Assembly (NCBI GenBank): GCA_032622095.1
Contig: CP136064.1
Location: 262,549,863 to 262,613,862, forward strand
From: Siphonodentalium dalli
Lineage: Eukaryota; Mollusca; Scaphopoda; Gadilida; Siphonodentaliidae
Direction: 5' to 3'
Length of the DNA stretch: 64,000 nt
Below are positions 1 through 64,000 of this stretch, in pieces. Made by a program: the position numbers and the translations under genes. A model generated the notes under the pieces. The model worked only from the letters and a program-made list of their open reading frames with translations, did not search any database and was not told where the DNA came from. The number at the start of each line of letters is the position of its first letter. The first letter of the stretch is position 1.

Positions 1-1164
1 ATAGGTTACTACGGCACTAGAATGTGTCTTTTTCCATCAAGTGTCCTGTTGTCAGATCCGTTGTTTCGATTATATGTGTGTGTATATATATGTATGCATA
101 TATATATATATAGAGGATCTCACATGAGTTTCTATTTTATACGGAATATATCAACCGAGTTCACTAAATTCGAGTTGAGCCGAGGTTTACCGAGGCTCAA
201 ATATAATTTGGTGGACGAGGTTGATAAATTATGTATAAAATAGAACGAGTTTGAGATACCTTTTATCACATGATCATATAAAAGCGAACCAACGCGATTT
301 ATTGGTAGAAAACAGCAATCATAAACTTCAGCAATAGCAAGTCATTTAAATAATGGCGTGACGTCATCGCACGCGCTAATATTACACGTGTGTCTTACCA
401 ATAATTATGAAGTTGGTTTTATGGGTCAATTATGTGATAAATGTATATATAAAGAGAGAGAGAGATATATGGTGTGTACGGGTGCGTGTGTGACTATGGC
501 AGACATGCTTTGAAGTAAGAATGTCTCGACTTACAGTATTGCTATACTTTTATTATTTCGTTGAAAATAAATTATATATGGCGTTATGTCCTATGTGTGT
601 ATATTTTTTTCCGTTGATTTATTTGTTTTTGTGTAATTTAATTGTATATGTATCAATGATCTCCCATCAGGAGGAAATAAAGATATATCTATATAGTTTT
701 TGGGCTATCCGAAACATTTGCAATAGCTATTCGTTATTCTGATCAGTATACATGTAGTTCATTACACGAACGGTGTAAAATTTCGTGACTTATACCACAC
801 TCTATAATATCCAGATATAATAAACATTGATTTCATCCGGCCCTTGAATTTCTGCCTATATAGTCACGCTAAAGAGAGCTGAGTTTATATGAATGCAGGT
901 CAAGTATTGAATTAACTACTTCGATACTATAAGATACGCTATACGGTAAAACATATGTTTCGAGTGGAAAATTCGCTTCTCTACACATTTCTTCCTGGTG
1001 TAACCATCTCACATTGACATAATGAAACCACATATGTAGATCCTTCGGCATCATTGGCCAATGTCGTCAATAATCACATGATATCCGTTTCCGGATATCA
1101 CTTGTAGCTCTAATAGACTGACTGAACGTGCCCGTATACTTATTGCAATTGATTTGAAGATAAG
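1..1164. other. 5' flank of the receptor gene, no coding feature seen
   Basis: AT-rich DNA upstream of the first candidate signal-peptide exon. It holds a short (TA)n/(GA)n microsatellite near 75-115 and 450-470 and one foldback element (listed separately). I see no convincing TATA box or initiator and no exon. The small open frames here have no recognisable domain. Confidence 0.5.
131..244. repeat. Foldback (hairpin) element, family with copies at 13.2, 16.2 and 33.3 kb
   Basis: The left arm starting CTATTTTATACGG is complementary, with mismatches, to the right arm ending GTATAAAATAG, giving arms of about 50 bases around a short loop. The centre carries the words GAGCCGAGG and CCGAGGCTC. 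The same word order recurs at 13221-13334, and each element is preceded by AGAGGATCT or AGAGGATAT. Likely a non-autonomous MITE-like element. Confidence 0.7.
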
Positions 1165-1237
1165 ATGGCAGGGATTATTATCACATTAGTGTTAGTTAAT
1201 TCGATCTTGTGTGGAGTGTGGATATACGCAGACACAG
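1165..1237 (+). CDS. Candidate first coding exon (signal peptide 1) of the CTLD/WSC receptor
   Basis: ATG at 1165 opens 24 codons beginning MAGIIITLVLVNSILCGVW, an almost purely hydrophobic stretch with small residues at the end, as expected of a cleaved signal peptide. The frame ends one base into a codon at a GTAACT donor (1238). This phase-1 end fits the phase-1 start of the LDLa exon at 17767 and also the lectin exon at 19251. No in-frame coding extends past the donor. The exon is far from the rest (16.5 kb), and a second signal-peptide exon exists at 18389, so this is either an alternative start of the same gene or part of another gene that contributes the LDLa module. The n-region lacks a basic residue, which lowers confidence slightly. 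Confidence 0.55.
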
Positions 1238-1249
1238 GTAACTAACACA

Positions 1250-1850
1250 CCCCCCCCCCGCGCCAGTACCAAGCCTATAATCATCTGACCCCCACTCCAT
1301 TCGGTACCAAGCCTATAGTCAGTTGCCCACCGGTACCAAGCTTATCGTAAGCTGCACACCACCGACGGTACACAGCCTACAGTCCATATTCAGTTGCCCC
1401 CTGGTACATATATTATAGTCAGTTGCCCCACCGGTACCAAAGTTATCGTCGGCTGCACACCACGGCCGGTACCCAGCCTACGGTCTATATTCAGTCCCCC
1501 CAATGGTACCAAGCTTATAGTCAGCTGGCCCCGCCGGTACCATGCATGCAGTGAGATGACCCCGGCCGATACAAAGCCAATATTCAGCTGCCACACCCGC
1601 GCCGGTACCAAGCTACATTAAACTGATCCCTCGTCGGTACAAAGCATATAGTCAACTGCAAACCAAGCGTCCATCGGTACCAAGCGTAGACATATGAACT
1701 GACCGCCTCCGGTCGGTACTAATGCTATATTCAATCTGCCCCCACCGGAACCAAGCATATGCAGCTGCCTCCCCCACCCGTGCCAAGCCTATAGTCAGAC
1801 GACTCTCACCCGCCGGTATCAAGCATATAGTCAGCTGGTCCTGCTACAAT
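1250..1850. repeat. Degenerate minisatellite, ~35-40 bp GC-rich units
   Basis: About 14 imperfect units built on the words CGGTACCAAGC, CTATAGTCAG and CTGCCCCC follow each other directly after the exon-1 donor. Units differ in length and sequence, so open frames crossing the array on either strand are repeat artefacts. It is much more GC-rich than the surrounding intron. Confidence 0.85.
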
Positions 1851-2014
1851 GCCTCGGCGCTGGTGTCGCCCTGAATTATGGTCTATTCGCATACATGGAC
1901 GCCATGTGATTAGACCCGGCGAGTGGGGTTCATGCGAAATAACATAAAAGTATGTAAACAACTATCTTCAAGTACACGAATAAATAGATTGACTTTTTTT
2001 ATTTCAAATAATAA

Positions 2015-2185
2015 CTCTCCAATAATAATAGTTCACATGTCAACACCAATGTTATGTGAACATTACCATACTGTTACCGTGGAATTACCAAATAATAACT
2101 GTCCAATAATTCTATTTCACATGTCAACACCAATGTTATGTGAACATTACCAGTATACTGTTACCGTGGAATTACCGATAACAGT
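2015..2185. repeat. Tandem duplication of a ~75-bp unit
   Basis: Two adjacent copies share AATAATAACT-TCCAATAAT, then CACATGTCAACACCAATGTT, then CTGTTACCGTGGAATTACC, with a few substitutions and a small indel. No function is apparent. Confidence 0.8.
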
Positions 2186-2365
2186 CCATTAGTCTGGTAA
2201 CATACCAAAGTGTAATCCAAACTTGGCGGTAAACACTGGAAAATTTCAAATTATTGAACAATATTTTGAAAATCATATTCAAACTAAAATATGTTTACTT
2301 TGTACACGGTTAGTAATTATTGTTGACAAATCCAAATGGTTTATTTACATAAGAATGATTTCAAC

Positions 2366-2765
2366 AAGTGAAACCCACTTAATTTTCGAATGCCCAGATC
2401 ACCTTATGCACAACATATTCCATATTATATACCATTTGAAAGAAGAACCAAAGTGATATCGATTCTCAGATACACCCAAGGCTTCCCTCGTTATTTACCC
2501 AAGAATGCATCATAATTCACAACTAAGAAATATAGTTATACGCCTCCCATTGAGAATAATGAACTGACAGTACAGACCAGATCGAAATTATGCACCAAAC
2601 ACACGTCAGTCCCTTGATAAAAAAGGGAATGTTCACGATTTATTCGACCGGATATGTTGATAACACAACGTTTTGGACCTTCGTCTGTCAAATGGTATAC
2701 TATGGAATACGTTGCATATAATGTGCTTCGTGATTCGAAAATCAAGTGGACCTTTAAGTATTGGA
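2366..2765. mobile_element. MITE-like palindromic element, CCCACTTAATTTTCG family, copy 1
   Basis: The left end CCCACTTAATTTTCGAAT and the right end, whose reverse complement begins CCACTTGATTTTCGAATCAC, form long imperfect terminal inverted repeats around a ~250-bp middle. The arms also pair further in at TATACCATTTGAA with TCAAATGGTATA. Two more copies are at 46803-47261 and 60960-61112. No transposase is encoded. Confidence 0.7.
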
Positions 2766-2769
2766 GAAC

Positions 2770-4482
2770 GATTTATTTATCCGTGTTCTTCTTGGCGGTA
2801 ATGTTTTTACAGACTTACATAGTTTTGTCACATTTTCCCACTGTGAGTACCTTGTGTCCATATAAACAATAACGGCACATTATTCTTAACAGCATCAATT
2901 GGATACGTGATCGAACTCGATTTCCCACACAATAGAGATTATTTTAAATATAACATTTCAGCGTACACGCGTCGCCATGTCGTCAATAACAATTTTGTTA
3001 TGATCAGCCCGGAGGGAATTTTGGGGAAAATACATACCACAGATGAGCTTGAACAGGTCTCACTGTACCACCTGTTCAATTGATGAGTTAGTATGGGAGG
3101 CCAAATTCACATTTAATATTGAATTGAGCTTTAAGCGCAATCATTTTTGTAAATCCAGCTCCTGTTTTGATTGAGAACTGACGAACACCTCTTTTGGCCA
3201 ACCGGTCGGACATCACAAAACTTAGTTCCTTAAAATTCGGCCTGCTCTAAACGGATTATCGATGAGCGATATAAATAAAAATTGTTAAATATAAAATATA
3301 TCCCCTGATGCAAGTGGAGAACAGATATTAAACCCTGATGTAAACCGATAGCGAACATATACGAGAAGACCTCCAATTTAAAGAAACCGCATTACTACAT
3401 TCCTATCGGAAAACAATGCGCTGTCAATCCATGTTTAACTCTATTGCTACCGGGCAGACCGCTCGTAAGTGACTTGCTGGCTTTAGGCAAGCAATGTAAT
3501 ATATCGTTTCCGGGCACTTTAACTGTGATAGTCGAACTGAACATGCCAGCATGCTTATTATAATTCATTTGAGGACAAAATTGCGGGGGCTATGATAGTA
3601 CTTGTGTTCGTTGAATCGATGGATACACAGTTAATGAGATATATTAAAACGCGCATGTACATGATGTGGCGAATAACATAGCATCACCGGTATTTTCCTT
3701 ACATTTTTATTTCCGGCAGGGTTTTGATTTTGTTTAGAATTGTCAGTTGTAAATTTATAATTATTGTATCTAGTGTAAAGTATGTGTAGATCAAATATCG
3801 AATATGAGACAAAAATTGGCGATCATAATGTTCCATGATAACCAGGGGGAAGCATGTAGAAAAACATAACATGAATAAAAATCCAAACAGAATGGTGCAT
3901 TTGTATATATGTGTATGGTTCGAAATAGAAAATTAACTTGTGATGTAAATGCTTCTGATCAAAATATTTATCAAATATTAATTAGGTATCATAAAATATT
4001 TTATTATATCGCTTCGCTTTAGTCGATTTTCAAGAAGTAATACAACCAGTATTAAACATATTTCGCCATAAACATGTTTTTGAATGGCTTTTTCTTGGAT
4101 TTGTTCAAGGAATCGGAACACCGCGAAAAGACAAATTAAAAACATATAACGGTACTTTTTTAATCAGTTTGCCATAACAGCATCATAGCAATTCAGCAGG
4201 ACCCAACCGCATCATAGCACATTAGTAGTCTTTCTTAAGAGTCGACAAGTTTCTCAATTATATTTTTCGCGCATCTGTCAGAATTATTTTTCGTCACAGA
4301 AACACCAAAATGACCGGATTGCCATAAAAAAATTTAATGGTATTAAACGTCACAATTTCCATGGGTGCATCAGAAATTAAGGATATGTTGATGAAAAACT
4401 GGTTAACAATGTTGTCTCACTTACAATTATGTGATTTAATCGCTCGTGTCATATGTATAAATCCTATAAATATTATTGACAT
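2770..4482. other. Intronic stretch, nothing recognised
   Basis: AT-rich sequence with stop codons throughout all frames. I see no domain-coding exon, no clear inverted repeat and no tandem array. Confidence 0.5.
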
Positions 4483-4496
4483 CTAATCACTAACCC

Positions 4497-4787
4497 CCAC
4501 AATAGTTATCTTCCCCATAAACATGTAATTATTAACACCGACAATAGTTATCTTCCCCATAAACATGTAATTATTAACACCGACAATAGTTATCTTCCCC
4601 ATCACCATGTAATTATTAACACCGACAATAGATATCTTCCCCATAAACATGGTAATTATTGAAACCGACAATAGATATCTTCCACATAAACATGTAATTA
4701 TTAACCCCGACAATGGTGATCTTCCACATAAACATGTAATTATTAACCCCGACAATAGATATCTTCCCCATAAACATACGAGATTTG
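4497..4787. repeat. 42-bp minisatellite, about 7 copies
   Basis: The unit contains AACATGTAATTATTAACACC then GACAATAGTTATCTTCCCCAT. Spacing between successive AATAG words is 42 bases (for example 4501 and 4543). Because 42 is a multiple of three, both strands stay open across it and a 14-residue peptide repeat appears; this is a by-product. The array lies directly 5' of the LINE at 4940, so it may be the LINE's 5' boundary or a former promoter repeat. Confidence 0.9.
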
Positions 4788-4939
4788 CGATCCGAAACAT
4801 TTGGAAAGTGTATTTTGATTGTTTACCGCGCGAGGGGCGTTGTATTTTGATCGCGCGCACACGAATCGTAATTTACGACAAATTTAAAACACAAAAAGTA
4901 GCCCATGGAACAACTTTAATGGAATAGATGTAATGTGAC

Positions 4940-7783
4940 ATGGTAAGATATTACATAATGTCAAATAATATGAAAGAAAATGAACTGAATAGATCTAAAA
5001 TATTTCTCGAAATTGAAATAGATAAGGATGACATAAATACAGAAAATAAAGACGAATTACTGGAAAGAATACAAAAGATTGACACTGACCTTTACGAAAT
5101 AAGAAAAGAAGACACAAGGGGGGCAATGGTAAGATCAAGAGCCCAATGGATTGAACAAGGTGAAAAACCAACAAAATATTTCCTCAATCTTGAAAAACGC
5201 AATTCTATATCGAAAACTCTATGCAATCTCACCGACTCCACCGGGAAAAACATTGACAATCAATCAGACATAATGCATGAAGCTAGAAGTTTTTACGAAA
5301 ATTTATATGCATTAAAAAATACAAACAAATCTGATATTCAGGCTATTCTTGAAAAAGACCATACAGTATTGTCACAAGACACTGCCAAAAGCATAGACGG
5401 GCCAATAACTCTAACTGAACTGACGTGTGCACTGAAACGATCACAAAGTGATAAATGCAGTGGACTAGATGGATACCCATATGAGTTTTGGAATTTTTTT
5501 TGGATTGACTTAGGCCAAATTCTATGTGAATCACTCAATGAAGCTTTTGATAAAGGGGAACTTTCAATAACCCAGAAACAAGGACTTATTACTCTGATTC
5601 CCAAAAAAGACAAAGAAAGAAATCATCTGAAAAACTGGCGACCAATTTCACTCTTGAATATATCTTACAAATTAGCTTCTTCATGTATAGCTGAAAGATT
5701 AAAGCGTGTCCTACCTGATATAATAAGTGAGGATCAAACGAGATTCTTAAAAAATCGCTACATCGGAGACAATACTAGACTTACCTATGATCTTATTCAC
5801 AAGGCAAAATTGGCTGATAAACATGGGTTACTGCTCCTCCTAGACTTTGAAAAGGCCTTTGATTCAGTATCATGGAAATTTATACATAAATGCCTTAACC
5901 TTTTCAATTTTGGAGATGACATGAAAAGGTGGATTTCTATATTTTATACGAATATCAACTCATCTATTTTAATAAATGGGCATATATCTCAGAGTTTCAA
6001 ATTACATCGTGGCTGTCGACAGGGTGACCCAGTCTCGCCGTATATTTTTTTGATATGCGCAGAAATCTTAGCTATTATGATAAAATCTAATGACCGCATT
6101 AAAGGTATCAACCTCGGCAATTTAGAATACAAAATTACACAGTATGCAGACGACACGACGCTTTTCTTAGACGGCAGCGAAGAAAGTCTTAGGGAAGTAT
6201 ATACTGTTTTAAACTTATTTGCAGATTATTCAGGCCTAAAAATTAACCCTAGCAAGTGTCAGGCGTCGTGGATTGGATCTTACACGAAACGTACAGATAT
6301 TATGTGCCCAGACCTTGGACTAACATTCGATAGTACTTTCAATCTCCTTGGAATACACTTTGATACAAACCTTGAGAAAATGAATATAAATTATGATAAA
6401 AAACTTGCTGAAGTCAAACGTTTGATAGAAATATGGAAACACCGGTTACTTACACCCATTGGTCGAATAACTGTGATAAAATCACTAATACTCCCAAAAT
6501 TAACACACCTTTTTGTAGCTCTCCCAAATCCCGGTAATGTTTTTATGAAAAATCTTGACACAATGCTCTTTAATTTTCTTTGGAACTCGAAGCGTGATAG
6601 AATCAAACGCAAAGTTATATGTCTGGATTATAAGAATGGCGGATTAAAAATGGTTGATGTTAAACATTTTATGATGTCCATGAAAATAACTTGGGTTAGG
6701 CGCCTCGTGACAAAAAGTGCCAAGTGGACTCCATTAATAGATATACCTTTATTTGATGACCCTATGTTCCTTACTTATGACTACCCTTACATAGAAAAAC
6801 AGGCAAAGAAATTAACCAACCCTTTTTGGCATGATGTCTTGATGGCATTTACAAAATTTCTGGAGAAAGATAGAAACAATCGCAAATTATCAGCATGTAC
6901 GTTATGGAATAACCCAAATATAAAGCAATATGGAAAAGTATTAAATTTCACCTCCTGGCGAGAAAAGGGGGTTATCTTTTTAAACGATATGCTGGACAAT
7001 ACAGGATGTTTTCTTACACGAGACGATCTACTAAGGATCTATAACATACATACAAACTTCATCACTCTTAATAACATCCAACATCAGATAAAATTACTTG
7101 CAAAAAAACTTCAACAACCTATAACTCGAATAGTCACTCCCCTTTTACCAAATAATTTCATTAAATTGCTTAAAAACTGTCGAGGAGGACAATACTTTTA
7201 TAAAATTTTAATCGACATTCCAACATCTACTGTAGCACACAAAAAATGGCAAGTGTTATTTCCCGACAACATAATTAATTGGTGCAAACTGGATAAACTT
7301 CCCTTTCTCACGACGCCGGACACAAAGCTGCAATGGCTACAATTCCGAATAAATTCACGAATATTATCAACCAACAAGTTTCTCAAAATGTCCAATTTAC
7401 GACAAGATGATAAATGCGAAAGATGTAAAAGCGAGACAGAAGACATCTCCCACATATTTTGGAACTGTGTTCACGTTCAGAAATTCATTAAGGAACTCAG
7501 CGATTGGGGTAAAATTAACAGCATTGATCTCTGTCCCCAACAAACGACAATGATTATCGGCTCTTCACCAACGGATCCTAACTTTACAACTAACATGCTA
7601 TGGCTCCTAATTAAACAATACATATATAGGACTAAATTCAAGCCAATTAACTTATCGCTAAATGTTTTCCTCAAAGAGTTGAATTATAGATACCAATGTG
7701 AGAAGTATACCGCACGATGCCAATCGAAACAAGAAGAATTTTCGAAAAACTGGTTCCTTTTAGAAAAGGCTTTACATGTGTAA
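4940..7783 (+). CDS. L1/Tx1-like LINE reverse transcriptase ORF, 5'-truncated, 947 codons
   Basis: This open frame encodes the reverse transcriptase part of a non-LTR retrotransposon, which copies its RNA into DNA at the target site. Visible motifs: pre-RT SRAQWIEQGEKPTKYF near residue 68, IPKKDK and NWRPISLLN before the fingers, DFEKAFDSV with catalytic Asp302, GCRQGDPVSP near 358, YADDTTLF with Asp404/Asp405, and a C-terminal CCHC knuckle (C826, C829, H838, C843). The apurinic endonuclease normally upstream in L1-like ORF2 proteins is missing, and the 42-bp array stops just before the frame, so this is a 5'-truncated copy. The complete open frame and A-tail suggest a fairly recent insertion. 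It lies in sense inside the first intron of the receptor gene. The clade is by motif similarity only. Confidence 0.92.
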   Translation: MVRYYIMSNNMKENELNRSKIFLEIEIDKDDINTENKDELLERIQKIDTDLYEIRKEDTRGAMVRSRAQWIEQGEKPTKYFLNLEKRNSISKTLCNLTDSTGKNIDNQSDIMHEARSFYENLYALKNTNKSDIQAILEKDHTVLSQDTAKSIDGPITLTELTCALKRSQSDKCSGLDGYPYEFWNFFWIDLGQILCESLNEAFDKGELSITQKQGLITLIPKKDKERNHLKNWRPISLLNISYKLASSCIAERLKRVLPDIISEDQTRFLKNRYIGDNTRLTYDLIHKAKLADKHGLLLLLDFEKAFDSVSWKFIHKCLNLFNFGDDMKRWISIFYTNINSSILINGHISQSFKLHRGCRQGDPVSPYIFLICAEILAIMIKSNDRIKGINLGNLEYKITQYADDTTLFLDGSEESLREVYTVLNLFADYSGLKINPSKCQASWIGSYTKRTDIMCPDLGLTFDSTFNLLGIHFDTNLEKMNINYDKKLAEVKRLIEIWKHRLLTPIGRITVIKSLILPKLTHLFVALPNPGNVFMKNLDTMLFNFLWNSKRDRIKRKVICLDYKNGGLKMVDVKHFMMSMKITWVRRLVTKSAKWTPLIDIPLFDDPMFLTYDYPYIEKQAKKLTNPFWHDVLMAFTKFLEKDRNNRKLSACTLWNNPNIKQYGKVLNFTSWREKGVIFLNDMLDNTGCFLTRDDLLRIYNIHTNFITLNNIQHQIKLLAKKLQQPITRIVTPLLPNNFIKLLKNCRGGQYFYKILIDIPTSTVAHKKWQVLFPDNIINWCKLDKLPFLTTPDTKLQWLQFRINSRILSTNKFLKMSNLRQDDKCERCKSETEDISHIFWNCVHVQKFIKELSDWGKINSIDLCPQQTTMIIGSSPTDPNFTTNMLWLLIKQYIYRTKFKPINLSLNVFLKELNYRYQCEKYTARCQSKQEEFSKNWFLLEKALHV

Positions 7784-8186
7784 CATATACCCACAAGTCA
7801 ACAATAATCAACTTGAGTGTCCTGGAAGTGATCTCTTCACCAACTCGAAAACTCACTTAGTTATTCTAACCGGAAATACGATATCCCCGCCAATATCACA
7901 ATGCCGTCTATGGTTAGATGTCGTGCCGATACGCCGTACACAGGAAGAAAGTTGAAATATTTAAAATCTGAAGTAATATATTAATTTGAACATATATTCC
8001 ATTAATTCCAACTTACATGTCAGTCACTGGGAGTGCATGTGGTGTACGAAAGACGTGTAAATGAAGCGAGCGAGATGTGAGCGAATTGGAAGAATGTCAC
8101 TTGATATATAATAATATGTACCTCTGTTTATGTTTACATTCCTTCATTGATGTATGTTAATTCCAATAAAATATTTAAAAAAAAAA
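7784..8186 (+). mobile_element. 3' UTR and poly-A end of the L1-like LINE
   Basis: The sequence after the ORF stop runs to AATAAA at 8165-8170, followed by ten A residues at 8177-8186, the expected end of a target-primed insertion. This places the element at about 4.8-8.19 kb. I could not identify a target-site duplication by eye. Confidence 0.8.
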
Positions 8187-9422
8187 TTATTCGGTTACAT
8201 TGAGGCTGGAATAAAATTGCCAAAAATACAATTGAAAACATATGCCTCGAGGTGCTGTTTTTTCACTACATGTCATCTGATAACTCTATTTTGTAATGTG
8301 TTATCGGTGGTTTGGGAATAGAAATGCAATAAAACTGACAAAAAATATAAGTCTGCGCACCTTTCGGCTTCTCTTATCGGTCACCATTAATTCGTCTATC
8401 CGATTTGCAAATTCCGCGCCATCGCGCAATGCCGAAATATTTTTAACAAACGTTTTCTCGAGCATGGTGAAACAAGTGTTATGATTACAAACTCTATTTC
8501 CTGGCAGCCCAGTTTTCCCGGAAGTGTGATCTATAGGGATGTTTATTTTTGTTGTACATTTACCCACTGGGAGTTTCTTGGATCCCTTTAAAACGAGATT
8601 TCGGTGTCGCATCAGAATTATGTCGGGTAGGACTACCCTGCCAAAAGAAACCGTGCTAATAACCATTGGTTCACAAGTACAATAGAAACCAAAGTGCTAG
8701 TATTTACACAGAAATGATACTAACAGTCGACATATAACATGTACACGAACACATGCACGCCAATTATGTGGTCACTTGCCACTAGCCAATCAAACAGATG
8801 AATTGATGAGGCTATTCTTGAGCAAACAATAATGAGAGGCTTGAGTTAAAATAAAGGATTCTTCTCACTTATGTTAGTAATCACAGCATCCAAGCCCATT
8901 AATGCAACATTTTAAGAGTATACTTCATGGTGGATATGTTATAGATATAAAATGTGAACTTTATACGGTTTAAAACAAAAAATTCTAGCAATATTCCAAA
9001 AACACAAAGTCTATATCTAAGAAAAAATATGGGAATGTGTACTGAACACTGTGAAGAATGATAAAATATAAAAACTATTCAAATTTCTTGTGTATTCTTT
9101 GAAAACGTTACTCAGCACCAGTTGTTGACAAATTATACATTTACTTAGTCAGCATGGCTGGCAATATATGGGTCACCTTTATCATAGCTTATGTGCAGTT
9201 CCATGTGAATGGTTATAAGCTCATGTACACTGGCGCATGGGAGACCATCCCATGAGTTGTGACCTATTTACTAGCAATGGTCTGGTGATGTAATTGTTTG
9301 AAGCTTATTCCCTAAACATTATATTGTCAACATATGTCACAGCAGGCCACATTGACCACTGATAACCAATACCTGTCAGGCATGTTAAGCAAGTAAATAT
9401 ATCATTTGTCAACAACTGACTC
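8187..9422. other. Intronic stretch, nothing recognised
   Basis: No domain-bearing frame, no clear inverted repeat and no tandem array are visible. The open frame on the minus strand at 8301-8666 has no recognisable motif. Confidence 0.45.
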
Positions 9423-9425
9423 TAA

Positions 9426-11127
9426 GGGTGGATACACACATGCATGTAATCTCTGTAAATATCGTGTATTTGGCGTTTTACATGGATCATACAGACCATG
9501 TAATATGTGTCTGCTGATAACCCAATCATTGCGGCTATGTTTGACCACAGTGAGTAACGCTCTGAACGTGTAGAGTGTCGTTGACTGGACGAAGTCGTCA
9601 GGCCGCTTAAAATAATTGTTGGCGCGATAACCCAAATGTTGGACGTTCTGTTTAAATCATTGTCAGTCTTCTCTTGGTTGTATACCAGTGATGGTCCCAG
9701 GATTTCCACAACGCAGGGGCTATATTATACCGGAAGCTACCGGACTGACCATTACATATTTCATCGACCGGAGGTGGGGGCATGCAGCAACATGAGGCCT
9801 ACCCCCCTGAAGCCACGAAGCCACTCCTGATTTGTAAATATTGTAGTTGACAGTCATATCTGCCGTGCCTGTTTGCTACGAGTGATTAATCTCATATGCA
9901 GCAATTGATGCTATTCATATAATTATGAACATATTATTACAGCTTTAAATTTGAAGGTATACAGAAGGTGGTGTTGCTGCATGTGTGTCTTCATTCGGGA
10001 AAAGGGTTGTCCAGCTACGAGTCCACAACTACGTCACCTTTCCTCTCTTGTGTTATATACACACAATTTACAACTATGGAATATTTAAGTAAAACATTAT
10101 GTTGTACATTCTTGCCCAGATAATCCCGGCCGATACATTCAACTAAATCCCTTAATTATTCGAAACTTTCGAGAACCAGCCCCCTCCCCCAATGATGGAT
10201 TATAGTCCAAAATGTGATAATTCAAGCCTGTACAGGCTAAAATGGTGACAGTTAGGAACTTGTTCATCCTTTGGCCTGAGATTCTGGGTTAAAATGGGGG
10301 GGGGGGGTGACTCTTTTTTCTTTCAACGTTGTACCTGCATTAATGTTTTGGCGCTGTAATGGATATATGCAAAGAAATCCCAATTGAAAGTTATCACATG
10401 AGCTCGCCATCAAATTATCCGAGCAATCTCAACAAACTGGTATTGTCTGTCTTAATGTTCCAATGCCTGTATTCAAGGCATGAGAGCACCATATCGGATT
10501 GTTAAAATTTGAACTGAGGCCATGCATAGTCGAGGAACAAATATCCTTATCCTGACTCGATTCGGCGTTGTCCGATTAGGCTAAATCACTTTATAACATG
10601 GAATTCACCATGTATGAGTTAGTTGATTGCCATGTGTATTAATATAGCACTTCCAAAATGTGGAGCCAGAAAGCCGTTCGGGTTCTGCTGGACGAGATCA
10701 AATTGGGAGTCAGTGTGTGGGGCATTAAACACCCATGTATCACAATCGTCCTAAAATAGCTTCAAAAGTCTACACATTTATTTTTATTTTGGATGACCCT
10801 GTTTCCAAGAAATGACGAGAAACAAATCAAGTATAAAATCGACAGACTCAAATCCACTTTTCGAAATGAACTAAAACTCGTGAAAAACAGCAACATATAT
10901 CAGACAGGATTTATTCATTTCGGCACCCATGAAAAAAGACATGTTTATGACTGGCCTGAAATCTCTTGATAACAGTTAGTTTGATTTTGGCTTATAACTA
11001 CTCACCGGTCTCGCCTGTTGAAATGGAACGATCGCGCGCAGGCGATTAATGCTATCAATGATTGGTGTGACCATGTAAAATACATGTATTTTACATACAG
11101 ACATTACATGCATGTGTGTATCCACCC
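9426..11127. mobile_element. Non-autonomous Harbinger-like DNA transposon with TAA duplications
   Basis: The left end GGGTGGATACACACATGCAT continues GTAATCTCTGTA. The right end is its reverse complement, ending ATCCACCC, with only one or two differences in about 32 bases. Both ends are flanked by TAA (9423-9425 and 11128-11130), the TWA target duplication typical of PIF/Harbinger elements. The 1.7-kb interior has no transposase frame, so the copy is non-autonomous. The superfamily assignment rests on the duplication and TIR style only. Confidence 0.8.
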
Positions 11128-11198
11128 TAAGTAATTTTTTTCAAAAAATGCCTGATAAATATGAATAGATTTTTTAATAGTTATCTTTCTTCACAGTG

Positions 11199-11798
11199 TT
11201 AAAGGGGTACTGTACGCCATTTTCAATAAATTCCCGGTGATAACAACGATCTATTATCGATACTATATAGAAATATAAGTAATTTGAGTCGAAGATGTAT
11301 TCTGTAAACGCTCAGGTTAATAGGCTATCTTAAAATTTAATAATTTAAAAGTTAATAATTTAATATAAATTGATTTTATGGCTCCAGCCTTAAAATGGCG
11401 TCTCTTAAAATTGGAATTTCCGTGTACAAAACGTAATCAAATTATAATTGAGGGATACTGGATTAATAAAACAATTGCACACACGATCGTTTGAAACATT
11501 ATGCTTATACGGGGAGAAAACCCAAGCCACTCATTGACTAGTGACCATACACTAACTTAAATGAGTATATGGGACTACTAAGCATATAATATAATGTTTA
11601 TTTGATTCATTTGGTTGAAAACTGTACAAAAATTACTCGACAACGACAATTTGTATTTTTGCATTCCGGTAAATTTGCCATCCGTAACAATACTTCGTAC
11701 TCAACAGACTTTCAAAAAATGGAAAAGTTGTTACCTTATTCTCCGACTCGGGGATTATAGAAACCAACAACAACATCTTGGGTACAGTACCCCTTTAA
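11199..11798. mobile_element. MITE-like element with TTAAAGGGGTACTGTAC ends
   Basis: The left TTAAAGGGGTACTGTAC is exactly mirrored by the right GTACAGTACCCCTTTAA, about 600 bp apart. No coding frame lies inside. The end word resembles that of the shorter element at 12618. Confidence 0.75.
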
Positions 11799-12319
11799 GA
11801 ACACATTCCCATGTTTCTTATATATGGACTGTGTATGTTTGTTGGACCAATGTAAGAAGCAATACTTTTAAAAAACCTCTATAGAGTTCACAGTTTGTAT
11901 TTATAATGCACCATGACTTATACATATATATTATCCAAGGCTTGGATGTTGTGACTAATTCTATAAGTAAACATAATTCTTTAATTTAATTCCGATAAAA
12001 TTTGGGGGAAATGGGTCCACAAAGCCCTTAAGTTTGTGAGTAACAGCGGAACAGTTTGAAGACAAATTTACTATAATGGGCTAACGCGCTATGTGCTTTG
12101 TAGAACTTGTCTTCAAACTATTCGGTTATCTCCATAACCCGTTCTATACTAAATGGATTTTCCCAGTCAGTTAAAAAGATTACATCAGAATTGCCAATTA
12201 TTGATTTGGGGATATTAAGGTGTAACAATCAGACCACAGATACATAAGAGTACAGAAGGAGCCCTATTTGTCGAAGGAATTGTTTTAGATAATAAGTTCA
12301 AAAGTGATTTATTGATCTT

Positions 12320-12605
12320 ATTATCTGAATATTCCATGGGATAACTACCCACCAATTATGTTTTAGTATAGAAAGGGTTAACGTATTGTCTGAATATTTC
12401 CCATGGGATAACTGCTCACCAATGATGCTTTGGTATAGAAAGGGTTAAACTTATGATATGAATATTTCCTATGGGATAACTACTCACTAGTGACGCTTTA
12501 GTATATAAAGGGATAACTTATTATCTGAATATTTCATATGAGATAACTATATACACGTCAATGATGCTTTAGTGTAGAAAGGGTTAACGTACATGATGCT
12601 TTAGT
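12320..12605. repeat. 67-68-bp tandem repeat, about 4.5 copies
   Basis: GGGATAAC recurs at about 12338, 12405, 12473 and 12541 (the last as AGATAAC). Each unit also holds GAATATTTC, CCAATGATGCTTTAGTATAG and AAAGGGTTAA. The array ends at the MITE at 12618. Confidence 0.85.
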
Positions 12606-12617
12606 ACAAAGTTGTTT

Positions 12618-12758
12618 CTTAAAGGGGGACTGTACACAAAATCCAGCCATTTATGTGACCATATCCAATTATACTCAACATAATACATGCCACAGATGAA
12701 TGAATTTGAGCCATGGATGAGTGCAAAATACACCCATGGTAATACAGTCCCCCCTTAA
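12618..12758. mobile_element. Short MITE with CTTAAAGGGGGACTGTA ends
   Basis: The left CTTAAAGGGGGACTGTAC is mirrored by TACAGTCCCCCCTTAA on the right, 140 bp apart. The inner segment CCAGCCATTTATGTGACCAT to GAATTTGAGCC has a diverged relative at about 17600-17690 (CCGGCCATTTATGGGACCAT to GATTTTGAGCC). Confidence 0.75.
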
Positions 12759-13220
12759 ATAAATCAAACCAACTATTGATAAAACTGAACGAATACGTGT
12801 TTTCGTCACCTGGATATAATTTCACACAAACAAAAACGTGCATGTAAAATCGGCGTGAATTACTCAGATAATCATAAATAAATATAGCAACATATAACCG
12901 TAGAATGACCTGCCGATAGTCAGCTCTTCCTGCCAAGAATTCGTTGTGGGTTGGTACATTCCATTGTGATCATGCGATATTATCTAGCATCTTATATAGA
13001 GCATGTGAAGCCACGTCCGGTGTTTTGATGATGCTTCCGGCTTGCACTTGATTTCTACAACTTCTTTGCATTTCTTCATTCTGATGAACAGATGGGATGG
13101 GTATCAGCATTATTATTGACAAATTTAATGCTGAGTATGGTATGGCCAGGTGTCCTCGATTTATATATATTATTGCATACCCCAGAATGTACATTGTATA
13201 CAGAGGATATCTAGTGAGCC
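12759..13220. other. Intronic stretch, nothing recognised
   Basis: No coding exon or clear repeat is seen between the MITE and the next foldback element. Confidence 0.4.
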
Positions 13221-13334
13221 GCAATTCTATACGAAATTTATTAGCTGAGTGCACTAAATTCGACTCAAGCCGAGCTCTATCGAGGCTCGAATCGAATTTA
13301 GTGGACGTGGTTAATACATTTCGTATAGAATTAC
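13221..13334. repeat. Foldback element, GAGCCGAGG family, copy 2
   Basis: GCAATTCTATACGAAATTTA pairs with the right arm ending TTTCGTATAGAATTAC. The centre AAGCCGAGCTCTATCGAGGCT is nearly palindromic. It is a close relative of the element at 131-244. Open frames on both strands cross it because the arms are complementary, not because it is coding. Confidence 0.75.
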
Positions 13335-13674
13335 GACGAATTGAAGATCCATTTTTATCACACAATTACATTTTAGCAAGGGAAATACGATCTCGAACGG
13401 CTGGGGTTAAAACAAATTAATATTGATTTGCGGAATTGAATGGAATGGAATTGTTTATTAGCAAAGTCAACATCTAAGTTGCAATATGCTATACAACTTA
13501 TATACATATATACAAACAATACATAACATACATGTACATCAATAAATGAGTCCATCATATTATATGATATTAATAATAAATACAAATAATGCTAATACAT
13601 TCAAGAATATTTTTTCTTAAATGGTATAACTCATATAATATTTACATTATATATAATATAATGTAATACTTGCG

Positions 13675-14790
13675 TCATGGTAACTTTATAAACGATAATT
13701 TTAAGAATATGCTCACACTTTTCAATATACTTATATTAAGCAGTGGCAGCATTATGTATAATTTATTTCTGTTAGGATTTTCCCAGTAATACTTCGGGAT
13801 ATAGGTTTCTCGCAGGTCGATAAGTTCTGTACACAAAATAACAAAATGGTATTCATCACAAAATGTTTCGCCACATAACGGGCATTTCGTGTCTTTACAT
13901 TTACTTTTATTCCATCTGCATTGCTCCACCGGTAGTCTGTGATTGGCTGTTCTACATTTCAGTAAATAAGTAGCCAGATGAGAGGGCATATATACTAATT
14001 ATCGGCTCAACCTGACAGAATCCTTTATGTTTCGATAAAATATGGCACAGGTTGAGATAGACATATTTAGATTGCCGAAGAGGCAACCTGCGTGTTGTTT
14101 TATTACTTTCGCTTTTATGCGTTTCATGTCTGTCGTGCTTAGTGGTGACTGATTCTGCCACGCACTTTCCATATTTACTTATCGCAGCGTTTCTTCGATA
14201 AAAGAAATCAATTTAATCTTGTTTTGTTATATGGCATCACTATCATTGAGATACCTGTGTAGAAGGAATACATTCTTAGCTAGTTCCGATCCTTCGTGTG
14301 ATACTAGTTTTGACCAATATGATATTGCTCTGCACTTAATTTCGATCATTACGGGGTATCCCAATTCTGCATATATCATGTAATTTGGTATTCTAGACTT
14401 CATTGTTGTGATTATGAGAATTTAAGATGAATGGTCTCCAAAATTTGAGTTTTCTCGAAACACCAAACTTCACCACCATACAGCATAATCGGCATACTCA
14501 TAGATTCAAACAATTTAAAATAGTTCAAGTTTGAGGTTGCGCAGTCGCTCAGAAAACTTTGTATATCGTTCACAAACAAAGAAAATAAAAGAGGTGACAT
14601 TGGTCATCTTGAAGTAAGCCAATCTGGCTATAAAGAAGTCTGATTGCGAATTATTATTTTTCACACATAATTTTGTATTGTCGTACATGCTTCGTATTAC
14701 CCGTAGAATATTACCGTTTATATCTGCTTGCATAAGTTTGTTTATCACAACCAAAGACGAAGTAAAGACACCTTCAAAAAATATTGTTTC
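13675..14790 (-). pseudogene. Decayed LINE reverse transcriptase fragment, minus strand
   Basis: On the minus strand, fragments in shifting frames match the second LINE type seen at 46.4-49.3 kb. They run from thumb-like sequence with SMYDNTKLCVKNN, through SPLLFSLFVNDIQSF and PIMLYGGEVWCFE, to a C-terminal zinc-knuckle region with CPLCGETFCDEYHFVILC. The segment between FVNDIQ and PIMLYG, which should contain the YADD catalytic motif, has been deleted. Several frameshifts and stops follow. The copy is non-functional and antisense to the receptor gene. Confidence 0.8.
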
Positions 14791-16200
14791 ATTTTAAATG
14801 TGTCGTTTTTCGTGGTGACAAATTATTCAACCACTCTTTATCTCCCGTGTTTATCTCACAACACAAATCGAATTTCATAATTATGTTCTAATTGACATAA
14901 TATTAACGTTCCGGCATTGACATCGACACATCATTTCGCTAAGCTCTTATTCCAATAGACGCGCCGATAATACACATGTGTCTTACTAAACACATGATGC
15001 CGGGTCTATGGACTAATGATGTGATAAAATACCTTATGGGACGAGATAGAGCATCTTCAAGCAATTTCCTGTTTATATATCTCCATTGGAGCTTCCTAAT
15101 AACTTCGTTCATGATGTACATTCAGTGTAGCCCTACTAAGTTTTCATATATGTCAGTTAACTAATGCCAACGTTAGCCGTAGCTTTGAACTTTCATTAGT
15201 ACTACCAATCAACTGCCTTTTGAAACATTGCTGTATCCTCATGCAAATAGGTTCATGTTGGACGTAAATATTTATATTGGACGGATTTCGTTCTCAAATA
15301 AACCCACCGTGAGCGTATGCCCGTTATTCCGCTTCATGGGTGCGGGCCGCAGGGAAGACAAATTATACAGAGCGTGCATTTGGATGGTTGTCGATGAAAA
15401 AAGGTAGATTGAATGTCAACATGGACGTATTTCGTATGGAAATAGTACCATATCAGATGTTTTAACACCTCCGTTTTATTTCCATATTGATGTTAAATAA
15501 TGCCAATATGAGCACATGTTGCTCATTAAAATACGCCCATTGTGTACTTATTTTGATGAGAACATTACTGTGCCATAAAGACGACTGTTTTTAGATTATA
15601 ACATTTATGCAACTTATTAAAGCATTGTTATGAAATACAGTCTACTGTGGACGAACGGAATATTTGTAGTCATTATTGTAATACTGTATACTTCGAGGCG
15701 GAGTGTTATTATATAATGTTGGTACAGAATATGCTCGATTATGAAATTCGCGCACATATTTCGTGAAGGATAGTTGGTATGTTGATTGGAATTGTGTACT
15801 GATTCAAAAAATAATAAAACCATTTCGGTACAATTTTTGTCTAGGACAACCCCTATTTTGACATGGATTAACATGATCTTATGAAGTTATTGTAACAAAT
15901 CCATCCAGTTTGAACATCTATGCTGCACCGCGGATAACTGAATGTATTATAAAACCCAAGTTCGGTGTGATTTATACCACGAATGGACATCTATGCAACA
16001 TCGGCGATAACAGAAAGTATTATAGAGCCCAGGTTCCGTGTGAATTTATGCCGAGACACCGACAAATAGCTGTTTGGAAACAAATATTGCTACTCGTTTG
16101 CGCGAATTTATATTGTTCGAGCGTTGGACAGTTCAGAGTACGTACCTGTTTCCAGGAGAAAGTTGTTATAGAAATATATTTTATCGTATACCATAAATAG
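14791..16200. other. Intronic stretch with a small direct repeat
   Basis: An ~80-bp segment (CATCTATGC-GCA...GATAAC...GTATTATA) is directly duplicated at about 15915-16060. A stretch at 15370-15550 (TGTCGATGAAAAAAGGTAGATT) has a diverged relative at 61935-62160. No exon recognised. Confidence 0.5.
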
Positions 16201-16203
16201 AGG

Positions 16204-16314
16204 ATCTACAACGAGTCCCCAGTTTATAGCGGAATTTACAAAAAGGCTCGGTCCAGACCTAATTTACTGGACAAGTTTTGTAAATTCCGCTATAAATTGG
16301 GGACGATTTGTAGA
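16204..16314. repeat. Foldback element with near-perfect 40-base arms
   Basis: ATCTACAACGAGTCCCCAGT then TTATAGCGGAATTTAC is complementary to GTAAATTCCGCTATAA then ATTGGGGACGATTTGTAGAT, with a central CGGTCCAGACC. The 5' flank AGAGG matches the junction of the elements at 131 and 13221, but the arms differ, so this is a related subfamily. Confidence 0.8.
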
Positions 16315-17766
16315 TGTTATTTATTACATGATCCAAAACCTCGACAAAGCATACTTAAATCAACAAATGGGACGCATAACTAACATCGGCTTCTATAAGG
16401 CATGCGATGACGTTTCACGTAACTATACATTGTTTGAACGCGTAAAGAAATAGTCCCAGATAAATAAAGACTCTTTGGCGTATTTAATGGCGTATAATAA
16501 TGACATAACTTTTCAAACTCTTCATTCATTATAATCTGTTGGACAAATATTGGAAACCATAGTATTTGGAATCGTAGCGTTCGGAGGTTATTTATAGGAT
16601 TTTATCGGAGAGTGTAACACAGTTCTACTTACTTTCTCTTTCTCAAATTGCAAGTACTAATAAAACACGTACAAATAATTAATTACGTTCATCTGCAGAG
16701 AATATTGTTGATGAATTAAATTGATATAGTAATTGCTTGAATTCGGTCAGGCTCCAATTAAATGGGATAATACAAACTTTCATACCCCGACTTCGTATGA
16801 TCAGACGGACTAATTGAAGTAATAGATAAAATCTCATCAAAGAGACAAAGTAGGTCTCAGTTAGTATACAGCATGCACGTGTAACAATGAAGTGTGTTCC
16901 ATGTTAATTTTGTCCTGACATGGGAACAATAAAGAGAATATTGAATTTCATAATAAACTGTATTGTTTTGGAGTAGATGCCAAAAATGTATTAATTCATA
17001 AAACAATTATTTCGCTCGTGGCACGTCGCGCGCGAAAAAGAACATTTGTATCGGCCACCAATGAGACATTGCTTTAGGTGTCCGCTCAAAAACACTACTA
17101 CATATCCTCTAAATACACATGAATGATAGATTTTCTGTGTTCTGTGATGTAATTTTCTGAAGCATACGTCTGACGTTTAGAACGAAGTGACTTAAATATA
17201 TAGCCCTGGGACTTAGATCTACGACCTGACGTTACAATACACATAGAGCTTATCACCCATGTTTAGCGCTTTGTCGTCTGCAGTCTTAATTTGGTTATAA
17301 TGGCGGCATGACGTCATTTAATTGCGTCGCATTATTTTAGTTGATATTCACACTCCAAATAATGACCAGGTGCATGAATGTTAGTGGTAGGCGGTACATT
17401 ATACCTTACGTTATTGAATTTGGAATTCAATAATCCGCTCAAATAAATTGAATATAAAGGATATCAAATCCAATGTTTATTTCCTTCTTAATTTAATTTT
17501 AAGGTTTATACAGAGAGCTGTGCGTTAGAATAATAATACAAGCTTGTGTCTAACGTCATCAACTTACGGGGAATGACATACTGACGTAGATTCAAATGGG
17601 GAATTTACCCTCAATCCGGCCATTTATGGGACCATCTCCCTTTATAGACAACATAATATTTGCAATAAATGAATGATTTTGAGCCAGCTAATCCTCGCTG
17701 CTTGTCGGAGTTTTTTTTAGATGCGGCAGATCTCCTTGTGATAACGTATATCGTATTTCCTTTCAG
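16315..17766. other. Intronic stretch with one MITE remnant
   Basis: Apart from the remnant at about 17600-17690 that is related to the MITE at 12618, I see nothing until the polypyrimidine tract before the LDLa exon. Confidence 0.45.
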
Positions 17767-17883
17767 CCTCCACTTGCGGGGATGGGAAATTCAAATGTCG
17801 AACATCTGACCAGTGCTTCACAAATGCCATCAAATGTAACGGTGTCAGTGAATGTGATGACGCAAGTGACGAGGAACGATGCC
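17767..17883 (+). CDS. LDL-receptor class A module exon
   Basis: Acceptor TTTCAG at 17761-17766 and donor GTATGT at 17884 bound a 117-nt exon that starts and ends in phase 1. It encodes one complete LDLa repeat: TCGDGKFKC, then QCF, IKC, and CNGVSECDDASDEERC, giving six cysteines in the family order and the Asp/Ser/Asp/Glu calcium cage. Family knowledge: such ~40-residue modules bind calcium and mediate extracellular ligand contact. It fits in frame between the signal peptide at 1165 and the lectin exon at 19251 (junction codons GCC and CAA). It lies before the second signal-peptide exon at 18389, so a transcript starting there would lack LDLa. Membership in the receptor gene is inferred from phase and order. 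Confidence 0.85.
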
Positions 17884-18388
17884 GTATGTAATAGTTACTA
17901 ATAACCCACCAACTAGAGAGCTTTTGCAAAATCATGATCACAATTCTATATACTTTATTGCTTAATCGCTACTTGACATAATATATGGCAAGTCAAACAG
18001 CCTTATACGACAACAAATAAACAACTACGAGGAAACATTAAAGGGACACAAAGCATTCGAAGTGGGTGAATGTGCAAAATATAAAAATGTCTGCAGAATG
18101 CCTATAAATATAACATGAGAAATAGATTAACTCTGTTCGTATAAACAATTCAATTCAATTCAATATTTGAAACCATTGTTATGTAAACAAAACCTTTACC
18201 GTGATGTGTCAATAAACATCACCAATCATGTAGTAAGTTGAAATTTGTTAATATGAATATGATTTTCAGAAGACAATATATATGCTTTGATTTTGTCCAA
18301 TATTATTGCACTCATTCCGCTCTAACAGAAATATTTACATAACAATGGTTTTGATATGCGAATTAACGTTATTGTTGAGTTGCTAATA

Positions 18389-18470
18389 ATGAAAATTAGA
18401 AGGAAATCGAACCATTTTTGCTTGTACTTATTGATGCTAGTTGTATTACATAGTCTTATCACATTTAACG
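18389..18470 (+). CDS. Alternative first coding exon (signal peptide 2) of the receptor
   Basis: ATG at 18389 opens 27 codons: a basic start (MKIRRKSNH) and then a hydrophobic core (FCLYLLMLVVL), a textbook signal peptide. It ends in phase 1 at donor GTAAGA (18471). Splicing to the lectin exon at 19251 gives GAA and continues in frame. Using this start, the twelve-exon model totals 1980 nt and stays open to the stop at 63627. The upstream ATG at 18356 is in the same frame, but its extra residues would bury the signal; I prefer 18389. The promoter is not identifiable. Relative to the start at 1165, it would give an isoform without LDLa. Confidence 0.7.
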
Positions 18471-19250
18471 GTAAGAAATATGTTGTGTTCCCTGGGCTGG
18501 TTATTTCCGCGGGAGATCTGAAACTTGCTCAATCACTAGGAAGACATGCCACTTATATCAAATCTGAAAATAAGGAGATTTCACTTTCGAATGTTCACAA
18601 GCGATCGGTTTTCCGTACCTTTTAAAACAGTTACGGTAGTCAAATTATGCGGAGCAATCCAGTGCCATCAGACTTCATGGTTTTCAGAGTTTATGGCAGC
18701 AATGCATGATTTAGTCCGCTTGAGCACGTAATTGCTCATTTTAACCAGTTTTCTGTGTGCAATAACTTTCTTGATTTTCACTCCCTGTATATTGGCGACA
18801 TGTAACTATTTATCTTCAATACAATTGCTACCTATATATATATGTTTAGCCTATATTGCACTGGATAATTATATATAATATTATATGTTTATAATATATT
18901 TTTGTTTCCCTTATCGCGCATCTGCGTCGCATCCGGTGCACTGTTGTTCGCGTTTTTTCTTACTATTCTGATACGGTTGTCCTCGACATAATGCTGTATT
19001 TGTCCTTTGTTGCGATATGTTGGATGGTGGTGTGACTGGTCATAATTAACATGTATCACATTTTAGATTAAAAAAAAAACATACCAGGCAGATTTTTAAA
19101 ACATTCATTTTGAAATATCGTTATGTTTTTGGAAAAACTTGAGTTGAGGCCATAATTTGCTGAACGCGGAGAGCGCCGATGTTGTATTAATTTTTAACAA
19201 AATTGACGCACAAAACCGTTCTAAAACGAAATATAATCTTTTAAATACAG

Positions 19251-19436
19251 AACATATCTTGCATGACACTAAAGCCGCATGGATTGTTGCCAACAGAACA
19301 TGCCACGACAAAGGAGGAAGATTGGCCGCCCTTCCGACTGAACATGAGGTGATGCGTGCGGCGCGGAAACTGGCTGACGGAGACTCCGCGTGGATCGGAG
19401 GACTCAAAAACAACACTGGCTGGGAATGGCGGAGTG
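19251..19436 (+). CDS. C-type lectin domain A, N-terminal half
   Basis: Acceptor ATACAG (19245-19250) and donor GTGAGT (19437) bound a 186-nt phase 1-1 exon. The product shows the lectin signature AAWIVANRTCHDKGGRLAALP, then EHEVM, then WIGGLKNNTGWEWRSG: the helix-alpha cysteine, the GGRLA turn, the WIGG core strand and the WEW strand. One N-glycosylation site (NRT) and one near NNT are visible. The domain stops exactly where lectin long-form loops would begin. Its missing half is found 20 kb away at 39557 (phase 1), with both WSC domains between. No other second half is visible between 19437 and 22358. The early hairpin cysteines of long-form CTLDs are absent, so this is a short-form domain. 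Confidence 0.88.
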
Positions 19437-19950
19437 GTGAGTGTCCATCGTGCCGTATGAGAAACTAGCTTCGGTTATGCGCCTGCATGTGGGCTAAGTT
19501 AGCTAGCATTGTACCCTAATACATCTAATTACTATAATAAGTCCAATGAACAAATTTATTAGAATCGCATTGCCACACAAACGTGATATTGACCATCGCG
19601 CTCGTTATTACGCCACCTGTGGTGTATCTAGCTGCTGAGATTTTGATATTGCGTGGTGGACAGGGCGAATGCATTGTGGGGCTTTTATTTATAGAGTTGG
19701 AAATTCCGTTTATTTAAAAGTCGGAACTACGCGACCAGTAGGCCAAGTCCAGTAAAACGGTTCGTTATAGGTGCTGGTTGTTATTGTTATTTTAACGGAA
19801 TTCTGAGTTGGTCATTCGCGAAACCAATATATTTTATATTCTATAATTAAAACCGTGGGTATATAATATATGATCCTCTTTATGGATATTGTAGGAAGGT
19901 AAATTTAGCTAAAGCGGTGGGATATCTTGCAAGACAACACATTTCGGTTC
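19437..19950. repeat. Intronic segment directly repeated at 20.99-21.57 kb
   Basis: AATTTATTAGAATCGCATTG-CCACAC and TTAACGGAATTCTGAG followed by AACCAATATATTTTATATT recur, diverged and in rearranged order, around 21050-21120 and 21540-21575. The duplicated segments flank the foldback element at 19951-20655. No coding content. Confidence 0.5.
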
Positions 19951-20655
19951 GCGCTATAACTGCTCAATGTTTTAACGTGTTACACAACGTCTGATAAAAA
20001 GAGTTCTATCTGGAATATTCACACTATTTTTTCAGAGAACATGCATAGAGTAAACATAGTCCCATCGGACTATCGTAAAGTAGTTCCGTTTAATTCGGGA
20101 TTAATTAACCCTCAGACTGCCGAAACTGCCGACAATAAATTCGCTTGTTCGTGTCCCCCGAAAATCAAACTTGCCTGTTTAGAGGTCCCATTTTCGTGGC
20201 TAATGGTGATAGAATCACAATTTTCAGTCAAGTTCATGGATAAATTACATTACACTTAATCGGCTTATGTCCGCGGCCATAAACCTGCGTTTTGATAACA
20301 ATTTATTCGAGACAAACTGTTGCGCGGGTATCAGTCGGCGCTTATCGGTTGAAGTTATTATGATCGTGCAGCCTGCACGTGCAACAAGTGTTCAAATACA
20401 ACAGAAGAAAAAAATACTATGTCAAATAAATAACGTGATCAATGGACAGACAAGTTTCATTTCCGTGGGACACGAAAAAGCGAATTTAATGTCGTCAGTT
20501 TCGGCAGTCTGAGGGTTTTAATTAATCTCCTTTACGATATCCCGATAGGACTATGTTTACTCTATGTTCTCTGAAAAAAATTGGTGTGAATATTCCCGAT
20601 AGAACTATTTTTATCAGACGTTTTGTAACACATTAAAACATTGAGCAGTTAGCGC
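19951..20655. mobile_element. Foldback element with ~250-bp inverted arms
   Basis: The left arm (GCGCTATAACTGCTCAATG ... CTCAGACTGCCGAAACTGCC) is the imperfect reverse complement of the right arm (GGCAGTCTGAGGG ... CATTGAGCAGTTAGCGC). The arms pair over most of the element, leaving a loop of about 200 bp. Frames at 20041-20259 and 20267-20512 are by-products of the arms. No transposase visible. Confidence 0.85.
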
Positions 20656-21602
20656 AATTTTCTGGAATTTCGGACTATTTCGTCTATAAAAATACGATGA
20701 GCAACTGAAAATGTTTTTCAACATTCTGGAAGGGGTATATGTCCATGGTATATATGTTTAAAATTTCACGCATAAACTATGACAGATAACAAAGTTATAA
20801 TTAGTTTTGTAGGCCCACCATAAATCCCCTATAATAAACGCATGCCTCCGTAAGCACATGGCTTTGCTGTGGATACTTTCGTTCCCAGCATGGATCATTC
20901 TCGCTATCTGTAACATGTCTATGAACAATGGCTGTGCCATGCACTCTTAGCTTTGATCCGCATTTAGAAGCATTCTGGTGTGGCGAATGAGAAACCTGCA
21001 GTAATTTATAAGCCGTAGTTCATTGTAATAATTTGAAGAATTACTTATCTTAACGGAATTCTGAGGCGGTCCATTCATTTAACCAATATATTTTATATTA
21101 TGATTTATATTTATGGCTAATAATATGATCTTGGTGGCGTTACCATTTCTGACTATGGTTTTCTTGTTATTATTTTGTTCCCGCGATAAATTACTCGTCA
21201 TCAGTACGTGGAGGAAATGGCTGTGCGGATGCGCGCGCATTCATTGTACCATGCGATTTTTTACATTAGCTTAATTCGCTTCATTCCTGCGAATAGCAGT
21301 CGAAGTTATTATCCTATACTAATACAAGTATATATGAAATGCAAGCCATCTATGCAATTATTTATAGTGATACTTGTTTCAGGGGGTAGCAGGAAGACAG
21401 CCCGATAGGGCTAGGCCAACCCCCAACAATATATACAGCATTTACTTTATTATATGTTACTGCCATTGTATTATTCATGTGTATATTGTAAATAAATTAT
21501 CCTATCCTACATCTGATTGCTCATAATCTAATAAGACTAATGGACTTAAATTTATTAAAGTCGCATTGCCACACAGGTATTAGAGCGCCATTCGCGTATC
21601 AT
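20656..21602. other. Intronic stretch, nothing recognised beyond the direct repeat noted
   Basis: I specifically looked here for a second half of C-type lectin domain A and found none: no Trp/Cys pattern between an AG and a GT border. Confidence 0.5.
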
Positions 21603-22182
21603 TTTTAACATTATTGTGTTTATATAAGGATTAACTGTCATGTGGACTGTTTTTATGGAGATGTAGCCGCGAGCTGAGTGGTCCCCAAGAAAGTCTGGAA
21701 ATAGTGTTTCTGTCATTTGCAGAATGAGGTCCTCAGAGGGTGAATTTACTGATGCTATCCGAAGGGTTTTACATACAAGTTATGACCACTCACCTCGCGG
21801 TTACATCTCCATAAAAACAGTCCACATGACAGTTAATCCTTATATTTATATACATTTAGCGAAAAAGCCACTCTTGTAAATGTATTTAAATCGAAAAGTG
21901 TATCGTGACAAAACCAGCCCAAAATATCCCATAGCACCCTTGGCAAAAGTTAACAGGAACCATTTCTCTTTATATTGAAACCCGATGATTTATTAAGTCA
22001 ATCCTGCGCGAGTCCAAATGCGCCCAAAACATTACGCGTTCGTCTTTCCAAAACCAATGGCGCGTCGATGTAATTATGAGGCTGCAATTATGACCTCTTG
22101 CGCGTTCACCGAGAAATAATTACAACTAGCCACGTGGGCGCCGACTAATCGGAATGCTGGCTTTAGTGATAATCACACTAAG
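21603..22182. mobile_element. MITE-like element with a terminal hairpin, copy 1
   Basis: One end is a ~230-bp hairpin whose arms read ATAAGGATTAACTGTCATGT then GGACTGTTTTTATGGAGATG. The body holds GAACGCGTAATG-type sequence (as its complement CATTACGCGTTCGTCTTTCC), and the other end is GCCACGTGGGCGCCGACTAA followed by a small TTAGTGATAATCACACTAA palindrome. A second copy in the opposite orientation is at 59727-60232. No coding frame. Confidence 0.8.
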
Positions 22183-22358
22183 TATGTAAATATATGAAGA
22201 TATAGACAGTACCATGCAACGAATGCTCTCTATTCAGCGGTTTGTCTTTGCTCGCCCATAGGAAAATAGTATGTAACCACTCACAAACCACATATTATCT
22301 TCGATGTCACATACGTATGCTCTATCGGTTATACCAGCTTATCCTTCTTTGTTTTCAG

Positions 22359-22489
22359 ACAGGAGCAAATTGTACGATCGAGTTGGCTGCTTTACCGAGA
22401 AGAAACTCACACCACGTCCAGTCTACGATACGAAGAATTTTGGAAAATGCAAAAGTTATTGTACTAATTATACTTACATGGGCATCAAG
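22359..22489 (+). CDS. WSC domain 1, N-terminal half
   Basis: Acceptor TTTTCAG and donor GTGAGT (22490) bound a 131-nt exon, phase 1 in, phase 0 out. The product reads DRVGCFTEK, then GKCKSYCTNYTYMGIK, which is the opening of a WSC domain (GCF, then C-x3-C, then the Y-x-GI/GL strand). WSC domains are putative carbohydrate-binding modules found in fungal wall sensors, polycystin-1 and many invertebrate receptors. It continues in frame into the phase-0 exon at 25348. The phase-1 entry accepts the lectin exon ending at 19436 (junction codon GAC). Confidence 0.85.
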
Positions 22490-25347
22490 GTGAGTGCACA
22501 TACACACTGACTTCGACAAATACATCACGTGTAGTTTTCTTCATCTTTTCAAACATGGACAGGGATGTGGTGACATGACACTTGGGGGTCTGAGTGTCCC
22601 ACTCAAACTTATTATGTAAGGTAATATGATGCCATGTAATTTTAGGACACATATAGCTCGGATTTATCCTTTATGTTGGTAAAGCAAAGCGATGCTGTGA
22701 AGAACATTTACAGCTATTTACTTCACAGTTTCATTTTAAGTAGGGAGTTAACGACATCCAGCAGTTTAATTATGTTGGTAAAGATTTTTAGCACATGGGA
22801 AATTCATGTCTGCCATAACATCAGTTGGAAATATGACTCACTTTTGGATCGTTATCCCTTATTTGAAAGAACTATTCTTTCGGCCAATTTGACCCCATAG
22901 CTGGGTGGCCCGCCCCAAATACCCAATATAAACTTCGCCACCCTTCAACTCCACACAGTAGGGCCATACTGATAGTAGGACCTGTTATGGACCATTTCCG
23001 AGGATAGTTCGGATTTTTGACCCCATGGTTTGCCTGCCCCGATGGTGGGGCGAAAATGGCACCAAGCATTCTAGAATCGTTCGGATATCGGTAAAATTTG
23101 TCCCACGGCACCGGGGGGGGGGTGGTGAAGGGCGATGTTGTTTCTGGTGGATATGCGGGGCATGCAAGCCACACTTGTCTTCAAATTTGCCGAATTCGGA
23201 ACAGTTCTCGTAAATGGTCCATAGGCCAGCCCACACCGCATGTGTCACCCTGGAACTACCACGCGCATATCTTTTTTACACTCTTTACAAATATAATATT
23301 ATTTTATTAGAAAATCGGCTTTGATCATAAGATAAGGCATTTTCCTTGATTAAGTGAAAAGCATATGAATTGTGCGAACGTCAAATTATATGTCTACCAA
23401 CAATTCGCTGATGAGCAGAGTCCGTGAAATTTAAAGTTCAGTAATGTCAAATTACATTGTTTTGTATGGATGTTTGTATCTGCTTTCAGTTGTCCGTATG
23501 TATGTTGAGTGCTCTTCATTTTACATGTATAGTACGGATATGTAGCAATAATTGTTAGTGTAATATATTGTTTTCTAATCAAGAAGCGTGCTATATTATT
23601 ACGACGATGATCCATATATTAAGCATGCGCGAAGTAGTGAGGACTGAATTATGTTTTGAAAGACTATATTCCGATCTTGGTAACGCAGACAAGCGACCTT
23701 AATTCAAGACGTCTAATTCTTGATATTACATAACGAATTTTCTCACAATATGTGTGTGTTTCATTCTGAAATATGGTACATAAATATATTATTAATGTGA
23801 CATAAACTTTAAGAACTATACATACATTGGCACTACTTATAAGTCAACTTTCGATACTATATGACACGAACATTCCTTAAAATGTCACTGTCTTCAGACC
23901 AATACTATGTACAAAATAGCATTCTTTCACGAGTGAAGTTTATATATCTATGACAACCTATCTGAAGATCATGAGATGGAACTTGATTAAAAACAATGAT
24001 AATTATTTTCATCTAGAAAGCTAATACCCATACATGATATATTTGAGAATTGTCCTACCGTGCATGTTGGTCGATGAACAATTGGGTTGAGGTGAGTTAA
24101 AAACCATAATATATTTAACCTCTCAAACGTATAAAACAATCATTATTTTTGTCTTCTCTTCTCACCAAGAACTTTTGTAAGATATAACTTTTTCAACAGT
24201 GCAGTTGATATATCCACGATTTCATTTCTGAAGGTCAAGAGAGGAGATTTAGTTGAATTAAATATTCCTTGATTCAAGGTTTTTCAGAATTATTTTCATT
24301 TGGAGAGACAGATACTGTTCAAATCAAGCCTGTTGTTCAATATAACTGGTCTCATATGAGTTTTAGGTCACATGTCAGTTTCCAAATATCCGGCTGAACA
24401 GGTATATCTAATAATGTGGCTTATTTCCAGTTGATATCTTCCTGTTTGAGTGCAATAGGCTGCATACCAACAGTTGTTTTCATTGGGCTGAAATATTTGC
24501 GACTGCTGTATTCTTCATTTTCATGTATAGGGGTATGATGTTATAGCATGCACTTAAAAACTTCAACCCAGTATTACGACACAAATAAAGCTTCCCTTGA
24601 TAAAACCAAGACAATAAGCTATTTGGTGATCGGATTGCTGTGTTAAATTATTAATTAGTTCAGCAGTTCTTCGTACATAAAGGGTCAATAATTTAAACAT
24701 GCAAGTGTATGGAACTCGATTGTGTTTGTCTTCTTTTATATTTGCTCAGATTTTATATACAAAGATGAGGATAGGTAAAAGTCTATATATTTCACCAGAT
24801 AATCAATATAAATTCTTTGTTGAAGATATCATTCAATTTTGCCTTGATTTATGCAAAACGTTCGTCTGGTCCTTAACAGTTTAAAAAAAAAATATCAGTC
24901 CATATTAATTCATCATTAGTACATTTGACCATTCTATCTCAATAGTTTGTAACTAGATCTCAATGAAAGTATATATGTAGATATATTGATAAATTGATCC
25001 ACTGCTTTATTATTATATCCATTAATGTGTTTTGTTTCGACTTATAAATCCTTGAAATTCCAACACCGACTATTTGCCACATGGGGTGTGAACCAAGTCA
25101 CTCCCATCTTATGTATGTATTGTCAGAAATGTGGAAACTCCCTAATTGAAATGCGATGTAAACTAATATACCCACAGTGTTTGAATTTCTATTGTAGATC
25201 GTGCCATAATAATGTCTAGGAAAGTCCTTCGGTTGTGAGCCCAGGTCTCCAAATCTAATATTTTGTTCTCAATGTACGCATCTATGTGGAGTAATTTTTT
25301 CTAAGATTACAAGTTCTGCACATATAGTCCGCCTTTATGTTCAACAG
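22490..25347. other. Intron 1 of WSC domain 1
   Basis: Mostly AT-rich. A GC-richer patch at 22890-23240 carries a G9 run and open frames on both strands that match nothing I recognise. No other exon seen. Confidence 0.45.
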
Positions 25348-25462
25348 GGTGGACGAGAGAATTGTGTTTGTCCAGACGCACAACATATTAGACCGATGTT
25401 CCGAGGAACACGCTGTGAGGTTTCAGACAACAAAGAATATACAGTCTCATTGACTAAAAGTG
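25348..25462 (+). CDS. WSC domain 1, C-terminal half (lacks last cysteine pair)
   Basis: Acceptor TCAACAG and donor GTGAGT (25463) bound a 115-nt exon, phase 0 in, phase 1 out. GGRENCVCPDAQ matches the WSC centre (G-x-x-x-C-x-C), and TRC supplies a sixth cysteine. The usual tail C-P-G-D...C-G-G, present in WSC 2 at 38288, is absent; the exon ends NKEYTVSLTKS instead. WSC 1 therefore has six of eight cysteines, losing one disulfide pair. It could be a diverged but folded module or one drifting out of function. Next in-frame exon: 34438 (junction GAC). Confidence 0.8.
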
Positions 25463-26142
25463 GTGAGTATCTATTTCAACCTTACACCTATATCAGGTAT
25501 TATCTAGATGTAACTTCCTTGATTAATATATGTACATGCCACAATTCCTGCGTTGCAATTGGATGGTGAATATAAGTCCAAGCGCCGTAAACAGCCAGGC
25601 ACGCACTTAGCACGTGCGGGTTGTTTTATGGGTACCGTCAACGATCTAGGTATGGCATAAGACGGCTAGAAGAATACCTGTATACCAGCTGAGTCGTGTG
25701 GAAAGTAATATATACATTTAAGTTCCATTCCGCAAACTCTTCAACACATTACTGTTGTCCATATTATGATTTCAAGCAAGTTGGCTTGTGTCAAGTGGGT
25801 TTCATTAAATAATATTTCGCTGAATTTGTGTTTGTTTTATTATATTTTACCGAAACCAATTTTTTATGAAAATATGATTAGTGGTTATGCATGATTCACT
25901 GCTGCATATATACGTAATATTACTTTAATCCAAGGATTATGAAAGTTTCTATAAAGACAATGCCTCTCAAATAACTCTGGCTATTGAATATTGCTCAAGC
26001 AACAGTAAGCTTATGCTATAATAACATTATTTTCATAAAACCGTTTAATGTTATATTCATACGAAAATCAGCGCCGTGTAAGCACCGTCATTGAAACAGG
26101 AAAAAGAAGATAGATAATGTGAAAGTTATTAGCTCTATGTAT
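25463..26142. other. Intronic stretch, nothing recognised
   Basis: No exon, tandem repeat or strong inverted repeat seen. Confidence 0.4.
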
Positions 26143-26319
26143 GGATAGATCACCTCAACGAGTGTCTTCATAATTAAGACGGTCGGCGTGCGTCTTGATT
26201 GGGAGTGATAAACTCTACTCGCGAGCGCGGAGCGCGAGTGAGTAGAGTTTACCACTCACAAACAAGACGCATGCCGACAGTCTTAATTATGTAGACACGA
26301 GTGGGGTGATCTATCCAAT
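26143..26319. repeat. Long imperfect hairpin just upstream of the recombinase pseudogene
   Basis: GGATAGATCACC at the left pairs with GGTGATCTATCC at the right. The arms continue through CATAATTAAGAC/GTCTTAATTATG, GCGTCTTGATTGGGAGTG/CACTCACAAACAAGACGC and ACTCTACTCGCG/GCGAGTGAGTAGAGT, meeting at GAGCGCGGAGCGCGAG. The arms are about 85 bases each. It ends 66 bases before the first ATG of the Crypton-like frame. Confidence 0.85.
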
Positions 26320-26384
26320 TTAGACGATTATATATGCAATACATTAGTCCTGACTGCCACCAGTCACCAAGCCATATTTGCAAA

Positions 26385-27738
26385 ATGACATCGGAATTTG
26401 GGAACTTTAACCCAGGACACCTTAGCCAAATTGATTTCGAACGTTTATTTTCCGAGTAAGAAATGCCACAGGAAACTACTACTAATCAGCAGTCGAGGCA
26501 CGCCGATCCTGTTACAGATACTGAGTTGAGACAGAATATCAACAATTGTGTGCCAGTGAAAACAAGGCGACAAAACCCTTGGTGTATGAACGCATGGATG
26601 GATACCAACCGAAATAACCAGGATATATCGAAATCGAATCCAAACTACCCTGTGCCTGCGGACATTACCAACGAGACACCCTTACACACATTGGATTACT
26701 GGCTGTCAAAATTCGCATATGAGGTTAGGCGCAGTGACGGACAGACGTATTCACCGGCCATATTGGATCAATTGTTTGCCGGAATTCAACGTTACATGTG
26801 GACAGAACTTGACCTGGTAGATATAAAATTCTTCCAACCCGATAACGTTTCGTTCAAAAATTCCAGGAGAGCCCCTGATGCACGTATGAAAGAGCTGACA
26901 GCCGCAGGGATAGGTATTAAGAAGAAACGAGCTGATCCTGTTCTTATAGAGGACGAGACAGCCCTTTGGGATAAGGGCGTATTCGACGAGAATACTTCTG
27001 TCCGACTGACAAACATTGTATTCTTTTATAATGGTAATGCATTCGGATTTCGGGCTATGGACGAGCACAACAAGCTACATGCTGAACAATTCAAAATTTT
27101 TGTGTTCAAACGTAAACTTCATTTAAATGCTCTTGTTTTCGCATGAACATCAAGGCAGACTTACCCAGCGTACAGTTGAACCGAAATTGATTGAACACGT
27201 TGCCCAGCCAGACAATCCACGGTGTTTGGTGAAGATTTTCGAGAAGTATTTGTCGCTTATTCCAAATGAGGGTCAATTTTACCGGCGACCTTTAGACCCC
27301 GGACCGGGAACCAATGTTCCCAGATACGGGAAACAAACAATTGGAGTAAATACACTTTCGCAAATGATGAGAACGGTTTTCAAATCGGCCAACATTGACA
27401 CAACCGACCGAGTGATTCGAAATGATAGTGGAATGGTCACATGTTGTACTACGTTATATAACGCGGGATTTGGGAATCAAGCTGTTACTAGTCGCAGTGG
27501 TCACCACAGTGATGCTGTCCAAAGGTATAAACGACCGTTGGAACCTCTTAAACAAGCGGTAAGTCAGAGTGTAAATCCACCGGTTCCGGATAGTGAACCC
27601 CTATCAGTGAAAAAATCGCGAAAGTGGAAACTCGTTGCGCGTGTGGTGCTACTTCAGTTCCAACTACTCGTAGCACGCCTAAACGATCATATTTACTCAG
27701 AATCAGAGTGCACGAACACTACAACTCTGTTCTCATAA
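26385..27738 (+). pseudogene. Crypton-like tyrosine recombinase (DUF3504-type), inactive
   Basis: Intact ancestors would cut and join DNA with a catalytic tyrosine. The frame starts MTSEFGNF at 26385, has an in-frame TAA at 26457, resumes, then needs a frameshift near 27090-27130 to continue to 27738. Family landmarks: LDYWLSKFAYEVRR, the first catalytic Arg in FYNGNAFGFRAMDEHNKL, the RLTQRTVEPK strand, YNAGF, SRSGHHSDAV and RYKRP with the nucleophile Tyr. The box II H-x-x-R, normally N-H-S-G-R-x-T here, reads NDSGMVT: His to Asp and Arg to Met. So besides the stop and frameshift, two catalytic residues are lost. It lies in the intron between WSC 1 and WSC 2. It could in principle be a domesticated recombinase relic, but the breaks argue for decay. 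Confidence 0.87.
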
Positions 27739-28308
27739 TTAAAGGCGACAAAGAAATTGAGATTGACTTGTGATTATAGATGTTCCTGAAATTGTATAAT
27801 AATTTATATACACTGCATTTTCATTGAAATTTGTTAGATGTTTTGTTTCACCCACCCCAGCCCACCCATTTCCCCAAGAAGAATGTCATATGCAACAATT
27901 TCGAGTAGTTGTTAAGACAGTCTCGCTTGTGTTTTTTTATTATTAAGCAATCGAACTGCAATCATTCGAGCGTCTGAACAACTCGAACCTAATTGTCTGT
28001 TGTTCAATGCTCGAATGTTGGTTTGTTGATTGCTTGGTAAGACAACCCAAGCGTAGTATCTTAACCATTAAGAGTCACACTTAGACAAAAGAACTTAGGA
28101 TCTGTATCGTCTAAGGACATTTGGAGGAAGTTGACTGAGACAATGGGTGACATAATTACACGTGTACGACATGAGTCGAACACACACATATGCAGGTCGC
28201 AATGAGCCATACAGCTATGGTGCAGTTGGATCGCTTCATGTGACTGAGTTCTGGTCCATGCGAAGTGAGAGTAGGACTAAATCATGTAAACGATAATTTG
28301 CACATAAC
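27739..28308. other. Intronic stretch, nothing recognised
   Basis: Holds a small imperfect repeat of TCGAATG/CATTCGA words at 27960-28020 and no exon. Confidence 0.4.
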
Positions 28309-28779
28309 AATGGAGCTTTCCACAGAGGCCACGCCCACAGCGTAGTCCCGCCCAATGGCAATTTATTAGAATATATTCGACCAATCAGATGCCGAGCCGG
28401 CCGCTCGCTGCGGAGATTTTTTCGACGCCATCTTTCTTCACCCTAATTTTGATATCCATGCATACATTCAGGGTTAAATTGGCTATATTCAAACAACTTT
28501 TTTGTTGTCAAATCATAATATACTGAGATTTATATTTACGGCATGATGTTATAAATTTATCCGTGATTATAACAATGTTTTTCGTTTAGCATGACACTTG
28601 TCATAATTTTCACATTTAATGGCAAAACGAATGTATGTTCTCTGGTTTAGATATATTAGAGTTCAGTTATCTGTCTGTCTGTTCTGGTGTGTATGCAATT
28701 TTTCTTCCAGAGCCCTTGATCGATTTTAACCAAATTTGGTGTGGTGTGGTGTGGTACTCGGGATAGCGCGGCAGATGTT

Positions 28780-29180
28780 ATAACGAACTTATATTTTTAA
28801 TTAAATGTTTTTAAAAAATACAAAAAATTAAAATTTGTTTTTCAAATTTTTAAATTTTTTAGCAAGAAGTTTCAATCTAAAAATCTAAAAAGAAAATTTT
28901 AAAATTAAATTAAAAAAAAATTTAATTAAGTAAAAAAAAAAAAAAAAAAAAAAATAAAAACAAATTTTAAAGATTCAATCTAAAAATCTAAAAAGAAAAT
29001 AAAAACAATTTAATTTAAAAAACAAATCAAAGCAGATCAAAGTTCAATCTAAAAAAAAAAAAAAAATTGAATCTAAATAATTTTTTTTAAATCAAACTGG
29101 GTAAAAGATCAAATTTGAACGAATCATATACATGAGTCTGTTTCAGCTAGTTAACATAAGGGCAAGTGCTGATATGTTCA
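28780..29180. repeat. A-rich/AT-only low-complexity tract
   Basis: Sequence of almost only A and T with runs of up to ~22 A and repeated words AATCTAAAAA. It sits between the left TIR and the left array and is not mirrored on the right, so it was probably gained after the element formed. Confidence 0.8.
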
Positions 29181-29315
29181 CTTCTACGGAAGCCTATTAG
29201 GGCCATTTAATTTTTGTTATATATTCATTAAAATATTTCCTTTTTTATTTAATTGTTTATATATATTCATTAAAATATTTCCTTTTTACTTTCTTTTTTT
29301 ACTTTCCACCTGGGA

Positions 29316-29925
29316 TATAACTTTTCTCCCTGGAAATAACTTATCTCCCAGGGAGATAACTTTGCTCCCGGGAATTAACTTATCTCCCTGGGAGAAAACT
29401 TTTCTCCCGGGAATTAACTTTTCTCCCAGTGAGATAACTTATCTCCCAGGGAGATAACTTATCTCCCAGGGAGATAACTTTTCTCCCGGGAATTAACTTT
29501 TCTCCCAGGATATAACTTTTCTCCCGGGAATTAACTTTTCTCCCAGGGAGATAACTTTACTCCCTGGGAGAAAACTTTTCTCCCGGGAATTAACTTTTCT
29601 CCCAGGGAGATAACTTATCTCACAGGGAGAAAACTTTTCTCCCGGGAATTAACTTTTCTCCCAGGATATATCTTATCTCCCAGGGAGAAAACTTTTCTCC
29701 CGGGAATTAACTTATCTCCCTGGGAGAAAACTTTTCTCCCGGGAATTAACTTATCTCCCAGGGAGAAAACTTATCTCCCAGGCAGAAAACTTTTCTCCCG
29801 GGAATTAACTTTTCTCCCAGGGAGATAACTTATCTCCCAGGGAGAAAACTTTTCTCCCGGGAATTAACTTTTCTCCCAGGGAGATAACTTATCTCCCGGG
29901 AATTAACTTTTCTCCCGTGGTGGAA
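29316..29925. repeat. Left array of ~22-bp palindromic CTCCC units
   Basis: About 28 units alternate two forms: TTTTCTCCCGGGAATTAAC and TATCTCCCAGGGAGATAAC. Each unit has its own small palindrome (TCTCCCGGGA or TCTCCCAGGGAGA). The array is the inverted counterpart of 32207-32640. Confidence 0.9.
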
Positions 29926-30064
29926 AATCACGTGATGTGATAGGTTTCACGTAACCGATAACATTCAAACATATCCTCCTACGGTTAAAATACACATGTC
30001 ACGTGTCATTGTCTGATGTCCTGGCGCGAAATAACATTTTGACAGTCAATATATAACGCCTGAT

Positions 30065-30725
30065 GTCACAGGTCCCCTGTTGCGACAACACTACCATAAG
30101 TATATACCTTAATACAAGGTTTATATCTATCAGACCTATATTGAGCATAAACTCACTTGTAATCTAAATTCATCAATATCCTCTGTACATAAGATAATGT
30201 CACATCCCCAGTTCTTTAGACCATATTCACACCTTTAATTTGGTGTATCTCTTGCATCGATACGTGTACGATCACCAAAGATATATCTGAATGTGTGCAC
30301 ACTTTCAAATCCAGACAAACCCTTGAACAGATTCCCATCAAATATAGCATAGTACTACTGCAGAATTCCACTTGTCACAATGATTCACCATGGATGGTCC
30401 TGTCTGTGTGACCTCAGCGGAGTAAATTCTGCAGTGCTACTGTGCTATATTTGATGGGAATCTGTTCAGGGGTTTGTCTGATTTTGAAAGTGTGCACATA
30501 TTCATATATATCTTTGGCGATCTTGCACGTATCGATGTGGGAGATACACCAAATTAAAGGTGCGAATATGGTCTAAAGATCTTGGTATGCGGCATTATAT
30601 TATACACAGGGGATATTGATGAATTTTTATCGCAAGCGAATCTATGCTCAATATAGGTCGGATAGATATAAACCTTGTATTAAGATATATACTCATGGTA
30701 GTGTTGTCACACCAGGGGACCTGTG
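30065..30725. repeat. Internal foldback of ~300-bp arms
   Basis: GGTCCCCTGTTGCGACAACA then CTACCATAAGTATATA pairs with TATATACTCATGGTAG and TGTTGTCACACCAGGGGACC. Toward the middle GCATAGTACTACTGCAGAATT pairs with AATTCTGCAGTGCTACTGTG. The centre is near 30395. It is either a nested MITE or part of the carrier element. Confidence 0.85.
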
Positions 30726-31040
30726 CCTGGTGTAGCATTCTGTAGTCGAAACAGAAACCAGACCTGTGCCTGGTCGTAGAAGACATTCAGGAACTGAGGA
30801 TATGGCTGGAGTGTTTGACTGTCGGAGTGTTTGACTGTTTATAGTATTGGACCATGTTATGTTGTTATGAAATCATGATATTTCGCCATTAACTATAAAG
30901 TTACCTTCGTATCGAATGCTGCCTATTCCGATTGATTATTTTATATTTTTTTGTGAATATGTGCCATGGCTGTCGCGGACCCTGGACTCTAGTCTAAAAT
31001 ATACTGACCATCGCTAGTATAGTGGTGGGTCCATTTTGGA

Positions 31041-31676
31041 CTACCGGTGATCGTGAAATGCACCAACTCGCTCTAAATTGGACCTATAGCACATGTTTGT
31101 GGCGAAACAATGGGTACATATCATTAAACGCTCTTTATAATGACATGGCGAAACGATTCTATTGAATGCATAAAGTATCCACGGCATCCTTAAACACTCT
31201 TTATGACGTGACGCAACATTAAATTGAAATAAATAGGCGGACCCCCGGATAACATCGAGGTGGTAAAATAATAATCTAGCGTGCATTGCCCTATACCCGA
31301 GATCACTGCCTGTGTTATTTAACTCAGATTCTATAGCCGATAGCACATCCATAATGTCATCCTTGAATTTTCTCCGTGTCAGGCCCATCGATTTCATAAT
31401 TCTCTTCAAATGTCGCAAACTCATTGTTATGCCATGGTACAAATGAAGAAAACATAATATTTCGATGTATTCAAATCCATGGCTAAAATATCTTTCTATC
31501 ATCCATTCTCTACTATGGTTCACTGTGTCCAAAGGTATGTATTGTGGTGGGTGTGCTTCACATATCACTATAAATAACATCAGGAGAACTTTAAAGGTAC
31601 GGTTGGCCTTGGCGGTGGGTATCCTGTGAAAATATTTCCACCCGTCAAAAACCGCCACAAACAGAAAGAACATCAA
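31041..31676 (-). CDS. Helix-turn-helix part of an integrase-core-type transposase, truncated
   Basis: The 211-residue frame contains a block IERYFSHGFEYIEILCFL, then YHGITMSLRHLKRIMKSMGL, TRRKF and LGYRAMHARL. That order (YF-x-x-G-x-x-x-x-EI, then LKR-x2-K-x-x-GL-x-RR, then GYR-x-MH-x-RL) is what I know from N-terminal regions of eukaryotic rve/integrase-core transposase-like proteins, possibly the IS3EU type. The catalytic DDE core that should follow is missing; the frame ends in unrelated cysteine-rich sequence. Two hydrophobic stretches at the start are probably not part of the original protein. It lies inside the 4.6-kb TIR element, antisense to the receptor, and is the best candidate for a remnant of its mobilising protein. 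Family name is tentative. Confidence 0.6.
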   Translation of the reverse strand: MMFFLFVAVFDGWKYFHRIPTAKANRTFKVLLMLFIVICEAHPPQYIPLDTVNHSREWMIERYFSHGFEYIEILCFLHLYHGITMSLRHLKRIMKSMGLTRRKFKDDIMDVLSAIESELNNTGSDLGYRAMHARLLFYHLDVIRGSAYLFQFNVASRHKECLRMPWILYAFNRIVSPCHYKERLMICTHCFATNMCYRSNLERVGAFHDHR

Positions 31677-32206
31677 AATGTAGACAGACTTTGTCCGTAT
31701 ACAAATAAGAAATATCGCATAAACAGTATGTTATTGTCATATATTTGACCATTGTTATGTAAACAAAAGCATAAAAAGTTACTTTTCTGGTGTTTGTTTA
31801 TATTATGATGGTAAACAAAAAGAGCGTTATTTGTTGGTCAATTCCTGATATGGAACTAATAAAGAGCGTGTATGTCATTTGTGTGTGATTAGCCAGTAGC
31901 ATTGTGCTGTCTTCTGTAACACAATCAGGCTCTAGCTTAGGTAAACTATAGTAGGTCTTTATGATAACATGCTGTTTACGCGATGGTCATGGTATATATG
32001 AACGAAACTGTATGCGTTTTAATGTTTTTCAGTTTACGGTGTTTGGAACAAATTTGAATATTTTCGACAATTAAGGCCTCCCGTACCTTTACCTTTAACA
32101 CCGTCATACATACATCCATGATACGAAAGACTTGCGATGATAATAACAATGAAAACAGCTGGAATGTCGAGTGTAATCCACACTACACCTGTCACGTGAT
32201 TTTCCA

Positions 32207-32640
32207 CCGGTGGAGAAAAGTTTTCTCCCTGGGAGATAAGTTAATTCCCGGGAGAAAAGTTATCTCCCTGGGAGAAAAGTTCATTCCCGGGAGAATAGTT
32301 TTCTCCCTGGGAGATAAGTTAATTCCCGGGAGAAAAGTTTTCTCCCTGGGAGATAAGTTAATTCCCGGGAGAAAAGTTATCTCCCTGGGAGATAAGTTAT
32401 CTCCCTGGGAGAAAAGTTAATTCCCGGGAGAAAAGTTTTCTCCCTGGGAGATAAGTTAATTCCCGGGAGAAAAGTTTTCTCCCTGTGAGATAAGTTAATT
32501 CCCGGGAGATAAGTTATCTCCCTGGGAGAAAAGTTAATTCCCGGGAGAAAAGTTATCTCCCTGGGAGAAAAGTTAATTCCCGGGAGAAAAGTTTTCTCCC
32601 TGGGAGAAAAGTTAATTCCGGGGAGAAAAGTTATCTCCCA
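32207..32640. repeat. Right array of ~22-bp palindromic CTCCC units
   Basis: About 20 units reading AGTTAATTCCCGGGAGAAA or AGTTATCTCCCTGGGAGAA, the reverse complement of the left array. A repeat-coded peptide (GDKLIPGRKVFSL) arises on the + strand and is not a gene. Confidence 0.9.
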
Positions 32641-32874
32641 GGTGGAAAGTAAAAAAAGAAAGTAAAAAGGAAATATTTTAATGAATATATATCAAAAATT
32701 AAATAAAAAAGGAAATATTTTAATGGATATATATAAAACATTAAATGGCCCTAATAGGCTTCCGTACACTTCGGAAGTCGATCTCGGGTAACAGACAATA
32801 TTTATGTGGATAAAGTATTTTTACCAGTGGGCGGGACTACCGATGTGGGTGTGGCCTCTGTGGAAAGCTCCATT

Positions 32875-33690
32875 AGGAAGCAAGGAGCACATGCCAAGCA
32901 GTGCGTTCACACATTATGATATATCTACACGTGAAGTGCAATATCTATATGGATTCATTCAGTCTGTAAAAGGGTGACCCGATTAAGGCATCTATGCACT
33001 AAAATATGTCGATTGATCACCACTGGAAGGTTTATTGTGGCCTGTAGTACTTATGCACCTTTTATACAAACTAAATGATACATAGAAATGATGACGTGGT
33101 CACACCAAAATCTCGCACACGCCTTTCTCACGTCGGTGGTGAGTTTTCATTCTCGATAGTTGTGTGAGTAGGTCTGTGGAAACTACATTGTATGCACACG
33201 GGCCCGTAATTGCGAATTTAAGTTTAAACCGGGGATTTCATTATACAAACAACACCGTCGACGCTATATTTGTATTATATCGAGGGTTTTGCATAATATG
33301 GGCCGATTATATATGGAATCCATCAACCGGTTACACCGAGTTTTCGCTTTGAGCCGATGTTTCCGATGTTCAAATCGAACGTCGTGAACAAGACCGCCAT
33401 ATTACATATGCAATTTTGAGCTAAGGTTAGATTATCTGGTTATTGCTTGTTTGATGTTCTGAAACCTTTGTTGAAAGTCATTATGTGCCATATTGATGCG
33501 TGATAAAAACTCTTCGCACGCATACCTGAAATTCAACTCTGCGATAAATACCTTCATACATAAATTATCCTGGGTTGAATTTTGTCCTGTATATGTATTG
33601 TTTTATAATCTTAATTAAAAGTGTGCACCACGAAGAGAGGACATGATTCCAGAATTGTTTTTTCATTCGACGTAGATATACTTATATACC
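32875..33690. other. Intronic stretch with a decayed foldback copy
   Basis: Around 33318-33410 the words ATCAACCGGTTACACCGAG and GAGCCGATGTTTCCGATG resemble the foldback family at 131 and 13221, with much of the right arm missing. No exon. Confidence 0.45.
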
Positions 33691-33694
33691 TTAT

Positions 33695-34330
33695 AATTAC
33701 CTCATATGCTCAGATATACCAGTGATTCTAGTTCGAAATAACGTGAATATTAAAGGTGTAGTACTATACCATTCTGAATTTAAAATCGCACAGTACGCAG
33801 ATGAAACAACTATTATTTTAGATGGGTCTGAATCTAGTCTCAGTGAGGCGTATTCAAATATGGATGTCCTTGCTCAGTTGTCAAGATTGCGTGTCAAACC
33901 AGAGAAATGTCAGGCTTCCTGGATTGGCACCCTTGCATCGTATATAAGACTATCTGCCCAGAGCTGAATTTGTCATTGTCTTCATATGTTACTCTTCAAG
34001 AAATTCGCTTCAGAACATGTTTGGAAAAATGATGCAAAATTATGAATCAAAATTAGCAGAAATCGGAACAGTAGTACATGGAAACACAAATTGTTGCCTC
34101 CTCTTGGTAATACTAATTATAACACTATTATTCCAAAATTGACCCACTTTCTTATCACTTCAGTCACTTGCACTCTAAATCTAAATACTATATTTTGTGT
34201 ATGCTGTATGAAAATCTAAGCGTGACCGAATTGAACGCCGACAGTTATGCCAAAACCATAAAACAGGTGGATTGAAATGGTAGATATAGAACTTTTCAAT
34301 ATGTCGATGAAAATAGTTATCACTGTGTGA
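33695..34330 (+). pseudogene. Decayed fragment of the L1/Tx1-like LINE family
   Basis: Translations in shifting frames match the LINE at 4940: KIAQYADETTIILDGSE aligns with its YADD region, EKCQASWIGT with its KCQASWIG, and KSKRDRIERRQLC then GGLKMVDIELFNMSMKI with its downstream segment. The second catalytic Asp of YADD is Glu here, and stops and indels are numerous. It ends about 100 bp before the WSC 2 exon. Confidence 0.85.
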
Positions 34331-34437
34331 ACTTCCGCTTGACAGTGGCAACTTATTTTAACTTATGAACCTGAAAACCTGAACCCATACGTTACTATAG
34401 AAACTCAATACAGTCTTTTACACTTTCAAATCTGCAG

Positions 34438-34559
34438 ACGGCGGAACTGATACCTATCAAGGCTGTTACATCGTCGACGACGCAAACTTTATTATAGATG
34501 ACAATTCCCTGCAGAAATGCCAGATGATGTGTGGGTCTTATCCCTTCATCGGTCTTCAG
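34438..34559 (+). CDS. WSC domain 2, N-terminal half
   Basis: Acceptor TCTGCAG and donor GTAGGT (34560) bound a 122-nt exon, phase 1 in, phase 0 out, exactly the phases of the first WSC exon. The product has TYQGCYIVDD, then LQKCQMMCGSYPFIGLQ: the GCY start, C-x3-C and the PFIGLQ strand of a WSC domain. It continues in frame to 38288. Entry from 25462 gives GAC; entry from 19436, skipping WSC 1, also gives GAC and keeps frame. The exon border inside the domain falls at the same point as in WSC 1, so the two are duplicates of one cassette. Confidence 0.9.
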
Positions 34560-37500
34560 GTAGGTCACTTACCATTTTAAATATACTCTATAACTGCGAA
34601 TGTACCAATAGCGGCCAACCCTCATTTCGTACGCTGTATTCCGGGTGCTTTAGAGCCGGGCGCAGGATAAACCGGACTCTGAATGCATAACGCTGCCGTC
34701 ATGCAAGTTTGATCTTTTGCCACGGGCTGGTGTCCGCCGCCCGTGTACATGTTCATGAGTCCGTGTGTCAGTCAACACTTTCATTCGGCCCACCCTGCAC
34801 GCCACATTCCTTATCCGATCATCACCAAACTTCATACTGATCTTCGGTGCGCCCTCTAGATGGGAGGCATCAAATATGTTGGAAAATCGATAATAAACGT
34901 GGCCGCCAGGGGCCATTTTGAATTCCAAACCATCGGCACACATTGCAGCGCACATATATTGGATAAATCTCTTAAGAATGTACCGGCATGTTTAGGTTCA
35001 CCTCTAGATGGAAGCTATCTGAGTTGGACTTTCTATAAACACCGGCAGCCATCTTGGAGTTCACTCCGGGGTGACATATACATGTAGATGAGAGCCGAAT
35101 ATCGTTGGAAAATATGGCGGCCAGCAACCATCTTGGATTTAGCATTATAGTCAATTGACACACTGCAGGTCGCATTTCTTGGAACAAATGTTTGCAATGA
35201 ACACAGTTTCATATGTGCACAGTACAGCCCCTTCACTAAAACATTTTGACTTTCCTTTTTCTTTGTCATCCCATTGACTGTTCTTGCAGCATATCATTAA
35301 CGCCTATCCAAAGTGTCATTATCGGTATAGCATGCCGAGTAAGATGAGTATTATCAAAGTTTGCGTCGTAATTATCGGGGCAAAAACATTTTTATTTTAA
35401 ATTACTGAGGTTATACATGATGATCATATTTTGAACTCCCACCATATAATTCGTTTCACTTTTTGTCACGAAATATTAAAACAAATCTTCTTTATTTGAG
35501 TAATGTTATTTATTTAAAAGATCAATCTGTTACACTCTCTCAAAATTAGTTGATTTCTCAGTAACGGCTTCGTGATTATTACAATCTCAACAGAGAAATC
35601 AAAGGTCAACATCAGTCTAATTATTTTTTTGAAGTCTCCTAACTATGCATTCTCAGAAAGAAAAAAATGTCTTCGAACATCGTCAGAATGCTCGAAAAGT
35701 GACACATATGCGAGGCGATCCTAAGTCCAGTTCTTTTTTGAAGTACAATATATCATAATATATAAAGTATTTACTGTCCGATTTTCACGGTTAATGGGTC
35801 AAATCTTACATAATTATTTGTACAATTAAAATTCTGCTATTGATTAAAACGTATACTTCAAAATTGAAAGATATAATTTGAGCTGCGCACTGTAATTGTA
35901 ATTTGGGAATGGACAATATGCCAGGTTATGCAATCCCGGCCGTTGACAGTAGTATCGCAGCATTCAATTAATTAGAAATCGTGCATATGCATGTAGTGCT
36001 CCAAGTTACAATGGGTACTGATGGACTGCTGGTTATGGTATGTATATAAATGTATGACAACCCACATATATAGCTATAGGTGTCGTCTGAGTCGCAAATA
36101 ACTCAACCATTCGCATATGTGCGTGTTCAGTACCGGCAACTATTTGGATCGTACAAATGACCCAATTAGTGTGAGATTTTGGAGGCCAAATTTATAATTC
36201 CTTATTGAACAAGGTTGTTTATATTCCACAATGTTAAATACCTGAAATCAACGCCATTCGTACGACACTGGCATCGCGATAATTCACACAACCATCCGTG
36301 GGTAACGCCTCGAAAACAATAAAAATAATATGACATAGGTGAGCCCGCTCTTTATGGTTCACTTCTTGTGGGTGAGGACAGCATAGACGCTCTGTATACG
36401 AATCGAGTATTGGAATGTTTGCTGGGCACACATAAATTCTAATTTTTAAATTCAAAGCGCTCCCCGTGGGAATGGGTCTTTTGGTCATTTCTGAATATAT
36501 TCTGGTATATATATTTAAAACGAACAGACGGCGGTTTTATGATGTCTTATCAACGGCGCACCTTTAAGCTATAATTGATACGCTGCTCTGTCTGAACAAT
36601 CAAACCCATGTTTAGACAATGAATCAGATTGATGTTTTTAAATATTGCACAAAAATCAAATTCATGAAAACCAGGAAACGAACTGTAGGGTGGATATAGT
36701 TCTAAATTAATTAATATTTGTTGTCAGTCCGAGACCGTTGCCGCGAGTAAAAGCCATTCATCTGACCATTATTATACCAACACATCATATCGTAACTGCT
36801 CATTGTGTTATGGTCGTATAGGATTTAAGCATTAATCTATATATATATATTTCACCCGATCTCCATGGAAACTTGGAAGTCAATATGTACGGATTCGATT
36901 ACTACATACGCACATGTATTCGCTACAGACTACCAGACCCCTGCCATTGGAATTACGGAACGTTGCGTAATAATCACTGGCAAACTACGAGTTAAATTTG
37001 TTGTTAAAATTTGACCTTTCTAGTTTGTTGTTATGCATGTTAATAAATAGCGTAATTCGAATTCCACATGCAAATATTTATGGGTTGACGCTTCAAAATT
37101 GAAAATAAAATCGCCATTGCACTCCTTGTGTAAATGGGCCCATGGTTCGATCTGAATATGTTCTGATATATAAAACGAGATGATGTAGCTTTATGGTGTC
37201 AATTCGGTCAGCGCATCTCTAAAATATAATATACAGTAAACACAGAATTTAAAGAAATATATTATCGCCAACAGCTCGTAAACGAGAACGCTTTTTATTA
37301 CCCATCGCTTTTGTGCGACACACTCATTAAGGCTCTTTATAATGGAACTCCAATCTAATTGGTCCAATCTAATTATTTTCGGACATTGAACTCATACATT
37401 GTTATGGTGTTATTGTGTCGAATCGGACAGGTCATCTTTGTAATTAAAACCAATATCCTACAGTTTATATCCTATAGTCTCCCAGTAATGGTGTAGTAGT

Positions 37501-38287
37501 GCATGTTAAGACATGTTACGGAATACATTGTTGTCCACATTCTCCACCTTCCTCTACTGAAAATTGCCAGATAATTGATGAAAAGTACGGGTTATACGAT
37601 TAATATCATTGGTAAATGAAATTGATTTAAATTGTCTGCCAATTTGCCATAATTAGAGACAACTTTTTTGAAAGTTATAGATTTGTATATAATTACTTTT
37701 TTATAACGTCTATATGAACAAACTTAGTTATGACTCAATATCACACTGTTGGACTTTTGGCAATTTGGCGACAATGGGAGTTTAATATCGCAGTTTTCTT
37801 CGGTTAATATCGCAATATTATTCGCTCAATATCGCACCATTAAGCGCGATAAATGTTCTGTATTGCGCTATAATCGCTTCCTTTTATAAATTAACTGCGC
37901 TCAATATCGCAATAAAGGTGCGCATCAATATAACACTTCATCTGACTGGTACTGTATCATATCATAATTTGCCGTTGTTGGCTCGATGATTGCATGCACA
38001 GCTCGCCGCATGATGGGCTTCTCGTAATCGTAACTACGGGTATGACAAAAACAACAACAGATGTAAAGAACACAGATTGTAGTGATGTACATGTAGTACT
38101 CAATTCGGAATTCTTATCAGTGGTTATTCATTATGCGAAAGGTATCTTTGCCGCGATGCGCAATACAGTCCAATGGCAGCATTGGCAGGTAACCAAGATG
38201 ATACGGGTAATTATACCCTTTCCGTCTTAGTTACCACACGCACATACAAGTAACCCTGCAACAGAACCGTATTATGTGTACATGCAG
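34560..38287. other. Intron inside WSC domain 2
   Basis: Contains repeat-derived sequence at 34860-35170 with GGCCGCCAGGGGCCAT, CAGCCATCTTGGA and ATGGCGGCCAGCAACCATC words, and an AATATCGCA cluster (listed separately). No further exon is convincing. Confidence 0.45.
37780..37925. repeat. Cluster of AATATCGCA / GCGATA words
   Basis: TTAATATCGCA, TTAATATCGCAAT, CTCAATATCGCAC, GCGCGATAAA, TTGCGCTATAATCGC and CTCAATATCGCAAT lie within 150 bases at irregular spacing. The spacing is not a clean tandem period. It may be a degenerate satellite or a protein-binding cluster; nothing in the sequence decides. Confidence 0.5.
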
Positions 38288-38420
38288 GGCGGGTCATGCT
38301 ACTGCTATATGGATTTCAATCTGCGACAAGACGAACATGCCTGCAACATTCCGTGCCCCGGAGATCCTGGCCAATCATGTGGTGGTGAGAACAAGACGAT
38401 GGCGATATACAAACGACACG
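38288..38420 (+). CDS. WSC domain 2, C-terminal half
   Basis: Acceptor CATGCAG and donor GTAAGT (38421) bound a 133-nt exon, phase 0 in, phase 1 out. GGSCYCYMDFN, HACNIPCPGDPGQSCGG and the closing MAIYKR strand are a complete WSC second half. With 34438-34559 all eight conserved cysteines are present, so WSC 2 should fold normally, unlike WSC 1. One N-glycosylation site (NKT) is seen. The phase-1 end joins 39557 (GTA), which is the second half of lectin domain A rather than a new domain start. Confidence 0.93.
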
Positions 38421-39556
38421 GTAAGTATATCGTTAATATTGTGCATTGTGAGATCCATGTTTGTAGGACCGACATGGTGTTTGAGCTGTCATACCCAAAC
38501 TCTTGTCGTAAGATTCAACTTCAAGCCCAAATCAACTGCAGTTGGAAATTTCAGACGTACTTTAAGATGAGATGGTTCCGATAGTTTTGAGTTTTTCAAC
38601 AAATTTCTAGGATAAAATAAGTGGACTTTATACCAAGATTATGACATGTTACTTCCTTGAATTAAATTGTGGGGCTGAAATGGACATCAGGTGGAAATTT
38701 CCAGTCATAGGATAATTTTTTATTGTAAAGTTTGAAAGTTCGATATATCCGTCAGAAGACACCAACTGACGGGCGTGCATGTTTGGTCTTCAAAAGGGGT
38801 TCACATTTTACCACCAAAAACACCTACCCGCGTCCCGGATATGCTACAGTCTGCTTTCGACGAATCCGCCTGTCGGTGACATATCAGTCGGGTAGATTAC
38901 GTGTCCGTTTGGCACACTATATTAGCGCAAATGCGAGTGTCGCTGGTGCAATTCCCAAACCAACCAAGCCTATATGATAGTGCAGTAGTAAATATTACTG
39001 ATGCAAGAATTTTTCAGCGTCGACACCTCGAAAATGGGGGGTGCTGAATAGGTAATGTGCATCGCTCGGCGAATTTACAATAAGTAAATGGAGATATCAA
39101 CCTGGCAACTGACGTAGACATGCAAGCGTCCAACAATCAGGCAACACAACTGTTCATATTTCCCTTTACTACTCCGGTGTTTGGCACTCTGTGGCCATCA
39201 TACTTACAAATATTTCATGTCATAGACCACAGGAAAGGTACGACTTCACGGCGGTGTAAACATTTGGATATTCTGAAGAACATCCAATCTGCAAGCACGA
39301 TAAGCGGGTGTCACCACATTATATATGGTGCTCGAAATTCGGGTGGTTTTTAAGTGATTGTGTCTTAACACATTGTACATATAAACATATACTTCAGAGC
39401 AAAGAGTAGCATTTAAACATAATCCGATAAAGGAAAATGGAATATTTCTATTGTGTTTCAGAATTCGGCTAGAATCCATAGGCTGAACTGAAGTTGTCGC
39501 CCCTCCCATTATCTAAACCGCTTGATTGCGTCTCAGCACATATCTTGTATTTGCAG

Positions 39557-39726
39557 TATCAAAATATGTCGGCTGGGGTCAAGGGCAGCCCTTAGCAGCA
39601 AACAAGTGTGCATGTGTTTCTGACTTTGATGATGAGACATCTTTTAGTTGGAAGGCATATGCATGTGGTGTCAAAAGGCCAGCCTTGTGCACTAACTATA
39701 GTAATGCTTACTCAGGAAATCCACAG
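39557..39726 (+). CDS. C-type lectin domain A, C-terminal half
   Basis: Acceptor TTTGCAG and donor GTAAAT (39727) bound a 170-nt exon, phase 1 in, phase 0 out. YVGWGQGQPLAANKCAC, then WKAYACGVKRPALC has the lectin W-x-x-GQP loop, the C-x2-to-C4 cysteine set and the final strand. GQP resembles the first half of a QPD/EPN calcium-sugar tripeptide with Asp replaced by Leu, and no WND follows, so classical calcium-dependent sugar binding looks unlikely. It starts mid-domain: the matching first half is the exon at 19251, and directly joining 19436 to 39557 gives GTA and a continuous lectin domain. I see no other first half between 38421 and 39556. Confidence 0.9.
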
Positions 39727-40676
39727 GTAAATATAATTAGTTACTAATTATCTATTTATTACTCTATTTGCGTCGTTGTGAACAATTTAAAGCGACACTA
39801 AACCAATCTATATATGCCGCGGTGTATACAATATCCAGGCAATGTAAATAGCTAAGTACTGGAGTCAATGTACAGGTAAATTGTATGCTTCTTTATCGAA
39901 CTTCCTGGACGGTTTTCATATTAGTTGTATATCTGGGTCCTCGACTACATTTGCAGATGACATCACTCTCCTTGCTTTGACTTCTTCATACTTGTTCTTA
40001 TAGTTGTAGATGGATCGTTCCCATACAAAGTAAAGTCATGGTCTTTAATAAGAAATCTAACAATTCCGAACAACATGCATCATATAAAATAGGTCACTCA
40101 AACATGCGTGTTGTCCTGTGTACGTATCACTATAGACATCTGATAGAGGGATTATTAATCATTACTGCAGGATCACGCCGGCGTTTGCAAGTGATTAGTA
40201 AAAATAGCTCAGTGTTATACACAACATGTTTTTGTGCCGAATTTTTGGTTTCCTTTAACAAACACTTTGGTTTGACTATTGTATGCTAATATGCTATACG
40301 AAAACTTTGCTCGCCAGTGCGATTGGCTAACCCCGTGTGGCTAATACACAATGGGTGCGATTGTCATATTATACTGTACCACTATAAGTATAGGGAGATT
40401 GTTAACTCATACTGATATGATCACGATTTGACATAAATTGATTTATTACACTCATATGCGCGATTTCAATTGAAAACACCGTTAATTAAAAATGGTAATG
40501 TCGCTAGTGAATTATGTTAGTTCTCATGACGTCTTGACGTTACATCGCTTACTGATCTAGACTGAATTTTCGATGGTTGATCTTTCTCCACATCGGAACT
40601 TTCGTGCATTAATTATGGGTGTTTTAATCATATTTGGCGAACCAAATTGATGCAGAAGCGTAATAAACAGAGTAAC
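39727..40676. other. Intronic stretch, nothing recognised
   Basis: No exon or clear repeat. Confidence 0.4.
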
Positions 40677-40822
40677 CAATTAGTTCCGTGAATTGCGTTT
40701 AATAGTTCACTAGAGGCGAGAGACGTTAAGTTAAGAAACTCGTGCGCTAACGGGTACTCGTTATTACCGACGTCTCTCGCCTCTCGAGAATTATATAGCG
40801 TAATTATCGGAACCAATTGATT
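40677..40822. repeat. Foldback element with ~50-base arms
   Basis: CCAATTAGTTCCGTGAATT then GAGGCGAGAGACG pairs with CGTCTCTCGCCTC then AATTATCGGAACCAATTG around a ~30-base loop. MITE-like, non-coding. Confidence 0.75.
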
Positions 40823-43059
40823 ACTCTCGACATACTGTATCTGTAAGTGTTACCGATTTATACATGGGTGCATATAGATACCAATACTTGTAAATTAGTA
40901 TCATTATCAGAGGCCTTAGTTCGTGAGATGATTATGTTTAATTTAACTCTGTACACAAGGGTTCGTAAAAAAGGTTGACCTAGTTTCGCGATAATTAGGT
41001 ATAGTCCAGGAGATATTGGTCGACTTCTAGATCTGCACCCCCCCCCCCCCGCAGGACTCAACTTCACCCCACTAATTTTCTTTCTTAATGTCTCCTCTAA
41101 TTACAAGAAAAAAAAGAGGCCGCAGAGACTCCAGACAAGATGGCGTCCATCATGGCGGTCATTTTTTTTATATGCACCAGGTCTCTTTGATCGCCATTAT
41201 ATTAAAGATAATAGCACATGCGGTCTTGTTTTCCGCTCGATTCGTTATGCTAATATACAACCCTTACAAATTAGCCAAAAATCCGACGTCAGAATCCAAT
41301 ATGGCGGCCAAGATGGCCGCCGAAATATGAAAATATGCTATTTTTCTGACATGTTACCACATTTCGTTTGTCTCTGTGGGAAAATGTTGGCATCTTTGCG
41401 TCATGTTATACACTTATCGTATAGAGGAGTCACTGCCGAACACATGGGGACCATAACATACATTCATTGTGGGATATTTTTGTCCGATATCACGTTTTCC
41501 CAAATGCCGGTATTATAGGTCAAAGCCGAATCTACGTTAATAACGCGATGTAATGTTTCGAATCAATGACTGTTATTGCTATTATAACAACACACATGCA
41601 TATATATGTGCAGGAGATACTTAAAGCTAGGATTCCTCTTTTACCCGAGTTGAGGAATATTCACCCAAATCCAAGATGTCGGTCAAAATGGCCACCAGAA
41701 ATAGAAAAATCGCCGAAAATAGCTGATTTTAACACCAGTGAGCATTATTGTCATGCCAACTCCACACCTGATTACTATTGTAAGTTGGGAACACTTAGGC
41801 GAAGAACTCTCCTTGTACCATATCCAAATAAAAGTCCCCCAAATCCCAAATGGCGCCCACAATGGCGGACAGATTTTGAAAAATTACCGAAATTCCCTCA
41901 TATTCACATCATTGGGCATTATTGTCGGGACAACTCCATCCATGCGTACAGTTGAGTTGGAAATACTGAGGTGAAGTAATTACCTTACATTTCATGCAAG
42001 AAATGGTTTTCCAAATCGAAGATGGCGGCCAAAATGGCGACCGAAATTTGAAAACACGCCTACATTCCTTTACTGTCTTAGGATGGGCGTTATTTTTTCG
42101 CGATTTCTACCCACCATTACATGTTGATATGTATGAATTATTCATTAGGGTTTGGCAATTGATACTCACAGTCAATAAATTGAAAAGAAGCCGATATTAT
42201 CACATGCTAATTTGAACTTTTTTGTCATAATATCGATTTGTATAGACGAAACTGTACATAATATAAGCCATCTATTAGTTCCAATGTAAGTCGTAGCCTT
42301 TTGGAAGGATGAAAACCCACAATCGTGATGTGGCATTTCAAAATCTATTATCCAATAAGGGCTCATACTGGCCGTAACCGTATATAGGTGCGCCGAATAG
42401 TCATATTATGACTTCCAAGAATCAAAACAACAGTACCTGAGCTTATTCGGAATTGCCACGTTCAGCATTATCTAGACCCGTTTCCGTCTCTTCGTCAGAA
42501 TAATCTATCTCACTCACAACAACAGTTTACTACACTTTTTTGTAGAAGGGTGCCACTAATCGGAATGTTTCAAACAATGCATATGCCGGTGTCCAGCTCA
42601 CGTGTTTGTTTCGAAATTTTGGAATTCTTAGCGAACTTCATTCGTGGTATTGCTTATGGTATAATTCAGATGCTGCATATGGGGTATAGGCGTCATCTTG
42701 TGCGATACACTAGAAAGGTATTCGATCGATGCGTATACTAGCTTTCAGAAGGACCTATCTATCTGCGTATTCAGCTTTGGTGACCTAATGGGGATAACAA
42801 CGTGTACACCTGGTGATCTTCCCATTTGACATTTGACGGGTGCATTTCTGCTAAGGCGTAGAAGACCATAATGCATAATATACCCAAACTCCTTGAACAT
42901 GATCATAAGAACAATCTTTTTGGCGTCCAGCAATCGTCTCACCGTCTCACAGATCCAAGCAGATGATAACAATACACACGGTGCTAGTTTGTGGGTATGT
43001 GTCATGATAGTGTAAATGAAATTGGACTATGACTGCACCGCCCCTTATTTTGTTATGTT

Positions 43060-43990
43060 TTAGATTCAGACAGGATCTCATGTGTGGCTTTGCTTTCCTT
43101 GTGTGCTAAGAGTGTATGTTCCCATCCGTTTGGAAGCCGTTCTCAAACAACTGGACCAGGCGTGTGCCATTGGCTACTGCTGTATAAGCCCCACCAAGAC
43201 TGGGGTGTAGTCTTAAAAGTGATACCTTTGATAGTTGGTTGGTATGTCATACTCACGCTGGGTGGTATGGTTCAAGAAAGTACAAATGCCATCAACAAAA
43301 GGGTGAAATGTTCAACGCAAAGAACATCCAGAGGAATGTTACGTTGATGAGCTCTTGCATTCAGTTCAACAAACATTGGTACACCAAGTGATTTCTTGGT
43401 AACATCACCATTGCGACCATTTTCCTGCATGAGACATTAACTACTATATTCTAAAGTTATATATATATAGCTATATGATCATAAAGGCCGCATTCCCCAA
43501 CGTCCACAACCATTGCCATCGAGACTGTAAATTGTTCTTTAAATACATAGTGAAATAAATGCACCACAGTTCCTGACATTTTCTTAAATAATACCGCCCA
43601 CATACTGACACTAACCCTGAGAGATAACAAAAAACGCATACATTCATTCTATAAAGACATTGTCCTTTAGTACATCCGACTGTTTTGAGGGAAGCTAGCA
43701 TAGTATCACCCAGACAGAATTGTACGTAGTTGAATCAGAAAGGCTTCGAAACGGATGTGGAAATACAATCTTACCACACCAAATAAAACCGACACGCATG
43801 ACATTCTATACCTTAAACATGCACCAGGTGTAGGGGTGGTGTATACCATGGCCCATTTCATTCCCACTATCATGGCGCATGTCCACAAACTAGCACCGCG
43901 AGCATTGTTCTTCTCTGCTGGGAAATATTCGACGAGACAATTGCGGGGGTCACACAGTTTGCTTCGGATCATGGTCAAGAAGTCTGGGTA
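43060..43990. pseudogene. Mirrored degenerate coding remnants at the palindrome centre
   Basis: The + strand near 43080-43160 and the minus strand near 43790-43720 both translate to a similar hydrophobic peptide (LRVYVPIRLEAVLKQL against VRLYFHIRFEAFLIQL). Peptide similarity at mirrored positions suggests both arms derive from one coding ancestor. The frames are short and broken and I do not recognise the family. The peptide similarity may also just reflect the nucleotide identity of the arms. Confidence 0.35.
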
Positions 43991-44345
43991 GTCTGTACAC
44001 TATGGTTTCTCCTTAGCAGATAGACATCTGTCCAAGGGAATGAGACAGCTAGCAACATTCGAAACTGTCGAAGTTGTCCACATATGCCAATGCGTTCGCT
44101 GAGTTTGTGAGTGGACGATCCATCTATTGTGAAGTGACTAGCTAACTGGTTCGCCAGGTGTACATGTCGTTATCCCCATGGGTATGAGACACATACATAG
44201 AGATGGCCTGTATACTCATCGGTCATATGCCTTCCTAGTTCAAGATGACGCACAAATATCATATTTATCGAATATTTAAAATCGTAAGCTAGACACCAGA
44301 AAATGAATTGTTTGAAACGTTATGATTAGAGGGACCCTACTCCCA

Positions 44346-44456
44346 GGACGTGGTGAATACTTTGTCGGTGTGAGCGACCTAGATTTAGCAGACAAAGAAA
44401 TGGAAGCTGGTCCAGATAATTATGGACGTGACGTGGCAAATCAGAATCTGTTATCA
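44346..44456 (+). other. Exon-like segment inside the palindrome's right arm
   Basis: Preceded by ACTCCCAG and followed by GTAATT, the segment stays open in phase 1-1 and reads GEYFVGVSDLDLADKEMEAG then PDNYGRDVANQN. The mirrored left arm (minus strand, about 42540-42440) reads VVSEIDYSDEETETGLDN then AERGN with a stop afterwards, keeping the acidic pattern. Acidic N-terminal stretches of this kind occur in several DNA transposases, so I favour a transposase remnant over an exon of the receptor, although phases would permit the latter. Confidence 0.35.
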
Positions 44457-45989
44457 GGTAATTGTTCTGATATAACTATTCGGCGCACCTACGCTTACGG
44501 CCATTATCGGCGCTAAGTGGAGAATGGATTTCGAAATGCCACATCGCGATATTAATTGTGGTTTTTCATCTTTCCAGAAGGATACGAGCTATGTTATGCG
44601 TGTTGATACCATTAAGTTGAACTAGTAGATAGTTTATGTACAGTTTCGTCCATACATACCGATATTATGACAAAAAGTTGAAATTAATATGTGAAAATAT
44701 CGATTTCTTTTCAATTTCTAGCCGCCAATTTAGCAGCGATCTTGGCTGTGAGTATCAATTGCCAAACCCTAATGAATACTTCATGTCACAATTCCATATC
44801 AATATGTAATGGTGGAAAGAAATCGCGAAACAATAACGCCCATCGTAAGAAAGTAAAGGAATATGGACTTGTTTTCAAATTTCGGTCGCCATTTTGGCCG
44901 CCATCTTCAATATGGAAAACACTTTCTTGCATGAGATGAAATGTAATTACTTCACCTCAGTATTTGCAACTCAACTGTAAGCATGGGTAAAGTTGTCTCG
45001 ACAATAATGCCCAATGATGTGAATATGAGGGAATTTCGGTAATTTTTCAAAATCTGTCCGCCATTGTGGGCGCCATTTTGGATTTGGGGGACTTTTATTT
45101 GGATATAGTACAAGGAGAGTTCTTCGCCTAGGTGTTCCCAGCTCACAATATTAAGCAGGTGTGGGGTTTTCATGACAATAATGGTCACTGATGTTAAAAT
45201 CGGCGATTTTCGGCGATTTTTTATTTCTGGTGGCCATTTTGGCCGCCATCTTGGATTTGGGTAAATATTTCTCAACTCAGGTATAAGAGGAATCCTAGCT
45301 TGAGTATCTCCTGCACATATATATGCATGGGTGTTGTTATAATAGCAATAACATTCATTGATTCGAAACATTACATCGCGTTATTAACGTAGATTCGGCT
45401 TTGACCTATTATACCGGCATTTGGGGAAAACGTGATATCGGACAAAAATATCCCGCAATGAACGTATATTATGGTACCCATGTGGTCGGCAGTGACTCCT
45501 CTATATGATAAATGCATAATATGACGCAAAGATGCCAAGATTTTCTCACAGAGACAAACGAAAGGTGGTAACATGTCAGAAAAATAGCATATTTTCACAT
45601 TTCGGCGGCCATCTTGGCCACCATATTGGATACTGATGTCGGATTTATGGCTAATTTGTAAGGGTTGTATATTAGCATAACGAATCGAGCGGAAAACAAG
45701 ACCGCATGTGCTATTATCTTTACTATAATGGCGATCAAAGAGACCTGGTGCATATAACAAAAATGACCGCCATGATGGACGCCATCTTGTCTGGAGTCTC
45801 TACGGCCACTTTTTGTTCTTGTTAACAAGTGAACAAAATTAGAGGAGACATTAAGAAAGAAAATTAGTGGGGTGAAGTTGAGTCCGGGGGGGGGGGGGTG
45901 CCGAGGTCGACCAATATCTCCTGGGCTATAATTATGCTTTAATTGTTAACGCTGCAAATTAATGCAGAACATGGATATGTACATATATA

Positions 45990-46335
45990 CAATGGGGTCA
46001 CTTACATCGTCATCATCACCACCATCGTCAACATCCTCATCGTCGTCGACATCATCATAATCATCATCATCATCATCATCATTATTCATATGCATCATCA
46101 TCACCATCATCGTCATCATCACCAACATCATCATCACCTTCATCATCATCATCACCTTCATCATCATCATAATCGTCATCATCAACACCATCGTCATCAT
46201 CTTCATCATCCGAATTTTTGTCGCCGTCTTTATACTTCTTCGTCATCATCTACCGTCATCATTATCTCATCATCAACATCGTCGACGTTGTTATCGTCGT
46301 CGTCAATCGTCATCAATGTCGTTGCCGTCCTAGTA
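45990..46335. repeat. (ATC)n / (CAT)n trinucleotide microsatellite
   Basis: About 330 bases of imperfect CAT/CAC/CGT trinucleotides directly after the palindrome. His-rich and Met/Asp-rich frames crossing it on the two strands are artefacts of the period of three. Confidence 0.95.
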
Positions 46336-46429
46336 AAAATCGACGTAATTTTTGTTTTCTCATTTTGTAGATTAGGTACACATGCTGACATTACACATGT
46401 GTAATGCCAGCATGTGTACATGTTGTTAA

Positions 46430-49300
46430 TCGAATCGCGTTGTGTCATCTCTTGTTTTTTCGTGAATCTTCATACACGCCTTAACAAATATCGCTAAACT
46501 TTTCTGAATAGCTGGGTTTTGGCTACCGAGTAAAATATAAAATCGTGCTCTAGATGGCTCTTGCCAAAAATTAGCCGGGATATATCTCATTCTTAGATCC
46601 AAGTATTTTGGACAAATCATCACAACGTGGTACTCGTCTTCTATGTGGGTCCTGCATTTTTGACAGGCTCGAGATGTTTCTTTATTTTTACTCCACCTCC
46701 CAGACTCACAACGCAGTTTGTGATTACATGTTCTTAGTCGTAATAGTTCTTGGGCTAGATCACGCGGTAGATTTTGCAATAGGATTCATATTTCATTGTC
46801 CGTTTAAAGGCCCACTTAATTTTCGAACCCCAAGATTATTTTTTGTATAGTGACTTGATATATGGTTTTAATAACAATCTATGCCATAAAATATGATTAA
46901 AATACTATAATTCATCAGTATTTGAAACATCTGTGTCTCAGAAGATGCCCTCAGAGAAATAGAAAACTGCTGAAGACTTCCCCCCTCTTGCATCCAGAAT
47001 GCAACATAATTCAAACTTTTTTAATGAAAGGGGAAGAACTCTATCTTTAATATATAGTTATTCCCCCTGCATTGAAAATAATAGTGATTTTTACTTCAAT
47101 CTCGATAACAAAACTCAACAAAAACAACATGTCCACAGTTTATTACACCGGATTTGTTGACAATACAATGTTTTGGAGCTTTCTCTTTCAACTGGTATAT
47201 AATATGACATATATTTTATATAAAGTAATCTGGGGGTTCCAAAATTAAGTGGGCCTTTAAAGTTCATGTATAATTTACCACGAGAGGAGTTGTACATGTC
47301 CCACCACCAAGACTGAATAAAATGATCTTTGAGTGTGCTTTCGATGGCCATTATTTCTTCGGAATAAATTTTCTGACATGTCCATATATAACTCATGCCG
47401 ACGGAATCCAATGTGCCTTTAACTGATTGAATCCACGTTTTCACCTTGTTCGTCCTACCCAGCTCCCCCAATCTGACGAAAAGTAGATAAAGTTCCCGAG
47501 CTAGAGGCGAACTCTTGCCCTTTAGTATGCGGTTCCAATATTGAATAATTCTCATCTTACATCTGACACTGACTGGATATCTGCCAATTTCTCCGTACAC
47601 CATGAACGTGGGACGGTGGGAGTGCTGGTTTTCATATTAAGAATATGCTTATAAAATCTCAGGATTACTTTGTCTATTTCTGATGTGTTTTCTATACCCC
47701 ATATTTCACTTACATATAGAAGAATTGGTTCTATAGTTTTGTCGAAAAGCGTTAATAGTTGGTCGTTGGTCAAATTTAGGTTGTTGATATTCCATAAAAA
47801 CCCATGCATCGCTTTATTCCCAATCACCGATATGGCTTTGACTGCTTTGCAAAATATGCCTGTAAACTCGATTCCGAGATCATTCATAGTGTCAACATAT
47901 TCTATTTTATTGCCACCTAGATACAGATCGTCAAAATCTTATGGTTTTCGGTTGCAGAAGAGAATTTCTTTTGTATTTGAAGTGTTTACGTTTAGTTTCC
48001 ACGACGATGTATAATCCCCAAACGCCTCGAGGGCTCTTTGCATACTTGCCTGGTTGTCGACAAACAACACAGTATCGTCCGCATACAACAAACACATGAT
48101 TATAATATATACTCCTAGTTTTTGTGTGAATTGATCGCCTAGGAATTTCAACCCGTCGATAGCACAATCTTTGAGGAATGGTTCGAGGTCATTTATAAAC
48201 AACGAGAACAATAACGGAGATAGTAAACCCCTTGTCTAACACCCACACTGCAAATAAAAAATTCTGACCGCTCGCTATTCTGAACTACACAAGTTTTATG
48301 GTTTCCGTACATGCTACGAATAATTCTTTAAAATTTTCCGTTTATACTGGATGTCATAAGTTTAATCCAAAGTCCCTCCCTCCATACTGTGTCGAATGCC
48401 TTCTTAAAATCGATAAAACAGCAGTATATTTGTTTTCCTCTTGCAAGATAAAAGTCAATAAGACTTTTCATAATGAATATATTGTCGGTAGTTGAATGAC
48501 TTTTACGGAATCCTGCCTGAAACTGTGTTGGTATGTCCTCAGCCTCACAAAATTATGTGAGTCGATTATTCAGGACGGATGTAAATAGTTTGCCAAGTAC
48601 AATGAGAAGAGTTATCCCTCTGTATGAATCGGGTTTTTTCGTGTCGCCCTTTCGTTTATAAATTGGCTGAATCATACCTTCGGTCCATCTAGTAGGGAAG
48701 CAACCTGTATCTAAAATTGCGCTAAATAGCTTACAGTAAATTTTAGACATTATATTTATTGTGTGTTTTCGATATTCTGGGCATATATTATCTAGACCCG
48801 GCGATTTAACAAGTTTAAGTTTATCAACAGCCAATAATATTTCGTCGCTAGTGATATGACAATTTAAAGGACCTTGTGCATCAATATCAAACATGTTTTC
48901 AAGTAGCATACTTACATTGTTGTCGTCGTGTGACTCGGCGAGGCCTTTGAAGTGTTCATAGAATAGGTCAATTGATATCGTAGATTCTTTCTTGGGCCCG
49001 GTATGTTTCCCTTTCATAACTTTTAACGTTTTCCAGAACTCACTCGGATTTATAAATGCATTGCGTAGTTGATAACATCTCTTTTGGTTATGTTCCGCGA
49101 TTTTCCTTGTAATTACGCATCTGTAGAGTTCACGAGAGTGCGATTGTGCGATGTTTTCTGTCGTCGATATTTGTTCCTCGATTTATGAAAAACATTTCGC
49201 ATTCGATCGCATTCGCCGTCATACCATTCTTTCTGTTCCTCCCGTTTACTAATCCGCGAAACTCCCCCACCCTTGTATGCTTTATTTTCGTATATATGTG
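46430..49300 (-). pseudogene. LINE reverse transcriptase, minus strand, 5'-truncated and broken
   Basis: Read on the minus strand from 49300: a linker (KEWYDGECDRMRNVFHKSR), early RT (VKSPGLDNICPEYRK, PIYKRKGDTKKPDSYRGIT), FQAGFRKSHSTTDN, CFIDFKKAFDTV with the first catalytic Asp, GVRQG, LLYADDTVLFVDN with the Asp pair, PILLYVSEIWG, then YGEIGRYPVSVRCKMR and a zinc-knuckle end (CQKCRTHIEDEYHVVMIC) down to 46430. Frame changes occur at several points, including near 48240 and 47940. A MITE at 46803-47261 separates the last ~120 residues from the rest. The endonuclease is missing. The type is common in mollusc and cnidarian genomes; I do not assign a clade. Antisense to the receptor gene. Confidence 0.88.
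46803..47261. mobile_element. MITE, CCCACTTAATTTTCG family, copy 2, inserted in the LINE
   Basis: TTTAAAGGCCCACTTAATTT at the left and AAATTAAGTGGGCCTTTAAA at the right are exact inverted ends. The arms continue through CGAACCCCAAGATTA/TAATCTGGGGGTTCC. LINE-coding sequence lies on both sides (minus-strand KLYMNF before, the zinc-knuckle region after). TTTAAA is itself a palindrome, so a TTAA or TTTAAA target cannot be told from the TIR. Confidence 0.88.
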
Positions 49301-51740
49301 CTCTATATATTATAACGCATGTGCGTGAATATATATATTATGTATCTGATTCTGTAATTCTAAAATCTGTAATATCACTATATGATGACCATAATAAATT
49401 GAATTGAATTGAATTGTTAGAAATTTTACACCAACAATGGGTTGATTTTCCAACAATCTGTTATGGGGAATGCATAATTTCCTATTTTTGGTAAAAATGT
49501 TGGACTGGAATGGCAATCAGTTGGACATTTTCCAAACTCAGAGGCGGTGGCAGATCTGATATTTACAACAATTGGAAAGCTTGAGGCCAGTATAGATGCT
49601 AGGGTTAAGAAATGTTCATGTTTATATATCACAATTTCCTGGTACCCATCCCTCCCAAAATAAAACTGCGAAATAATAAAGAACAAATGTAGTTGTTAAT
49701 TTGCTGGGCGTTTGACCACTAGATGTTAGGAATTTGCAATTGTAATGTTCAGATATCAAAATATTCTCATACCATGGTCGTCCAGTGGATTATGCCCCTA
49801 CCCCCGGCAAGTGGTCACAAGACTACTGATCCATTTAGAATAGCCTATCACCCAGGAATTTGAGGGAAGAGTTGGAAAGAACCAAAGCCAGGAGTGGTGC
49901 AATGGAATTTATCAAACAAAAGTTGTGACTTTTGCGAGGTTCAAATGAGAGGGGTGAAGCTGGAAGTGTTTTCGAGATCGTCGGTCGGTAGAATATTTGG
50001 CATATATGTATTTCACTGGGACCGTATTGGCAGATTCCTATTTGATGTAAATATTAGTTCTATATCATGGTGACGCATTTGTCATGAGGTAAATAGACAC
50101 AAATTATATGGGATGTCCATATTCGTCCTGTATTCACTATATATTCCTACATTCACAACCATTTTATAATTCAAACATGGTAAGTACACAATGGTCCATA
50201 ACAATCAAATGAATAATAAACTTGATATCCCAATCACCACTCATCAAATAACTGGACTGTCAACACGGCCCAGTGAATTCCAGTTCAAAGCGATAATTAG
50301 GATTTGTGACAATGCCTTGGCAAGCGAAGTCGATGCAGCGAGGACGCACACTATCAGGCCAAGCAAACTAAATGTTTGTTGTAGTTGGAAGGTGTCCATG
50401 CTGTTAACACATATGCACAGGTGTCAGCTAGACTTCCACCCATGCGTTATCTGAGATCTAACATCATGTGAGTCAGAAATATTGTGTTTATTGGTTTATA
50501 CATGCACAACCAAGTAGTACATATCGCAGGATTGAGCATTGTTCATGGGCCGGGGGGGGGGGGGGTCGATTGACACATTTTTAATAACGATTTCAATCCC
50601 AAATCTCCGGATCACTATTTAAAGTGGCAACTTAATTTGCGTACAAATCTTTATTAGTCTGACAGACTCGGAACTTGTTTAATGGCCATGTTCATATTTT
50701 TCGTTAAAATTTTTATTGACTTTTAGTTAAATATATCATACATTGTAATAACATTGACAAATTTCTAAGTAAAATTATAGCAAACATTTTAAATTTCGCC
50801 TTGTTATTCTTTAAATACTGTGGTTTAAGATTGATATTCCCCTCGCTGTCGGGCATTCGTCCAAATCACACCTCGGCTTCGCCTCGGTGAATTATGTGTC
50901 CGAATGCCCGACAGCTCGGGGAATATCCTATACATACACCAAGTGTCGAGTGTTATACAAAAACATGGTAGCATCTGAAAGAGATGGTCCTGGAATGCAA
51001 TCCAGGACCCGAAGAACGTTAGAAAATAAGTATAGGCCTTCCAATTTCCCACATCAATCGAAAAAATCATAACGATTTGAAGAATTTATACATTCGGAAT
51101 ATCATGGTTGTTGATGATGTTCAAGAGAGGTTGCGCGTTGGCCGATTTGGTTGGTCACTTCCGTTTACAACTTCCGACATTTCTCTCCCGTTTTCTGAAG
51201 TTAAAAGGCTCGTATTATCTATATAATTGGTGACGTCACAAACTAAAAATGTTCGCATAAAGTACGCCATGTGGTCGTTATTGGTAAATTGAATGCTGCT
51301 GGTTACCAAAAACTGGACAAACTTTATCAGATTAGTTATACAGCTCACAATTCTTCCATGCAGAGAAAACTAGTTAACTGAAGCTTAAAATGTCGCCATA
51401 ATATATGATCAAGGTTTTTATCATAATCAAAAGACATTACAATTCAGATCAAACTATTTTTAATTCGAAAGAACCTTATCTGAAAAAAAACACGGGGACA
51501 TTCGTTAGTGGTACAGAACAATTACCTTTTCGTCACCAAGCGTTGTTGTTAAGGATTGGAAACATCTTTCCGACTTCATAGTTGAGACAGAAGATTCGAC
51601 TCAGTTCAAAGCATACCTGGGCTACTCGTGAGCACTGTGCCAGGTCATCTACTTTCTTCTGAAACTGTTACCGGGACATAACGTCGCGAGATTTATTTTG
51701 CATGTTGATGATGATTAATGGCACGTGTATTTTGTTCCAG
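49301..51740. other. Intronic stretch with one hairpin
   Basis: Besides the hairpin at 50835-50925 and a G14 run near 50550, nothing is recognised. No WSC or lectin motif found. Confidence 0.45.
50835..50925. repeat. Hairpin with ~40-base arms
   Basis: TCCCCTCGCTGTCGGGCATTC pairs with GAATGCCCGACAGCTCGGGGA. Inside, CACACCTCGGCTTC / GCCTCGGTGAATTATGTGTC continues the stem. GC-rich stem in an AT-rich intron, MITE-like. Confidence 0.8.
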
Positions 51741-51924
51741 AATGAGTTTATTGTTGCTTCTGGAAATAAAAACTGGACGAGCTCTATCGGAGTATGCTCA
51801 GATAAAGGTTCCGGTTGGATATTAGATGAATTTGGTATGGATTTGTCTGTGAATTCAAGCGATTTCTATAAAGACTGCTATTGGATCGGACTACACAGAA
51901 ATTACAGTTATATATGGACTAATG
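51741..51924 (+). CDS. C-type lectin domain B, N-terminal half
   Basis: Acceptor TGTTCCAG and donor GTGAGA (51925) bound a 184-nt exon, phase 0 in, phase 1 out. FIVASGNKNWTSSIGVCSDKG, then CYWIGLHRNYSYIWTNG contains the lectin W-x3-x-x-x-C helix, the WIGL core and the closing IWTNG strand. It ends at the same point of the fold as the lectin exon at 19251, so the intron position is shared. GGRLA is replaced by GSGWIL, a divergence from the consensus. N-glycosylation sites NWT, NSS and NYS are visible. It follows the phase-0 end at 39726 in frame, placing domain B directly after domain A. Confidence 0.88.
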
Positions 51925-53196
51925 GTGAGAATTCCTTAAGATGTCACTATCCCATCCAAATTTAAACCAAATTAGTTGAACACTTTTCAGACAAGTTCTG
52001 CTCACCAGGGAAATAAAAAAGAAATTACTTACAATTAGCATTCCTTAGTAGTCCACATACATCTCGCCGAGTCCAAGAACGCCAAAGTTAATTTGATGAA
52101 AGTAGGTATAAAGACATTTGTATTATATTTCCATCAACTTTTAACATCAAAATCGTATCCTCAATTCCCAGAATACCGAGCGTATTATTCCACTCTCAGC
52201 ACTGCGCCATTACGTCATATTTTTGCGTCATTCGTTATCCTTGTGCTTCATTGAGGTCCGGGTCGTAACTAGCCGGTATCGAAAATATAATAAACACAAT
52301 AGTTAAAGGGGGAAAGGATGCCTACATACTGTGGGTTTCGTCCATTACTTTTGACATTCTGACGGCCCTTGTTGAGCTTCGAAATTTGTAAATATTGTGT
52401 CTGTAAGAACATTTCAACTTGTAAATTTGAAATGAATCATCCGAGTTGGTTGTGATTTGGTATCTCGATAGCTCAGTTTAATGGGGAATGATACTAGCCT
52501 ACTATGGGGTTCTTTCATTTAGTGTTACCCGTGTTATGACTCTGTGTGGACATTTCACTATGCGGACATTTTGCATTGTAACTCCAGTATCAATGGTCAG
52601 GCTTGAATGTTATTTGGAATGATAATAGACCAGGATTGGCGGAAGGATGCTGATATGTGTTGTCCATGTGTGAGAGTTAGTGCCCTTGTTGGAAATAGAA
52701 AGATTTAGCCATCTTTGCTTCACATTTAGCATTGTTACTCAAGTACCAACAGTTGGAATAGTGTTACGTCAATATGAGTGAAGTACATGCATAAATATTA
52801 ATCGGCATAATATATAAGATGTCAATTAACCGCACACATCGCTTGAAAATGTTCAATGCGAATATATCAGTATTCATGTTGCCAAGAAAGACAAGCGCAA
52901 CGACAATCGTAGCATATGCCCCCAACGCTCAGTTTAGAAAGTGAGCAATACCAACTATGAATGGACAATTGTGTTATTTTCTGAATTGAAAATGGTCCGT
53001 CACCTGAACGAAATTGATGGATGTTATGTGTTCTGAATTAGAGGAGTTTATGTGTTCTGTCATGTTCTAATCATATTTATAATGGGCATGGTAATTAGTC
53101 ATCCCGATTATATTGTATTGGGGCGTATTTGAAAAAATATATATCAGTTGCTAACTACGACTGTATACTGATATTTATATGTGTTATTGTTATTAG
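51925..53196. other. Intron within lectin domain B
   Basis: About 1.3 kb with no repeat or exon recognised. It shows the domain-splitting intron without any inserted module. Confidence 0.5.
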
Positions 53197-53367
53197 CCCA
53201 ATTTTACTGCACAGGGCAACAGGTGGTATTGCAAGTAACAGAACAAAAGTCCCATGACGTTGAAGCAAACTGTCTTATACTGCGCAGAAATTCAACTGGT
53301 GGATTTGGTATTCACGACGCACCATGCACTGAACACCACACCTTCCTATGCGAACAATACACTCAAG
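53197..53367 (+). CDS. C-type lectin domain B, C-terminal half
   Basis: Acceptor TTATTAG and donor GTGAGC (53368) bound a 171-nt phase 1-1 exon. Joining from 51924 gives GCC. EANCLILRRN, then GGFGIHDAPCTEHHTFLCEQ supplies the third and fourth lectin cysteines and the terminal FLCE strand found in nearly all CTLDs. Calcium-ligand tripeptides (EPN/QPD, WND) are absent, so protein or glycan binding without calcium is more likely than classical sugar recognition. It then splices to the stalk exons (GGA). Confidence 0.9.
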
Positions 53368-55059
53368 GTGAGCCCACATTAGATGTCCATACAATTATTA
53401 TTGCTCGCAAATTTGTGAAACTTGTGATTGAACATTATTTCGCTTCCACATGTTTAACTTCCACATGGTTTATCATCCACATGATTTATCATCCACAAGA
53501 TTTATCGTCCACGCATGAGCTCTATGCATATGTAATATGCTGAAAAACTTCTCTTCTCTAGGACACTACTCATTCCTAGTGACTCCAACAGAGATCTTAA
53601 TTTAACATTAATATGTTACACCCACCTGCTAATGCATGTATCTAACGATACACGTTATGCATATGTAATATATGTCGTTTGAAAGAGGCAGTAACGTTGT
53701 TTCACGCGTTAAACTATTATAACGTCCATTTGATGTGGAGTTCTGTATATGTATGTTCCTTATCAGATTGATTTTATGCAACGAATTGAGATATTTTATT
53801 GAAAATTCTTCACTTGTCTCACTTCTTCACACCATTGGTGGGAAATATGTTGCACATGTGGTGGTCATGTACGTGGTTTTATTCCTGTCCATTTCAATAC
53901 CTCCAAATTAACAAATAATACTAATAATACATCTCCCAACAAGGCACAACTCAACATTGTTTTTCTGTAACATGGAAACAAGGCATAATACCCTATTGTC
54001 TTTCTGTAACAGGGAAACGCAACACTAATGGTGGCCGCATCGGAAACTACCAAACGACTACACACACTGTCTAGGGTCCTACTGTCAATGTAATAAACTC
54101 ACCATGATCGGAACCTACTGACATAAGTTAATAACTATAACAATATAAAGACAATATACCTTTTCCGGGCCACATTTACACAACATTCAACTTCAACGTT
54201 TTATTCAGTCTTTTAACATTTTACATTGCATAAGACTGTATATATTCATAACATATTTACAATAATAAATGAGTCATGTGATATATAGGACAAATCTGTC
54301 CTAATTTGGAAAAACATTCCAAGAAATCCACCGAGGGCACAAACCCGGTCCGCCAACGGTTTTTGTTCAGGAACTATCACCATCAGAGGGCCGGGTCCCT
54401 GCCCTCCGCCGCCCTCCATGAATTGTGATTCCATGGTGCAATCACTGCACATAATCACCCCCCACAATATATAACACAAAGATCAAAATCAAATTATTAA
54501 GTAATATGTAGTACAACGTGTGGCACATTTATGGGCATATATAACACAAATGTCACATACATACATACATATGTACATGTACGAATCGACGCTTTCCGTC
54601 AACAGTTTATAAACTAAGTAAATATTGTGATCTAGCTCCATCTCCCATTTGAGGTACGTCACTGCATTCAGATATTTAGGTCAGTGGCCACGCTTAGCAC
54701 TAAATTGTGTCGCGCGTGTTTCTTAAAATAGAAATGATACTGTAGTCGGTTTCACGGTCACTGGGTCGGTACGTTCATCGTGCTTCGAAACGATTTCTTT
54801 CTGTTGGTTATTATGCAATTTGCTCGTAAGTTTGTTCACATTGAGGAATATTTGACATGGAATTACATTTTCAATATGTGCGCGTGTTCACTGAGGGGAT
54901 GGAGATAGAACAGATAGTGTCGGTAAGAACGTTATTTTTCTTTTCATAAACAATCTTGCATAGCCACCTTTTTGTTAGATCATGCCATGAATCTCCACCC
55001 AGCTGTCAGCTGGAGTAAGCTGTCAGCAGGAGCAGAGATTCATGTCATGATCTACATTT
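53368..55059. other. Intronic stretch, nothing recognised
   Basis: No exon, no strong inverted repeat. A few CTTCCACATG/TCATCCACA short repeats near 53440-53510. Confidence 0.4.
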
Positions 55060-56680
55060 GTGTTAGCAGTCAGTGGATTTTTCTCCCTTTGCACATAGGA
55101 GCATCACAGGCTGATCTGTAGACTAAATACATTAAGTCTCCATATCACCTGGCTGGTCCATATGCAGTCATTGGTTCAAATTCAGCATACATTGATATAT
55201 GCTTGTATATGACACACACCAGAATAACTGCATAAGTACAGTACATGTCATATTGAAATAGATCTTTAATAGTAACCCAGTAAATGGGGAAGCTTTTGGC
55301 AAATTCGAAATATGATTTCATGTGTATTCCAACAAACATGTCATGTAGCCTTATCATTTTCTGGGTAAGATGTCGCTACTGTGATATAACATAGACTAGA
55401 GACTTATTTTGTATCCATTTGTTTCTCTAATAACATTACTTATCATTTATATAATAGTACTTTTCCAAATTCAAGTAAATAAATAGATATCATTTTACCA
55501 TACACTAATTTTCAAGCCAAACGTCTGACCTACTGATACAAAATTTCAAATTTACTATCACATAATGCAGTGTATATTGGTAACATATTGACATATGTTG
55601 TGTTATCTCCCTTTGACTGCACATGGGAACAGTTCCAGGCTGACATGGGCACTATATATAACTTTATTTAACTCAAAGTCATACATCAAGTCTACATGTC
55701 CCCTGGTTGGTCCATATGCAGTCATCGGTTTAAATTGGATATAACTTGTGCTATACATTTATGCACAACTGTGATACAGAAGTTGGTGTCATCTCTGAAA
55801 AAACTTACAAATGTAGCTTCCATTTGATGTCGCTGCTGTGATATAACATAGACTGGAGACTTATTTTGTATCCATTTGTTTCTCTAATAACACTACTTGT
55901 CAGTTATATAATAGTACTTTTCAAAATTCAGGTAAATAAATAGATATTATTTTACCATACATTAATTTTCAAGCCAAATGTCTGACCTACTGATACAAAT
56001 TTTCAATTTTACTATCACATAATGCAGTGTATAGTGGTAACATATTGACATCTATTGTATTATCTCCCTTTGACTGTACATGGGAACAGTTCCAGGCTGA
56101 CATGGGCACTATATATAACTTTATTTAACTCAAAGTCATACATCAAGTCTCCATGTCCCCTGGTTGGTCCATATGCAGTTATCGGTTTAAATTGGGCATA
56201 ACTGTATATAATAACATATCATGTTTAGGAGATCAAATGGTTGATTGCATGCTACAGGTTATTTCATATATATATATTTTGCAGGGAGGCGGGTGACCTA
56301 TAACAACCGCATCAGGCCACAAATTTTCATCCCTCAATAATATGGAGGAGATTTTCATTTCTACACTAATGTGAAACACAGATTGGTGTCATCTCTGGAC
56401 AAATTTTCAACTTCAAGTCTTAAACTTCAACTTCCACTTTTAACAATATAAGTAAAATATCATATATTGTATTTCCACCATCAGTGTCTCTACTGACACT
56501 GTTTCCCTGGTATAACGAGCAATCTAACAACCGCATCTGGCCACATATTCACATCTCTCAATAATATAGAGGGGTAGTTTCATGTATACACTACTGTGAT
56601 ACAGAAGTTGGTGTCATCTCTGAAAAAACTTACAAATGTAACTTCCATTTGTAACATTTAAGCAAAATTCATATATTGTG
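55060..56680. repeat. Tandem ~457-bp units, about three copies plus a partial
   Basis: TATCTCCCTTTGACTG recurs at 55604 and 56061, and GTGATATAACATAGACT at 55380 and 55838, a period of about 457. The first copy (from about 55080) is more diverged. Later sequence to 56680 repeats parts (GATACAGAAGTTGGTGTCAT at about 55780 and 56590). It lies directly downstream, on the minus strand, of the decayed LINE ORF1. Confidence 0.8.
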
Positions 56681-56929
56681 TATCCACCATCCACCGACAC
56701 TGCTTGTGGATACAATGTCAGGTATACCATACTAGTAAAACTCCAAATTAACGGTCATATATTACCATATTCTCAGCTTCATTCCAAATTTAACTATCAT
56801 ATATTACCATATCCTCAACTTCACTCCAAGTTTCCTCATAGTATAAGATTTAAATAAGTCTATGCCATGCACTAATATATCTTTCAGTTTATGTTTTATG
56901 AACTCCAGAATCACGTGTTCAGTCGACAC

Positions 56930-57715
56930 ACTGTTATTTCAATCATGCACCTCTGTTTCGTCTAGTCCTGTGAACATCAAGTTTCCCCTCATACTCCTTC
57001 CCTGTAAGTCTACCATTTTTTCTTTTAGCTCACTAAGTTTATTTGTGTGGTCTTCTAGTACTGATTTTATGGCTTTGTTTTCAGACTGGAGAGTTTTCAT
57101 TGCCTCATGTAACCTCATGTTGTCTTTCATTATTTTGGCAAAAGCTGGTTGGGTCATTTCATGGTCTATTGGTGTAGTTTATCCTTGCTGCGCATTTCCG
57201 TTTTCTATTGCTGTTTCTCGCGAATCAAGAGACGATACATTTTTTTCCACAATATCTACCCTTGTCCTGAGTGAGCTTACATCTGCCTTTACATTTTCAA
57301 GCACATGTAGTTGAAGTTGTATCGTTTGCAGAGCTGCCATAACCTCAAGCATGTCACTCTTCCTACATATTGGGTCTGAGGAAAAATCTTGGTTGTTGAC
57401 TGTCATTTAATGTGGCTTTAACGTTCTCTGTCTGTACAGTTGTGTTCAAAACTAGGTCAGTCTGATAATTTCCACTTTTCGAGGCACAAACGTTTTCAAG
57501 TTTACTCTTGGCTGTTTCACATTCTATTCCGTCGGGTATGGCGTTTAATAAAGATAAACTTGTTGTAAGTACTTGCGATATGTCGCCGAGTGAAGATTGA
57601 TGACTGTCTCTTCCATTGTCGTGAAATTCTTTCAATGGCTGACACGGCGGCTTCGGTAGTCAGTTCGGTTGACGCTTTGCGCTTATTTTCGGCGTCTTTC
57701 TCCATTAGAATGGTG
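56930..57715 (-). pseudogene. Decayed LINE ORF1 (coiled coil, nucleic-acid-binding start), minus strand
   Basis: From 57705 on the minus strand: a start MEKDAENKRKAS, a middle with AIPDGIECETAKSKLENV, a segment QTIQLQLHVLENVKADVS then VDIVEKNVSSLDSRE of heptad character, and MVDLQGRSMRGNLMFTGLDE. The last motif (DLQ-x-RS-M-R-x-NL-x-F-x-G) is typical of L1-like ORF1 proteins where the coiled coil meets the RNA-binding domain. The pieces are in different frames, so there are at least three frameshifts. No ORF2 follows directly. Confidence 0.7.
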
Positions 57716-58440
57716 TAATATGGCCTGCGATTCTATGCTTCTAATGTGGTTCTATCATATATGTAGCCGAGCATTGAATGTCTGTTATTTTTCCTGATTT
57801 TGATGGGAAATTTCGGCTATCAGTAAAAAGCACAGCCACCCGCCATTACCGCAATCACGTAACATATTTTACACTACCCGATTTCAAGACTACAACTAGG
57901 TTATTGTGAATAAAACAGACATCTCGGAATGTTGAGTATATTATATGTATATAACAAGGCGTAATCAATAAAGTCTTTTATTTCTTGAGTAGAAGGCGAA
58001 ATCTCTTAGATTTAAAAGTACTTTGGCTCTGGTGGACAGTTCTAAGAAGAATGTGCCGCCCCTTGCTACGCTCCGAACGTTTCCGCTTAGATGGTCTGAC
58101 GTGTCGGTTCTAAACATAGCCCAGACAACTGTCCAGAAAGGTTGGATGCATTGATACAAGTGTTTCCGTACATGTGTCTTCCATCCATATGTATTATTTC
58201 GTACCCCGTAAACTATATATAACTTGTCATGAAGAGATACACTATCTTTTAACATTAACTCTAATTACATTTCCACTAAATGTCACAAAGCAATCGGTAT
58301 TAATTGTCATGTACATGCGAATAAGCCATTTGGATTATTAAACTTTTGACTATGTCACTCCATCAGAGCACACAAGGCTTATCTTTAAATTGTTCGTAAA
58401 TATTGCATTATTGTAACACTATTTATTGTCTAAATAACAC
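57716..58440. other. Intronic stretch, nothing recognised
   Basis: A 96-codon frame on the minus strand (57965-58255) has no motif I know. Confidence 0.4.
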
Positions 58441-58554
58441 ATCTACCATATTTGATTATCGGTCACCGATAGTGTTGATTGCATATATCATGAACTAAAA
58501 ATATTCATTACCACCCCCAATCAGGCATAAATAATGATTGTTTTTATGACACAG

Positions 58555-58626
58555 GAAATCACAGTACTGACGGCAACCACAGCGAAGTATATGACACGAC
58601 TGCAACAACTCGTCCATGGTCCAACT
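58555..58626 (+). CDS. Stalk exon copy 1 (creates UGA at the splice junction)
   Basis: Acceptor GACACAG and donor GTAAAT (58627) bound 72 nt in phase 1-1. It encodes GNHSTDGNHSEVYDTTATTR then PWSN, a Ser/Thr/His-rich linker fit for O-glycosylation. The last exon base is T where copy 4 has G. All downstream partners (59410, 61162) begin GA, so splicing would make TGA and stop the protein just after lectin domain B. Reading through the donor also reaches a stop after about 15 codons. Inclusion therefore predicts a secreted receptor form; skipping gives the membrane form. It may instead simply be a dead copy. Confidence 0.6.
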
Positions 58627-58869
58627 GTAAATTTAGTAAACATGAAGGTTTAATGAAATAATACCCAGATTATAGTTGACAGATCTTCGCGTAAATAGCA
58701 AGTTTGTAACTAAGACAAACGGTATGTTGACTTGCATGAATCGTTCTCCTATCATACTGACCTTCGAATTATATTGTGTTTTGCAATATTGTCACAATAT
58801 CCATTGCGTAAATAAAACATCAAAGATATTTCATGAGTCATACATCACGATTGTCGTTCTGACACATAG

Positions 58870-58901
58870 AATCACACTCGTGACAACCGCATGGTCCTAC
58901 G
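58870..58901 (+). pseudogene. Stalk exon copy 2, decayed
   Basis: AATCACACTCGTGACAACCG then ATGGTCCTACG with donor GTATGC aligns with copy 1 but lacks the middle ~35 bases. The acceptor has changed from ACAGGA to ACATAG, and the phase-1 frame hits TGA. Not expected to be used. Confidence 0.6.
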
Positions 58902-59056
58902 GTATGCCGATTAAACACATATGCAAAACACACACACCCGTTTAACGTAATAATACCCAAATTTGATTTGCAATATTGGAAAAATATATATTGCGTAAAT
59001 AAAACCTCAAAGATATTTCATGAGTCCTAAATCACGATTGTTGTTCTGGAACATGG

Positions 59057-59088
59057 AATCGCACTCGTGGCAACAGCATGGTCATACG
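59057..59088 (+). pseudogene. Stalk exon copy 3, decayed
   Basis: Nearly identical to copy 2 (AATCGCACTCGTGGCAACAG then CATGGTCATACG). The acceptor is destroyed (ATGG) and the donor GT is changed to GA. Confidence 0.6.
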
Positions 59089-59409
59089 GAATGCCGATTA
59101 AACATATATGCAAAACAAACATCCTCGTTTAACGTAATAATGCCCAAATTAGATTTGACATATCTTCGTGTAAAAGGCAAGTTTGTCGCTAAGACAAATT
59201 GACTTGCATGAATTGTTCTCATTGCGTACAGACCGTTCAATTGTGTTGTGTTTTGAAATATTATAACAATATATATTGCGTAAATAAAACAGCAAACATA
59301 TTTTGCTATCTGTCACTGATAGCGTTGACTGTAGACATCAGTGGTCATTAAATACAAACTATTAATTATCCCCAACCAGGCATAAATCATGATTGTCGTT
59401 ATTTGACAG

Positions 59410-59478
59410 GAACATACAGCACTCACGATGTTCACAGCGAATATCCGTGGACTACACCAGCTTTTACTGGGTCATACG
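59410..59478 (+). CDS. Stalk exon copy 4 (intact juxtamembrane linker)
   Basis: Acceptor TTGACAG and donor GTAAGT (59479) bound 69 nt in phase 1-1. It encodes GTYSTHDVHSEY then PWTTPAFTGSY, the same pattern as copy 1 (S-T...H-S-E-x-x...TT). It joins lectin domain B upstream (GGA) and the transmembrane exon downstream (GGA) without stops. This is the only copy in the array with both splice sites and a clean frame, so it is the one used in the 659-residue model. Confidence 0.75.
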
Positions 59479-59510
59479 GTAAGTTTAGTAAAAATAACAA
59501 AAAGTTTAAC

Positions 59511-59726
59511 GTCATAGTACCAATTACAGATTTTATGTTTTTGTTTTATTGAGAACAAAGAATAAAAAAGGAGGAACAGGAAAAGTACACGCACACATTC
59601 ACGCTCTCAATTCAGGACACGGAAGAACAAAGCCCTGGCCTACATATTGCGTTCTGACAATTTTATCAGACACCATTCAACTTAAAAGCGAGAAGAAGCA
59701 GCGATACTAGGGTATATTTACACACT
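59511..59726. other. Intronic stretch, nothing recognised
   Basis: Short AT-rich spacer before the MITE. Confidence 0.4.
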
Positions 59727-60232
59727 AAGTGTTGTCATCACTAAATCCAGCATTCTGATTGGTCGGCGCCCACGTGGCTAGTTGCAGTTATTTCTCGGTA
59801 AATGCGCAACGCCTCATAACACCAAGCTAATAACACCATCGATACGTCATTGGGTTTGGAAAGACGAACGCGTAATGTTTTGGGCGCGTTTGGACTCGCG
59901 CAGGATTGACTTAATACATCATCGGGTTTCAATATGAAGATAAATTGTTCCTATTAACTTTTGGCAAGGGTGCTATTGGGTATTTTGGGCTGATGTTGTC
60001 ACGATACACTTTTCGATAAATATATTTACAAAAGTGGCTTTCTCGCTAAATGTATATAAATATAAGGATTAACTGTCATGTGGACTATTTTTATGGAGAT
60101 GTAACGGTGAGGTAAGTGGTCATAACTTGTATGTAAAACCCTTCGGGTTTTACACAAGTTATGTCCACTTACCTCACCGTTACATCTCCATAAAAACAGT
60201 CCACATGACAGTTAATCCTTATATAACATTGA
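59727..60232. mobile_element. MITE-like element with a terminal hairpin, copy 2
   Basis: Opposite orientation to the copy at 21603-22182. It begins ACTTAGTGTTGTCATCACTA and GGTCGGCGCCCACGTGGC, continues GGAAAGACGAACGCGTAATG, and ends in a hairpin of ATAAGGATTAACTGTCATGT arms with CCCTTCGGG at the loop. Separates stalk copy 4 from copy 5. Confidence 0.85.
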
Positions 60233-60693
60233 CATATTATTGTCCGAAAATGGGCTTTCTTTAGTAACAACAATGGTGATAAAGAACAATAAATTGATTT
60301 CTTGTCTTCACAAGAACTAACACTTTCGCTTATTAGACAGCTAAGGTGGTGAATGATGTGTAATGTTTAAGGTTTACAGAGTTCCAAACATTATGTGCAG
60401 TATATGTGTGGATGTTAACTTTCCAAAATTGTTATTGTGTCAGTTAAATACCATTATGACTACTTGTTGCACTGTGGTGGTTTTGAATTCGTGTTGGCAC
60501 GGATCATCATTTGTGTTTATTTGTAACATGTTTGGAGAGTCAACATGAGAGTTCACACTTCGGCCTATGCACGGTGTCAATGATTTGATCACTGTACAAG
60601 ACATTGTAACGGATGGCTAGTTTTTTACGATATTCACACGATATTATGTCAACAATGGAAGTTCACAAAATCATGATTGACGTTCTGTCACAG

Positions 60694-60755
60694 GAAAACA
60701 CAGCTCATGACAGCCACAGCGAAGCATATCAGACAACTACACAATTTTGCATTGG
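60694..60755 (+). pseudogene. Stalk exon copy 5, frameshifted
   Basis: Acceptor TGTCACAG is intact and GAAAACACAGCTCATGAC aligns with copy 1, but one base is lost relative to it. The phase-1 frame therefore reads AGC TCA TGA, and no good donor follows. Shifting the frame restores HDSHSEAYQTT, showing descent from the same exon. Confidence 0.65.
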
Positions 60756-60959
60756 TTATAATAAATAAGGCCAAACTATATATATATATATTCCAACAGG
60801 ACACAGCTTTGGTCTAGGGACATATAACAATTTTCAGATTCATCCACAAGATTTACCCATTTACCCTAACTACATGAAATTATTTGGTAATAGAATCGAT
60901 TCACCAAGATAGTTATAGCTTGCAGTACAGTCCAGATCCAATTTAAGCACAAAATCGCT

Positions 60960-61112
60960 CAGAGCACACATCACTACCTAAATAAAATAACGTGTTCAGT
61001 GACTGGATAGGTTGATAATACAATGTTTTTGAACTTCCTCATTCAAATGGCTTTAATGTGGAATATGTTGTATATAATATGATCTGGGGATTCGACAATT
61101 AAGTGGGCCATC
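60960..61112. mobile_element. MITE fragment, CCCACTTAATTTTCG family, copy 3
   Basis: GGTTGATAATACAATGTTTT, TCAAATGGCTTTAATGTGGA and ATTCGACAATTAAGTGGGCC match the right half of the copies at 2366 and 46803. The left arm is not visible, so this is partial. It ends 50 bp before the transmembrane exon. Confidence 0.65.
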
Positions 61113-61161
61113 AAAGTATATTTGTCCAAACGTGGTCTAAACCATCGTATTCTCTTTACAG

Positions 61162-61273
61162 GATCAAGTACAATTGGGACAAATAGTTCAGAGGATGATA
61201 TCACAGACACTACTGTCATCATCGGTGTCGTGGTTGGCCTCCTATTGGTAGTAGCTATTTGTTCAGCTTGCAT
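61162..61273 (+). CDS. Transmembrane exon
   Basis: Acceptor TTTACAG and donor GTAAGT (61274) bound a 112-nt exon, phase 1 in, phase 2 out. It encodes SSTIGTNSSEDDITDT followed by a ~22-residue hydrophobic helix (TVIIGVVVGLLLVVAICSAC). An NSS glycosylation site lies just outside. The helix contains a G-x3-G motif (GVVVG), which in other receptors favours helix-helix pairing. The basic stop-transfer follows in the next exon, giving outside-in (type I) topology. The phase-2 donor differs from the phase-1 rule of the ectodomain exons, marking the end of the shuffled module region. Confidence 0.92.
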
Positions 61274-63122
61274 GTAAGTACCTGACTAATCTCATTATAA
61301 AACAAATCCCACACCATCATCCCCTTAATATCGGTCTAATTGTATGTATTTATGGCAACTGGTCGCCAATACAAACACGGTATAACTATAGTGATTCGGC
61401 CAATCCAAAGGTCATTCTAAACAATTTAAAGAGCCTTATGTATGGGGCAGGCTGATGACGTTTTACAGTGTGTGCTGTTCCGGTACCCCTTTTTGTCAGT
61501 AGCATGTTATAAGGTGACCAGAGGCTAAACAAAATCCAATTACCCAAGTGTGTCCAAATGTCAATATAATCAAATGTGGACAAAAAACTGGTTTTGTTGT
61601 CGCATTTAGTGGTCTAATATTAGATAGTGCTTTGTATGTATAGGCAATTTTGTCTATTTTATCTACATTTGTTGATCCAATGGATATATGTGAATCTTAA
61701 CTGTCCACCTGTATTGAAGTGTCTATCGTCTGTATATACAATTTTGACAAAACGCTGCATGTGGTTGTTGTGCATCATATATCATGCAGAGAATTAAGCT
61801 CATTTTGAACATAAATGAGGCACAAAAACAGTAGATTCTGAAATAAGTTCATAATGATCGTATACCAGTTATTCCGTTGAATGGCGAGGGCTGCAATGGA
61901 ACCGCATTATAAAGAGAGTTAATCTGGTAAGTCGTGTCGATGAAAAAAGTTAGATTAAATCATGCCAATATGGGCGTGTTTCGTATGGGGGTGGGTGTGC
62001 ATCAAATACACCCGATACGGACGCGTATTTGTAATATGAATACTCTCATATAGAACTGTTTTAGTGCTCCATTTCCGTTCATATAGTGCGTAATTCAGAT
62101 TCAAATAATGCCTATATGGGCGTATTTGGGGTTTTTGAAATACGATCAATGTGAACGTATTTTCAAGAGAACCGGCTGTGTTGTGAACTCGAGTTGCCAT
62201 TAATTAGTGTCATGTTTGAGGACACACACACTGCCGGTGGTTTGTTTTGTACAATATTGAGAAGCTAATGTCAACCTCGTATGTTCACAAAAACATGATT
62301 ATATTGCCCTGGACGGCTAGTCATCCTCTCCCCGGATACTTTGTATATGCACAATTGAAGTGACAAGAGTAAACGGTGTGTGTATCCAACCAACTTAAGA
62401 GTTGATTATGTTTTAGTAATGATATGTATTAAAGTTTAGTGAGTGTGGTATAAATAAAGACACCACATGGGAAGGGGATGACAACGAAATAGAAAACATC
62501 ACATGCAATTACAAGTACATTTTACAAACATCTAATAGTAAACATTTCAGTACGACCGATGGTATTGTATTGGTGGCGATTCACCAACCGAAGCACCGTG
62601 TATATGTCTTTCTATATCGGGGTTTAGCGTTGTTGTCCGTCACCCGACCTCCCCAAATAACTGTAATAAAACGTTACAACAGTAACCAGCTTTAATCCAT
62701 AGAAAATATTATATTTGTTCTGAAACCACAGGTGTTGTCAACTGAAAGTAATAATTTGAATAAAAAATATATACATTTTCACAATGTTTATATAAATACG
62801 AACTCATTTGACCTCGTGAATTGACACTGTGAATTAAATATTATCAAGGTTATTTCGATGCGGAATTCAACATGAAATATATATTATAATACATCATTGT
62901 GAATGTAAGAGTTCACGTTTCCGATGTATATAACATTATTTATTGATGTGTATAGTAACAACGATTAAAGGTGACAACATTGATAACCCCGGCACTGGAA
63001 CTCGGCGTAACGTCTGCTATCGAAAGATATATACACGGGGCTTGAAAATAACGCTATGTTCACTGCTGTCACGGACTTCAAGTTGAAGCTATGATTCGTA
63101 ATCACTAGTCATTTGATTTCAG
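61274..63122. other. Last intron
   Basis: Contains a diverged repeat at 61935-62170 (GTCGATGAAAAAAGTTAGATT, CCAATATGGGCGTG, TGCCTATATGGGCGTATTTG) related to 15370-15550. Nothing coding recognised. Confidence 0.45.
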
Positions 63123-63627
63123 ATATTTCCTTTATCGACGGCGTCGCCAGAAAACAAATACGAATAATGCTGTTGACACACAAGGCGAGATTGAATTGCA
63201 AGGTGTAGGTCACTTAAGTCAGGAGCAGACAGCAGATTATGACTATGCTTACGCATGTACCAAACCTGAAGTTCCAAACACGCTTGAAAGTGAATACGAG
63301 TTGGAACAACACGGCGTTGGTGTACTCTCAGATGATCCCTGTGACGACACAAGAGGGAGAAAGCTACCCCAGTCTGGTGTTGAGGAATATGAAACTGTGT
63401 GGGACAATCGACCTATAAATTCCTCGTCTAGGTCAAAGGATAACAGTCTTGAGATAGACGATGGAGGTTCGACAATTCTCACAGAATATGACCAGTTGTG
63501 GATTGATAGGAAGACCGTTGTTGATCCAGACGCCAATATTTATGCAACAACAATGACTGATCAGGACGATTATGTGACCCAGAGCAACGTGGCGTCATCC
63601 AAGTTTGATGACGATTATGGATATTAA
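63123..63627 (+). CDS. Cytoplasmic tail exon, tyrosine-rich, stop at 63625
   Basis: After acceptor GATTTCAG the phase-2 frame completes Ile and continues YFLYRRRRQKTN, a strong stop-transfer, for about 167 residues to TAA. The tail is acidic and has many tyrosines in phosphorylation-like settings: DYDYAY, SEYEL, EEYETVW, TEYDQLW, NIYATTM, DDYVTQ and the C-terminal DYGY. TEYDQL fits the immunoreceptor switch pattern T-x-Y-x-x-(V/I/L), and YETV resembles a Y-x-x-V SH2 site. No kinase, death or TIR domain is present, so signalling would go through recruited SH2 proteins (inference). There is no classical ITAM pair: the spacing between YDQL and YATT is too long and the second lacks Leu/Ile. Confidence 0.92.
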
Positions 63628-63785
63628 TACCTAAACTATTGACCATTTGCGCTATAGCGAGTAATGTGTAAATCTGCACGATGAGTATCCAGCAGCATCG
63701 ATATGATGAAGCAGTGTGTCATGCATGTTTATATCACAGTAACTCGTAAAATGTTATCATACATCATTGTTGGATGATAGCTGAA

Positions 63786-63791
63786 AATAAA
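63786..63791 (+). terminator. Polyadenylation signal AATAAA of the receptor gene
   Basis: AATAAA lies 159 bases after the stop codon, the first such hexamer downstream. A GT-rich stretch (GGTTGGTGAG) follows within 30-45 bases, in the usual place for a downstream element. Confidence 0.7.
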
Positions 63792-64000
63792 TCCATGGTG
63801 GGGAATCACGTGGTTTCGAGGTTGGTGAGTACTACGAATTAAAATGGCCGAGGCGAGTGCTAATGCACAACAACTGACACGAAACATAGCATTTTGACTG
63901 TTACGAGCATATGCTAGTTTATTTTTTATAACAAGTTGATACCTTATTTGTTCGAAAATACAGTCGGATGTTTGTGGAATATACCAGTCCATACCTCTAT
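63792..64000. other. 3' flank, nothing recognised
   Basis: No exon or repeat seen to the window end. Confidence 0.4.

What the first reader, a model, noticed from the sequence alone, without database searches (positions are those of the whole stretch)
19251..39726. Two WSC domains nested inside one C-type lectin domain
CTLD-A is cut after WEWRSG by a phase-1 intron, and its second half appears only at 39557. Between them lie two complete two-exon phase 1-1 WSC cassettes. CTLD-B is split at the same point (IWTNG) with no insert. Either the protein carries WSC modules in the lectin's long-loop position, or the WSC exons are alternative cassettes spliced in and out of a normal lectin; direct joining of 19436 to 39557 keeps frame and restores a textbook CTLD. 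I searched both neighbouring introns for missing lectin halves and found none.
Basis: partly seen in the sequence, partly recalled or inferred. Interest (0 to 1): 0.9.

Follow-up and report, generated by a model that had tools for sequence, protein, structure and literature searches.

The report
Lectin domain interrupted by two WSCs
In this animal genome a family of receptor-like genes carries two WSC (putative sugar-binding) modules inside the middle of a C-type lectin domain, and the same layout recurs in ten related gene copies, so it looks like a maintained gene design rather than a misread exon.

Summary
Exons 19251-19436 and 39557-39726 encode the two halves of one C-type lectin domain (CTLD-A); joined exactly as spliced they score 39.7 bits for Pfam Lectin_C, the first half alone 24.1. 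Between them lie two two-exon phase 1-1 WSC cassettes. WSC2 is canonical (40.3 bits). WSC1 is a shorter six-cysteine form that Pfam does not report alone. CTLD-B is split at the same point, with no WSC exon found in its intron.

The decisive evidence is in the same genome. In 10 of 10 loci carrying both CTLD-A halves as separate exons, all four WSC exons lie between them in order and on one strand, with identity down to 41-43%. Relatives with short introns make hidden halves very unlikely: a 516-nt last intron holds no open phase 1-1 candidate exon, a 515-nt first intron only one non-lectin stretch.

The likeliest product is a type I receptor: signal peptide, CTLD-A with a 167-residue double-WSC insert at its long loop, CTLD-B, transmembrane helix, tyrosine-rich tail. 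Exon skipping is possible by phase and untested, as no RNA was available. Origin by shuffling WSC exons into a phase-1 intron inside the lectin is inferred.

The parts
18389..18470 (+). putative signal-peptide coding part of the first exon (MKIRRKSNHFCLYLLMLVVLHSLITFN), ends phase 1
   Evidence: ATG and donor checked; stretch 18329-18470 scores 16.3 for its two splice sites together; 78% identical peptide upstream of C1 in paralog P2; the DNA match to P3 begins only downstream of it, at 19041
19251..19436 (+). CTLD-A first half (C1), phase 1-1, ends WEWRS|G at the start of the long loop
   Evidence: Lectin_C positions 3-58; W-x-W-x-[S/R]|G ending and phase in 10 of 10 loci
22359..22489 (+). 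WSC1 first exon (W1a), phase 1-0
25348..25462 (+). WSC1 second exon (W1b), phase 0-1; short six-cysteine WSC-like module
   Evidence: no Pfam hit alone
34438..34559 (+). WSC2 first exon (W2a), phase 1-0
38288..38420 (+). WSC2 second exon (W2b), phase 0-1; canonical eight-cysteine WSC with W2a
   Evidence: (Pfam WSC 40.3 bits)
39557..39726 (+). CTLD-A second half (C2), phase 1-0, with the remaining lectin cysteines
   Evidence: joined 39.7 bits; same start phase in 10 of 10 loci
51741..51924 (+). CTLD-B first half (B1), starts phase 0 after C2, ends IWTN|G phase 1
   Evidence: follows C2 directly in paralog P3
53197..53367 (+). CTLD-B second half (B2), phase 1-1; acceptor weak (3.6 bits)
   Evidence: conserved in P3
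61162..61273 (+). putative transmembrane exon (TVIIGVVVGLLLVVAIC), phase 1-2
   Evidence: splice and hydropathy scan; no homology check
63123..63627 (+). putative last coding exon: cytoplasmic tail YFLYRRRR...DDDYGY and stop, tyrosine-rich
   Evidence: open frame and acceptor, phase 2 start fits the TM exon; inferred

Best explanation
The locus is one member of a multicopy family of type I membrane receptors in which a pair of WSC modules (167 residues, four exons) sits inside a C-type lectin domain. The insert lies in the turn after W-x-W-x-S, at the start of the long loop. It most likely arose once, when phase 1-1 WSC exons entered the ancestral phase-1 intron that splits CTLDs in this family (CTLD-B keeps the empty version), and was then inherited by duplication. 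The normal product is SP - CTLD-A(first half) - WSC1 - WSC2 - CTLD-A(second half) - CTLD-B - TM - tyrosine-rich tail. SHOWN at DNA level: exon order, phases where read, conservation, absence of lectin-like halves in two short flanking introns of relatives. INFERRED: the single origin; signal peptide, TM and tail; constitutive inclusion of all four WSC exons; closure of the lectin fold around the insert through the disulfide between the Cys of the first half (NRTC) and the last Cys of the second half (ALC), with adjacent ends because the split is in a turn; transfer of ligand binding from the lectin, which lacks the Ca2+/sugar motifs, to the WSC modules or a joint surface; phosphotyrosine signalling through the tail.
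For: Six exons confirmed; joined halves complement each other in Lectin_C, 39.7 against 24.1 bits. Order C1-W1a-W1b-W2a-W2b-C2 on one strand in 10 of 10 loci with both halves, on contigs C4 and C9 (W1a of P9). C1 donors and C2 acceptors phase 1 in 10 of 10 loci; WSC phases agree in the copies whose junctions I could read. A 515-nt first intron (P2) and a 516-nt last intron (P3) hold no lectin half; a second-half profile built without this family scores at most 0.9 bits in the three first introns, against 23.0 for C2 and 15.0 for B2 as controls. WSC2 dN/dS 0.24-0.29; W2b is the most conserved of the five exons compared in eight loci (mean 70%). Lectin Cys and Trp positions invariant in 11 first and 11 second halves. 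A distant relative on contig C1 keeps W1b-W2a-W2b-C2 in order.
Against: No transcript or protein evidence. WSC1 is not recognised by Pfam alone and has dN/dS 0.78-0.86 among three copies, so it may be weakly constrained. C1 dN/dS is 0.63-2.27 (small counts). The generic first-half profile is insensitive (6.7 bits for C1, 2.5 for B1), so the last-intron negative rests mainly on the 516-nt P3 intron; the longer last introns of window and P2 hold 34 and 19 open candidates. In P9 the C1-WSC1 unit is duplicated, which would leave a surplus lectin half if everything were spliced in. P5 has a stop in its C2 hit and one flagged in its W2a hit, so it may be broken. For the two distant relatives only part of the layout was seen. 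No structure model of the nested form was made.
Confidence: 0.83

Rival explanations
1. The WSC exons are optional cassettes: a plain CTLD isoform (19436 joined to 39557) is made alongside nested forms with one or two WSC modules, so splicing switches the receptor between modes. (Not exclusive with the best explanation.)
For: The outer junctions of both cassettes are phase 1, so both or either one alone can be skipped in frame; the joined domain scores 39.7 bits; in P9 a 99.7-99.8% identical second copy of the C1-WSC1 unit suggests tolerance of optional use.
Against: Both cassettes are present in 10 of 10 loci; phase symmetry alone is expected from exon shuffling. No RNA data.
Confidence: 0.3
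2. Two ordinary CTLDs flank the WSC pair, and the first reader and I have missed the second half of the first and the first half of the second.
For: Lectin halves in separate exons are hard to see: whole-frame Pfam scans miss the known CTLD-B exons; the generic first-half profile is insensitive.
Against: P2 first intron (515 nt): one maximal open phase 1-1 stretch of 100-260 nt, without the second-half cysteines and tryptophans; P3 last intron (516 nt): none. Second-half profile at most 0.9 bits in three first introns, against 23.0 and 15.0 in controls.
Confidence: 0.03
3. The two halves come from two different CTLDs whose inner halves were lost when the WSC pair was between them; the present protein still pairs the two outer halves as a hybrid CTLD.
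For: Would give the same present-day layout; Pfam complementarity of the halves does not distinguish it from an insertion.
Against: Needs two matched losses at the same intron position; CTLD-B shows that this intron position exists without an insert, which makes one insertion simpler.
Confidence: 0.12
4. Local assembly artefact or a dead gene: exons put in this order by misassembly or transposon activity.
For: The window holds mobile-element-like frames and inverted repeats; seven further C1-like hits (E < 0.001) have no second half in the hit list and 6 of these 7 are flagged with stops; P5 has a stop in its C2 hit.
Against: Same order at 10 separate loci; the aligned exons are free of stops in window, P2 and P3; low dN/dS for WSC2.
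Confidence: 0.02

Closest known systems
C-type lectin-like domains (Pfam PF00059), e.g. mannose receptor CTLD, lithostathine
   Same: Fold signature, WIGL-type and WxW core, cysteine pattern; joined CTLD-A matches mannose receptor (35.3 bits) and lithostathine (32.1 bits) in the PDB; an intron downstream of the WIGL motif is reported in fish antifreeze-type CTLD genes (PMC514892, passages)
   Different: Interrupted by two foreign modules; EPN/QPD or WND motifs present in 0 of 11 aligned second halves
WSC domain (PF01822)
   Same: WSC2 40.3 bits, eight cysteines
   Different: Encoded in two exons with a phase-0 intron; WSC1 is a six-cysteine short form; both lie inside another domain
Polycystin-1 / sea-urchin REJ proteins
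   Same: WSC and CTLD both occur in this animal membrane protein family, and together in human PKD1 (PMC1934368, passages)
   Different: As I recall (from no call) the domains there are side by side, not nested; REJ, PKD and GPS domains were not specially searched for here, and the Pfam scans that I made listed none
Domain insertions (A1-B-A2) in general
   Same: Host domain interrupted by small modules; reported for 20% of multidomain proteins in one survey (PMC13114784, start of abstract in the listing, passages)
   Different: 'lectin' and 'WSC' do not occur in that paper's main text; here two modules in tandem sit in one host, bounded by symmetrical phase-1 introns

Membership tests
C-type lectin-like domain (PF00059), CTLD-A | Whole-domain profile match above the curated cut-off | tested here: met
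   Joined halves 39.7 bits, cut-off 22.6
C-type lectin-like domain (PF00059), CTLD-A | Conserved cysteine frame and tryptophan core | tested here: met
   Invariant C18, W48, W58, W60 in 11 first halves; C17, W31, C36, C44 in 11 second halves
Ca2+-dependent sugar-binding C-type lectin | EPN/QPD and WND motifs (recalled definition) | tested here: not met
   Present in 0 of 11 second halves (alignment read by eye)
WSC domain (PF01822), WSC2 | Profile match above cut-off and eight cysteines | tested here: met
   40.3 bits, cut-off 27.8
WSC domain (PF01822), WSC1 | Profile match above cut-off and eight cysteines | tested here: not met
   No hit reported alone, six cysteines; WSC-like by exon layout and weak cross-match to WSC2; the full model shows two WSC stretches at the lax E of 10, the weaker one not located
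Nested (A1-B-A2) domain insertion | Host halves flank the insert in one transcript | not testable with these tools
   Gene order met in 10 of 10 loci; no RNA available
Type I membrane receptor | Signal peptide and one transmembrane helix | tested here: inconclusive
   Candidate exons by sequence only; signal peptide conserved in P2

The most novel reading that the evidence does not exclude
A new receptor architecture: a C-type lectin fold without the calcium/sugar motifs turned into a holder that presents two WSC glycan-binding modules from its long-loop (normally ligand-binding) face. It would be assembled by exon shuffling into a phase-1 intron inside the domain, expanded into a multicopy immune-type receptor family, with splicing able to add or remove the modules in frame.
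Probability: 0.35. Interest if true: 0.8.

Novelty: new variant of a known kind. Interest (0 to 1): 0.62.

Why it matters
Exon shuffling is usually described as placing whole domains beside other domains. Here it appears to have placed two modules inside another domain, at the loop where C-type lectins normally bind ligand, and the result is present in ten gene copies. If the protein folds as drawn, it shows that the CTLD long loop can accept whole foreign domains, gives a natural template for grafting, and defines a receptor family whose binding surface could be switched by in-frame splicing. It also warns that such genes are easy to mis-annotate, since each lectin half alone is near or below detection.

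Tried and rejected
Missing lectin halves in the flanking introns: rejected. Whole-frame Pfam scans, plus strand only: 39.7-51.9 kb in three frames and 51.6-64 kb in two frames gave no lectin (two of those calls scanned the same frame of 51.6-64 kb by my mistake). The third frame, which holds both CTLD-B exons, was scanned when I checked the report and gave nothing either, so such scans are blind to lectin halves and were not used as negatives. Search of the 5.8-billion protein set with the 431-aa model: 1397 candidates, none at E <= 0.01; I take this as few or no close animal proteins held, not as absence elsewhere. Literature: six searches showed me no title or abstract start about a WSC inside a CTLD. 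I saw listings only (one search listed 15 of 54 papers), plus passages of PMC514892, PMC13114784, PMC1934368, PMC2926785, PMC8242945 and PMC4581086; in the last two WSC occurs once each, in a list of domains and in a table. The CTLD-B query on the own genome did not complete, so the number of CTLD-B copies is unknown. WSC2-like hits outside the ten loci (41 of the 61) were not checked for flanking lectin halves, apart from the two distant relatives and two dead-looking copies on C3. Structure prediction of the nested form was not sent, because as I read its rule spliced sequences are not accepted. Organism not identified. Alignment A3 was not used.
Full report
WHAT IS THERE. The window is part of a 2.23-Gb, nine-contig genome (G000:C4:262549863-262613862) of an unnamed organism, by its gene content an animal. 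Reading the exons directly gives, on the plus strand: C1 19251-19436; W1a 22359-22489; W1b 25348-25462; W2a 34438-34559; W2b 38288-38420; C2 39557-39726. C1 enters and leaves in phase 1; each WSC cassette enters and leaves in phase 1 with a phase-0 intron inside; C2 enters in phase 1. The 12 splice sites of these exons score 6.1-12.2 bits on a rough consensus. The insert is 246 + 255 = 501 nt, 167 codons. C1+C2 joined as spliced scores 39.7 bits for Lectin_C, C1 alone 24.1, C2 alone is not reported. WSC2 scores 40.3 bits; WSC1 alone gives no reported hit. In the full 431-aa nested model Pfam still reports WSC (37.9 bits, two stretches) and Lectin_C (37.0 bits, three stretches) at the lax threshold of that call.

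REST OF THE GENE. C2 ends in phase 0 and the next exon, B1 (51741-51924), starts in phase 0; B2 follows at 53197-53367. Spliced, CTLD-B scores 22.9 bits, just over the cut-off of 22.6, and the B2 acceptor is weak (3.6). In paralog P3 the sequence matching window 39.87 kb is followed at once by that matching 51.19 kb, so the stretch between them in the window is extra relative to P3. CTLD-B is split at the same W-T-N|G point in phase 1. Its intron shows no WSC exon in the window or in P3: WSC profiles give at most 3.8 bits there, against 97-110 bits for the WSC exons inside CTLD-A, which were among the sequences the profiles were built from. A signal-peptide-like stretch ending in phase 1 lies at 18389-18470 and is 78% conserved in P2. 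A transmembrane exon candidate at 61162-61273 and a tyrosine-rich tail at 63123-63627 fit in phase. These three outer exons are inferred from sequence.

THE FAMILY TEST. The C1+C2 query on the same genome (54 candidates scored, 43 matches at E <= 1) gave ten loci with both halves as separate exons, 12-53 kb apart: the window (P0) and P1-P8 on C4, and P9 on C9. WSC2 exons lie between the halves, in order and on the same strand, in 10 of 10. WSC1 exons lie between C1 and WSC2: W1b in 10 of 10 and W1a in 9 of 10 by the genome search; W1a of P9 was then found upstream of W1b in both its copies. In all ten loci C1 ends W-x-W-x-[S/R]|G with a phase-1 donor, and C2 starts in phase 1. WSC exon phases agree in the copies whose junctions could be read; W2a junctions were read only in P0-P3 and in the distant relative M1. 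Several genome-search hits are flagged with a stop (W1a of P1, P3, P6; W2b of P3, W2a of P5; C2 of P5). For W1a of P1, P3, P6 and W2b of P3 the aligned exon itself has none; P5 was not resolved for W2a and does show a stop just after the last Cys of C2. Mean pairwise identity over eight loci (P5 and P7 left out as close relatives of P4 and P6; W2a left out) is 54-61% for C1, W1a, W1b and C2 and 70% for W2b, lowest 41-43% (60% for W2b). So the layout is old and inherited, not local noise.

NO HIDDEN HALVES. P2 has a first intron of only 515 nt and P3 a last intron of only 516 nt. Listing every AG...GT stretch of 100-260 nt that is open in phase 1-1 gave 2 overlapping candidates in the first (ITRHQHVEEMAV..., no lectin features) and 0 in the second. 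A second-half profile built without this family found C2 at 23.0 and B2 at 15.0 bits, but at most 0.9 bits in the first introns of window, P2 and P3. The matching first-half profile was weak even on known exons (6.7 and 2.5 bits), so for the last intron the exon listing is the real test. Told against: the first introns of window and P3 hold 11 and 7 open candidates, and the longer last introns of window (1136 nt) and P2 (1594 nt) hold 34 and 19; none looks lectin-like by eye, and their best first-half scores are 1.4 and 3.9 bits, the latter reached by 8 of 100 shuffles. One short piece in the CTLD-B intron scores 9.6 bits with the second-half profile, above all 100 shuffles; I did not follow it up, and it lies outside CTLD-A.

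SELECTION. Among window, P2 and P3, dN/dS is 0.24-0.29 for WSC2, 0.78-0.86 for WSC1, 0.34-0.60 for C2 and 0.63-2.27 for C1 (counts are small, no significance test). This suggests that WSC2 is translated in at least some product; C1 looks fast-evolving. Part of the window-P2 comparison is affected by very recent exchange or duplication (98% identical over 22337-24160).

MECHANISM. In the PDB alignment the split falls just after the WHWSS of lithostathine and the WQWS of the mannose receptor, i.e. at the start of the long loop; the placing in the loop scheme is recalled. Ends of a turn are close together, which suits an inserted module. The lectin disulfide between the first-half Cys and the last Cys of the second half, both invariant, would close the domain around the insert. 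None of the 11 second halves has EPN/QPD or WND, so CTLD-A is probably not a calcium-dependent sugar binder, and ligand binding may have moved to the WSC modules. That last step is inference; that WSC modules bind sugars is itself a recalled, general statement. A tyrosine-rich tail suggests signalling, also inference.

DISTANT AND BROKEN RELATIVES. A relative on contig C1 (M1, 111.2 Mb, minus) keeps W1b (19.8 bits), W2a (30.7), W2b (11.8) and C2 (22.3) in order; its C1 exon was not found in the 6.8 kb upstream that I could fetch, W1a was not found on the gene strand, and a 17-residue W1a-like piece lies on the opposite strand. One at C4:289.11 Mb (M2, minus) has C1 and a W2b-like exon (22.7 bits); no C2 in the 11.4 kb seen. 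Seven further C1-like hits at E < 0.001, M2 among them, have no second half in the hit list; the six others are flagged with stops. P9 carries the C1-WSC1 unit twice, 99.7-99.8% identical in the stretches compared, 11 kb apart.

WHAT IS NOT SHOWN. No RNA or protein evidence exists here; no other animal genome could be searched; the organism is unknown; no structure model was made. In-frame skipping of one or both WSC cassettes remains open. Six literature searches showed no report of a WSC inside a CTLD in the held open-access library, which lacks most subscription journals. WSC and CTLD in one protein family are known from polycystin-1 and sea-urchin REJ proteins (PMC1934368, passages). Insertions into introns of symmetrical phase have been judged a minor route of domain gain (PMC2926785, passages), which makes a conserved case inside a domain notable.

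VERDICT. Observation confirmed and strengthened; nested layout real at gene level; constitutive nested protein likely but unproven. A new variant of a known kind (domain insertion in a C-type lectin receptor family).

Noticed in passing
17767-17883 (+): A single LDL-receptor class A exon (Pfam 25.5 bits) lies about 500 bases upstream of the putative signal peptide; P3 shows no DNA match to this stretch in the about 11 kb upstream that was fetched. It may belong to another gene or be an upstream alternative exon.
   Followed up: partly
G000:C9:210203066-210247999 (L022, L023, L072, L073): In paralog P9 the C1-WSC1 unit is tandemly duplicated (11 kb apart, 99.7-99.8% identical where compared): recent duplication, alternative exons, or an assembly artefact.
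   Followed up: partly
G000:C3:62792493-62792983 (L024, L026, L027): C1 exon pieces with stops recur every 175 bases, as if the lectin exon had been caught up in a satellite-like tandem array.
   Followed up: no
G000:C3:37399067, 38825050 (L055, L056): W2b exon copies, 71% identical, with CATAAG where the donor should be; look like dead exon copies on another contig.
   Followed up: no
29264-29993 and 32183-32650: Inverted arrays of a 19-20 base repeat (translating as an FLPGIN/FSPRE-type repeat) inside the WSC1-WSC2 intron.
   Followed up: no
4934-7780 (+): Long open frame (949 aa) that looks by eye like a non-LTR retrotransposon reverse transcriptase; no family search was made.
   Followed up: no
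41103-42131 and 44795-45822: Inverted repeats of 402-427 bases, 91-94% complementary, in the stretch that is absent between C2 and CTLD-B in P3: probably a mobile element.
   Followed up: no
22337-24160: 98% identical to paralog P2 over 1.8 kb while other matched parts are 73-94%: a sign of gene conversion or recent exchange between copies.
   Followed up: no
51925-53196: A 15-residue piece in the CTLD-B intron (KLMDVMCSELEEFMC) scores 9.6 bits with the generic second-half lectin profile, above 100 of 100 shuffles: chance or a decayed half.
   Followed up: no
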